Shown here: positions 1-64,000 of the stretch, piece by piece
Position numbering within the stretch: position 1 is the first letter of the stretch
How the letters are laid out: each line of letters begins with the position of its first letter
Program-made: the position numbers and the translations under genes
Notes under the pieces: generated by a model
The model's database searches: none
Seen by the model: the letters and a program-made list of their open reading frames with translations, nothing else
What the model was told of the DNA's origin: nothing
DNA from: Muricea muricata
Taxonomy: Eukaryota; Cnidaria; Anthozoa; Malacalcyonacea; Plexauridae
Direction of reading: 5' to 3'
DNA: 64,000 nt
Assembly (NCBI GenBank): GCA_963855995.1
Contig: OY979726.1
Coordinates: 7,230,701 to 7,294,700 of the forward strand

Positions 1-3000
1 CAGTCCGAGCATGTTTTTACGCTCAAATCGCTTCGAGAACGCCTAAAACGCGATTTTGATTATTGTAAGAGTGTTTCTTTTCAATTTCAATGCACGTTGA
101 AGGTTTCTAATTTCAACATGCTATTTTGCTGATGTCGATAGTTTGAGCACCGAAAACATGATTGCGGACATGCTAAGTTCTCCAATTTCGATTTAGAAGC
201 TGTCTTTTAGATACGCGATTGCTATATATAATTGTGCTCAACTCGTTCTTTTTAGCACTCAAAACATCATTTTAAGCTCTAAAACGTCGCCGTGATCGAT
301 TTGAGACGGATATTTTTAGTTTGCAGTCTGAGCATGTTTTTACGCTCAAATCGCTTCGAGAACGCCTAAAACGCGACTTTGATGATTGTAAGAGCGTTTC
401 TTTTCAGTGTCAAAGCATGTTGTAGGTTTCTCATTTCAACATGCTATTTTGCTGATGTCAATAGTTTGAGCGCCGAAAACGTGATTGAAGACTTGCTAAG
501 TTCTCCAATTTCGATTTAGAAGCTGTCTTTTAGGTCCGCGATTGCAATATATCATTGGGCTCAACTCGTTCATTTTAGCACTCAAAACATCATTTTAAGC
601 TCTAAAACGTCGCCGTGATCGATTTGAGACGGCAATTATTGTTGGAAGTCCGAGCATTTTTTTACGCTCAAATCGCTTCGAGAACGCCTAAAACGCGATT
701 TTGATTATTGTAAGAGCGTTTCTTTTCAGTCTCAATGCACGTTGTAGGTTTCTAATTTCAACATGCTATTTTGCTGATGTCGATAGTTTGAGCGCCGAAA
801 ACATGATTTCGGACATGCTAAGTTCTCCAATTTCGATTTAGAAGCTGTCTTTTACATACGCGATTTCAATATATCATTGTGCTCAACTCGTTCTTTTTAG
901 CACTCAAAACATCATTTTAAGCTCTAAAACGTCGCCGTGATCGATTTGAGACGGATATTTTTAGTTTGCAGTCTGAGCATGTTTTTACGCTAAAATCGCT
1001 TCGAGAACGCCTAAAACGCGATTTTGATGATTGTAAGAACGTTTCTTTTCAGTCTCAAAGCATGTTGTAGGTTTCTCATTTCAACATGCTATTTTGCTGA
1101 TGTCGATAGTTTGAGCGCCGAAAACATGATTGCGGACATGCTAAGTTCTCCAATTTCGATTTAGAAGCTGTCTTTTAGATACGCGATTTCAATATATCAT
1201 TGGGCTCAACTCGTTCATTTTAGCACTCAAAACATCATTTTAAGCTCTAAAACGTCGCCGTGATCGATTTGAGACGGCAATTTTTAGTTGGCAGTCCGAA
1301 CATGTTTTTACGCTCAAATCGCTTCCAGAACGCCTAAAACGCGATTTTGATGATTGTAAGAACGTTTCTTTTCTTTCTCAAAGCATGTTGTAGGTTTCTC
1401 ATTTCAACATGCTATTTTGCTGATGTCGATAGTTTAGCGCCGAAAACGTGATTGCGGACTTGCTAAGTTCTCCAATTTCGATTTAGAAGCTGTCTTTTAG
1501 GTCCGCGCTTGCAATATATCATTGGGCTCAACTCGTTCATTTTAGCACTCAAAACATCATTTTAAGCTCTAAAACGTTGCCGTGATCGATTTGAGACGGA
1601 TATTTTTAGTTTGCAGTCCGAGCATGTTTTTACGCTCAAATCGCTTCGAGAACGCCTAAAACGCGATTTTGATTATTGTAAGAGCGTATCTTTTCAGTCT
1701 CAATGCACGTTGTAGGTTTTTAATTTCAAAATGCTATTTTGCTGATGTCGATAGTTTGAGCGCCGAAAACATGATTGCGGACATGCTAAGTTCTCCAATT
1801 TCGATTTAGAAGCTGTCTTTTAGATACGCGATTGCTATATATCATTGTGCTCAACTCGTTCTGTTTAGCACTCAAAACATCATTTTAAGCTCTAAAACGT
1901 CGCAGTGATCGATTTGAGACGGATATTTTTAGTTTGCAGTCCGAGCATGTTTTTACGCTCAAATCGCTTCGAGAACGCCTAAAACGCGATTTTAATTATT
2001 GTAAGAGCGTTTCTTTTCAGTCTCAATGCACGTTGTAGGTTTCTAATTTCAACATGCTATTTGGCTGATGTCAATAGTTTGAGCGCCGAAAACATGATTG
2101 CGGACATGCTAAGTTCTCCAATTTCGATTTAGAAGCTGTCTTTTAGATACGCGATTGCTATATATCAATGTGCTCAACTCGTTCTTTTTAGCACTCAAAA
2201 CATCATTTTAAGCTCTAAAACGTCGCCGTGATCGATTTGAGACGGATATTTTTAGTTTGCAGTCTGAGCATGTTTTTACGCTCAAATCGCTTCGAGAACG
2301 CCTAAAACGCGACTTTGATGATTGTAAGAGCGTTTCTTTTCAGTGTCAAAGCATGTTGTAGGTTTCTCATTTCAACATGCTATTTTGCTGATGTCGATAG
2401 TTTGAGCGCCGAAAACGTGATTGCGGACTTGCTAAGTTCTCCAATTTCGATTTAGAAGCTGTCTCTTAGGTCCACGATTGCAATATATCATTGGGTTCAA
2501 CTCGTTCATTTTAGCACTCAAAACATCATTTTAAGCTCTAAAACGTCGCCGTCATCGATTTGAGACGGCAATTATTGTTGGAAGTCCGAGCATTTTTTTA
2601 CGCTCAAATCGCTTCGAGAACGCCTAAAACGCGATTTTGATTATTGTAAGAGCGTTTCTTTCAGTCTCAATGCACGTTGTAGGTTTCTAATTTCAACATG
2701 CTATTTTGCTGATGTCGATAGTTTGAGCGCTGAAAACATGATTTCGGACATGCTAAGTTCTCCAATTTCGATTTAGAAGCTGTCTTTTACATACGCGATT
2801 GCAATATATCATTGTGCTCAACTCGTTCTTTTTAGCACTCAAAACATCATTTTAAGCTCTAAAACGTCGCCGTGATCGATTTGAGACGGATATTTTTAGT
2901 TTGCAGTCTGAGCATGTTTTTACGCTCAAATCGCTTCGAGAACGCCTAAAACGCGACTTTGATGATTGTAAGAACGTTTCTTTTCAGTCTCAAAGCATGT

Positions 3001-6000
3001 TGTAGGTTTCTCATTTCAACATGCTATTTTGCTGATGTCGATAGTTTGAGCGCCGAAAACGTGATTGCGGACTTGCTAAGTTCTCCAATTTCGATTTAGA
3101 ATCTGTCTTTTAGATACGCGATTTCAATATATCATTGGGCTCAACTCGTTCATTTTAGCACTCAAAACATCATTTTAAGCTCTAAAACGTCGCCGTGATC
3201 GATTTGAGACGGATATTTTTAGTTGGCAGTCCGAGCATGTTTTTACGCTCAAATCGCTTCCAGAACGCCTAAAACGCGATTTTGATGATTTTAAGAACGT
3301 TTCTTTTCAGTCTCAAAGCATGTTGTAGGTTTCTCATTTCAACATGCTATTTTGCTGATGTCGATAGTTAAGCGCCGAAAACGTGATTCCGGACTTGCTA
3401 AGTTCTCCAATTTCGATTTAGAAGCTGTCTTTTAGGTCCGCGCTTGCAATATATCATTGGGCTCAACTCGTTCATTTTAGCACTCAAAATCTTAATTTTA
3501 AGCTCTAAAACGTCGCCGTGATCGATTTGAGACGGATATTTTTAGTTTGCAGTCCGAGCATGTTTTTACGCTCAAATCGCTTAGAGAACGCCTAAAACGC
3601 GATTTTGATTATTGTAAGAGCGTTTCTTTTCAGTCTCAATGCACGTTGTAGGTTTCTAATTTCAACATGCTATTTTGCTGATGTCGATAGTTTGAGCGCC
3701 GAAAACATCATTGCGGACATGCTAAGTTCTCCAATTTCGATTTAGAAGCTGTCTTTTAGATACGCGATTTCAATATATCATTGTGCTAAACTCGTTCTTA
3801 TTAGCACTCAAAACATCATTTTAAGATCTTAAACGTCGCCGTGATCGATTTGAGACGGATATTTTTAGTTTGCAGTCTGAGCATGTTTTTACGCTCAAAT
3901 CGCTTCGAGAACGCCTAAAACGCGACTTTGATGATTGTAAGAACGTTTCTTTTCAGTCTCAAAGCATGTTGTAGGTTTCTCATTTCAACATGCTATTTTG
4001 CTGATGTCGATAGTTTGAGCGCCGAATACGTGATTGCGGACTTGCTAAGTTCTCCAATTTCGATTTAGAATCTGTCTTTTAGATACGCGATTTCAATATA
4101 TCATTGGGCTCAACTCGTTCATTTTAGCACTCAAAATCTTAATTTTAAGCTCTAAAACGTCGCCGTGATCGATTTGAGACGGATATTTTTAGTTTGCAGT
4201 CCGAGCATGTTTTTACGCTCAAATCGCTTAGAGAACGCCTAAAACGCGATTTTGATTATTGTAAGAGCGTTTCTTTTCAGTCTCAATGCACGTTGTAGGT
4301 TTCTAATTTCAACATGCTATTTTGCTGATGTCGATAGTTTGAGCGCCGAAAACATGATTGCGGACATGCTAAGTTCTCCAATTTCGATTTAGAAGCTGTC
4401 TTTTAGATACGCGATTGCTATATATCATTGTGCTCAACTCGTTCTTTTTAGCATTCAAAACATCATTTTAAGCTCTAAAACGTCGCCGTGATCGATTTGA
4501 GACGGATATTTTTAGTTTGCAGTCTGAGCATGTTTTTACTCTCAAATTGCTTCGAGAACGCCTAAAACGCGATTTTGATGATTGTAAGAGCGTTTCTTTT
4601 CAGTCTCAATGCACGTTGTAGGTTTCTAATTTCAACATGCTATTTTGCTGATGTCGATAGTTTGAGCGCCGAAAACATGATTGCGGACATGCTAAGTTCT
4701 CCAATTTCGATTTAGAAGCTGTCTTTTAGATACGCAATTGCTATATATCATTGTGCTCAACTCGTTCTTTTTAGCACTCAAAACATCATTTTAAGCTCTA
4801 AAACGTCGCCGTGATCGATTTGAAACGGATATTTTTAGTTTGCAGTCTGAGCATGTTTTTACGCTCAAATCGCTTCGAGAACGCCTAAAACGCGACTTTG
4901 ATGATTGTAAGAGCGTTTCTTTTCAGTGTCAAAGCATGTTGTAGGTTTCTCATTTCAACATGCTATTTTGCTGATGTTGATAGTTTGAGCGCCGAAAACA
5001 TGATTTCGGACATGCTAAGTTCTCCAATTTCGATTTAGAAGCTGTCTTTTACATACGCGATTTCAATATATCATTGTGCTCAACTCGTTCTTTTTAGCAC
5101 TCAAAACATCATTTTAAGCTCTAAAACGTCGCCGTGATCGATTTGAGACGGATATTCTTAGTTTGCAGTCTGAGCATGTTTTTACGCTCAAATCGCTTCG
5201 AGAACGCCTAAAACGCGATTTTGATGATTGTAAGAACGTTTCTTTTCAGACTCAAAGCATGTTGTAGGTTTCTCATTTCAACATGCTATTTTGCTGATGT
5301 CGATAGTTTGAGCGCCGAAAACATGATTGCGGACATGCTAAGTTCTCCAATTTCGATTTAGAAGCTGTCTTTTAGATACGCGATTTCAATATATCATTGG
5401 GCTCAACTCGTTCTTTTTAGCACTCAAAACATCATTTTAAGCTCTAAAACGTCGCCGTGATCGATTTGAAACGGATATTTTTAGTTTGCAGTCTGAGCAT
5501 GTTTTTACGCTCAAATCGCTTCGAGAACGCCTAAAACGCGACTTTGATGATTGTAAGAGCGTTTCTTTTCAGTGTCAAAGCATGTTGTAGGTTTCTCATT
5601 TCAACATGCTATTTTGCTGATGTTGATAGTTTGAGCGCCGAAAACATGATTTCGGACATGCTAAGTTCTCCAATTTCGATTTAGAAGCTGTCTTTTACAT
5701 ACGCGATTTCAATATATCATTGTGCTCAACTCGTTCTTTTTAGCACTCAAAACATCATTTTAAGCTCTAAAACGTCGCCGTGATCGATTTGAGACGGATA
5801 TTCTTAGTTTGCAGTCTGAGCATGTTTTTACGCTCAAATCGCTTCGAGAACGCCTAAAACGCGATTTTGATGATTGTAAGAACGTTTCTTTTCAGACTCA
5901 AAGCATGTTGTAGGTTTCTCATTTCAACATGCTATTTTGCTGATGTCGATAGTTTGAGCGCCGAAAACATGATTGCGGACATGCTAAGTTCTCCAATTTC

Positions 6001-6020
6001 GATTTAGAAGCTGTCTTTTA
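1..6020 (+). repeat. 322-323 bp satellite array, segment 1
   Basis: Head-to-tail monomers start at 1, 324, 646 and so on (register word CAGTCYGAGCATG). Type A monomers carry GATTATTGTAAGAG, CAATGCACG, CTAATTTC and AGATACGCG; type B carry GATGATTGTAAG, CAAAGCATG, CTCATTTC, CGGACTTGC and AGGTCCGCG. They mostly alternate. No gene is present. The stretch 1614-2815 matches 28841-30365 and 49468-50668 but runs on without the retrotransposon, so it preserves the empty target site. Near 4860-5820 a 645 bp dimer with GATGTTGATAG, CATGATTTCGG and GGATATTCTTAG is repeated twice. The array is cut at 6020 by a DNA transposon. Confidence 0.97.
2808..2815. other. Empty target site matching the retrotransposon insertion point
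   Basis: ATCATTGT occurs here once, in uninterrupted satellite, in the monomer that corresponds to the one split at 30358-30365/34851-34858 and 50661-50668/55154-55161. The surrounding diagnostic variants (TTTCTTTCAGTC just upstream, GCGCTGAAAACATG, AGAATCTGTC downstream) are shared. It is a paralogous pre-insertion allele within the same array. Confidence 0.85.
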
Positions 6021-6370
6021 CACTGCAAAAAATGATGTGTAAATTTACACAAGTTTTTGTGTAAAATCTAATATTTACACAATTATTTGTGTTCACCCAA
6101 CACAAAAATTGAGGTAATTTTTTAACTCAAATTTTTGTGTTAAATTTACACAAAATATTTGGTAAAAGTAGCTATTACACAATATATTGTGTAAGATTTT
6201 ACTCAAGAGTTTGAGTAAATGTACACATAGATTGTGTTAACTGTTTTACTCAAATAACACGAGTTACTTTTACACACAATATCGCGTAAACGAACAAAAT
6301 GTGTAATTTTACTCAACAATTTGAGTAAACACTCCGCTTTTGCACAAAACAATGTGTTAGCAAAACCATG
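6021..6370. repeat. Left subterminal motif cluster (TTTACACAA / TTGTGTAAA)
   Basis: About 350 bp is packed with short words of the form TGTGTAAA, TTTACACAA, TTGAGTAAA and TTTACTCAA in both orientations. The matching cluster is at the other end of the element. In En/Spm and other families such clusters bind transposase; that role is inferred here. No coding potential is seen. Confidence 0.85.
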
Positions 6371-6447
6371 TTACAACAATATGAAATATTCTTATTGACG
6401 TTTTTGGTTTTCTGAACACAGCAGGAATGTAGGGTAATTTGGCGAGA

Positions 6448-6653
6448 TGGTAATAATTCCGTGTTCTCAGTACGCGAAATTAAATTTCAATCCAAGCCCT
6501 AAATCTAACCAAATCTTCAATCCATCAAAGCAAAGATCAAAGTTAAAACATGACAAATAAAATGCTGGTTAGGATTAGGGTTTGGGTTAGGGCTTGGATT
6601 AGAATTTAATTTCGCGTACTGAGAACACGGAATTATTACCAAATTATTACCAA
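6448..6653. mobile_element. Small inverted-repeat (MITE-like) element nested in the DNA transposon
   Basis: The left arm (6448 to about 6510) begins TGGTAATAATTCCGTG and runs through TACGCGAAATTAAATTT. The right arm (about 6566-6641) is its near-exact reverse complement, ending GGAATTATTACCA. The arms cover about 60 bp each around a loop of about 55 bp. CGAGA occurs immediately outside both ends (6443-6447 and 6654-6658) if the right end includes the extra AATTATTACCAA, suggesting a 5 bp target duplication. The inner arms contain TTAGGG-like words. No ORF is present. Confidence 0.75.
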
Positions 6654-7418
6654 CGAGACAGCGGGGCTAAATGAGACAGTCAAGGATAAACGGGAATCCT
6701 TGGTGTGTGACCGCATTTTTGACAACAAAAACATTGCAGGCTCATAAACGATCACCTTCGAAGTTCAACAACGTGTTTATAGTAGAGCGATACATTTTTG
6801 GGACGAAATTATTTTATATTTTGTGTACGAAATCAGGAACGCGACAGCGAAATTAAGGTACGTTATTACTTGGCCATTTTCAAAATTGCTTTCTCAATTA
6901 AAGTGAATCGTAATTTGAAAATATACAGCGTGTATCAGGCACATAAAATCAAAGTGTTTTTCGTATGGTGTGTGTATTTTGAACATACTGGCATTATTTT
7001 TAGCTATTTGGGCCTATAGATACGGCCACCAGCATTGGGGCAAAATGAGACAGGGGACTTTCTTTATAAGACAGTCTATTTTAATAGGTTTGGTTTGTTA
7101 AAGCTATATATTTTAAAGACTCTACATGGCTTATGGCTATTAAAACATCACATATTCATGCTGTAGCTTATTTGTTTTCAATGTTTGTTCATGACAGAAT
7201 AATATTTTACATCTAAAAACTTTCATAAGTTTACTGGTGTGCATCAATTTAAACAGACTTAATTCATCTTGAAATCTAGTGATAAACTAAGGTTATTCAT
7301 TTATGTGATCACTGAGCACTTTATTTATGTGACCACTGAGCACTTTAAATTGGCATTTTCTGATTAAACAGTTATTGTTTTAGCTAATTTGCTTTCTGCT
7401 ATCATGTTAAACTTTAGA
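6654..7418. other. Transposon interior without recognisable gene
   Basis: Overlapping short ORFs at 6671-6856 and 6798-7019 have low-complexity, AT-driven composition and no motif I recognise. A short phrase (GGGGC.AAATGAGACAG) occurs near 6662 and again near 7037. This could be the promoter, leader or first intron of the gene downstream, but nothing in the sequence proves it. Confidence 0.5.
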
Positions 7419-7838
7419 ATGGTGAGAAACTACAAAAGAAAAACTGACCGAAGCAAATAGAAGAGGCCATTTCAGCAGTGGAAAAAAAGGAAATGTCAGT
7501 CTGCAAAGTCGCTCTATCCTTCGGTGTTCCCAAGGATTCCCTGAACCGTGGAGTAAATGGTAAGCTAAAAAAGTTTGTCCTTTGACGAAAGACATAAAAA
7601 TATGTTATGGCGATATCGTGCTGTTCTTACACATAAGCTAGAAAAAGAGCTTGAAGATTACATTTTAGAAATGGATCAAGCATTCTATGGTTTGTCAACT
7701 AATGACATCAGAACTGTAGTGTTTGAGTACTGCAGGAAAAATAACATTGAAAACAATTTTAACAAAGATAAGCAAATGGCTGGTCGAGACTACTGCTACT
7801 ATCAAGTGACCATGGATCAACCAATCAGACTTGTTTGA
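7419..7838 (+). pseudogene. Broken transposase N-terminus: pipsqueak HTH plus CENP-B type HTH
   Basis: A candidate acceptor (TTTAG) precedes ATG at 7419, which starts MVRNYKRKTDRSK and then meets TAG. One frame over, the text continues with EEAISAVEKKEMSVCKVA and SFGVPKDSLNRGV (7463-7560), the typical HTH_psq layout. A second frame change near 7570 leads to an 87-codon frame (7575-7838) with LTHKLEKELEDYILEMDQ, GLSTNDIRTVVFEYC and NKDKQMAGRDY, the layout of the CENP-B/Tigger DNA-binding domain. In pogo/Tigger and jerky-like proteins these two domains precede a DDE_1 catalytic domain; none is recognisable downstream. Two frame breaks and the missing catalytic core make this a pseudogene, presumably the former transposase of the surrounding element. 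An alternative is a captured host gene of the same domain family. Confidence 0.75.
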
Positions 7839-8218
7839 TATAATTATATTTAATCAACCAATAAGATGCATGCTAAGGCATTTACAGTTACAGTATTGGT
7901 AGTGCATGGTATTTATTAAATCTAAGTGTTTTGCTTTGAGTGACATCTACACAACTATGCACACATCATTTAAAAGAAATCTAACAATAAACTCAACTTG
8001 CAATAGACCATTTCTGAACAGATCGATGAATCCTCTACATTGTCAAACAAGTAACACCTAGTCAATCCTTGGTGCAAATTTACTCGGCATTATAGTTTAG
8101 CACTAAGCCTTGTGTTCCTGTATTTTATAACTGAGGTGTACAATTGAAAAATCGTCTGTTATATATATTTACTTTTGCATGGTTGCAGTTGTACTTAAGA
8201 ATTGTTCCTTAATTTTAG
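7839..8218. other. AT-rich spacer or intron, nothing recognised
   Basis: No conserved reading frame is seen between the transposase remnant and the next coding stretch. The segment ends in a plausible acceptor, TTAATTTTAG, at 8209-8218. Confidence 0.5.
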
Positions 8219-9544
8219 ATTATCGCAGAATTCGAGAGATTATTGGGTGTTACCACAAGCGTAGAGGGGATGTTTCAACAAAACTTTGCCCAAGTGTCAT
8301 AAGCAATATTGTGTATTGCAGCCAAGCTCAGAGGAAGAAAGCCTTTAGTTGATGGGTTGTTGAAATTGTTGGAGAAAGATCCTTTGGATGATCATGATAT
8401 GGAGACTGAAAGCACTGAAGGTAATTCATCTGGTGTGAGAACATACTAATTGTTTTAATTAGCTCATACATGTACTGATAGCTGAAAGAATATTCATATC
8501 ACTAACTTGTACACCTTGATCTGTTAGTAGAGGTTCAGGCTCAGCATGTGCTTGCCAATGGTTAATTGGATAGATTAAACTCATCAGCTGATTGTATATT
8601 AGGTAGGTAAAATAAAGGGCCTAGGAGTAGTGGCAGTCAGTCAAAGATGGACATCTTCAATATCAATAACTCTGTTTTAATGATAATCTTATTTTGTAAT
8701 TTAGATGAGAAAGCAATGGTTGCAATGTCTGTCCTTCCTGCTATCTTAGACACAAGAGCAAAGAAAAGTGATTATAAACTTGTTCATGTAATCAAGGTTA
8801 GTATGATTTTTGTCAAACTAATTCAAGGTGCATTCCTAATGGTATTGCATCTGGATATTGGCTCTATTAGTAAAATATACCTTAATTGGCTCCAGTCTCC
8901 ACCCACAGCAAAGTTTATATCAATTTTACATAACAAACCACAATCTAATCACGGTTGAAACTGCTAACAATAGCATGATCTAATTAACACTAGCCAATCA
9001 AAAGATAGATGTCTGACGACCAATCAGATAAAAAGCAGGCTTTTGGTTTTTTTTTATATGCAACCAAACTGGGTTTGTATCCTTCTTTCCTTCCATCTGC
9101 CCACGTTTAAGGAAGGGAGAACAGAGTCTAATACTAATACTCATACCAGCATATACCATCTTGTTAATTATTATAGCAAATATTTAGTAAGCTCTTATTT
9201 TATTTTAATAATAGGATGATGATGATGTCCTGCAACATCTTGAAGGATTGACGCCAGACCCTACGATAATTGTTGAAGGATCGCTGGATGCCCCAAGTCA
9301 GGTCATGATCGCTGCCGAAAAACAAATGGTTTGCCAAATTATGGACAGAAATGTTTTAAATGCCCATCCGTGTTTCATGGCAATTTGTTATGTTTTCATG
9401 TTTACTTATCCTCCACCTATTAAGAACTTTTGTTTGTATCTGCAAAAATGTGTGTTGCAGATCAAAGATGGCAAGAAAGTGCCAACATGTATAATGTCTT
9501 TTATAAATGACATTGACTGCTTAGTAACTAAAAGTAGTTTGTAG
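8219..9544 (+). CDS. Three-exon gene fragment with conserved-looking C-terminal domain, function unknown
   Basis: Three stretches join in phase across canonical GT..AG borders. Exon a ends at 8420 (GAAG|GTAATT) and encodes AKLRGRKPLVDGLLKLLEKD. Exon b, 8705-8796 (TTTAG| ... AAG|GTTAGT), encodes EKAMVAMSVLPAILDTRAKK. Exon c, 9215-9544 (ATAG|GAT ... TAG), encodes LTPDPTIIVEGSLDAPSQV, then YVFMFTYPPP, FCLYLQKCVLQIKDGKKVP and SFINDI before the stop. The pattern of a Y-x-F/L-N-x-x-YP segment, then a F-x-F-L-Q-K helix and a short C-terminal helix, resembles from memory the C-terminus of uncharacterised multi-copy fish and invertebrate proteins. I cannot name the family. Exon a is uncertain upstream: TAA at 8300-8302 lies in its frame, while another frame (CPSVISNIVYCSQ) looks coding at 8280-8330, so a frameshift or an extra splice is likely. 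It is cargo of the transposon or part of its gene set; it may be dead. Confidence 0.5.
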
Positions 9545-9628
9545 TCGTAAATTGTGTATAAGGGTTGTCTGTTGAGTGAATTGTATTTAACTAGTGTAAA
9601 TTTGCAAACTTTTTATCTGTATTTTGGC

Positions 9629-9634
9629 AATAAA
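9629..9634 (+). promoter_or_regulatory. Polyadenylation signal AATAAA
   Basis: AATAAA lies about 85 bases after the TAG at 9542-9544, at the expected distance for the three-exon gene fragment, and before the right subterminal repeats start. Confidence 0.6.
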
Positions 9635-9689
9635 TGATTTTTAAGAAAACCGTTTCTTATTCTCCTTACATATACCCATAAATCTAACG

Positions 9690-10001
9690 ATATTTGTATG
9701 TAAAATTTACACAATGGATGCGTAAGCATCAAATTTTGTGTATTTTCCTTGAGTAAATTTACCTATGTTTTTGTGTAGTGTTTACACAACCAATGTGTAA
9801 ATTGGAATTTTACACCAAATTTTGTGTTGCTGTGGATGCATTTCCTCTGTGTAAATTTACCGATATTTTTGTGTAATGTTACACAAGCAATGTGTAAATT
9901 TACTAATACTTTTGAGTAAGTTTACACATATAAATGTGTTGCTGTGGATGCAAAATTTACTCAAGATTTTGTGTAAAATTTACACATATTTTTTTGCAGT
10001 G
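9690..10001. repeat. Right subterminal motif cluster of the DNA transposon
   Basis: This is the counterpart of the left cluster, with repeated GTGTAAATTTAC, TTTTGTGTA, TTTACACA and TTGAGTAAAT words, ending in TTTTTTTGCAGTG. A short phrase TTGTGTTGCTGTGGATGCA near 9821-9840 recurs as GTGTTGCTGTGGATGCA near 9934. Confidence 0.85.
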
Positions 10002-11939
10002 TAGATACGCGATTTCAATATATCATTGGGCTCAACTCGTTCATTTGAGCACTCAAAACATCATTTTAAGCTCTAAAACGTCGCCGTGATCGATTTGAGA
10101 CGGATATTTTTAGTTTGCAGTCTGAGCATGTTTTTACGCTCAAATCGCTTCGAGAACGCCTAAAACGCGATTTTGATGATTGTAACAACGTTTCTTTTCA
10201 GTCTAAAAGCATGCTGTAAGTTTCTCATTTCAACATGCTATTTTTCTGATGTCGATAGTTTGAGCGCTGAAAACGTGATTGCGGACTTGCTAAGTTCTCC
10301 AATTTCGATTTAGAAGCTGTCTTTTAGGTCCGCGATTGCAATATATCATTGTGCTCAACTCGTTCTTTTTAGCACTCAAAACATCATTTTAAGCTCTAAA
10401 ACGTCGCCGTGATCGATTTGAGACGGATATTTTTAGTTTGCAGTCTGAGCATGTTTTTACGCTCAAATCGCTTCGAGAACGCCTAAAACGCGATTTTGAT
10501 GATTTTAAGAACGTTTCTTTTCAGTCTCAAAGCATGTTGTAGGTTTCTCATTTCAACATGCTATTTTGCTGATGTCGATAGTTAAGCGCCGAAAACGTGA
10601 TTCCGGACTTGCTAAGTTCTCCAATTTCGATTTAGAAGCTGTCTTTTAGGTCCGCGCTTGCAATATATCATTGGGCTCAACTCGTTCATTTTAGCACTCA
10701 AAATCTTAATTTTAAGCTCTAAAACGTCGCCGTGATCGATTTGAGACGGATATTTTTAGTTTGCAGTCCGAGCATGTTTTTACGCTCAAATCGCTTAGAG
10801 AACGCCTAAAACGCGATTTTGATTATTGTAAGAGCGTTTCTTTTCAGTCTCAATGCACGTTGTAGGTTTCTAATTTCAACATGCTATTTTGCTGATGTCG
10901 ATAGTTTGAGCGCCGAAAACATGATTGCGGACATGCTAAGTTCTCCAATTTCGATTTAGAAGCTGTCTTTTAGATACGCGATTGCTATATATCATTGTGC
11001 TCAACTCGTTCTTTTTAGCATTCAAAACATCATTTTAAGCTCTAAAACGTCGCCGTGATCGATTTGAGACGGATATTTTTAGTTTGCAGTCTGAGCATGT
11101 TTTTACTCTCAAATCGCTTCGAGAACGCCTAAAACGCGATTTTGATGATTGTAAGAGCGTTTCTTTTCAGTCTCAATGCACGTTGTAGGTTTCTAATTTC
11201 AACATGCTATTTTGCTGATGTCGATAGTTTGAGCGCCGAAAACATGATTGCGGACATGCTAAGTTCTCCAATTTCGATTTAGAAGCTGTCTTTTAGATAC
11301 GCAATTGCTATATATCATTGTGCTCAACTCGTTCTTTTTAGCACTCAAAACATCATTTTAAGCTCTAAAACGTCGCCGTGATCGATTTGAGACGGATATT
11401 TTTAGTTTTCAGTCTGAGCATGTTTTTACGCTCAAATCGCTTCGAGAACGCCTAAAACGCGACTTTGATGATTGTAAGAGCGTTTCTTTTCAGTGTCAAA
11501 GCATGTTGTAGGTTTCTCATTTCAACATGCTATTTTGCTGATGTTGATAGTTTGAGCGCCGAAAACATGATTTCGGACATGCTAAGTTCTCCAATTTCGA
11601 TTTAGAAGCTGTCTTTTACATACGCGATTTCAATATATCATTGTGCTCAACTCGTTCTTTTTAGCACTCAAAACATCATTTTAAGCTCTAAAACGTCGCC
11701 GTGATCGATTTGAGACGGATATTCTTAGTTTGCAGTCTGAGCATGTTTTTACGCTCAAATCGCTTCGAGAACGCGTAAAACGCGATTTTGATGATTGTAA
11801 GAACGTTTCTTTTCAGACTCAAAGCATGTTGTAGGTTTCTCATTTCAACATGCTATTTTGCTGATGTCGATAGTTTGAGCGCCGAAAACATGATTGCGGA
11901 CATGCTAAGTTCTCCAATTTCGATTTAGAAGCTGTCTTT

Positions 11940-11941
11940 TA
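11940..11941. other. Empty TA target site for the CACTG DNA transposon
   Basis: The monomer around 11815-12000 shares the private variants of the flanks at 5894-6020 and 10002-10060 (CAGACTCAAAG upstream, TTCATTTGAGCACTC downstream) but reads straight through CTGTCTTTTAGATACG. The same uninterrupted version recurs at 26144-26145 and 46770-46771. Confidence 0.85.
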
Positions 11942-14900
11942 GATACGCGATTTCAATATATCATTGGGCTCAACTCGTTCATTTGAGCACTCAAAACATC
12001 ATTTTAAGCTCTAAAACGTCGCCGTGATCGATTTGAGACGGATATTTTTAGTTTGCAGTCTGAGCATGTTTTTACGCTCAAATCGCTTCGAGAACGCCTA
12101 AAACGCGATTTTGATGATTGTAACAACGTTTCTTTTCAGTCTAAAAGCATGCTGTAAGTTTCTCATTTCAACATGCTATTTTTCTGATGTCGATAGTTTG
12201 AGCGCTGAAAACGTGATTGCGGACTTGCTAAGTTCTCCAATTTCGATTTAGAAGCTGTCTTTTAGGTCCGCGATTGCAATATATCATTGTGCTCAACTCG
12301 TTCTTTTTAGCACTCAAAACATCATTTTAAGCTCTAAAACGTCGCCGTGATCGATTTGAGACGGATATTTTTAGTTTGCAGTCTGAGCATGTTTTTACGC
12401 TCAAATCGCTTCGAGAACGCCTAAAACGCGATTTTGATGATTGTAAGAGCGTTTCTTTTCAGTGTCAAAGCATGTTGTAGGTTTCTCATTTCAACATGCT
12501 ATTTTGCTGATGTCGATAGTTTGAGCGCCGAAAACGTGATTGCGGACTTGCTAAGTTCTCCAATTTCGATTTAGAAGCTGTCTTGTAGGTCCACGATTGC
12601 AATATATCATTGGGCTCAACTCGTTCATTTTAGCACTCAAAACATCATTTTAAGCTCTAAAACGTCGCCGTGATCGATTTGAGACGGCAATTATTGTTGG
12701 AAGTCCGAGCATTTTTTTAGGCTCAAATCGCTTCGAGAACGCCTAAAACGCGATTTTGATTATTGTAAGAGCGTTTCTTTTCAGTCTCATTGCACGTTGT
12801 AGGTTTCTAATTTCAACATGCTATTTTGCTGATGTCGATAGTTTGAGCGCCGAAAACATCATTGCGGACATGCTAAGTTCTCCAATTTCGATTTAGAAGC
12901 TGTCTTTTAGATACGCGATTTCAATATATCATTGTGCTCAACTCGTTCTTATTAGCACTCAAAACATATTTTTAAGATCTAAAACGTCGCCGTGATCGAT
13001 TTGAGACGGCAATTTTTAGTTGGCAGTCCGAGCATGTTTTTACGCTCAAGTCGCTTCCAGAACGCCTAAAACGCGATTTTGATGATTGTAAGAACGTTTC
13101 TTTTCAGTCTCAAAGCATGTTGTAGGTTTCTCATTTCAACATGCTATTTTGCTGGTGTCGATAGTTTGAGCGCCGAAAACGTGATTGCGGACTTGCTAAG
13201 TTCTCCAATTTCGATTTAGAAGCTGTCTTTTAGCTCCGCGCTTGCAATATATCATTGAGCTCAACTCGTTCATTTTAGCACTCAAAACATCATTTTAAGC
13301 TCTAAAACGTCGCAGTGATCGATTTGAGACGGATATTTTTAGTTTGCAGTCCGAGCATGTTTTTACGCTCAAATCGCTTCGAGAACGCCTAAAACGCGAT
13401 TTTGATTATTGTAAGAGCGTTTCTTTTCAGTTTCAATGCACGTTGAAGGTTTCTAATTTCAACATGCTATTTTGCTGATGTCGATAGTTTGAGCACCGAA
13501 AACATGATTGCGGACATGCTAAGTTCTCCAATTTCGATTTAGAAGCTGTCTTTTAGATACGCGATTGCTATATATAATTGTGCTCAACTCGTTCTTTTTA
13601 GCACTCAAAACATCATTTTAAGCTCTAAAACGTCGCCGTGATCGATTTGAGACGGATGTTTTTAGTTTGCAGTCTGAGCATGTTTTTACGCTCAAATCGC
13701 TTCGAGAACGCCTAAAACGCGACTTTGATGATTGTAAGAGCGTTTCTTTTCAGTGTCAAAGCATGTTGTAGGTTTCTCATTTCAACATGCTATTTTGCTG
13801 ATGTCGATAGTTTGAGCGCCGAAAACGTGATTGAAGACTTGCTAAGTTCTCCAATTTCGATTTAGAAGCTGTCTTTTAGGTCCGCGATTGCAATATATCA
13901 TTGGGCTCAACTCGTTCATTTTAGCACTCAAAACATCATTTTAAGCTCTAAAACGTCGCCGTGATCGATTTGAGACGGCAATTATTGTTGGAAGTCCGAG
14001 CATTTTTTTACGCTCAAATCGCTTCGAGAACGCCTAAAACGCGATTTTGATTATTGTAAGAGCGTTTCTTTTCAGTCTCAATGCACGTTGTAGGTTTCTA
14101 ATTTCAACATGCTATTTTGCTGATGTCGATAGTTTGAGCGCCGAAAACATGATTTCGGACATGCTAAGTTCTCCAATTTCGATTTAGAAGCTGTCTTTTA
14201 CATACGCGATTTCAATATATCATGGTGCTCAACTCGTTCTTTTTAGCACTCAAAACATCATTTTAAGCTCTAAAACGTCGCCGTGATCGATTTGAGACGG
14301 ATATTTTTAGTTTGCAGTCTGAGCATGTTTTTACGCTAAAATCGCTTCGAGAACGCCTAAAACGCGATTTTGATGATTGTAAGAACGTTTCTTTTCAGTC
14401 TCAAAGCATGTTGTAGGTTTCTCATTTCAACATGCTATTTTGCTGATGTCGATAGTTTGAGCGCTGAAAACGTGATTGCGGACTTGCTAAGTTCTCCAAT
14501 TTCGATTTAGAAGCTGTCTTTTAGGTCCGCGATTGCAATATATCATTGTGCTCAACTCGTTCTTTTTAGCACTCAAAACATCATTTTAAGCTCTAAAACG
14601 TCGCCGTGATCGATTTGAGACGGATATTTTTAGTTTGCAGTCTGAGCATGTTTTTACGCTCAAATCGCTTCGAGAACGCCTAAAACGCGATTTTGATGAT
14701 TGTAAGAGCGTTTCTTTTCAGTGTCAAAGCATGTTGTAGGTTTCTCATTTCAACATGCTATTTTGCTGATGTCGATAGTTTGAGCGCCGAAAACGTGATT
14801 GCGGACTTGCTAAGTTCTCCAATTTCGATTTAGAAGCTGTCTTGTAGGTCCACGATTGCAATATATCATTGGGCTCAACTCGTTCATTTTAGCACTCAAA

Positions 14901-16386
14901 ACATCATTTTAAGCTCTAAAACGTCGCCGTGATCGATTTGAGACGGCAATTATTGTTGGAAGTCCGAGCATTTTTTTAGGCTCAAATCGTTTCGAGAACG
15001 CCTAAAACGCGATTTTGATTATTGTAAGAGCGTTTCTTTTCAGTCTCATTGCACGTTGTAGGTTTCTAATTTCAACATGCTATTTTGCTGATGTCGATAG
15101 TTTGAGCGCCGAAAACATCATTGCGGACATGCTAAGTTCTCCAATTTCGATTTAGAAGCTGTCTTTTAGATACGCGATTTCAATATATCATTGTGCTCAA
15201 CTCGTTCTTATTAGCACTCAAAACATATTTTTAAGATCTAAAACGTCGCCGTGATCGATTTGAGACGGCAATTTTTAGTTGGCAGTCCGAGCATGTTTTT
15301 ACGCTCAAGTCGCTTCCAGAACGCCTAAAACGCGATTTTGATGATTGTAAGAACGTTTCTTTTCAGTCTCAAAGCATGTTGTAGGTTTCTCATTTCAACA
15401 TGCTATTTTGCTGGTGTCGATAGTTTGAGCGCCGAAAACGTGATTGCGGACTTGCTAAGTTCTCCAATTTCGATTTAGAATCTGTCTTTTAGATACGCGA
15501 TTTCAATATATCATTGGGCTCAACTCGTTCATTTTAGCACTCAAAACATCATTTTAAGCTCTAAAACGTCGCCGTGATCGATTTGAGACGGATATTTTTA
15601 GTTGGCAGTCCGAGCATGTTTTTACGCTCAAATCGCTTCCAGAACGCCTAAAACGCGATTTTGATGATTGTAAGAACTTTTTTTTTCAGTCTCAAAGCAT
15701 GTTGTAGGTTTCTCATTTCAACATGCTATTTTGCTGATGTCGATAGTTAAGCGCCGAAAACGTGATTCCGGACTTGCTAAGTTCTCCAATTTCGATTTAG
15801 AAGCTGTCTTTTAGGTCCGCGCTTGCAATATATCATTGGGCTCAACTCGTTCATTTTAGCACTCAAAATCTTAATTTTAAGCTCTAAAACGTCGCCGTGA
15901 TCGATTTGAGACGGATATTTTTAGTTTGCAGTCCGAGCATGTTTTTACGCTCAAATCGCTTAGAGAACGCCTAAAACGCGATTTTGATTATTGTAAGAGC
16001 GTTTCTTTTCAGTCTCAATGCACGTTGTAGGTTTCTAATTTCAACATGCTATTTTGCTGATGTCGATAGTTTGAGCGCCGAAAACATCATTGCGGACATG
16101 CTAAGTTCTACAATTTCGATTTAGAAGCTGTCTTTTAGATACGCGATTTCAATATATCATTGTGCTAAACTCGTTCTTATTAGCACTCGAAACATCATTT
16201 TAAGATCTAAAACGTCGCCGTGATCGATTTGAGACGGATATTTTTAGTTGGCACTCCGAGCATGTTTTTACGCTCAAGTCGCTTCCAGAACGCCTAAAAC
16301 GCAATTTTGATGATTGTAAGAACGTTTCTTTTCAGTGTCAAAGCATGTTGTAGGTTTCTCATTTCAACATGCTATTTTGCTGATGT

Positions 16387-16394
16387 CGATAGTT
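16387..16394. repeat. Left 8 bp target duplication CGATAGTT of the fold-back element
   Basis: CGATAGTT here and at 22199-22206 flank the insertion. Ordinary monomers have one copy followed by TGAGCGCC. The duplication is exactly 8 bp because the bases on both sides differ. Confidence 0.9.
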
Positions 16395-16599
16395 GATTGA
16401 TGTCCAATACCGGCAATCTGAGTCCGATGGACAAATCCATCAGACAAGTTTTACGATGGATCCGATGGAGTTCTTTTTTTAAAATACACAGTCACGTGAC
16501 AAACATACTTATACATTACGTAACAAATGCAAATATTATAACTATGTAATCTACACAATATTCAGTAAGCTTAGTAACATATATGTAAACATGCAACAA

Positions 16600-17290
16600 A
16601 TAGAAACTCTAGGTCCCTTAGATGGTCCGATAGATCCATCGGACAAAAAATGACGTCCTCACAACCTAGGTTTAATTCAATTAGAGATATCCGTATGCAG
16701 CCTGCCTGGTGATTGCCCTAACCTAACGAAAGTCAGATTGTCCGATGGATCCGATGGATCCATCGGACAAGCGTGTTTTCCGTCGGACAAAAAATTATCC
16801 GATGGAGAAAAATGACGTCATCACAAGCTAGGTTTAATTATTCCATTAGGGATGTCTGCATGCAGCCTGCCTGGTGGTTGCCCTAACTAACGAAAGTCAG
16901 ATTGTCCGATGGATCCGATGGATCCATCGGACAAGCGTGTTTTCCATCGGACAAAAAATTATCCGATAGGGAAAAAATGACGTCATAACAAGCTAGGTTT
17001 AATTATTCAGTGAGGGATGTCTGCATGTAGCCTGCCTGGTAGTTGCCCTGACCTCGGGAAAGTCAGATTGTCCGATGGATCCGATGGATCCATCGGACAA
17101 GCGTGTTTTCCATCGGACAAAAAATTATCCGATAGGGAAAAAATGACGTCATAACAAGCTAGGTTTAATTCAATTAGAGACTTGTGCAAGCCGACTCCCT
17201 GGTGATTGCCCTAACCTAAGAAAAGTCAGATTGTCCGATGGATCCGATGGATCCATCGGACAAGCGAGTTTACTATAGGACAAATAATTT
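16600..17290. repeat. 164 bp tandem repeat, about four copies, each with an 18 bp perfect palindrome
   Basis: The phrase starting TCCGATGGATCCGATGG occurs at 16741, 16905, 17071 and 17234 (spacings 164, 166, 163), with a weaker version near 16624. Each full copy contains TCCGATGGATCCATCGGA, a perfect palindrome, at 16750-16767, 16914-16931, 17080-17097 and 17243-17260. Between palindromes lie AAAAAATGACGTCA and AAGCTAGGTTTAATT. The right arm has a single copy near 22004-22090, so the expansion is one-sided. Confidence 0.92.
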
Positions 17291-18542
17291 TCCGATGGAC
17301 ATTTAAAACTTGATGTTATAAATATGCATTAAGACAATTGTTACTTGTATGCGCAGCTATAAAGTGAACCCGTACTAAGCATATTTTACACAATTATATA
17401 TGTGGCGATAAACCCGTATTCTATATAAGTAACTTAATTGAATGTGTATTTATTATATCTGTTTGACTCGTTCTCTGAAAAACCTTCATTAAGAACAAAG
17501 TAATATGAATTGTGAGAATTGTTATATTTGTATACACAACTATAAAGTGAATTGTGTATGTAAGTGGCGATAAATCCGTATTAGAAGTATGTTTCAGTAC
17601 AGCAATAGGGCATGTTTACATATTTATAAATATAGCTGTCAAGCCAGGTGGGACAAGCGCGTTTGCTACAGAACAAATAATTATCTGATGCCCCGTGGAC
17701 ATTTAATACGGACTTTAACATGGACTTCATGTTTTAAGTATAAATTGCGACAATTGTTATTTGTATGCGTAGCGGGTAAACCCGTATCAAAGCATATTTA
17801 CATTTATACATTTGGCGATAAGCCCGCGTATTCTATAAGTATGTTTATATACACAGCTATAGAGTGAATCCGTATCTGTATGAATTCATTTGTTTGCGTT
17901 GGAAAGATATGTTTATTGGACTTTAATTCATGTTTTATTAATGTGCGTGGCCATGAACCCGTATCCTATGTGTGTTTAGAAACATATATTTACTTGCATG
18001 CATGAGTTTTGGTGCTTGCTCGTTCTCTGAAAAGTGCCATACTGAACGTATATTAAAACTAGGTTAATAACATACGTTTTAGTTCAATGCTCAATCCTCT
18101 GTTCTTTTAAAATATCAATACTTATTAATGTTAGTTATAAGCACGTAAAATATATGTTTAGGTTCACTTCGTTTTTTAAGAACCCTGCATCAAATTATTT
18201 TCTCGCAAGTGTTACTTAACATAATGCTCATTAGCTGGGCCTGTGCATGTACGTGGCGAAAAAACCTCCTTATTCCAAGCATGTTTATAGAAATATAGCT
18301 ATATATAAATGTTACCTCTGTATGTATTCATATCTGTTTGACTCGTTCTCTGAAAAACCCTTATCAAGAACAAAGTAATATGAACTGTGAGAATTGTTAT
18401 ATTTGTATACACAACTATAAAGTGAACTGTGTATGTTAAGTGGCGATAAATCCGTATTCAAAGTATGTTTCAGTACAGCAATCTGGCATATTTACATATT
18501 TATAAATATATATGGACATATCGTAGCCAGGTTTAAACATAA
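17290..18542. repeat. Left inner arm of the fold-back element, non-coding
   Basis: 17290-17890 is the reverse complement, with scattered differences, of 21470-21965. 18310-18510 is a direct second copy of 17440-17625 (GTTTGACTCGTTCTCTGAAA, GCGATAAATCCGTATT, ATGTTTCAGTACAGCAAT). The short ORF at 17589-17867 recurs in mirrored form at 21487-21672 only because of the inverted repeat; it has no protein features. Confidence 0.8.
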
Positions 18543-18731
18543 TTTAAAATGCAACGTTCTCTGACTAAATATTTTATTAAAAACGGGCTTTCGACTACCT
18601 AACTGTAGCCGTCGACGGGTGAAGCGGAATGAAATTATTTACAAGTTGTGCGATGAAATGCGATATCTAGTAGGAAGTAATTAGCGATTACATGTTTTGC
18701 GAACAAGCGTAGCATATTGTTTTGGAAGCGG
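18543..18731 (-). repeat. 3' non-coding part of the Penelope-like element, inverted copy at 20663-20850
   Basis: From TTAAAATGCAACG through TTTTATTAAAAACG, GTAGCCGTCGACGGG and GAACAAGCGTAGCAT to the stop codon, this segment matches the reverse complement of 20663-20850 with a few percent differences and small indels. It defines the outer inverted repeats of the nested retroelement. Confidence 0.8.
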
Positions 18732-18989
18732 CTAAGAGTTATTGTCAGAATTAGTTATTACAACTGTATGCCAAGATTCTAATGTTTTTCGTGTCCGATA
18801 GTTACCACTATCTATTACTTTTCCATTATTAAAGTCAATTCTATGATCAAGATCCCATGCATGTCTAGCTATGTTTGAGCCTTTTTTACAGTTCTTTACA
18901 CTTCTAATATGTTCCTTTTTTCGCGTTTGGAAAGATGTTCCTGTTTCACCAACATACGACCAAGGACAATCAGAACAAGGTATATTATA
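18732..18989 (-). pseudogene. GIY-YIG endonuclease domain of Penelope-like element (minus copy)
   Basis: The reading frame gives YNIPCSDCPWSYVGETG, then FQTRKKEHIRSV, NIARHAWDLDHRIDF and ends NSDNNS-stop. This is the GIY-YIG class nuclease that Penelope-like elements carry after the RT: an S/G-Y-V-G-E-T strand pair, the R..EH helix and a later H-D-H region. Upstream it is separated from its linker by an insert of about 247 bp (18990-19236), so the protein cannot be read through in one frame. The plus-strand copy at 20372-20662 lacks this insert and agrees at almost every residue (Q/E, R/K, N/S and V/A exchanges). Confidence 0.85.
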
Positions 18990-19236
18990 ATTCTTGGTTT
19001 GCACATGACGTCATTTCGTGTCATTGGGCGCCATCATGGTTGACTCTGCAGATTACTTCAGCTGTTTGCAGCGAAGTACTTGTGTCAATTTACTATTTGA
19101 TCGTTAGTTTTAGCGTATTATGAATGATACTTTAAAGATGTATGGCTCGATAGGATCAGAAATAATGAATATATACTTTGTGGTTGCCATGTGTTTCAAA
19201 AGTCAACCAAGATGGCGTCGATTGCAAACCACCTAT
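18990..19236. mobile_element. About 247 bp MITE-like insert splitting the Penelope-like ORF
   Basis: The insert is absent from the plus copy, where the sequence runs from ACCAATGTTGCCTATAATAT directly into the GIY-YIG domain. Its ends are related in inverted orientation: TTCTTGGTTTGCACATGACG on the left, and CGTCGATTGCAAACCACC on the right, which read as complement gives GGTGGTTTGCAA. GGTTGACT occurs inside both ends. A 3-4 bp A/T duplication (ATA or TATA) is likely but cannot be fixed. Introns are known in some Penelope-like elements, so a spliced intron is the main alternative, but the inverted termini favour an insertion. Confidence 0.65.
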
Positions 19237-20367
19237 ATAGACAACATTGGTGCGTTGCTCAGGTGCGATTTGTTGTTTGGGGGAAGGAAACATTCTTTGT
19301 AGGGTTTTCAATGGTTTAGTCGCCACTCTGATGTTTTGTTTACGTCGTAGTGCGTCGGTTATTCCACTTATGTAGGGTAAAGTGACATATCCACTTGGTT
19401 TATCGATATCATCAAAACGTTTGAAGAATTGTCCAACAAGCTCTTCAGGCGATGGCACGATGGTGTTAGGAGTCAAATCTCTTAAGATTTGTTTGACAAC
19501 TTTGTCAGGATAGCGGTTACATTTAAGAGTTGTTCTTGTGTGGTTGAGTTCGTCTTGCTCGCTAGCGTGTGTGCTTGGTAATGTTAGTGCTCTGTGTATA
19601 AGAGTTCTAGCTGCGCTAATTTTGTTTTTAATGTCATGGTGTGAGTTAAAATCAAGATATCTGTCTGTGTGTGTAGGTTTCCTAAGTACATCAATTTTGA
19701 GGTTGTTACCATGTCGTGTTATAAGTGTATCTAAAAGGGGATTTTGTTGTCCAGTTCAAGTTCAATAGTTAAAGAAATATTAGGGTCAATGTTGTTTAAA
19801 GAGTTGAGGAAACTAGTAATAACCGTCTTTTTAATTATGGAAAAACTGTCGTCAAACAAAGCGTTTCCATGTTTTTGGTTTTGTTTGTGTCGTTTCAATA
19901 GCAATATTTTCAATGACTTCCATGCATATGTTAGCCACAACCGGACTAACTGGGCTACCCATAGCACAGCCATGAATTTGTTTGTAAGTCACGTCGTTAT
20001 AAATAAAATAGTTGTTGGAAAGTTTAAAATCTAATAGTTAAATAATGTCGTCAATGGTGAGATTAGTGCGTAAGGCTAAGCCTAAGGTGTCGTCCTGTTC
20101 GAGTTTTGTCCGTATGTAATGGCAAGTTTTTTGGACAGGAATAGCGGTAAATAAGGAAACGACTTCGAATGATACCATAGTCTCATCATCATCAATCTTC
20201 ATGCTACTTATCACTCGTGCAAATTGAGTAGAGTTCTGAACAGAGTTATTATTCATGTTCTGGATTAGGTAGAGTATTTCTGTGAGATATTTCGAGGTGT
20301 TGTAAAGAGGTGAACCAATGCAATTCACAATAGGTCGTAACGGGTAGCCTTCTTTGTGGTATTTTTA
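19237..20367 (-). pseudogene. Penelope-like reverse transcriptase core and linker, broken
   Basis: In coding order: KYHKEGYPLRPIVNCIGSPL and TSKYL (20367-20270), then SFEVVSLFTAIPVQKT (about 20155), GCAMGSPVSPVVANICME (about 19960), the FVDD-type catalytic motif region (about 19860), SLNNIDPNISLTIELELDN (about 19770), and the linker with GYVTLPYISGITDALRR (about 19390-19340) and IAPEQRTNVVY (about 19240). An in-frame TAA lies at about 20038-20040 between the DDII segment and LLDFKLSNNYF. One extra base shifts the frame exactly within the FVDD motif. The N-terminal part before the RT is missing. The copy cannot encode a working RT. Confidence 0.85.
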
Positions 20368-20371
20368 ACAT

Positions 20372-20662
20372 CAAATCGCACCTGAGCAACGCACCAATGT
20401 TGCCTATAATATACCTTGTTCTGATTGTCCTTGGTCGTATGTTGGTGAAACAGGAACATCTTTCGAAACGCGAAAAAAGGAACATATTAGAAGTGTAAAG
20501 AACTGTAAAAAAGGCTCAAACATAGCTAAGCATGCATGGGATCTTGATCATAGAATTGACTTTAGTAATGGAAAAGTAATAGATAGTGGTAACTATCGGA
20601 CACGAAAAACATTAGAATCTTGGCATACAGCTGTAATAACTAATTCTGACAATAACTCTTAG
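20372..20662 (+). CDS. Truncated Penelope-like C-terminus with intact GIY-YIG domain (plus copy)
   Basis: The frame is open for 96 codons from 20372 to TAG at 20660-20662 and has no start codon of its own, since it is the 3' part of a larger ORF. It reads QIAPEQRTNVAYNIPCSD, then WSYVGETGTSFETRKKEH, IAKHAWDLDHRIDFSNG and ends NSDNNS. The nuclease domain itself is uninterrupted. It shows the ancestral, insert-free state of the linker/GIY-YIG junction that is split in the minus copy. It would need upstream sequence to be translated, so it is a remnant. Confidence 0.75.
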   Translation, partial: QIAPEQRTNVAYNIPCSDCPWSYVGETGTSFETRKKEHIRSVKNCKKGSNIAKHAWDLDHRIDFSNGKVIDSGNYRTRKTLESWHTAVITNSDNNS

Positions 20663-20858
20663 CCGCTTCCAAAACAACATGCTACGCTTGTTCGCAAAAC
20701 ATCTAATCGCTAATACTTCCTACTTGATATCGCATTTCATCGCACAACTTGTAAATAGTTTCATTCCGCTTTAACCCGTCGAAGGCTACAGTTAGGTAGC
20801 CCAAAACTCGTTTTTAATAAAATATTTAGTCAGAGGACGTTGCATTTTAAATTTGTAA

Positions 20859-22198
20859 ATGTAGCTGTCAAGCCAGGTCGGACAAGCGCGTTTGCTACAG
20901 GACAAATAATTATCTGATGCTCCATGGACATTTAATATGGACTTTAACATGGACTTCATATTTTAAGTATAAATTGCGACAATTGTTATTTGTATACGTA
21001 GCCGGTAAACCCGTATCAAAGTATATTTACATTTATACATTTGGCGATAAGCCCGTATTCTATAAGTATGTTTATATACACAGCTATAAAGTGAATCCGT
21101 ATCTGAGATGTAACATTTATATACAGCTATATTTCTATAAAATGCTTGGAATAAGGAGGTTTTTTCGCCACGTACATGCACAGGGCCAGGGCAAATTAAC
21201 TATAATGTACGTTGCCATTGGCAAGTCATAGCTATTTTGAATTGGGAGCGTACTTTGATATAGGTTATTCAAAGAACGAGGTGAACGTATAGATATATGC
21301 TTACATAAACATTAATAAATATAAAGTTAAATCTTCAAATAAGAAAACATTCACCATTGAACCAAATACACTATTAAACCTAATCAATTTATAACTAAAT
21401 TATACTTTGTTTTTGGTAACGGCGTTTTTCAGAGAACGAGTCAACAAATGTATTAATGTAAATATGCTTTGATACGGGTTTACCGGCTACGCATACAAAT
21501 AACAATTGTCGCAATTTATACTTAAAATATATGAAGTCCATGCTAAAGTCCATATTAAATGTCCATGGGGCATCAGATAATTATTTGTCCTGTAGCAAAC
21601 GCGCTTGTCCAACCTGGCTTGACAGCTATATTTATAAATATGTAAACATGCCCTATTGCTGTACTGAAACATACTTTGAATACGGATTTATCGCCACTTA
21701 CATACACAATTCACTTTATAGTTGTGTATACAAATATAACAATTCTCACAATTCATATTAGTTTGCTCTTGATAAGGGTTTTTCAGAGAACGAGTCAAAC
21801 AGATATAATAATTACACGTTCAATTAAGTTACTTAATATATAGAATACGGGTTTATCGGCACATATATAATTGCATGAAATATGCTTAGATACGGGTTCG
21901 CTTTATAGCTGCGCATACAAGTAACAATTGTCTTAATTCATATTTATAATATGAAGTTTTAAATGTCCATCGGAAAATTATTTCTCCTATAGTAAACTCG
22001 CTTGTCCGATGGATCCATCGGATCCATCGGACAATCTGAGTTTAACTGATATCTGCTTCCCATGAGTCATGACGTCATTTATTTTCCATCGGAAAAATAC
22101 TTCTCCGACCGAATATACGTTTGTCCGATGGATCCATCTGAACAATCGGAAAGTAGATTTGTCCATCGGAGTCAGATTGCCAGTATTGGACATATATG
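20859..22198. repeat. Right inner and outer arm of the fold-back element, non-coding
   Basis: 20850-21110 is a direct-orientation copy of 17630-17880 (AGCTGTCAAGCCAGGT, GACAAGCGCGTTTGCTACAG). 21470-22030 is the reverse complement of 17230-17890. The arm ends with one palindromic unit (near 22004) and the terminal inverted repeat. 21190-21430 has no partner that I could place and no gene. Confidence 0.8.
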
Positions 22199-25100
22199 CG
22201 ATAGTTTGAGCGCCGAAAACGTGATTGCGGACTTGCTAAGTTCTCCAATTTCGATTTAGAAGCTGTCTTTTAGGTCCGCGCTTGCAATATATGATTGGGC
22301 TCAACTCGTTCATTTTAGCACTCAAAACATCATTTTAAGCTCTAAAACGTCGCCGTGATCGATTTGAGACGGCAATTATTGTTGGAAGTCCGAGCATTTT
22401 TTTACGCTCAAATCGCTTCGAGAACGCCTAAAACGCGATTTTGATTATTGTAACAGCGTTTCTTTTCAGTCTCAATGCACGTTGTAGGTTTCTAATTTCA
22501 ACATGCTATTTTGCTGATGTCGATAGTTTGAGCGCCGAAAACATCATTGCGGACATGCTAAGTTCTCCAATTTCGATTTTGAAGCTGTCTTTTAGATACG
22601 CGATTTCAATATATCATTGTGCTAAACTCGTTCTTATTAGCACTCAAAACATCATTTTAAGATCTAAAACGTCGCCGTGATCGATTTGAGACGGCAATTT
22701 TTAGTTGGCACTCCGAGCATGTTTTTACGCTCAAGTCGCTTCCAGAACGCCTAAAACGCAATTTTGATGATTGTAAGAACGTTTCTTTTCAGTGTCAAAG
22801 CATGTTGTAGGTTTCTCATTTCAACATGCTATTTTGCTGATGTCGATAGTTTGAGCGCCTTAAACGTGATTGCGGACTTGCTAAGTTCTCCAATTTCGAT
22901 ATAGAAGCTGTCTTTTAGGTCCACGATTGCAATATATCATTGGGTTCAACTCGTTCATTTTAGCACTCAAAACATCATTTTAAGCTCTAAAACGTCGCCG
23001 TGATCGATTTGAGACGGCAATTATTGTTGGAAGTCCGAGCATTTTTTTACGCTCAAATCGCTTCGAGAACGCCTAAAACGCGATTTTGATTATTGTAAGA
23101 GCGTTTCTTTTCAGTCTCAATGCACGTTGTAGGTTTCTAATTTCAACATGCTATTTTGCTGATGTCGATAGTTTGAGCGCCGAAAACATCATTGCGGACA
23201 TGCTAAGTTCTCCAATTTCGATTTAGAAGCTGTCTTTTAGATACGCGATTTCAATATATCATTGTGCTAAACTCGTTCTTATTAGCACTCAAAACATCAT
23301 TTTAAGATCTAAAACGTCGCCGTGATCGATTTGAGACGGCAATTTTTAGTTGGCACTCCGAGCATGTTTTTACGCTCAAGTCGCTTCCAGAACGCCTAAA
23401 ACGCAATTTTGATGATTGTAAGAACGTTTCTTTTCAGTGTCAAAGCATGTTGTAGGTTTCTCATTTCAACATGCTATTTTGCTGATGTCGATAGTTTGAG
23501 CGCCGAAAACGTGATTGCCGACTTGCTAAGTTCTCCAATTTCGATTTAGAAGCTGTCTTTTAGGTCCGCGCTTGCAATATATCATTGGGCTCAACTCGTT
23601 CATTTTAGCACTCAAAACATCATTTTAAGCTCTAAAACGTCGCAGTGATCGATTTGAGACGGCAATTTTTAGTTGGAAGTCCGAGCATGTTTTTACGCTC
23701 AAATCGCTTCGAGAACGCCTAAAACGCGATTTTGATTATTGTAAGAGCGTTTCTTTTCAGTCTCAATGCACGTTGTAGGTTTCTAATTTCAACATGCTAT
23801 TTTGCTGATGTCGATAGTTTGAGCGCCGAAAACATGATTGCGGACGTGCTAAGTTCTCCAATTTCGATTTAGAAGCTGTCTTTTAGATACGCGATTGCTA
23901 TATATCATTGTGCTCAACTCGTTCTTTTTAGCACTCAAAACATCATTTTAAGCTCTAACACGTCGCCGTGATCGATTTGAGACGGATATTTTTAGTTTGG
24001 AGTCTGAGCATGTTTTTACGCTCAAATCGCTTCGAGAACGCCTAAAACGCGACTTTGATGATTGTAAGAGCGTTTCTTTTCAGTGTCAAAGCATGTTGTA
24101 GGTTTCTCATTTCAACATGCTATTTTGCTGATGTCGATAGTTTGAGCGCCTTAAACGTGATTGCGGACTTGCTAAGTTCTCCAATTTCGATTTAGAAGCT
24201 GTCTTTTAGGTCCACGATTGCAATATATCATTGGGCTCAACTCGTTCATTTTAGCACTCAAAACATCATTTTAAGCTCTAAAACGTTGCCGTGATCGATT
24301 TGAGACGGCAATTATTGTTGGAAGTCCGAGCATTTTTTTACGCTCAAATCGCTTCGAGAACGCCTAAAACGCGATTTTGATTATTGTAAGAGCGTTTCTT
24401 TTCAGTCTCAATGCACGTTGTAGGTTTCTAATTTCAACATGCTATTTTGCTGATGTCGATAGTTTGAGCGCCGAAAACATGATTGCGGACATGCTAAGTT
24501 CTCCAATTTCGATTTAGAAGCTGTCTTTTAGATACGCGATTGCTATATATCATTGTGCTCAACTCGTTCTTTTTAGCACTCAAAACATCATTTTAAGCTC
24601 TAAAACGTCGCCGTGATCGATTTGAGACGGATATTTTTAGTTTGGAGTCTGAGCATGTTTTTACGCTCAAATCGCTTCGAGAACGCCTAAAACGCGACTT
24701 TGATGATTGTAAGAGCGTTTCTTTTCAGTGTCAAAGCATGTTGTAGGTTTCTCATTTCAACATGCTATTTTGCTGATGTCGATAGTTTGAGCGCCGAAAA
24801 CGTGATTGCGGACTTGCTAAGTTCTCCAATTTCGATTTAGAAGCTGTCTCTTAGGTCCACGATTGCAATATATCATTGGGCTCAACTCGTTCATTTTAGC
24901 ACTCAAAACATCATTTTAAGCTCTAAAACGTCGCCGTGATCGATTTGAGACGGATATTTTTAGTTTGCAGTCCGAGCATGTTTTTACGCTCAAATCGCTT
25001 AGAGAACGCCTAAAACGCGATTTTGATTATTGTAAGAGCGTTTCTTTTCAGTCTCAATGCACGTTGTAGGTTTCTAATTTCAACATGCTATTTTGCTGAT

Positions 25101-28100
25101 GTCGATAGTTTGAGCGCCGAAAACATGATTGCGGACATGCTAAGTTCTCCAATTTCGATTTAGAAGCTGTCTTTTAGATACGCGATTGCTATATATCTAT
25201 GTGCTCAACTCGTTCTTTTTAGCATTCAAAACATCATTTTAAGCTCTAAAACGTCGCCGTGATCGATTTGAGACGGATATTTTTAGTTTGCAGTCTGAGC
25301 ATGTTTTTACTCTCAAATCGCTTCGAGAACGCCTAAAACGCGATTTTGATGATTGTAAGAGCGTTTCTTTTCAGTCTCAATGCACGTTGTAGGTTTCTAA
25401 TTTCAACATGCTATTTTGCTGATGTCGATAGTTTGAGCGCCGAAAACATGATTGCGGACATGCTAAGTTCTCCAATTTCGATTTAGAAGCTGTCTTTTAG
25501 ATACGCAATTGCTATATATCATTGTGCTCAACTCGTTCTTTTTAGCACTCAAAACATCATTTTAAGCTCTAAAACGTCGCCGTGATCGATTTGAGACGGA
25601 TATTTTTAGTTTGCAGTCTGAGCATGTTTTTACGCTCAAATCGCTTCGAGAACGCCTAAAACGCGACTTTGATGATTGTAAGAGCGTTTCTTTTCAGTGT
25701 CAAAGCATGTTGTAGGTTTCTCATTTCAACATGCTATTTTGCTGATGTTGATAGTTTGAGCGCCGAAAACATGATTTCGGACATGCTAAGTTCTCCAATT
25801 TCGATTTAGAAGCTGTCTTTTACATACGCGATTTCAATATATCATTGTGCTCAACTCGTTCTTTTTAGCACTCAAAACATCATTTTAAGCTCTAAAACGT
25901 CGCCGTGATCGATTTGAGACGGATATTCTTAGTTTGCAGTCTGAGCATGTTTTTACGCTCAAATCGCTTCGAGAACGCGTAAAACGCGATTTTGATGATT
26001 GTAAGAACGTTTCTTTTCAGACTCAAAGCATGTTGTAGGTTTCTCATTTCAACATGCTATTTTGCTGATGTCGATAGTTTGAGCGCCGAAAACATGATTG
26101 CGGACATGCTAAGTTCTCCAATTTCGATTTAGAAGCTGTCTTTTAGATACGCGATTTCAATATATCATTGGGCTCAACTCGTTCATTTGAGCACTCAAAA
26201 CATCATTTTAAGCTCTAAAACGTCGCCGTGATCGATTTGAGACGGATATTTTTAGTTTGCAGTCCGAGCATGTTTTTACGCTCAAATCGCTTCGAGAACG
26301 CCTAAAACGCGATTTTGATGATTGTAACAACGTTTCTTTTCAGTCTAAAAGCATGCTGTAAGTTTCTCATTTCAACATGCTATTTTTCTGATGTCGATAG
26401 TTTGAGCGCTGAAAACGTGATTGCGGACTTGCTAAGTTCTCCAATTTCGATTTAGAAGCTGTCTTTTAGGTCCGCGATTGCAATATATCATTGTGCTCAA
26501 CTCGTTCTTTTTAGCACTCAAAACATCATTTTAAGCTCTAAAACGTCGCCGTGATCGATTTGAGACGGATATTTTTAGTTTGCAGTCTGAGCATGTTTTT
26601 ACGCTCAAATCGCTTCGAGAACGCCTAAAACGCGATTTTGATGATTGTAAGAGCGTTTCTTTTCAGTGTCAAAGCATGTTGTAGGTTTCTCATTTCAACA
26701 TGCTATTTTGCTGATGTCGATAGTTTGAGCGCCGAAAACGTGATTGCGGACTTGCTAAGTTCTCCAATTTCGATTTAGAAGCTGTCTTGTAGGTCCACGA
26801 TTGCAATATATCATTGGGCTCAACTCGTTCATTTTAGCACTCAAAACATCATTTTAAGCTCTAAAACGTCGCCGTGATCGATTTGAGACGGCAATTATTG
26901 TTGGAAGTCCGAGCATTTTTTTAGGCTCAAATCGCTTCGAGAACGCCTAAAACGCGATTTTGATTATTGTAAGAGCGTTTCTTTTCAGTCTCATTGCACG
27001 TTGTAGGTTTCTAATTTCAACATGCTATTTTGCTGATGTCGATAGTTTGAGCGCCGAAAACATCATTGCGGACATGCTAAGTTCTCCAATTTCGATTTAG
27101 AAGCTGTCTTTTAGATACGCGATTGCTATATATAATTGTGCTCAACTCGTTCTTTTTAGCACTCAAAACATCATTTTAAGCTCTAAAACGTCGCCGTGAT
27201 CGATTTGAGACGGATGTTTTTAGTTTGCAGTCTGAGCATGTTTTTACGCTCAAATCGCTTCGAGAACGCCTAAAACGCGACTTTGATGATTGTAAGAGCG
27301 TTTCTTTTCAGTGTCAAAGCATGTTGTAGGTTTCTCATTTCAACATGCTATTTTGCTGATGTCGATAGTTTGAGCGCCGAAAACGTGATTGAAGACTTGC
27401 TAAGTTCTCCAATTTCGATTTAGAAGCTGTCTTTTAGGTCCGCGATTGCAATATATCATTGGGCTCAACTCGTTCATTTTAGCACTCAAAACATCATTTT
27501 AAGCTCTAAAACGTCGCCGTGATCGATTTGAGACGGCAATTATTGTTGGAAGTCCGAGCATTTTTTTACGCTCAAATCGCTTCGAGAACGCCTAAAACGC
27601 GATTTTGATTATTGTAAGAGCGTTTCTTTTCAGTCTCAATGCACGTTGTTGGTTTCTAATTTCAACATGCTATTTTGCTGATGTCGATAGTTTGAGCGCC
27701 GAAAACATGATTTCGGACATGCTAAGTTCTCCAATTTCGATTTAGAAGCTGTCTTTTACATACGCGATTTCAATATATCATTGTGCTCAACTCGTTCTTT
27801 TTAGCACTCAAAACATCATTTTAAGCTCTAAAACGTCGCCGTGATCGATTTAAGACGGATATTTTTAGTTTGCAGTCTGAGCATGTTTTTACGCTAAAAT
27901 TGCTTCGAGAACGCCTAAAACGCGATTTTGATGATTGTAAGAACGTTTCTTTTCAGTCTCAAAGCATGTTGTAGGTTTCTCATTTCAACATGCTATTTTG
28001 CTGATGTCGATAGTTTGAGCGCCGAAAACATGATTGCGGACATGCTAAGTTCTCCAATTTCGATTTAGAAGCTGTCTTTTAGATACGCGATTTCAATATA

Positions 28101-30365
28101 TCATTGGGCTCAACTCGTTCATTTTAGCACTCAAAACATCATTTTAGGCTCTAAAACGTCGCCGTGATCGATTTGAGACGGATATTTTTAGTTTGCAGTT
28201 TGAGCATGTTTTTACGCTCAAATCGCTTCGAGAACGCCTAAAACGCGATTTTGATGATTGTAAGAACGTTTCTTTTCAGTCTAAAAGCATGCTGTAAGTT
28301 TCTCATTTCAACATGCTATTTTTCTGATGTCGATAGTTTGAGCGCTGAAAACGTGATTTCGGACTTGCTAAGTTCTCCAATTTCGATTTAGAAGCTGTCT
28401 TTTAGGTCCGCGATTGCAATATATCATTGGGCTCAACTCGTACTTTTTAGCACTCAAAACATCATTTTAAGCTCTAAAACGTCGCCGTGATCGATTTAAA
28501 ACGGCAATTTTTAGTTGGCAGTCCGAGCATGTTTTTACGCTCAAATCGCTTCCAGAACGCCTAAAACGCGATTTTGATGATTGTAAGAACGTTTCTTTTC
28601 AGTCTCAAAGCATGTTGTAGGTTTCTCATTTCAACATGCTATTTTGATGATGTCGATAGTTTAGCGCCGAAAACGTGATTGCGGACTTGCTAAGTTCTCC
28701 AATTTCGATTTAGAAGCTGTCTTTTAGGTCCGCGCTTGCAATATATCATTGGGCTCAACTCGTTCATTTTAGCACTCAAAACATCATTTTAAGCTCTAAA
28801 ACGTTGCCGTGATCGATTTGAGACAGATATTTTTAGGTTGCAGTCCGAGCATGTTTTTACGCTCAAATCGCTTCGAGAACGCCTAAAACGCGATTTTGAT
28901 TATTGTAAGAGCGTATCTTTTCAGTCTCAATGCACGTTGTAGGTTTTTAATTTCAAAATGCTATTTTGCTGATGTCGATAGTTTGAGCGCCGAAAACATG
29001 ATTGCGGACATGCTAAGTTCTCCAATTTCGATTTAGAAGCTGTCTTTTAGATACGCGATTGCTATATATCATTGTGCTCAACTCGTTCTGTTTAGCACTC
29101 AAAACATCATTTTAAGCTCTAAAACGTCGCAGTGATCGATTTGAGACGGATATTTTTAGTTTGCAGTCCGAGCATGATTTTACGCTCAAATCGCTTCGAG
29201 AACGCCTAAAACGCGATTTTAATTATTGTAAGAGCGTTTCTTTTCAGTCTCAATGCACGTTGTAGGTTTCTAATTTCAACATGCTATTTTGCTGATGTCA
29301 ATAGTTTGAGCGCCGAAAACATGATTGCGGACATGCTAAGTTCTCCAATTTCGATTTAGAAGCTGTCTTTTAGATACGCGATTGCTATATATCATTGTGC
29401 TCAACTCGTTCTTTTTAGCGCTCAAAACATCATTTTAAGCTCTAAAACGTCGCCGTGATCGATTTGAGACGGATATTTTTAGTTTGCAGTCTGAGCATGT
29501 TTTTACGCTCAAATCGCTTCGAGAACGCCTAAAACGCGACTTTGATGATTGTAAGAGCGTTTCTTTTCAGTGTCAAAGCATGTTGTAGGTTTCTCATTTC
29601 AACATGCTATTTTGCTGATGTCGATAGTTTGAGCGCCGAAAACGTGATTGCGGACTTGCTAAGTTCTCCAATTTCGATTTAGAAGCTGTCTCTTAGGTCC
29701 ACGATTGCAATATATCATTGGGCTCAACTCGTTCTTTTTAGCGCTCAAAACATCATTTTAAGCTCTAAAACGTCGCCGTGATCGATTTGAGACGGATATT
29801 TTTAGTTTGCAGTCTGAGCATGTTTTTACGCTCAAATCGCTTCGAGAACGCCTAAAACGCGACTTTGATGATTGTAAGAGCGTTTCTTTTCAGTGTCAAA
29901 GCATGTTGTAGGTTTCTCATTTCAACATGCTATTTTGCTGATGTCGATAGTTTGAGCGCCGAAAACGTGATTGCGGACTTGCTAAGTTCTCCAATTTCGA
30001 TTTAGAAGCTGTCTCTTAGGTCCACGATTGCAATATATCATTGGGCTCAACTCGTTCATTTTAGCACTCAAAACATCATTTTAAGCTCTAAAACGTCGCC
30101 GTCATCGATTTGAGACGGCAATTATTGTTGGAAGTCCAAGCATTTTTTTACGCTCAAATCGCTTCGAGAACGCCTAAAACGCGATTTTGATTATTGTAAG
30201 AGCGTTTCTTTCAGTCTCAATGCACGTTGTAGGTTTCTAATTTCAACATGCTATTTTGCTGATGTCGATAGTTTGAGCGCTGAAAACATGATTTCGGACA
30301 TGCTAAGTTCTCCAATTTCGATTTAGAAGCTGTCTTTTACATACGCGATTTCAATATATCATTGT
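22199..30365 (+). repeat. Satellite array, segment 3 (first super-unit, left of the retrotransposon)
   Basis: The satellite resumes at the second CGATAGTT copy. 22199-24780 equals 42179-44760 at offset 19980 (for example CGCAGTGATC at 23641 and 43621). 24960-29400 equals 45586-50020 at offset 20626. Near 29410-30060 one monomer is present twice here but once in the second super-unit and in the insertion-free relative at 1614-2815, so it is a recent single-monomer gain. No gene is present; the 68- and 65-codon ORFs near 22000-22260 are chance frames across the junction. Confidence 0.96.
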
Positions 30366-30617
30366 ATGTGTATGTATGTAAAACTTTATTTCAACACGCT
30401 ATCTTCGTCAACTATTTACATCAGTTGGTTTCCACGAAGGGCGTACTATGTACATTAAATCTAAGATATGTTACGAAACACACATTAATTAAACTTTTAA
30501 TTACTAAAATAAATTTAACCAAACCCTTCCCTTAACCATTAATATTGCCAGGCTTCCCCCTCCCCCTTCTTCCTAATCTGCATTTACCCAATTATCCTCT
30601 TCATTCTGGACATGAAA
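30366..30617 (-). other. 3' UTR and tail of retrotransposon copy 1
   Basis: About 250 bp lie between the ORF2 stop and the target duplication. Landmarks on the plus strand are a pyrimidine tract CTTCCCCCTCCCCCTTCTTC near 30555, TTTATT at 30385-30390 (AATAAA on the coding strand) and GTATGTATGT at the very end. The 3' end is the part normally recognised by the element's own RT; here that is inference. Confidence 0.8.
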
Positions 30618-33515
30618 TTAGCTTAGATGCAATTTCACCTTTGTTTTAAAGGAAATTAGGGACTCTGCCATCTTGACATCTTGCGGAAGACTATTCCATA
30701 AAACTGCTCCACTATACCCAAATGTTTTCTTTAGAAATTCAGTTTTCGGTTTTTTAATCGAGAGATCAGTTTCGCTATTACGCAATTCATAGCTATTCTG
30801 TGATACATTTCTTCGAGAAAATAGATCTTTAAGGTTTGGTGCAGTGTGGTTTGCGAGTACTTTATAAATGAACACTAATTTATTTAGTGCTCGTCTATTA
30901 GCCAGTTTTTCCCACCCTAAGGTGTTTAGCACTTCAGAAGATCTTACATCGTAGTCAGCTCCGGTGATCACCCTTGCTGCACGATTTTGAAATTTTTGCA
31001 ATTTGTCTTGAAGTCCCAAACCACAATTATCCCATAGCGGAGAACAGTAATCGAAATGAGGTTGTATCAATGTTTTGTAAACATCTTGTAAAGTTTTGTG
31101 TGGGACATAAGGTTTTATCCTTTTCATTGCCCCTATTCCAGCACTAATCTTATGACATACGGAATCAATGTGTTTCTCCCAATTCAATTTTTGATCTAAA
31201 TCTACCCCTAAGCACTTAAATGTACTAGTCTGCGGGACTGGAATTTTGTTCATCTCAACAGTTCTATTCCCAACTTTGTTATTTAAATTATGCAATGATC
31301 CAATAAACATAACTTTTGTTTTTTTTGCATGAGACTTCAGTTTGTTTTTAGCAAGCCATTTTTGAATATTGGCAAGGTCCATATTCAAATTCTCAACAAG
31401 TGTGTCATAATCATGTGAGGAGGAGAATATTTGAGTGTCATCGGCATATAGGCCTGGAGTTGTCTTCTCTAAGATGTCAGGCATATCATTGATATATAGC
31501 AAGAACAATAGCGGACCAAGTATTGATCCCTGTGGAATTCCACATATTATTTTCCTTGCAGAAGAAGTTTGTTCATTAACAAAACACACTTGTTTCCTAT
31601 CCTTTAAGTATGATTGAAACCATTTTAGTTCAGTATCATGAATACCAAATTGGGTTTCAAGCTTTTCTAATAATATCTGATGGTTCACCGAGTCAAATGC
31701 TTTACATATATCAAGAAAAACAACTCCGTTTATTTTGCCATCATCCATGTCCATTAGCCATTGATCACACATTTGTATAAGAGCGGCCAAGGTTCCGTGT
31801 TTTGGCCGGAACCCAGATTGGAATTTTGAAAGTGCCGCATGTCTATTTAAAAAGCCATATATTTGACTAAAGACCTCACCTTCAAATATTTTACTAACAA
31901 CAGGGAGGACTGAGATTGGTCTATAATTTTCACATTTACGCTTATCCTCAGATTTATAAATTGGTATGACCCTAGCTAATTTCCACTCATCTATATAAAT
32001 ACCAGTCCTGATGGATAAGTTAAATATGAAAGTTAAAGATGGTGCAATAAAGCCTGCTATCATTTTTAGAATCTTTGCTGGTATACCATCCATACCTGTG
32101 GCTTTTGAGGCATTTAGTTTTTGCAAGCGTATGAAAACATTATCTATGGTAATATCTGAAAAGTGAAAATATTCTTTAGGAGGGTTGACATTTCTTTCAG
32201 AATTGCATGTATCAGTACTTTGATTTCCTGATTCAGCAGCCATTTTCATACCAATATTTATGAAGTATTCATTAAACTTTTCAGCCATAATTTTATCGTC
32301 AGAAATAACCTTGTCATTTATTATCAATTCATTAATGTTTGCTCTCTTACCCTTTCTACCTAAAAGGGTATTTATCCAGGCCCATCCATTTTTACTATCT
32401 TTCATTTGAGAACAAGTCTCAATTTTATCACAAAAGTACTTAGATTTTGCTTTCCGCATGTCTATGTTTACTTTATTCCGTACTGTTTTATACAATGCCC
32501 ACTGGGTCTCAGAATCATGTTTTATGGCTTGTTTTTTGTGATAATCCCTTTTTCTCATCAGTTGTTTAATTTGAGGGTTAATCCATGGCACAGAGTTATT
32601 CCTTATTCTTTTGTGACAAATAGGGGCATGTCTGTTAAGTGCATCTAATAAGAGTGATTTCCACACTTGCCAGCATATATTTGGATCTACAAACTGATAG
32701 ACTATGTCCCAAGGCAATTGAGACACATCCTGGATAAAATCATTCTCTATAAAATTTTTGAAATTACGAACTTCGCGAGTTTTTTGTCTTCCTTTTGGTG
32801 GGATAAATTTTCTCACAGCATAAATAAGGCTATGATCTGAAATTCCCAGGTGAATAACACCTGATCTAGAAATATTTTCTGGAGTATTTGTCAATATTAA
32901 ATCAATTAGTGTAGCAGATGTAGGAGTTAGTCTTGTACACTCTTTAATAAGTTGGTCTATCTGATAGAGAGAGCATAGAAATTGTAACTTACATGTGTGT
33001 GCATCAGGCACATTCTTACTGACATCGCAGTTTAAATCCCCTATAAGAATTAACTCCTTATCTTCATTGTCACATTTTGATAAAAAGCCTGTCCAAGAAT
33101 CAAATATATTCATATGGGAATTTGGTGGTCTATACCATGTACTAATTAGCAGAGATTTATTATAGGGTAAATTTAGTTCAATGCAAACCATCTCAAGACC
33201 ATCAGGGACTATATCTTTCCTATCTGAGAATGATATGGTGTCGCGAACATAAAGAACCACACCTCCACCAAACCTATTTCGATCTTTTCGGATTATATTG
33301 AAACCATGTATATGTATCTCATCATTTGAAATCTGATTATCAATTTTGGATTCATTAATTGCAAGAATGTCAAGGGCTTTGTTACTAAGAATTATGCGAA
33401 TTTCATCCAGATGTTTCATTAAGCTATTAACATTTAAGTTGGCTATTTTCAGACCCTTAGTTTTAGCTAATATATTAATCTCATTATCAGTGCCTAATGA
33501 AGGATTACATGACAC
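30618..33515 (-). CDS. Non-LTR retrotransposon ORF2: AP-like endonuclease and reverse transcriptase (copy 1)
   Basis: An intact frame of 965 codons, the usual size for CR1/L2/jockey-type ORF2. It nicks target DNA and primes cDNA synthesis from the nick. Endonuclease at about residues 22-235: IANLNVNSL, NESKID (E55), STWYRPPN (125-132), GDLN (159-162), DLILTN and SDHSL (226-230). RT at about residues 500-780: RVIPIYKSEDKRKCENYRP, FQSGFRP, FLDICKAFDS (D602), GIPQGSILGPLL, YADD (690-693) and KCLGVDLD. A C-terminal region follows; no RNase H was seen. The frame is open from 33599, overlaps the end of ORF1 by 73 nt in the -1 frame and contains no ATG until residue 33, beyond the first endonuclease motif. 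The listed start is a GTG chosen only for convenience. Translation probably needs frameshifting or reinitiation. Confidence 0.95.
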   Translation of the reverse strand: MSCNPSLGTDNEINILAKTKGLKIANLNVNSLMKHLDEIRIILSNKALDILAINESKIDNQISNDEIHIHGFNIIRKDRNRFGGGVVLYVRDTISFSDRKDIVPDGLEMVCIELNLPYNKSLLISTWYRPPNSHMNIFDSWTGFLSKCDNEDKELILIGDLNCDVSKNVPDAHTCKLQFLCSLYQIDQLIKECTRLTPTSATLIDLILTNTPENISRSGVIHLGISDHSLIYAVRKFIPPKGRQKTREVRNFKNFIENDFIQDVSQLPWDIVYQFVDPNICWQVWKSLLLDALNRHAPICHKRIRNNSVPWINPQIKQLMRKRDYHKKQAIKHDSETQWALYKTVRNKVNIDMRKAKSKYFCDKIETCSQMKDSKNGWAWINTLLGRKGKRANINELIINDKVISDDKIMAEKFNEYFINIGMKMAAESGNQSTDTCNSERNVNPPKEYFHFSDITIDNVFIRLQKLNASKATGMDGIPAKILKMIAGFIAPSLTFIFNLSIRTGIYIDEWKLARVIPIYKSEDKRKCENYRPISVLPVVSKIFEGEVFSQIYGFLNRHAALSKFQSGFRPKHGTLAALIQMCDQWLMDMDDGKINGVVFLDICKAFDSVNHQILLEKLETQFGIHDTELKWFQSYLKDRKQVCFVNEQTSSARKIICGIPQGSILGPLLFLLYINDMPDILEKTTPGLYADDTQIFSSSHDYDTLVENLNMDLANIQKWLAKNKLKSHAKKTKVMFIGSLHNLNNKVGNRTVEMNKIPVPQTSTFKCLGVDLDQKLNWEKHIDSVCHKISAGIGAMKRIKPYVPHKTLQDVYKTLIQPHFDYCSPLWDNCGLGLQDKLQKFQNRAARVITGADYDVRSSEVLNTLGWEKLANRRALNKLVFIYKVLANHTAPNLKDLFSRRNVSQNSYELRNSETDLSIKKPKTEFLKKTFGYSGAVLWNSLPQDVKMAESLISFKTKVKLHLS

Positions 33516-33526
33516 TTTTGTACAAT

Positions 33527-34855
33527 TTATCTGTTCAGATTCATTATTGTCTTCAACAGTTCTCCCAGTTGATTTATTGTGCTCATTGGAAAATCCTGTT
33601 TAGGATGCTTTTTTGGGTGCAGTGAGCTTAATGATTGTCCATCTCTAAGGAACTTAATGAAATGTGAAGCTAGTATTGCTGAGCCCTTCGCATTTAGATG
33701 TAGCTTGCTTGAGTTCAGACATGTTTTATCTATTGACAAATTATTTATAAATTTCACACCATGTTTAGAAGACAAGGTCTGAACTTTCTCATTGATTTCT
33801 TTTATCTTCAATGTTAAATCAATATCCTGTCTTGGTGTGATGCCAGAAATTCCAATTTTAGAGTTTGGGAACTTCTGTTTAACTAACATAATAAGCTCTT
33901 CCATATTACTAACACATTTTTCAGTAGTCTCAACAGGGACATCATTTGTCCCTGTATGAACAATAACATGTGAGGGGGGCAACTGAATATTAATTTTAGT
34001 GAGTTCATTATTAATTTCCGGTGTTGTTTTACCAGGATATGTGTACTTCTGAACCCTCCTCTTAGACAGTTTTACTGGATTAACGTTTTTAATAATTGAA
34101 TCACCAATAATAACAATACCTTGCGTTGGTACCCGCCCTTTGACAGGAGTATGCTCTGTTGCTCTGCTACTGTTGCCTTTATTACCTTGGATTGTGTCAT
34201 GAGTTAACTTTGGGCAATTGCTTGCATTGTCACCTTTTTCTGGAAAAATGTTATCATTATCGACGGCCATATTCTGACCAGTTGTAGGTTGTTGTGTTTC
34301 AGAATTAATTTCAATTACTGAGGCATGAAGATCACTATTTTGTGTATTCGCTTCATCATTCAGCACATCATATCTATTCAATTCAAAATTCATAGTGGCT
34401 TGATCTTCTTTACTTTGTTTAATACCCGATACCGTTTTCCACTTCTCGCCATCTTGTCGTTCGTAATGTCCTTGCTCAAATTCTTGTTGTTGAAGTTTCA
34501 TGGCCGTAACCAAGCTGTCTCTTTCATGCTCAAGTTCTTTGACTTTTGAATTTAGATCAGATGTAATAAGTGCGAAATTCAAGTTCTTTTCACGTAACTC
34601 GGCGTTTTCCCTCACCAAATTGTCTTTGTCTATTTTCAGTTCTTTGACAGTAGCCTCCATGACAAACATCGGTACCGATCTGGCTTTTAAATTATTTACA
34701 TCAATTTCGAGACCTTCAATCTTTAAGTTCGTACTTTCTGCGAATTCCTGCATTTGCCGTCTAAGGTCTTCTACAAGCGAATTCTCGATACCTTCCATAT
34801 ATAAGCTTTTATCGTCGACATCACTGTCATGAACAATATGAAGTTCCGCCATCAT
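33527..34855 (-). CDS. Non-LTR retrotransposon ORF1: coiled coil and SGNH-like esterase domain (copy 1)
   Basis: Reading from the first ATG (34855-34853) gives 442 codons; the next codon is also ATG and sits on the element/satellite boundary. The frame stays open into the satellite to a TTG at 34885. Residues about 26-125 are charged heptad-like coiled coil (LRRQMQEFAE, VKELEHERDSLV). A polar linker follows. The C-terminal domain shows GIVIIGDSIIK (GDS at 251-253), YPGKT (273-277), HTGTND (301-305) and LHLNAKG (385-391), the block order of SGNH/GDSL esterases found in CR1/L2 ORF1 proteins. The position three before the His is Ser383 where the catalytic Asp of DxxH would be, so catalysis is doubtful. 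The likely role is nucleic-acid binding and RNP assembly. It ends 11 bp before the GTG of ORF2. Confidence 0.9.
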   Translation of the reverse strand: MMAELHIVHDSDVDDKSLYMEGIENSLVEDLRRQMQEFAESTNLKIEGLEIDVNNLKARSVPMFVMEATVKELKIDKDNLVRENAELREKNLNFALITSDLNSKVKELEHERDSLVTAMKLQQQEFEQGHYERQDGEKWKTVSGIKQSKEDQATMNFELNRYDVLNDEANTQNSDLHASVIEINSETQQPTTGQNMAVDNDNIFPEKGDNASNCPKLTHDTIQGNKGNSSRATEHTPVKGRVPTQGIVIIGDSIIKNVNPVKLSKRRVQKYTYPGKTTPEINNELTKINIQLPPSHVIVHTGTNDVPVETTEKCVSNMEELIMLVKQKFPNSKIGISGITPRQDIDLTLKIKEINEKVQTLSSKHGVKFINNLSIDKTCLNSSKLHLNAKGSAILASHFIKFLRDGQSLSSLHPKKHPKQDFPMSTINQLGELLKTIMNLNR

Positions 34856-37800
34856 TGTGCTCAACTCGTTCTTTTTAGCACTCAAAACATCATTTTAAGC
34901 TCTAAAACGTCGCCGTGATCGATTTGAGACGGATATTTTTAGTTTGCAGTCTGAGCATGTTTTTACGCTCAAATCGCTTCGAGAACGCCTAAAACGCGAC
35001 TTTGATGATTGTAAGAACGTTTCTTTTCAGTCTCAAAGCATGTTGTAGGTTTCTCATTTCAACATGCTATTTTGCTGATGTCGATAGTTTGAGCGCCGAA
35101 AACGTGATTGCGGACTTGCTAAGTTCTCCAATTTCGATTTAGAATCTGTCTTTTAGATACGCGATTTCAATATATCATTGGGCTCAACTCGTTCATTTTA
35201 GCACTCAAAACATCATTTTAAGCTCTAAAACGTCGCCGTGATCGATTTGAGACGGATATTTTTAGTTGGCAGTCCGAGCATGTTTTTACGCTCAAATCGC
35301 TTCCAGAACGCCTAAAACGCGATTTTGATGATTGTAAGAACTTTTTTTTTCAGTCTCAAAGCATGTTGTAGGTTTCTCATTTCAACATGCTATTTTGCTG
35401 ATGTCGATAGTTAAGCGCCGAAAACGTGATTCCGGACTTGCTAAGTTCTCCAATTTCGATTTAGAAGCTGTCTTTTAGGTCCGCGCTTGCAATATATCAT
35501 TGGGCTCAACTCGTTCATTTTAGCACTCAAAATCTTAATTTTAAGCTCTAAAACGTCGCCGTGATCGATTTGAGACGGATATTTTTAGTTTGCAGTCTGA
35601 GCATGTTTTTACTCTCAAATCGCTTCGAGAACGCCTAAAACGCGATTTTGATGATTGTAAGAGCGTTTCTTTTCAGTGTCAAAGCATGTGGTAGGTTTCT
35701 CATTTCAACATGCTATTTTGCTGATGTCGATAGTTTGAGCGCCGAAAACGTGATTGCGGACTTGCTAAGTTCTCCAATTTCGATTTAGAAGCTGTCTTTT
35801 AGGTCCGCGATTGCAATATATCATTGGGCTCAACTCGTTCATTTTAGCACTCAAAACATAATTTTTTACTCTAAAACGTCGCCGTGATCGATTTGAGACG
35901 GCAATTTTTAGTTGGCAGTCCGAGCATGTTTTTACGCTCAAATCGCTTCCAGAACGCCTAAAACGCGATTTTGATGATTGTAAGTGCGTTTCTTTTCAGT
36001 GTCAATGCATGTTGTAGGTTTCTCATTTCAACATGCTATTTTGCTGATGTCGACAGTTTGAGCGCCTTAAACGTGATTGCGGACTTGCTAAGTTCTCCAA
36101 TTTCGATTTAGAAGCTGTCTTTTAGGTCCGCGATTGCAATATATCATTGGGCTCAACTCGTTCATTTTAGCACTCAAAACATCATTTTAAGCTCTAAAAC
36201 GTCGCCGTGATCGATTTGAGACGGCAATTATTGTTGGAAGTCCGAGCATTTTTTTACGCTCAAATCGCTTCGAGAACGCCTAAAACGCGATTTTGATTAT
36301 TGTAAGAGCGTTTCTTTTCAGTCTCAATGCACAATGTAGGTTTCTAATTTCAAGATGCTATTTTGCTGATGTCGATAGTTTGAGCGCCGAAAACATCATT
36401 GCGGACATGCTAAGTTCTCCAATTTCGATTTAGAAGCTGTCTTTTAGATACGCGATTTCAATATATCATTGTGCTCAACTCGTTCTTATTAGCACTCAAA
36501 ACATCATTTTAAGATCTAAAACGTCGCCGTGATTGATTTGAGACGGCAATTTTTAGTTGGCACTCCAAGCATGTTTTTACGCTCAAGTCGCTTCCAGAAC
36601 GCCTAAAACGCGATTTTGATGATTGTAAGAACGTTTCTTTTCAGTCTCAAAGCATGTTGTAGGTTTCTCATTTCAACATGCTATTTTGCTGATGTCGATA
36701 GTTTGAGCGCCGAAAACGTGATTGCGGACTTGCTAAGTTCTCCAATTTCGATATAGAAGCTGTCTTTTAGGTCCACGATTGCAATATATCATTGGGCTCA
36801 ACTCGTTCATTTTAGCACTCAAAACATCATTTTAAGCTCTAAAACGTCGCCGTGATCGATTTGAGACGGCAATTATTGTTGGCAGTCCGAGCATGTTTTT
36901 ACGCTCAAATCGCTTCGAGAACGCCTAAAACGCGATTTTGATTATTGTAAGAGCGTTTCTTTTCAGTCTCAATGCACGTTGTAGGTTTCTAATTTCAACA
37001 TGCTATTTTGCTGATGTCGATAGTTTGAGCGCCGAAAACATGATTGCGGACATGCTAAGTTCTCCAATTTCGATTTAGAAGCTGTCTTTTAGATACGCGA
37101 TTGCTATATATCATTGTGCTCAACTCGTTCTTTTTAGCACTTAAAACATCATTTTAAGCTCTAAAACGTCGCCGTGATCGATTTGAGACGGATATTTTTA
37201 GTTTGCAGTCTGAGCATGTTTTTACGCTCAAATCGCTTCGAGAACGCCTAAAACGCGACTTTGATGATTGTAAGAGCGTTTCTTTTCAGTGTCAAAGCAT
37301 GTTGTAGGTTTCTCATTTCAACATGCTATTTTGCTGATGTCGATAGTTTGAGCACCGAAAACGTGATTGCGGACTTGCTAAGTTCTCCAATTTCGATTTA
37401 GAAGCTGTCTTTTAGGTCCGCGATTGCAATATATCATTGGGCTCAACTCGTTCATTTTAGCACTCAAAACATCATTTTAAGCTCTAAAACGTCGCCGTGA
37501 TCGATTTGAGACGGCAATTTTTAGTTGGCAGTCCGAGCATGTTTTTACGCTCAAATCGCTTCCAGAACGCCTAAAACGCGATCTTGATGATTGTAAGAGC
37601 GTTTCTTTTCAGTGTCAATGCATGTTGTAGGTTTCTCATTTCAACATGCTATTTTGCTGATGTCGATAGTTTGAGCGCCTTAAACGTGATTGCGGACTTG
37701 CTAAGTTCTCCAATTTCGATATAGAAGCTGTCTTTTAGGTCCACGATTGCAATATATCATTGGGCTCAACTCGTTCATTTTAGCACTCAAAACATCATTT

Positions 37801-40800
37801 TAAGCTCTAAAACGTCGCCGTGATCGATTTGAGACGGCAATTATTGTTGGAAGTCCGAGCATTTTTTTACGCTCAAATCGCTTCGAGAACGCCTAAAACG
37901 CGATTTTGATTATTGTAAGAGCGTTTCTTTTCAGTCTCAATGCACGTTGTAGGTTTCTAATTTCAACATGCTATTTTGCTGATGTCGATAGTTTGAGCGC
38001 CGAAAACATCATTGCGGACATGCTAAGTTCTCCAATTTCGATTTAGAAGCTGTCTTTTAGATACGCGATTTCAATATATCATTGTGCTAAACTCGTTCTT
38101 ATTAGCACTCAAAACATCATTTTAAGATCTAAAACGTCGCCGTGATCGATTTGAGACGGCAATTTTTAGTTGGCACTCCGAGCATGTTTTTACGCTCAAG
38201 TCGCTTCCAGAACGCCTAAAATGCAATTTTGATGATTGTAAGAACGTTTCTTTTCAGTGTCAAAGCATGTTGTAGGTTTCTCATTTCAACATGCTATTTT
38301 GCTGATGTCGATAGTTTGAGCGCCTTAAAAGTGATTGCGGACTTGCTAAGTTCTCCAATTTCGATATAGAAGCTGTCTTTTAGGTCCACGATTGCAATAT
38401 ATCATTGGGCTCAACTCGTTCATTTTAGCACTCAAAACATCATTTTAAGCTCTAAAACGTCGCCGTGATCGATTTGAGACGGCAATTATTGTTGGAAGTC
38501 CGAGCATTTTTTTACGCTCAAATCGCTTCGAGAACGCCTAAAACGCGATTTTGATTATTGTAAGAGCGTTTCTTTTCAGTCTCAATGCACGTTGTAGGTT
38601 TCTAATTTCAACATGCTATTTTGCTGATGTCGATAGTTTGAGCGCCGAAAACATCATTGCGGACATGCTAAGTTCTCCAATTTCGATTTAGAAGCTGTCT
38701 TTTAGATACGCGATTTCAATATATCATTGTGCTAAACTCGTTCTTATTAGCACTCAAAACATCATTTTAAGATCTAAAACGTCGCCGTGATCGATTTGAG
38801 ACGGCAATTTTTAGTTGGCACTCCGAGCATGTTTTTACGCTCAAGTCGCTTCCAGAACGCCTAAAACGCAATTTTGATGATTGTAAGAACGTTTCTTTTC
38901 AGTGTCAAAGCATGTTGTAGGTTTCTCATTTCAACATGCTATTTTGCTGATGTCGATAGTTTGAGCGCCGAAAACGTGATTGCGGACTTGCTAAGTTCTC
39001 CAATTTCGATTTAGAAGCTGTCTTTTAGGTCCGCGCTTGCAATATATCATTGGGCTCAACTCGTTCATTTTAGCACTCAAAACATCATTTTAAGCTCTAA
39101 AACGTCGCCGTGATCGATTTGAGACGGCAATTATTGTTGGAAGTCCGAGCATTTTTTTACGCTCAAATCGCTTCGAGAACGCCTAAAACGCGATTTTGAT
39201 TATTGTAAGAGCGTTTCTTTTCAGTCTCAATGCACGTTGTAGGTTTCTAATTTCAACATGCTATTTTGCTGATGTCGATAGTTTGAGCGCCGAAAACATC
39301 ATTGCGGACATGCTAAGTTCTCCAATTTCGATTTTGAAGCTGTCTTTTAGATACGCGATTTCAATATATCATTGTGCTAAACTCGTTCTTATTAGCACTC
39401 AAAACATCATTTTAAGATCTAAAACGTCGCCGTGATCGATTTGAGACGGCAATTTTTAGTTGGCACTCCGAGCATGTTTTTACGCTCAAGTCGCTTCCAG
39501 AACGCCTAAAATGCAATTTTGATGATTGTAAGAACGTTTCTTTTCAGTGTCAAAGCATGTTGTAGGTTTCTCATTTCAACATGCTATTTTGCTGATGTCG
39601 ATAGTTTGAGCGCCTTAAACGTGATTGCGGACTTGCTAAGTTCTCCAATTTCGATATAGAAGCTGTCTTTTAGGTCCACGATTGCAATATATCATTGGGC
39701 TCAACTCGTTCATTTTAGCACTCAAAACATCATTTTAAGCTCTAAAACGTCGCCGTGATCGATTTGAGACGGCAATTATTGTTGGAAGTCCGAGCATTTT
39801 TTTACGCTCAAATCGCTTCGAGAACGCCTAAAACGCGATTTTGATTATTGTAAGAGCGTTTCTTTTCAGTCTCAATGCACGTTGTAGGTTTCTAATTTCA
39901 ACATGCTATTTTGCTGATGTCGATAGTTTGAGCGCCGAAAACATCATTGCGGACATGCTAAGTTCTCCAATTTCGATTTAGAAGCTGTCTTTTAGATACG
40001 CGATTTCAATATATCATTGTGCTAAACTCGTTCTTATTAGCACTCAAAACATCATTTTAAGATCTAAAACGTCGCCGTGATCGATTTGAGACGGCAATTT
40101 TTAGTTGGCACTCCGAGCATGTTTTTACGCTCAAGTCGCTTCCAGAACGCCTAAAACGCAATTTTGATGATTGTAAGAACGTTTCTTTTCAGTGTCAAAG
40201 CATGTTGTAGGTTTCTCATTTCAACATGCTATTTTGCTGATGTCGATAGTTTGAGCGCCGAAAACGTGATTGCGGACTTGCTAAGTTCTCCAATTTCGAT
40301 TTAGAAGCTGTCTTTTAGGTCCGCGCTTGCAATATATCATTGGGCTCAACTCGTTCATTTTAGCTCTCAAAACATCATTTTAAGCTCTAAAACGTCGCCG
40401 TGATCGATTTGAGACGGCAATTATTGTTGGAAGTCCGAGCATTTTTTTACGCTCAAATCGCTTCGAGAACGCCTAAAACGCGATTTTGATTATTGTAAGA
40501 GCGTTTCTTTTCAGTCTCAATGCACGTTGTAGGTTTCTAATTTCAACATGCTATTTTGCTGATGTCGATAGTTTGAGCGCCGAAAACATCATTGCGGACA
40601 TGCTAAGTTCTCCAATTTCGATTTTGAAGCTGTCTTTTAGATACGCGATTTCAATATATCATTGTGCTAAACTCGTTCTTATTAGCACTCAAAACATCAT
40701 TTTAAGATCTAAAACGTCGCCGTGATCGATTTGAGACGGCAATTTTTAGTTGGCACTCCGAGCATGTTTTTACGCTCAAGTCGCTTCCAGAACGCCTAAA

Positions 40801-43800
40801 ACGCAATTTTGATGATTGTAAGAACGTTTCTTTTCAGTGTCAAAGCATGTTGTAGGTTTCTCATTTCAACATGCTATTTTGCTGATGTCGATAGTTTGAG
40901 CGCCTTAAACGTGATTGCGGACTTGCTAAGTTCTCCAATTTCGATATAGAAGCTGTCTTTTAGGTCCACGATTGCAATATATCATTGGGCTCAACTCGTT
41001 CATTTTAGCACTCAAAACATCATTTTAAGCTCTAAAACGTCGCCGTGATCGATTTGAGACGGCAATTATTGTTGGAAGTCCGAGCATTTTTTTACGCTCA
41101 AATCGCTTCGAGAACGCCTAAAACGCGATTTTGATTATTGTAAGAGCGTTTCTTTTCAGTCTCAATGCACGTTGTAGGTTTATAATTTCAACATGCTATT
41201 TTGCTGATGTCGATAGTTTGAGCGCCGAAAACATCATTGCGGACATGCTAAGTTCTCCAATTTCGATTTAGAAGCTGTCTTTTAGATACGCGATTTCAAT
41301 ATATCATTGTGCTAAACTCGTTCTTATTAGCACTCAAAACATCATTTTAAGATCTAAAACGTCGCCGTGATCGATTTGAGACGGCAATTTTTAGTTGGCA
41401 CTCCGAGCATGTTTTTACGCTCAAGTCGCTTCCAGAACGCCTAAAATGCAATTTTGATGATTGTAAGAACGTTTCTTTTCAGTGTCAAAGCATGTTGTAG
41501 GTTTCTCATTTCAACATGCTATTTTGCTGATGTCGATAGTTTGAGCGCCTTAAACGTGATTGCGGACTTGCTAAGTTCTCCAATTTCGATATAGAAGCTG
41601 TCTTTTAGGTCCACGATTGCAATATATCATTGGGCTCAACTCGTTCATTTTAGCACTCAAAACATCATTTTAAGCTCTAAAACGTCGCCGTGATCGATTT
41701 GAGACGGCAATTATTGTTGGAAGTCCGAGCATTTTTTTACGCTCAAATCGCTTCGAGAACGCCTAAAACGCGATTTTGATTATTGTAAGAGCGTTTCTTT
41801 TCAGTCTCAATGCACGTTGTAGGTTTCTAATTTCAACATGCTATTTTGCTGATGTCGATAGTTTGAGCGCCGAAAACATCATTGCGGACATGCTAAGTTC
41901 TCCAATTTCGATTTAGAAGCTGTCTTTTAGAAACGCGATTTCAATATATCATTGTGCTAAACTCGTTCTTATTAGCACTCAAAACATCATTTTAAGATCT
42001 AAAACGTCGCCGTGATCGATTTGAGACGGCAATTTTTAGTTGGCACTCCGAGCATGTTTTTACGCTCAAGTCGCTTCCAGAACGCCTAAAACGCAATTTT
42101 GATGATTGTAAGAACGTTTCTTTTCAGTGTCAAAGCATGTTGTAGGTTTCTCATTTCAACATGCTATTTTGCTGATGTCGATAGTTTGAGCGCCGAAAAC
42201 GTGATTGCGGACTTGCTAAGTTCTCCAATTTCGATTTAGAAGCTGTCTTTTAGGTCCGCGCTTGCAATATATCATTGGGCTCAACTCGTTCATTTTAGCA
42301 CTCAAAACATCATTTTAAGCTCTAAAACGTCGCCGTGATCGATTTGAGACGGCAATTATTGTTGGAAGTCCGAGCATTTTTTTACGCTCAAATCGCTTCG
42401 AGAACGCCTAAAACGCGATTTTGATTATTGTAAGAGCGTTTCTTTTCAGTCTCAATGCACGTTGTAGGTTTCTAATTTCAACATGCTATTTTGCTGATGT
42501 CGATAGTTTGAGCGCCGAAAACATCATTGCGGACATGCTAAGTTCTCCAATTTCGATTTTGAAGCTGTCTTTTAGATACGCGATTTCAATATATCATTGT
42601 GCTAAACTCGTTCTTATTAGCACTCAAAACATCATTTTAAGATCTAAAACGTCGCCGTGATCGATTTGAGACGGCAATTTTTAGTTGGCACTCCGAGCAT
42701 GTTTTTACGCTCAAGTCGCTTCCAGAACGCCTAAAACGCAATTTTGATGATTGTAAGAACGTTTCTTTTCAGTGTCAAAGCATGTTGTAGGTTTCTCATT
42801 TCAACATGCTATTTTGCTGATGTCGATAGTTTGAGCGCCTTAAACGTGATTGCGGACTTGCTAAGTTCTCCAATTTCGATATAGAAGCTGTCTTTTAGGT
42901 CCACGATTGCAATATATCATTGGGCTCAACTCGTTCATTTTAGCACTCAAAACATCATTTTAAGCTCTAAAACGTCGCCGTGATCGATTTGAGACGGCAA
43001 TTATTGTTGGAAGTCCGAGCATTTTTTTACGCTCAAATCGCTTCGAGAACGCCTAAAACGCGATTTTGATTATTGTAAGAGCGTTTCTTTTCAGTCTCAA
43101 TGCACGTTGTAGGTTTCTAATTTCAACATGCTATTTTGCTGATGTCGATAGTTTGAGCGCCGAAAACATCATTGCGGACATGCTAAGTTCTCCAATTTCG
43201 ATTTAGAAGCTGTCTTTTAGATACGCGATTTCAATATATCATTGTGCTAAACTCGTTCTTATTAGCACTCAAAACATCATTTTAAGATCTAAAACGTCGC
43301 CGTGATCGATTTGAGACGGCAGTTTTTAGTTGGCACTCCGAGCATGTTTTTACGCTCAAGTCGCTTCCAGAACGCCTAAAACGCGATTTTGATGATTGTA
43401 AGAACGTTTCTTTTCAGTGTCAAAGCATGTTGTAGGTTTCTCATTTCAACATGCTATTTTGCTGATGTCGATAGTTTGAGCGCCGAAAACGTGATTGCGG
43501 ACTTGCTAAGTTCTCCAATTTCGATTTAGAAGCTGTCTTTTAGGTCCGCGCTTGCAATATATCATTGGGCTCAACTTGTTCATTTTAGCACTCAAAACAT
43601 CATTTTAAGCTCTAAAACGTCGCAGTGATCGATTTGAGACGGCAATTTTTAGTTGGAAGTCCGAGCATGTTTTTACGCTCAAATCGCTTCGAGAACGCCT
43701 AAAACGCGATTTTTATTATTGTAAGAGCGTTTCTTTTCAGTCTCAATGCACGTTGTAGGTTTCTAATTTCAACATGCTATTTTGCTGATGTCGATAGTTT

Positions 43801-46800
43801 GAGCGCCGAAAACATGATTGCGGACATGCTAAGTTCTCCAATTTCGATTTAGAAGCTGTCTTTCAGATACGCGATTGCTATATATCATTGTGCTCAACTC
43901 GTTCTTTTTAGCACTCAAAACATCATTTTAAGCTCTAAAACGTCGCCGTGATCGATTTGAGACGGATATTTTTAGTTTGGAGTCTGAGCATGTTTTTACG
44001 CTCAAATCGCTTCGAGAACGCCTAAAACGCGACTTTGATGATTGTAAGAGCGTTTCTTTTCAGTGTCAAAGCATGTTGTAGGTTTCTCATTTCAACATGC
44101 TATTTTGCTGATGTCGATAGTTTGAGCGCCTTAAACGTGATTGCGGACTTGCTAAGTTCTCCAATTTCGATTTAGAAGCTGTCTTTTAGGTCCACGATTG
44201 CAATATATCATTGGGCTCAACTCGTTCATTTTAGCACTCAAAACATCATTTTAAGCTCTAAAACGTCGCCGTGATCGATTTGAGACGGCAATTATTGTTG
44301 GAAGTCCGAGCATTTTTTTACGCTCAAATCGCTTCGAGAACGCCTAAAACGCGATTTTGATTATTGTAAGAGCGTTTCTTTTCAGTCTCAAAGCACGTTG
44401 TAGGTTTCTAATTTCAACATGCTATTTTGCTGATGTCGATAGTTTGAGCGCCGAAAACATGATTGCGGACATGCTAAGTTCTCCAATTTCGATTTAGAAG
44501 CTGTCTTTTAGATACGCGATTGCTATATATCATTGTGCTCAACTCGTTCTTTTTAGCACTCAAAACATCATTTTAAGCTCTAAAACGTCGCCGTGATCGA
44601 TTTGAGACGGATATTTTTAGTTTGGAGTCTGAGCATGTTTTTACGCTCAAATCGCTTCGAGAACGCCTAAAACGCGACTTTGATGATTGTAAGAGCGTTT
44701 CTTTTCAGTGTCAAAGCATGTTGTAGGTTTCTCATTTCAACATGCTATTTTGCTGATGTCGATAGTTTGAGCGCCGAAAACATGATTGCGGACATGCTAA
44801 GTTCTCCAATTTCGATTTAGAAGCTGTCTTTTAGATACGCGATTTCAATATATCATTGGGCTCAACTCGTTCATTTGAGCACTCAAAACATCATTTTAAG
44901 CTCTAAAACGTCGCCGTGATCGATTTGAGACGGATATTTTTAGTTTGCAGTCTGAGCATGTTTTTACGCTCAAATCGCTTCGAGAACGCCTAAAACGCGA
45001 TTTTGATGATTGTAACAACGTTTCTTTTCAGTCTAAAAGCATGCTGTAAGTTTCTCATTTCAACATGCTATTTTTCTGATGTCGATAGTTTGAGCGCTGA
45101 AAACGTGATTGCGGACTTGCTAAGTTCTCCAATTTCGATTTAGAAGCTGTCTTTTAGGTCCGCGATTGCAATATATCATTGTGCTCAACTCGTTCTTTTT
45201 AGCACTCAAAACATCATTTTAAGCTCTAAAACGTCGCCGTGATCGATTTGAGACGGATATTTTTAGTTTGCAGTCTGAGCATGTTTTTACGCTCAAATCG
45301 CTTCGAGAACGCCTAAAACGCGATTTTGATGATTTTAAGAACGTTTCTTTTCAGTCTCAAAGCATGTTGTAGGTTTCTCATTTCAACATGCTATTTTGCT
45401 GATGTCGATAGTTAAGCGCCGAAAACGTGATTCCGGACTTGCTAAGTTCTCCAATTTCGATTTAGAAGCTGTCTTTTAGGTCCGCGCTTGCAATATATCA
45501 TTGGGCTCAACTCGTTCATTTTAGCACTCAAAATCTTAATTTTAAGCTCTAAAACGTCGCCGTGATCGATTTGAGACGGATATTTTTAGTTTGCAGTCCG
45601 AGCATGTTTTTACGCTCAAATCGCTTAGAGAACGCCTAAAACGCGATTTTGATTATTGTAAGAGCGTTTCTTTTCAGTCTCAATGCACGTTGTAGGTTTC
45701 TAATTTCAACATGCTATTTTGCTGATGTCGATAGTTTGAGCGCCGAAAACATGATTGCGGACATGCTAAGTTCTCCAATTTCGATTTAGAAGCTGTCTTT
45801 TAGATACGCGATTGCTATATATCATTGTGCTCAACTCGTTCTTTTTAGCATTCAAAACATCATTTTAAGCTCTAAAACGTCGCCGTGATCGATTTGAGAC
45901 GGATATTTTTAGTTTGCAGTCTGAGCATGTTTTTACTCTCAAATCGCTTCGAGAACGCCTAAAACGCGATTTTGATGATTGTAAGAGCGTTTCTTTTCAG
46001 TCTCAATGCACGTTGTAGGTTTCTAATTTCAACATGCTATTTTGCTGATGTCGATAGTTTGAGCGCCGAAAACATGATTGCGGACATGCTAAGTTCTCCA
46101 ATTTCGATTTAGAAGCTGTCTTTTAGATACGCAATTGCTATATATCATTGTGCTCAACTCGTTCTTTTTAGCACTCAAAACATCATTTTAAGCTCTAAAA
46201 CGTCGCCGTGATCGATTTGAGACGGATATTTTTAGTTTGCAGTCTGAGCATGTTTTTACGCTCAAATCGCTTCGAGAACGCCTAAAACGCGACTTTGATG
46301 ATTGTAAGAGCGTTTCTTTTCAGTGTCAAAGCATGTTGTAGGTTTCTCATTTCAACATGCTATTTTGCTGATGTTGATAGTTTGAGCGCCGAAAACATGA
46401 TTTCGGACATGCTAAGTTCTCCAATTTCGATTTAGAAGCTGTCTTTTACATACGCGATTTCAATATATCATTGTGCTCAACTCGTTCTTTTTAGCACTCA
46501 AAACATCATTTTAAGCTCTAAAACGTCGCCGTGATCGATTTGAGACGGATATTCTTAGTTTGCAGTCTGAGCATGTTTTTACGCTCAAATCGCTTCGAGA
46601 ACGCGTAAAACGCGATTTTGATGATTGTAAGAACGTTTCTTTTCAGACTCAAAGCATGTTGTAGGTTTCTCATTTCAACATGCTATTTTGCTGATGTCGA
46701 TAGTTTGAGCGCCGAAAACATGATTGCGGACATGCTAAGTTCTCCAATTTCGATTTAGAAGCTGTCTTTTAGATACGCGATTTCAATATATCATTGGGCT

Positions 46801-49800
46801 CAACTCGTTCATTTGAGCACTCAAAACATCATTTTAAGCTCTAAAACGTCGCCGTGATCGATTTGAGACGGATATTTTTAGTTTGCAGTCTGAGCATGTT
46901 TTTACGCTCAAATCGCTTCGAGAACGCCTAAAACGCGATTTTGATGATTGTAACAACGTTTCTTTTCAGTCTAAAAGCATGCTGTAAGTTTCTCATTTCA
47001 ACATGCTATTTTTCTGATGTCGATAGTTTGAGCGCTGAAAACGTGATTGCGGACTTGCTAAGTTCTCCAATTTCGATTTAGAAGCTGTCTTTTAGGTCCG
47101 CGATTGCAATATATCATTGTGCTCAACTCGTTCTTTTTAGCACTCAAAACATCATTTTAAGCTCTAAAACGTCGCCGTGATCGATTTGAGACGGATATTT
47201 TTAGTTTGCAGTCTGAGCATGTTTTTACGCTCAAATCGCTTCGAGAACGCCTAAAACGCGATTTTGATGATTGTAAGAGCGTTTCTTTTCAGTGTCAAAG
47301 CATGTTGTAGGTTTCTCATTTCAACATGCTATTTTGCTGATGTCGATAGTTTGAGCGCCGAAAACGTGATTGCGGACTTGCTAAGTTCTCCAATTTCGAT
47401 TTAGAAGCTGTCTTGTAGGTCCACGATTGCAATATATCATTGGGCTCAACTCGTTCATTTTAGCACTCAAAACATCATTTTAAGCTCTAAAACGTCGCCG
47501 TGATCGATTTGAGACGGCAATTATTGTTGGAAGTCCGAGCATTTTTTTAGGCTCAAATCGCTTCGAGAACGCCTAAAACGCGATTTTGATTATTGTAAGA
47601 GCGTTTCTTTTCAGTCTCATTGCACGTTGTAGGTTTCTAATTTCAACATGCTATTTTGCTGATGTCGATAGTTTGAGCGCCGAAAACATCATTGCGGACA
47701 TGCTAAGTTCTCCAATTTCGATTTAGAAGCTGTCTTTTAGATACGCGATTGCTATATATAATTGTGCTCAACTCGTTCTTTTTAGCACTCAAAACATCAT
47801 TTTAAGCTCTAAAACGTCGCCGTGATCGATTTGAGACGGATGTTTTTAGTTTGCAGTCTGAGCATGTTTTTACGCTCAAATCGCTTCGAGAACGCCTAAA
47901 ACGCGACTTTGATGATTGTAAGAGCGTTTCTTTTCAGTGTCAAAGCATGTTGTAGGTTTCTCATTTCAACATGCTATTTTGCTGATGTCGATAGTTTGAG
48001 CGCCGAAAACGTGATTGAAGACTTGCTAAGTTCTCCAATTTCGATTTAGAAGCTGTCTTTTAGGTCCGCGATTGCAATATATCATTGGGCTCAACTCGTT
48101 CATTTTAGCACTCAAAACATCATTTTAAGCTCTAAAACGTCGCCGTGATCGATTTGAGACGGCAATTATTGTTGGAAGTCCGAGCATTTTTTTACGCTCA
48201 AATCGCTTCGAGAACGCCTAAAACGCGATTTTGATTATTGTAAGAGCGTTTCTTTTCAGTCTCAATGCACGTTGTAGGTTTCTAATTTCAACATGCTATT
48301 TTGCTGATGTCGATAGTTTGAGCGCCGAAAACATGATTTCGGACATGCTAAGTTCTCCAATTTCGATTTAGAAGCTGTCTTTTACATACGCGATTTCAAT
48401 ATATCATTGTGCTCAACTCGTTCTTTTTAGCACTCAAAACATCATTTTAAGCTCTAAAACGTCGCCGTGATCGATTTGAGACGGATATTTTTAGTTTGCA
48501 GTCTGAGCATGTTTTTACGCTAAAATTGCTTCGAGAACGCCTAAAACGCGATTTTGATGATTGTAAGAACGTTTCTTTTCAGTCTCAAAGCATGTTGTAG
48601 GTTTCTCATTTCAACATGCTATTTTGCTGATGTCGATAGTTTGAGCGCCGAAAACATGATTGCGGACATGCTAAGTTCTCCAATTTCGATTTAGAAGCTG
48701 TCTTTTAGATACGCGATTTCAATATATCATTGGGCTCAACTCGTTCATTTTAGCACTCAAAACATCATTTTAGGCTCTAAAACGTCGCCGTGATCGATTT
48801 GAGACGGATATTTTTAGTTTGCAGTTTGAGCATGTTTTTACGCTCAAATCGCTTCGAGAACGCCTAAAACGCGATTTTGATGATTGTAAGAACGTTTCTT
48901 TTCAGTCTAAAAGCATGCTGTAAGTTTCTCATTTCAACATGCTATTTTTCTGATGTCGATAGTTTGAGCGCTGAAAACGTGATTTCGGACTTGCTAAGTT
49001 CTCCAATTTCGATTTAGAAGCTGTCTTTTAGGTCCGCGATTGCAATATATCATTGGGCTCAACTCGTACTTTTTAGCACTCAAAACATCATTTTAAGCTC
49101 TAAAACGTCGCCGTGATCGATTTAAAACGGCAATTTTTAGTTGGCAGTCCGAGCATGTTTTTACGCTCAAATCGCTTCCAGAACGCCTAAAACGCGATTT
49201 TGATGATTGTAAGAACGTTTCTTTTCAGTCTCAAAGCATGTTGTAGGTTTCTCATTTCAACATGCTATATTGATGATGTCGATAGTTTAGCGCCGAAAAC
49301 GTGATTGCGGACTTGCTAAGTTCTCCAATTTCGATTTAGAAGCTGTCTTTTAGGTCCGCGCTTGCAATATATCATTGGGCTCAACTCGTTCATTTTAGCA
49401 CTCAAAACATCATTTTAAGCTCTAAAACGTTGCCGTGATCGATTTGAGACAGATATTTTTAGGTTGCAGTCCGAGCATGTTTTTACGCTCAAATCGCTTC
49501 GAGAACGCCTAAAACGCGATTTTGATTATTGTAAGAGCGTATCTTTTCAGTCTCAATGCACGTTGTAGGTTTTTAATTTCAAAATGCTATTTTGCTGATG
49601 TCGATAGTTTGAGCGCCGAAAACATGATTGCGGACATGCTAAGTTCTCCAATTTCGATTTAGAAGCTGTCTTTTAGATACGCGATTGCTATATATCATTG
49701 TGCTCAACTCGTTCTGTTTAGCACTCAAAACATCATTTTAAGCTCTAAAACGTCGCAGTGATCGATTTGAGACGGATATTTTTAGTTTGCAGTCCGAGCA

Positions 49801-50668
49801 TGATTTTACGCTCAAATCGCTTCGAGAACGCCTAAAACGCGATTTTAATTATTGTAAGAGCGTTTCTTTTCAGTCTCAATGCACGTTGTAGGTTTCTAAT
49901 TTCAACATGCTATTTTGCTGATGTCAATAGTTTGAGCGCCGAAAACATGATTGCGGACATGCTAAGTTCTCCAATTTCGATTTAGAAGCTGTCTTTTAGA
50001 TACGCGATTGCTATATATCATTGTGCTCAACTCGTTCTTTTTAGCGCTCAAAACATCATTTTAAGCTCTAAAACGTCGCCGTGATCGATTTGAGACGGAT
50101 ATTTTTAGTTTGCAGTCTGAGCATGTTTTTACGCTCAAATCGCTTCGAGAACGCCTAAAACGCGACTTTGATGATTGTAAGAGCGTTTCTTTTCAGTGTC
50201 AAAGCATGTTGTAGGTTTCTCATTTCAACATGCTATTTTGCTGATGTCGATAGTTTGAGCGCCGAAAACGTGATTGCGGACTTGCTAAGTTCTCCAATTT
50301 CGATTTAGAAGCTGTCTCTTAGGTCCACGATTGCAATATATCATTGGGCTCAACTCGTTCATTTTAGCACTCAAAACATCATTTTAAGCTCTAAAACGTC
50401 GCCGTCATCGATTTGAGACGGCAATTATTGTTGGAAGTCCAAGCATTTTTTTACGCTCAAATCGCTTCGAGAACGCCTAAAACGCGATTTTGATTATTGT
50501 AAGAGCGTTTCTTTCAGTCTCAATGCACGTTGTAGGTTTCTAATTTCAACATGCTATTTTGCTGATGTCGATAGTTTGAGCGCTGAAAACATGATTTCGG
50601 ACATGCTAAGTTCTCCAATTTCGATTTAGAAGCTGTCTTTTACATACGCGATTTCAATATATCATTGT
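34851..50668 (+). repeat. Satellite array, segment 4 (between the two retrotransposons)
   Basis: About 15.8 kb of uninterrupted monomers in the same orientation. From 34851 the order follows the second super-unit at offset 20303, but one monomer (the type with TTAGAGAACG, seen at 3549 and 55905) is missing here, so the offset becomes 20626 at 35593. 44800-45590 matches the region right of the DNA transposon at 10000-10780. No gene is present; the 79-codon ORFs at 39196, 40486 and 42421 are satellite frames opened by one base change (GATTTTGAAG for GATTTAGAAG). Confidence 0.96.
37676..43490 (+). repeat. Regular 645 bp dimer and 1290 bp tetramer higher-order repeat
   Basis: B monomers come in two subtypes. 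B1 has GCGCCTTAAACG, CGATATAGAAG and GGTCCACGATTG (37676, 38322, 39612, 40902, 41547, 42837). B2 has GCGCCGAAAACG and GGTCCGCGCTTG (38966, 40256, 42190, 43483). The A monomer after B2 has GATTTTGAAG (39196, 40486 and 42421 frames); after B1 it has GATTTAGAAG. Spacings of 1290 and 1935 bp are exact multiples of 645, so the tetramer is the current unit of homogenisation with an occasional extra dimer. Confidence 0.9.
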
Positions 50669-50920
50669 ATGTGTATGTATGTAAAACTTTATTTCAACAC
50701 GCTATCTTCGTCAACTATTTACATCAGTTGGTTTCCACGAAGGGCGTACTATGTACATTAAATCTAAGATATGTTACGAAACACACATTAATTAAACTTT
50801 TAATTACTAAAATAAATTTAACCAAACCCTTCCCTTAACCATTAATATTGCCAGGCTTCCCCCTCCCCCTTCTTCCTAATCTGCATTTACCCAATTATCC
50901 TCTTCATTCTGGACATGAAA
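50669..50920 (-). other. 3' UTR and tail of retrotransposon copy 2
   Basis: It appears identical to the corresponding 252 bp of copy 1, including the AATAAA on the coding strand (plus positions 50688-50693) and the ACATACATACACA tail. Confidence 0.8.
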
Positions 50921-53818
50921 TTAGCTTAGATGCAATTTCACCTTTGTTTTAAAGGAAATTAGGGACTCTGCCATCTTGACATCTTGCGGAAGACTATTCC
51001 ATAAAACTGCTCCACTATACCCAAATGTTTTCTTTAGAAATTCAGTTTTCGGTTTTTTAATCGAGAGATCAGTTTCGCTATTACGCAATTCATAGCTATT
51101 CTGTGATACATTTCTTCGAGAAAATAGATCTTTAAGGTTTGGTGCAGTGTGGTTTGCGAGTACTTTATAAATGAACACTAATTTATTTAGTGCTCGTCTA
51201 TTAGCCAGTTTTTCCCACCCTAAGGTGTTTAGCACTTCAGAAGATCTTACATCGTAGTCAGCTCCGGTGATCACCCTTGCTGCACGATTTTGAAATTTTT
51301 GCAATTTGTCTTGAAGTCCCAAACCACAATTATCCCATAGCGGAGAACAGTAATCGAAATGAGGTTGTATCAATGTTTTGTAAACATCTTGTAAAGTTTT
51401 GTGTGGGACATAAGGTTTTATCCTTTTCATTGCCCCTATTCCAGCACTAATCTTATGACATACGGAATCAATGTGTTTCTCCCAATTCAATTTTTGATCT
51501 AAATCTACCCCTAAGCACTTAAATGTACTAGTCTGCGGGACTGGAATTTTGTTCATCTCAACAGTTCTATTCCCAACTTTGTTATTTAAATTATGCAATG
51601 ATCCAATAAACATAACTTTTGTTTTTTTTGCATGAGACTTCAGTTTGTTTTTAGCAAGCCATTTTTGAATATTGGCAAGGTCCATATTCAAATTCTCAAC
51701 AAGTGTGTCATAATCATGTGAGGAGGAGAATATTTGAGTGTCATCGGCATATAGGCCTGGAGTTGTCTTCTCTAAGATGTCAGGCATATCATTGATATAT
51801 AGCAAGAACAATAGCGGACCAAGTATTGATCCCTGTGGAATTCCACATATTATTTTCCTTGCAGAAGAAGTTTGTTCATTAACAAAACACACTTGTTTCC
51901 TATCCTTTAAGTATGATTGAAACCATTTTAGTTCAGTATCATGAATACCAAATTGGGTTTCAAGCTTTTCTAATAATATCTGATGGTTCAACGAGTCAAA
52001 TGCTTTACATATATCAAGAAAAACAACTCCGTTTATTTTGCCATCATCCATGTCCATTAGCCATTGATCACACATTTGTATAAGAGCGGCCAAGGTTCCG
52101 TGTTTTGGCCGGAACCCAGATTGGAATTTTGAAAGTGCCGCATGTCTATTTAAAAAGCCATATATTTGACTAAAGACCTCACCTTCAAATATTTTACTAA
52201 CAACAGGGAGGACTGAGATTGGTCTATAATTTTCACATTTACGCTTATCCTCAGATTTATAAATTGGTATGACCCTAGCTAATTTCCACTCATCTATATA
52301 AATACCAGTCCTGATGGATAAGTTAAATATGAAAGTTAAAGATGGTGCAATAAAGCCTGCTATCATTTTTAGAATCTTTGCTGGTATACCATCCATACCT
52401 GTGGCTTTTGAGGCATTTAGTTTTTGCAAGCGTATGAAAACATTATCTATGGTAATATCTGAAAAGTGAAAATATTCTTTAGGAGGGTTGACATTTCTTT
52501 CAGAATTGCATGTATCAGTACTTTGATTTCCTGATTCAGCAGCCATTTTCATACCAATATTTATGAAGTATTCATTAAACTTTTCAGCCATAATTTTATC
52601 GTCAGAAATAACCTTGTCATTTATTATCAATTCATTAATGTTTGCTCTCTTACCCTTTCTACCTAAAAGGGTATTTATCCAGGCCCATCCATTTTTACTA
52701 TCTTTCATTTGAGAACAAGTCTCAATTTTATCACAAAAGTACTTAGATTTTGCTTTCCGCATGTCTATGTTTACTTTATTCCGTACTGTTTTATACAATG
52801 CCCACTGGGTCTCAGAATCATGTTTTATGGCTTGTTTTTTGTGATAATCCCTTTTTCTCATCAGTTGTTTAATTTGAGGGTTAATCCATGGCACAGAGTT
52901 ATTCCTTATTCTTTTGTGACAAATAGGGGCATGTCTGTTAAGTGCATCTAATAAGAGTGATTTCCACACTTGCCAGCATATATTTGGATCTACAAACTGA
53001 TAGACTATGTCCCAAGGCAATTGAGACACATCCTGGATAAAATCATTCTCTATAAAATTTTTGAAATTACGAACTTCGCGAGTTTTTTGTCTTCCTTTTG
53101 GTGGGATAAATTTTCTCACAGCATAAATAAGGCTATGATCTGAAATTCCCAGGTGAATAACACCTGATCTAGAAATATTTTCTGGAGTATTTGTCAATAT
53201 TAAATCAATTAGTGTAGCAGATGTAGGAGTTAGTCTTGTACACTCTTTAATAAGTTGGTCTATCTGATAGAGAGAGCATAGAAATTGTAACTTACATGTG
53301 TGTGCATCAGGCACATTCTTACTGACATCGCAGTTTAAATCCCCTATAAGAATTAACTCCTTATCTTCATTGTCACATTTTGATAAAAAGCCTGTCCAAG
53401 AATCAAATATATTCATATGGGAATTTGGTGGTCTATACCATGTACTAATTAGCAGAGATTTATTATAGGGTAAATTTAGTTCAATGCAAACCATCTCAAG
53501 ACCATCAGGGATTATATCTTTCCTATCTGAGAATGATATGGTGTCGCGAACATAAAGAACCACACCTCCACCAAACCTATTTCGATCTTTTCGGATTATA
53601 TTGAAACCATGTATATGTATCTCATCATTTGAAATCTGATTATCAATTTTGGATTCATTAATTGCAAGAATGTCAAGGGCTTTGTTACTAAGAATTATGC
53701 GAATTTCATCCAGATGTTTCATTAAGCTATTAACATTTAAGTTGGCTATTTTCAGACCCTTAGTTTTAGCTAATATATTAATCTCATTATCAGTGCCTAA
53801 TGAAGGATTACATGACAC
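50921..53818 (-). CDS. Non-LTR retrotransposon ORF2: endonuclease and reverse transcriptase (copy 2)
   Basis: 965 codons, intact, same domain order as copy 1. The endonuclease motifs (N28/N30, E55, WYRPP, GDLN, SDH) and RT motifs (FQSGFRP, D602, YADD at 690-693) are unchanged. Two residues differ from copy 1: Ile for Val at 103 and Leu for Val at 610. Residue 610 lies directly after the AFDS of RT motif A, where Leu and Val are both plausible. As in copy 1, there is no ATG before residue 33, the frame overlaps the end of ORF1 by 73 nt, and the GTG start is nominal. Confidence 0.95.
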   Translation of the reverse strand: MSCNPSLGTDNEINILAKTKGLKIANLNVNSLMKHLDEIRIILSNKALDILAINESKIDNQISNDEIHIHGFNIIRKDRNRFGGGVVLYVRDTISFSDRKDIIPDGLEMVCIELNLPYNKSLLISTWYRPPNSHMNIFDSWTGFLSKCDNEDKELILIGDLNCDVSKNVPDAHTCKLQFLCSLYQIDQLIKECTRLTPTSATLIDLILTNTPENISRSGVIHLGISDHSLIYAVRKFIPPKGRQKTREVRNFKNFIENDFIQDVSQLPWDIVYQFVDPNICWQVWKSLLLDALNRHAPICHKRIRNNSVPWINPQIKQLMRKRDYHKKQAIKHDSETQWALYKTVRNKVNIDMRKAKSKYFCDKIETCSQMKDSKNGWAWINTLLGRKGKRANINELIINDKVISDDKIMAEKFNEYFINIGMKMAAESGNQSTDTCNSERNVNPPKEYFHFSDITIDNVFIRLQKLNASKATGMDGIPAKILKMIAGFIAPSLTFIFNLSIRTGIYIDEWKLARVIPIYKSEDKRKCENYRPISVLPVVSKIFEGEVFSQIYGFLNRHAALSKFQSGFRPKHGTLAALIQMCDQWLMDMDDGKINGVVFLDICKAFDSLNHQILLEKLETQFGIHDTELKWFQSYLKDRKQVCFVNEQTSSARKIICGIPQGSILGPLLFLLYINDMPDILEKTTPGLYADDTQIFSSSHDYDTLVENLNMDLANIQKWLAKNKLKSHAKKTKVMFIGSLHNLNNKVGNRTVEMNKIPVPQTSTFKCLGVDLDQKLNWEKHIDSVCHKISAGIGAMKRIKPYVPHKTLQDVYKTLIQPHFDYCSPLWDNCGLGLQDKLQKFQNRAARVITGADYDVRSSEVLNTLGWEKLANRRALNKLVFIYKVLANHTAPNLKDLFSRRNVSQNSYELRNSETDLSIKKPKTEFLKKTFGYSGAVLWNSLPQDVKMAESLISFKTKVKLHLS

Positions 53819-53829
53819 TTTTGTACAAT

Positions 53830-55158
53830 TTATCTGTTCAGATTCATTATTGTCTTCAACAGTTCTCCCAGTTGATTTATTGTGCTCATTGGAAAATCCT
53901 GTTTAGGATGCTTTTTTGGGTGCAGTGAGCTTAATGATTGTCCATCTCTAAGGAACTTAATGAAATGTGAAGCTAGTATTGCTGAGCCCTTCGCATTTAG
54001 ATGTAGCTTGCTTGAGTTCAGACATGTTTTATCTATTGACAAATTATTTATAAATTTCACACCATGTTTAGAAGACAAGGTCTGAACTTTCTCATTGATT
54101 TCTTTTATCTTCAATGTTAAATCAATATCCTGTCTTGGTGTGATGCCAGAAATTCCAATTTTAGAGTTTGGGAACTTCTGTTTAACTAACATAATAAGCT
54201 CTTCCATATTACTAACACATTTTTCAGTAGTCTCAACAGGGACATCATTTGTCCCTGTATGAACAATAACATGTGAGGGGGGCAACTGAATATTAATTTT
54301 AGTGAGTTCATTATTAATTTCCGGTGTTGTTTTACCAGGATATGTGTACTTCTGAACCCTCCTCTTAGACAGTTTTACTGGATTAACGTTTTTAATAATT
54401 GAATCACCAATAATAACAATACCTTGCGTTGGTACCCGCCCTTTGACAGGAGTATGCTCTGTTGCTCTGCTACTGTTGCCTTTATTACCTTGGATTGTGT
54501 CATGAGTTAACTTTGGGCAATTGCTTGCATTGTCACCTTTTTCTGGAAAAATGTTATCATTATCGACGGCCATATTCTGACCAGTTGTAGGTTGTTGTGT
54601 TTCAGAATTAATTTCAATTACTGAGGCATGAAGATCACTATTTTGTGTATTCGCTTCATCATTCAGCACATCATATCTATTCAATTCAAAATTCATAGTG
54701 GCTTGATCTTCTTTACTTTGTTTAATACCCGATACCGTTTTCCACTTCTCGCCATCTTGTCGTTCGTAATGTCCTTGCTCAAATTCTTGTTGTTGAAGTT
54801 TCATGGCCGTAACCAAGCTGTCTCTTTCATGCTCAAGTTCTTTGACTTTTGAATTTAGATCAGATGTAATAAGTGCGAAATTCAAGTTCTTTTCACGTAA
54901 CTCGGCGTTTTCCCTCACCAAATTGTCTTTGTCTATTTTCAGTTCTTTGACAGTAGCCTCCATGACAAACATCGGTACCGATCTGGCTTTTAAATTATTT
55001 ACATCAATTTCGAGACCTTCAATCTTTAAGTTCGTACTTTCTGCGAATTCCTGCATTTGCCGTCTAAGGTCTTCTACAAGCGAATTCTCGATACCTTCCA
55101 TATATAAGCTTTTATCGTCGACATCACTGTCATGAACAATATGAAGTTCCGCCATCAT
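53830..55158 (-). CDS. Non-LTR retrotransposon ORF1: coiled coil and SGNH-like esterase domain (copy 2)
   Basis: The protein is identical to that of copy 1: 442 codons from the first ATG at 55158-55156, N-terminal coiled coil, then GDS, PGKT, GTND and LHLNAKG blocks with Ser in place of the DxxH aspartate. The frame again continues upstream into the satellite to TTG at 55188. Because the junction is inherited with the super-unit, any promoter activity in the satellite would act on both copies in the same way. Confidence 0.9.
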   Translation of the reverse strand: MMAELHIVHDSDVDDKSLYMEGIENSLVEDLRRQMQEFAESTNLKIEGLEIDVNNLKARSVPMFVMEATVKELKIDKDNLVRENAELREKNLNFALITSDLNSKVKELEHERDSLVTAMKLQQQEFEQGHYERQDGEKWKTVSGIKQSKEDQATMNFELNRYDVLNDEANTQNSDLHASVIEINSETQQPTTGQNMAVDNDNIFPEKGDNASNCPKLTHDTIQGNKGNSSRATEHTPVKGRVPTQGIVIIGDSIIKNVNPVKLSKRRVQKYTYPGKTTPEINNELTKINIQLPPSHVIVHTGTNDVPVETTEKCVSNMEELIMLVKQKFPNSKIGISGITPRQDIDLTLKIKEINEKVQTLSSKHGVKFINNLSIDKTCLNSSKLHLNAKGSAILASHFIKFLRDGQSLSSLHPKKHPKQDFPMSTINQLGELLKTIMNLNR

Positions 55159-58100
55159 TGTGCTCAACTCGTTCTTTTTAGCACTCAAAACATCATTTTA
55201 AGCTCTAAAACGTCGCCGTGATCGATTTGAGACGGATATTTTTAGTTTGCAGTCTGAGCATGTTTTTACGCTCAAATCGCTTCGAGAACGCCTAAAACGC
55301 GACTTTGATGATTGTAAGAACGTTTCTTTTCAGTCTCAAAGCATGTTGTAGGTTTCTCATTTCAACATGCTATTTTGCTGATGTCGATAGTTTGAGCGCC
55401 GAAAACGTGATTGCGGACTTGCTAAGTTCTCCAATTTCGATTTAGAATCTGTCTTTTAGATACGCGATTTCAATATATCATTGGGCTCAACTCGTTCATT
55501 TTAGCACTCAAAACATCATTTTAAGCTCTAAAACGTCGCCGTGATCGATTTGAGACGGATATTTTTAGTTGGCAGTCCGAGCATGTTTTTACGCTCAAAT
55601 CGCTTCCAGAACGCCTAAAACGCGATTTTGATGATTGTAAGAACTTTTTTTTTCAGTCTCAAAGCATGTTGTAGGTTTCTCATTTCAACATGCTATTTTG
55701 CTGATGTCGATAGTTAAGCGCCGAAAACGTGATTCCGGACTTGCTAAGTTCTCCAATTTCGATTTAGAAGCTGTCTTTTAGGTCCGCGCTTGCAATATAT
55801 CATTGGGCTCAACTCGTTCATTTTAGCACTCAAAATCTTAATTTTAAGCTCTAAAACGTCGCCGTGATCGATTTGAGACGGATATTTTTAGTTTGCAGTC
55901 CGCGCATGTTTTTACGCTCAAATCGCTTAGAGAACGCCTAAAACGCGATTTTGATTATTGTAAGAGCGTTTCTTTTCAGTCTCAATGCACGTTGTAGGTT
56001 TCTAATTTCAACATGCTATTTTGCTGATGTCGATAGTTTGAGCGCCGAAAACATGATTGCGGACATGCTAAGTTTTCCAATTTCGATTTAGAAGCTGTCT
56101 TTTAGATACGCGATTGCTATATATCATTGTGCTCAACTCGTTCTTTTTAGCATTCAAAACATCATTTTAAGCTCTAAAACGTCGCCGTGATCGATTTGAG
56201 ACGGATATTTTTAGTTTGCAGTCTGAGCATGTTTTTACTCTCAAATCGCTTCGAGAACGCCTAAAACGCGATTTTGATGATTGTAAGAGCGTTTCTTTTC
56301 AGTGTCAAAGCATGTGGTAGGTTTCTCATTTCAACATGCTATTTTGCTGATGTCGATAGTTTGAGCGCCGAAAACGTGATTGCGGACTTGCTAAGTTCTC
56401 CAATTTCGATTTAGAAGCTGTCTTTTAGGTCCGCGATTGCAATATATCATTGGGCTCAACTCGTTCATTTTAGCACTCAAAACATAATTTTTTACTCTAA
56501 AACGTCGCCGTGATCGATTTGAGACGGCAATTTTTAGTTGGCAGTCCGAGCATGTTTTTACGCTCAAATCGCTTCCAGAACGCCTAAAACGCGATTTTGA
56601 TGATTGTAAGTGCGTTTCTTTTCAGTGTCAATGCATGTTGTAGGTTTCTCATTTCAACATGCTATTTTGCTGATGTCGACAGTTTGAGCGCCTTAAACGT
56701 GATTGCGGACTTGCTAAGTTCTCCAATTTCGATTTAGAAGCTGTCTTTTAGGTCCGCGATTGCAATATATCATTGGGCTCAACTCGTTCATTTTAGCACT
56801 CAAAACATCATTTTAAGCTCTAAAACGTCGCCGTGATCGATTTGAGACGGCAATTATTGTTGGAAGTCCGAGCATTTTTTTACGCTCAAATCGCTTCGAG
56901 AACGCCTAAAACGCGATTTTGATTATTGTAAGAGCGTTTCTTTTCAGTCTCAATGCACGTTGTAGGTTTCTAATTTCAAGATGCTATTTTGCTGATGTCG
57001 ATAGTTTGAGCGCCGAAAACATCATTGCGGACATGCTAAGTTCTCCAATTTCGATTTAGAAGCTGTCTTTTAGATACGCGATTTCAATATATCATTGTGC
57101 TCAACTCGTTCTTATTAGCACTCAAAACATCATTTTAAGATCTAAAACGTCGCCGTGATTGATTTGAGACGGCAATTTTTAGTTGGCACTCCAAGCATGT
57201 TTTTACGCTCAAGTCGCTTCCAGAACGCCTAAAACGCGATTTTGATGATTGTAAGAACGTTTCTTTTCAGTCTCAAAGCATGTTGTAGGTTTCTCATTTC
57301 AACATGCTATTTTGCTGATGTCGATAGTTTGAGCGCCGAAAACGTGATTGCGGACTTGCTAAGTTCTCCAATTTCGATATAGAAGCTGTCTTTTAGGTCC
57401 ACGATTGCAATATATCATTGGGCTCAACTCGTTCATTTTAGCACTCAAAACATCATTTTAAGCTCTAAAACGTCGCCGTGATCGATTTGAGACGGCAATT
57501 ATTGTTGGCAGTCCGAGCATGTTTTTACGCTCAAATCGCTTCGAGAACGCCTAAAACGCGATTTTGATTATTGTAAGAGCGTTTCTTTTCAGTCTCAATG
57601 CACGTTGTAGGTTTCTAATTTCAACATGCTATTTTGCTGATGTCGATAGTTTGAGCGCCGAAAACATGATTGCGGACATGCTAAGTTCTCCAATTTCGAT
57701 TTAGAAGCTGTCTTTTAGATACGCGATTGCTATATATCATTGTGCTCAACTCGTTCTTTTTAGCACTTAAAACATCATTTTAAGCTCTAAAACGTCGCCG
57801 TGATCGATTTGAGACGGATATTTTTAGTTTGGAGTCTGAGCATGTTTTTACGCTCAAATCGCTTCGAGAACGCCTAAAACGCGACTTTGATGATTGTAAG
57901 AGCGTTTCTTTTCAGTGTCAAAGCATGTTGTAGGTTTCTCATTTCAACATGCTATTTTGCTGATGTCGATAGTTTGAGCACCGAAAACGTGATTGCGGAC
58001 TTGCTAAGTTCTCCAATTTCGATTTAGAAGCTGTCTTTTAGGTCCGCGATTGCAATATATCATTGGGCTCAACTCGTTCATTTTAGCACTCAAAACATCA

Positions 58101-61100
58101 TTTTAAGCTCTAAAACGTCGCCGTGATCGATTTGAGACGGCAATTTTTAGTTGGCAGTCCGAGCATGTTTTTACGCTCAAATCGCTTCCAGAACGCCTAA
58201 AACGCGATCTTGATGATTGTAAGAGCGTTTCTTTTCAGTGTCAATGCATGTTGTAGGTTTCTCATTTCAACATGCTATTTTGCTGATGTCGATAGTTTGA
58301 GCGCCTTAAACGTGATTGCGGACTTGCTAAGTTCTCCAATTTCGATATAGAAGCTGTCTTTTAGGTCCACGATTGCAATATATCATTGGGCTCAACTCGT
58401 TCATTTTAGCACTCAAAACATCATTTTAAGCTCTAAAACGTCGCCGTGATCGATTTGAGACGGCAATTATTGTTGGAAGTCCGAGCATTTTTTTACGCTC
58501 AAATCGCTTCGAGAACGCCTAAAACGCGATTTTGATTATTGTAAGAGCGTTTCTTTTCAGTCTCAATGCACGTTGTAGGTTTCTAATTTCAACATGCTAT
58601 TTTGCTGATGTCGATAGTTTGAGCGCCGAAAACATCATTGCGGACATGCTAAGTTCTCCAATTTCGATTTAGAAGCTGTCTTTTAGATACGCGATTTCAA
58701 TATATCATTGTGCTAAACTCGTTCTTATTAGCACTCAAAACATCATTTTAAGATCTAAAACGTCGCCGTGATCGATTTGAGACGGCAATTTTTAGTTGGC
58801 ACTCCGAGCATGTTTTTACGCTCAAGTCGCTTCCAGAACGCCTAAAATGCAATTTTGATGATTGTAAGAACGTTTCTTTTCAGTGTCAAAGCATGTTGTA
58901 GGTTTCTCATTTCAATATGCTATTTTGCTGATGTCGATAGTTTGAGCGCCTTAAACGTGATTGCGGACTTGCTAAGTTCTCCAATTTCGATATAGAAGCT
59001 GTCTTTTAGGTCCACGATTGCAATATATCATTGGGCTCAACTCGTTCATTTTAGCACTCAAAACATCATTTTAAGCTCTAAAACGTCGCCGTGATCGATT
59101 TGAGACGGCAATTATTGTTGGAAGTCCGAGCATTTTTTTACGCTCAAATCGCTTCGAGAACGCCTAAAACGCGATTTTGATTATTGTAAGAGCGTTTCTT
59201 TTCAGTCTCAATGCACGTTGTAGGTTTCTAATTTCAACATGCTATTTTGCTGATGTCGATAGTTTGAGCGCCGAAAACATCATTGCGGACATGCTAAGTT
59301 CTCCAATTTCGATTTAGAAGCTGTCTTTTAGATACGCGATTTCAATATATCATTGTGCTAAACTCGTTCTTATTAGCACTCAAAACATCATTTTAAGATC
59401 TAAAACGTCGCCGTGATCGATTTGAGACGGCAATTTTTAGTTGGCACTCCGAGCATGTTTTTACGCTCAAGTCGCTTCCAGAACGCCTAAAATGCAATTT
59501 TGATGATTGTAAGAACGTTTCTTTTCAGTGTCAAAGCATGTTGTAGGTTTCTCATTTCAATATGCTATTTTGCTGATGTCGATAGTTTGAGCGCCTTAAA
59601 CGTGATTGCGGACTTGCTAAGTTCTCCAATTTCGATATAGAAGCTGTCTTTTAGGTCCACGATTGCAATATATCATTGGGCTCAACTCGTTCATTTTAGC
59701 ACTCAAAACATCATTTTAAGCTCTAAAACGTCGCCGTGATCGATTTGAGACGGCAATTATTGTTGGAAGTCCGAGCATTTTTTTACGCTCAAATCGCTTC
59801 GAGAACGCCTAAAACGCGATTTTGATTATTGTAAGAGCGTTTCTTTTCAGTCTCAATGCACGTTGTAGGTTTCTAATTTCAACATGCTATTTTGCTGATG
59901 TCGATAGTTTGAGCGCCGAAAACATCATTGCGGACATGCTAAGTTCTCCAATTTCGATTTAGAAGCTGTCTTTTAGATACGCGATTTCAATATATCATTG
60001 TGCTAAACTCGTTCTTATTAGCACTCAAAACATCATTTTAAGATCTAAAACGTCGCCGTGATCGATTTGAGACGGATATTTTTAGTTGGCACTCCGAGCA
60101 TGTTTTTACGCTCAAGTCGCTTCCAGAACGCCTAAAACGCAATTTTGATGATTGTAAGAACGTTTCTTTTCAGTGTCAAAGCATGTTGTAGGTTTCTCAT
60201 TTCAACATGCTATTTTGCTGATGTCGATAGTTTGAGCGCCGAAAACGTGATTGCGGACTTGCTAAGTTCTCCAATTTCGATTTAGAAGCTGTCTTTTAGG
60301 TCCGCGCTTGCAATATATCATTGGGCTCAACTCGTTCATTTTAGCACTCAAAACATCATTTTAAGCTCTAAAACGTCGCCGTGATCGATTTGAGACGGCA
60401 ATTATTGTTGGAAGTCCGAGCATTTTTTTACGCTCAAATCGCTTCGAGAACGCCTAAAACGCGATTTTGATTATTGTAAGAGCGTTTCTTTTCAGTCTCA
60501 ATGCACGTTGTAGGTTTCTAATTTCAACATGCTATTTTGCTGATGTCGATAGTTTGAGCGCCGAAAACATCATTGCGGACATGCTAAGTTCTCCAATTTC
60601 GATTTTGAAGCTGTCTTTTAGATACGCGATTTCAATATATCATTGTGCTAAACTCGTTCTTATTAGCACTCAAAACATCATTTTAAGATCTAAAACGTCG
60701 CCGTGATCGATTTGAGACGGCAATTTTTAGTTGGCACTCCGAGCATGTTTTTACGCTCAAGTCGCTTCCAGAACGCCTAAAACGCAATTTTGATGATTGT
60801 AAGAACGTTTCTTTTCAGTCTCAAAGCATGTTGTAGGTTTCTCATTTCAACATGCTATTTTGCTGATGTCGATAGTTTGAGCGCCTTAAACGTGATTGCG
60901 GACTTGCTAAGTTCTCCAATTTCGATATAGAAGCTGTCTTTTAGGTCCACGATTGCAATATATCATTGGGCTCAACTCGTTCATTTTAGCACTCAAAACA
61001 TCATTTTAAGCTCTAAAACGTCGCCGTGATCGATTTGAGACGGCAATTATTGTTGGAAGTCCGAGCATTTTTTTACGCTCAAATCGCTTCGAGAACGCCT

Positions 61101-64000
61101 AAAACGCGATTTTGATTATTGTAAGAGCGTTTCTTTTCAGTCTCAATGCACGTTGTAGGTTTCTAATTTCAACATGCTATTTTGCTGATGTCGATAGTTT
61201 GAGCGCCGAAAACATCATTGCGGACATGCTAAGTTCTCCAATTTCGATTTAGAAGCTGTCTTTTAGATACGCGATTTCAATATATCATTGTGCTAAACTC
61301 GTTCTTATTAGCACTCAAAACATCATTTTAAGATCTAAAACGTCGCCGTGATCGATTTGAGACGGCAGTTTTTAGTTGGCACTCCGAGCATGTTTTTACG
61401 CTCAAGTCGCTTCCAGAACGCCTAAAACGCAATTTTGATGATTGTAAGAACGTTTCTTTTCAGTGTCAAAGCATGTTGTAGGTTTCTCATTTCAACATGC
61501 TATTTTGCTGATGTCGATAGTTTGAGCGCCGAAAACGTGATTGCGGACTTGCTAAGTTCTCCAATTTCGATTTAGAAGCTGTCTTTTAGGTCCGCGCTTG
61601 CAATATATCATTGGGCTCAACTCGTTCATTTTAGCACTCAAAACATCATTTTAAGCTCTAAAACGTCGCAGTGATCGATTTGAGACGGCAATTTTTAGTT
61701 GGAAGTCCGAGCATGTTTTTACGCTCAAATCGCTTCGAGAACGCCTAAAACGCGATTTTGATTATTGTAAGAGCGTTTCTTTTCAGTCTCAATGCACGTT
61801 GTAGGTTTCTAATTTCAACATGCTATTTTGCTGATGTCGATAGTTTGAGCGCCGAAAACATGATTGCGGACATGCTAAGTTCTCCAATTTCGATTTAGAA
61901 GCTGTCTTTCAGATACGCGATTGCTATATATCATTGTGCTCAACTCGTTCTTTTTAGCACTCAAAACATCATTTTAAGCTCTAAAACGTCGCCGTGATCG
62001 ATTTGAGACGGATATTTTTAGTTTGGAGTCTGAGCATGTTTTTACGCTCAAATCGCTTCGAGAACGCCTAAAACGCGACTTTGATGATTGTAAGAGCGTT
62101 TCTTTTCAGTGTCAAAGCATGTTGTAGGTTTCTCATTTCAACATGCTATTTTGCTGATGTCGATAGTTTGAGCGCCTTAAACGTGATTGCGGACTTGCTA
62201 AGTTCTCCAATTTCGATTTAGAAGCTGTCTTTTAGGTCCACGATTGCAATATATCATTGGGCTCAACTCGTTCATTTTAGCACTCAAAACATCATTTTAA
62301 GCTCTAAAACGTCGCCGTGATCGATTTGAGACGGCAATTATTGTTGGAAGTCCGAGCATTTTTTTACGCTCAAATCGCTTCGAGAACGCCTAAAACGCGA
62401 TTTTGATTATTGTAAGAGCGTTTCTTTTCAGTCTCAATGCACGTTGTAGGTTTCTAATTTCAACATGCTATTTTGCTGATGTCGATAGTTTGAGCGCCGA
62501 AAACATGATTGCGGACATGCTAAGTTCTCCAATTTCGATTTAGAAGCTGTCTTTTAGATACGCGATTGCTATATATCATTGTGCTCAACTCGTTCTTTTT
62601 AGCACTCAAAACATCATTTTAAGCTCTAAAACGTCGCCGTGATCGATTTGAGACGGATATTTTTAGTTTGGAGTCTGAGCATGTTTTTACGCTCAAATCG
62701 CTTCGAGAACGCCTAAAACGCGACTTTGATGATTGTAAGAGCGTTTCTTTTCAGTGTCAAAGCATGTTGTAGGTTTCTCATTTCAACATGCTATTTTGCT
62801 GATGTCGATAGTTTGAGCACCGAAAACGTGATTGCGGACTTGCTAAGTTCTCCAATTTCGATTTAGAAGCTGTCTTTTAGGTCCGCGATTGCAATATATC
62901 ATTGGGCTCAACTCGTTCATTTTAGCACTCAAAACATCATTTTAAGCTCTAAAACGTCGCCGTGATCGATTTGAGACGGCAATTATTGTTGGAAGTCCGA
63001 GCATTTTTTTACGCTCAAATCGCTTCGAGAACGCCTAAAACGCGATTTTGATTATTGTAAGAGCGTTTCTTTTCAGTCTCAATGCACGTTGTAGGTTTCT
63101 AATTTCAACATGCTATTTTGCTGATGTCGATAGTTTGAGCGCCGAAAACATCATTGCGGACATGCTAAGTTCTCCAATTTCGATTTAGAAGCTGTCTTTT
63201 AGATACGCGATTTCAATATATCATTGTGCTAAACTCGTTCTTATTAGCACTCAAAACATCATTTTAAGATCTAAAACGTCGCCGTGATCGATTTGAGACG
63301 GCAATTTTTAGTTGGCACTCCGAGCATGTTTTTACGCTCAAGTCGCTTCCAGAACGCCTAAAACGCAATTTTGATGATTGTAAGAACGTTTCTTTTCAGT
63401 GTCAAAGGATGTTGTAGGTTTCTCATTTCAACATGCTATTTTGCTGATGTCGATAGTTTGAGCGCCGAAAACGTGATTGCGGACTTGCTAAGTTCTCCAA
63501 TTTCGATTTAGAAGCTGTCTTTTAGGTCCGCGCTTCCAATATATCATTGGGCTCAACTCGTTCATTTTAGCACTCAAAACATCATTTTAAGCTCTAAAAC
63601 GTCGCAGTGATCGATTTGAGACGGCAATTTTTAGTTGGCAGTCCGAGCATGTTTTTACGCTCAAATCGCTTCGAGAACGCCTAAAACGCGATTTTGATTA
63701 TTGTAAGAGCGTTTCTTTTCAGTCTCAATGCACGTTGTAGGTTTCTAATTTCAACATGCTATTTTGCTGATGTCGATAGTTTGAGCGCCGAAAACATGAT
63801 TGCGGACATGCTAAGTTCTCCAATTTCGATTTAGAAGCTGTCTTTTAGATACGCGATTGCTATATATCATTGTGCTCAACTCGTTCTTTTTAGCACTCAA
63901 AACATCATTTTAAGCTCTAAAACGTCGCCGTGATCGATTTGAGACGGATATTTTTAGTTTGGAGTCTGAGCATGTTTTTACGCTCAAATCGCTTCGAGAA
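55154..64000 (+). repeat. Satellite array, segment 5 (to the window edge)
   Basis: Monomers continue to the end of the window without interruption. 55154-62816 completes super-unit copy 2. 60225-62806 is a third occurrence of the passage that follows the fold-back element (22199-24780) and of 42179-44760, so a third super-unit begins here. From 62816 it takes its own path, with a repeat of the CGCAGTGATC monomer 1935 bp after 61667. No gene is present; the 79-codon frame at 60467 is satellite. Confidence 0.96.
60225..60232. other. Empty target site for the fold-back element
   Basis: CGATAGTT occurs once here, in a monomer whose left part shares the combination GATATTTTTAGTTGGCACTCC and CGCAATTTTGATG with the left flank at 16240-16394, and whose right part matches 22207 onward. 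A second uninterrupted version is at 42179-42186. Confidence 0.85.

What the first reader, a model, noticed from the sequence alone, without database searches (positions are those of the whole stretch)
22199..62816. A satellite super-unit of about 18-20 kb that has captured and co-amplified an intact retrotransposon
The same passage starts at 22199, 42179 and 60225, and the non-LTR element sits at the same monomer position in both complete units with the same target duplication. The element copies differ at only two bases by eye, while neighbouring monomers differ by whole-monomer steps. This is a higher-order repeat three scales deep (323, 645/1290, about 20000 bp) in which array recombination, not retrotransposition, multiplies a coding-competent retroelement.
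Basis: partly seen in the sequence, partly recalled or inferred. Interest (0 to 1): 0.75.

Follow-up and report, generated by a model that had tools for sequence, protein, structure and literature searches.

The report
Jumping gene copied with its satellite
A LINE-type jumping gene landed once in a long array of 323-base DNA repeats, and a stretch of that array with the jumping gene inside it was later duplicated; the same contig also keeps a version of the stretch without it, so the order of events can be read, although duplication of this kind is already a known process.

Summary
Two copies of a non-LTR (CR1/L2-like) element, 30366-34850 and 50669-55153, lie in a 323-bp satellite with the same insertion point and 8-bp target duplication; they differ at 2 of 4485 bases. 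Their satellite flanks match for kilobases apart from whole-monomer gains and losses.

The joined flanks of copy B match it over 1600 bases without gaps (10 mismatches, 99.4%), against 97.75% at the next best place. A three-way alignment orders events: paralogous units, one insertion, duplication of the occupied unit, then a one-monomer gain and loss in the first occupied unit. Duplication within the array, not a second retrotransposition, best explains the second element.

Corrections: 22199 is the right edge of another transposon, not a unit boundary. Unit length is not constant. 1290 bp is not a separate level. "Intact" is too strong: the element begins at the ORF1 start codon, without 5' UTR; ORF2 lacks an early ATG; one esterase triad residue differs from ZfL2-1. 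A third copy beyond the window could not be tested, nor an assembly error. New member of a known kind.

The parts
1..64000 (+). 323-bp satellite array, interrupted by four inserts (satellite blocks 1-6020, 10002-16394, 22199-30365, 34851-50668, 55154-64000)
   Evidence: Tandem Repeats Finder, period 323; 136 whole monomers
136..3684 (+). Empty paralogue of the flanks of the element; unoccupied insertion site at 2815
   Evidence: joined flanks of copy B: 1600 bases at 2016-3615, 10 mismatches, no gap; three-way alignment over 136-3700; monomer-level alignment
10002..14449 (+). Further partial copy of the unit, without the element; 10002-12920 matches 44832-47750 with 1 mismatch in 2919
   Evidence: monomer-level alignment with two extra monomers at 12836 and 13159
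22199..42178 (+). Occupied unit U1, counted from the 22199 passage to its next occurrence
30358..30365 (+). Target duplication ATCATTGT, left of copy A
30366..34850 (-). Non-LTR element copy A, 4485 bp, ends in an ACAT-rich tail on its 3' side (left end in window)
30618..33599 (-). ORF2 of copy A (993 codons, stop to stop): endonuclease and reverse transcriptase
   Evidence: PF03372 and PF00078 above their cut-offs; first M at codon 61
33527..34855 (-). ORF1 of copy A from its first ATG (the first ATG lies in the target duplication, the second spans the junction): SGNH/GDSL esterase
   Evidence: PF13472; PDB 4c1b, E = 2e-10
34851..34858 (+). Target duplication ATCATTGT, right of copy A
29622..29944 (+). 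Monomer present in U1, absent from U2 and from the empty unit (gain in U1)
35404..35727 (+). Recombinant monomer of U1: left 194 bases equal the start of monomer 55707, right 190 bases equal the end of monomer 56031 (one-monomer loss in U1)
37664..43468 (+). Run of nine 645-bp dimers, of two kinds
42179..60224 (+). Occupied unit U2, counted in the same way
50661..50668 (+). Target duplication ATCATTGT, left of copy B
50669..55153 (-). Non-LTR element copy B; 2 of 4485 bases differ from copy A (ORF2 V131I and V638L)
55154..55161 (+). Target duplication ATCATTGT, right of copy B
60225..64000 (+). Start of a third unit; whether it is occupied lies outside the window
   Evidence: 22199 passage recurs here

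Best explanation
A tandem array of a 323-bp satellite already held several paralogous copies of a many-monomer unit. A CR1/L2-like LINE inserted once, by target-primed reverse transcription, into one of them; this gave the 8-bp duplication, and the insert has no 5' UTR. Later an out-of-register exchange within the array (unequal sister-chromatid exchange, or break-induced replication in an offset copy) duplicated about 15.8 kb of satellite together with the 4.5-kb element, giving copies A and B 20,303 bp apart. Smaller exchanges of one or two monomers then changed U1 (one monomer gained; one lost, leaving a recombinant monomer) and the length of the dimer runs. Shown by sequence: shared insertion point, empty paralogue, colinear flanks, recombinant monomer. 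Inferred: the exchange mechanism, the timing, and that the assembly is right.
For: Same insertion point and same ATCATTGT on both sides of both copies, 2 of 4485 bases different. Flanks colinear for kilobases: 8 mismatches in 4867 bases left of the element; at monomer level 43 aligned pairs, 40 of them differing by 0-3, with 6 whole-monomer gaps. Empty paralogue at 2815: 10 mismatches, no gap, in 1600 bases; junction monomer 1 edit there, second best of 130 candidate sites 5 edits. Three-way alignment: 22 columns where the empty unit stands apart, 2 for U2, 11 for U1, of which 9 lie in one cluster, explained by a recombinant monomer. Some segments occur three times in the contig, so the array itself is repeated beyond two haplotypes.
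Against: Only two occupied copies are seen, and U1 and U2 are close enough to be alleles. Away from the element the match is weaker (37 mismatches in 5530 bases to the right; 13 in 2581 at the 22199 passage), and three of 43 monomer pairs differ by 9, 10 and 14. No reads, no genome and no element copy from elsewhere could be consulted.
Confidence: 0.73

Rival explanations
1. Assembly artefact: two haplotypes of one occupied unit were placed one after the other, so that each chromosome carries only one element.
For: U1 and U2 differ by few bases and by whole-monomer indels, as alleles of a satellite array might. No read depth is available.
Against: The 22199 passage occurs three times (13, 10 and 5 differences in 2581) and another segment three times (4, 1 and 3 in 2212) in the one contig, and the empty paralogue is a further copy of the flanks; two haplotypes do not account for three or more copies.
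Confidence: 0.15
2. Gene conversion: an existing empty unit was overwritten by the occupied one, so that the element spread without a change in the number of units.
For: Identity is highest at the element (2 in 4485) and lower further out: 37 in 5530 to the right, 13 in 2581 at the 22199 passage. Units without the element exist.
Against: Near-identity runs from about 24.9 kb to past 36 kb in U1 coordinates, more than 11 kb, longer than usual conversion tracts (recalled), and monomer order stays colinear further out on both sides.
Confidence: 0.1
3. Two independent insertions at the same place in two units.
For: Satellites offer many near-identical targets: 130 candidate sites by a simple word search.
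Against: Same base position, same apparent target duplication, same 5' end, same tail and 2 of 4485 differences; 128 or so other candidate sites in the window are unoccupied.
Confidence: 0.02

Closest known systems
ATHILA retrotransposons copied after integration inside Arabidopsis centromere satellites (recalled; the two papers looked up are not held; a one-sentence mention of ATHILA invasion and satellite homogenization seen in PMC12046899)
   Same: A retroelement inside a satellite array multiplied by array recombination together with adjoining monomers (recalled)
   Different: LTR element in a plant; here a LINE in an unidentified genome, with an empty paralogue in the same contig
Composite repeats of ape and human chromosomes (PMC11168930, passages read; the human paper is not held)
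   Same: Tandem units found by self-alignment that are annotated apart from canonical repeats; TE and satellite pieces within them (the latter recalled)
   Different: Here only two occupied units and the start of a third are seen, and the TE has open reading frames
Zebrafish ZfL2-1 and other LINEs with an esterase ORF1 (PMC3905857, passages read; PDB 4c1b)
   Same: ORF1 with SGNH esterase, ORF2 with endonuclease and reverse transcriptase
   Different: The triad Asp (D279 of ZfL2-1) aligns with Ser here; no 5' UTR in these copies
Higher-order repeats of centromeric satellites (PMC12321929, passages read)
   Same: Divergent monomers in units whose copies are nearly identical; monomer-scale indels
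   Different: Long irregular units of dozens of monomers with variable length; centromere location unknown

Membership tests
CR1/L2 group of non-LTR retrotransposons | ORF2 with apurinic-type endonuclease followed by reverse transcriptase | tested here: met
   PF03372 at residues 55-256, PF00078 at 553-800
CR1/L2 group of non-LTR retrotransposons | Reverse transcriptase falls in the CR1 or L2 clade | not tested
   no reference set of eukaryotic elements was on hand; PDB hits were R2 and bacterial reverse transcriptases
Esterase-ORF1 LINEs (ZfL2-1 type) | ORF1 with SGNH esterase domain | tested here: met
   PF13472 above cut-off; 4c1b E = 2e-10, the only PDB match
Esterase-ORF1 LINEs (ZfL2-1 type) | Catalytic triad Ser, Asp, His | tested here: not met
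   Ser and His keep their places in the alignment, Asp aligns with Ser; activity unknown
CR1/L2 group of non-LTR retrotransposons | Short target duplications (peak 3-5 bp for L2, similar for CR1; PMC4245944) | tested here: inconclusive
   8 bp here, which may include microhomology at the 5' junction
Full-length, mobile LINE | 5' UTR with promoter upstream of ORF1 | tested here: not met
   satellite begins at the ORF1 start codon; no other copy to show the true 5' end
Higher-order satellite repeat | Units of many divergent monomers with near-identical unit copies | tested here: met
Higher-order satellite repeat | Constant unit length | tested here: not met
   anchor spacings 19980 and 18046; dimer runs of differing length
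Composite satellite with a TE in its unit | Tandem array of several units each with the TE part | tested here: inconclusive
   two occupied units and the start of a third; continuation lies outside the window and no genome is held

The most novel reading that the evidence does not exclude
This is a composite satellite caught at birth: array recombination has begun to spread a LINE with open reading frames through a satellite array as part of its repeat unit, with further copies beyond the window, so that the array itself could become a store of expressed LINE proteins.
Probability: 0.2. Interest if true: 0.6.

Novelty: new member of a known kind. Interest (0 to 1): 0.38.

Why it matters
The contig holds three stages side by side: empty unit, occupied unit and duplicated occupied unit, with scars of single-monomer exchange. 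That makes the relative order, and with reads the relative rates, of insertion, unit duplication and monomer-scale exchange accessible at one locus. It is also a reminder that near-identical LINE copies in a satellite can reflect array duplication and not recent transposition.

Tried and rejected
Looking for relatives: ORF2 and ORF1 in the viral contigs gave no confirmed relative (these scans reach close relatives only). A 27-base satellite pattern, exact matches only, gave 0 stretches in the viral and prokaryote genome collections. ORF2 against plasmids gave 4 records, all under 60% identity, three annotated as group II intron proteins and one without annotation. The host organism therefore remains unknown; that it is an animal is an inference from the element types. 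No Rfam family at gathering score and no tRNA. Papers with '323 bp', 'satellite DNA' and 'monomer': two; in one the term was absent from the main text and the clam satellites named are 332 and 429 bp (passages); the other (a plant mitochondrial genome) was not opened. Literature on TEs multiplied inside satellites: listings (one search found 0 papers), passages of PMC12046899, PMC11168930, PMC12321929, PMC5857280 and PMC8122249; I did not see this case there, and I do not claim that it is not in print. 1290 bp as a separate level was tested and dropped. Independent insertion is kept as a rival at low odds. Pfam on eight ORFs of the two other inserts gave nothing above a curated cut-off.
Full report
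WHAT IS THERE. The window is a eukaryotic satellite array (inference from its content). Tandem Repeats Finder gives a 323-bp period for 1-6020, 10002-16394, 22199-30364, 34851-50667 and 55154-64000. I cut 136 whole monomers (partial monomers at block ends left out); they differ from one another by 0 to 41 positions, median 21. Four inserts interrupt the array: 6021-10001 (3981 bp) and 16395-22198 (5804 bp), which were found once each, and a pair of non-LTR elements, copy A 30366-34850 and copy B 50669-55153. No whole genome is held for the window, so nothing beyond its ends could be tested.

THE ELEMENT. It lies on the minus strand. ORF2 (993 codons stop to stop) matches the Pfam endonuclease PF03372 and reverse transcriptase PF00078; ORF1 matches the GDSL/SGNH families PF13472 and PF00657 and, in the PDB, only the esterase of the zebrafish ZfL2-1 ORF1 protein, 4c1b, E = 2e-10 (identity of 4c1b with ZfL2-1 recalled, consistent with PMC3905857). 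On the minus strand the 5' junction reads GAGCACAATGAT|GGCGGAAC, so a start codon is made of target bases plus the first element base, and the satellite begins there. There is no 5' UTR. L2-type inserts are mostly 5'-truncated in a cell assay (2 of 33 ZfL2-1 inserts full length in DT40 cells), were joined there by microhomology or extra bases, and L2 target duplications peak at 3-5 bp (PMC4245944, passages read); the apparent 8 bp here may include a few bases of microhomology (inference). ORF2 overlaps ORF1 by 73 nt in the -1 frame and has no ATG before codon 61, so its translation would need frameshifting, reinitiation or a non-ATG start (inference). The Asp of the ZfL2-1 esterase triad (D279; PMC3905857, passages) aligns with Ser. 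The reading frames are open, but the insert is probably not mobile by itself. The two copies differ at 2 of 4485 bases, both changing ORF2 (V131I, V638L); ORF1 is identical.

THE SHARED INSERTION. Both copies are flanked on both sides by ATCATTGT. Around them the satellite of U1 maps to that of U2 by offsets +19980 (from 22199), +20626 (24913-29779, 8 mismatches in 4867), +20303 (through the element, up to about 35597) and +20626 (35538-41067, 37 in 5530). The changes of offset are whole-monomer steps. A monomer-level alignment of U1 to U2 gives 43 aligned pairs, of which 40 differ by 0-3 and three by 9, 10 and 14, with 6 whole-monomer gaps.

THE EMPTY UNIT (new here). I joined the satellite flanks of each copy at one target duplication and looked for that junction elsewhere in the window. 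At 2815 it is present and unoccupied: over 1600 bases, 10 mismatches and no gap to the flanks of B, 26 and no gap to those of A. The next best places score 97.75% with 2 gaps (B) and 97.81% with 1 gap (A). For the junction monomer the best of 130 candidate sites has 1 edit, the second 5. A three-way alignment of 136-3700 with both joined flanks has 3530 columns alike in all three, 22 where the empty unit stands apart, 11 where U1 does (9 of them at 3555-3658) and 2 where U2 does. Whole-monomer gaps: the empty unit lacks one monomer that U1 and U2 share, and U1 has one that the other two lack. By parsimony U2 keeps the older flank structure and U1 is changed. The cluster of U1 differences is explained by monomer 35404, whose left 194 bases equal the start of 55707 and whose right 190 bases equal the end of 56031: one monomer was lost by exchange between neighbours.

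ORDER OF EVENTS. (1) Paralogous units existed. (2) The element inserted into one of them. (3) The occupied unit, about 15.8 kb of satellite plus the element (20,303 less 4,493), was duplicated. (4) Monomer-scale exchanges changed U1, and the dimer runs changed length. The order follows by parsimony from the sequence; step 3 holds only if the assembly is right. The exchange mechanism (unequal sister-chromatid exchange, break-induced replication, or conversion over more than 11 kb) is inference.

22199 is the right target duplication (CGATAGTT) of the insert 16395-22198; 42179 and 60225 are the same point without that insert, so none is a unit boundary by itself. The anchor spacings are 19980 and 18046; the length of a unit varies with the dimer run. 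The 645-bp dimer is real at 37664-43468, but 1290 is not a further level: 51 mismatches of 4524 at 645, 33 of 3879 at 1290, 26 of 3234 at 1935, 32 of 2589 at 2580. A further partial unit (10002-14449) carries no element; its first 2919 bases match 44832-47750 with 1 mismatch.

AGAINST. Two occupied copies are few; the array could contain just these. U1 and U2 are close enough to be alleles. Identity falls with distance from the element, which also suits gene conversion. Against an allelic artefact, the 22199 passage occurs three times (13, 10 and 5 differences in 2581) and another segment three times (4, 1 and 3 in 2212) in one contig. Reads are needed to settle it.

COMPARISON. Retroelements copied inside satellite arrays after integration are known: ATHILA in Arabidopsis centromeres (recalled; papers not held) and composite repeats of apes (PMC11168930, passages). 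Higher-order repeats that change by small-scale indels and conversions are reviewed in PMC12321929 (passages). Esterase-type ORF1 was found only in two vertebrate groups in one survey of 448 elements (PMC4120745, abstract), while PMC3905857 aligns transposon esterases from chordates, cnidarians and sponges (passages), so the ORF1 does not fix the host. This case is a new member of a known kind, with an unusually clear empty-occupied-duplicated series.

Noticed in passing
16395-22198: Insert of 5804 bp with terminal inverted repeats (64-nt arms, 80% complementary), 8-bp target duplication CGATAGTT, four copies of a 165-bp repeat and long inner inverted repeats (310 nt at 98% and 310 nt at 95%). 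Broken reading frames inside look like a Penelope-type element with a GIY-YIG-like stretch (recalled motif; Pfam gave no support).
   Followed up: partly
6021-10001: Insert of 3981 bp with ends CACTGCAAAAAA / TTTTTTTGCAGTG and a TA target duplication; looks like a non-autonomous DNA transposon; no protein family above cut-off for the three ORFs tried.
   Followed up: partly
10002-12920 and 44832-47750: Satellite blocks 34.8 kb apart with 1 mismatch in 2919 bases. Over 2212 shared bases they differ by 1, while each differs from the block between them by 4 and 3: exchange may skip a unit.
   Followed up: partly
14394-15994: Second-best match to the joined flanks of copy A (97.8%, 1 gap): perhaps a further, rearranged counterpart of the insertion region.
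   Followed up: no
33527-33599: ORF1 and ORF2 of the LINE overlap by 73 nt in the -1 frame and ORF2 has no ATG before codon 61.
   Followed up: no
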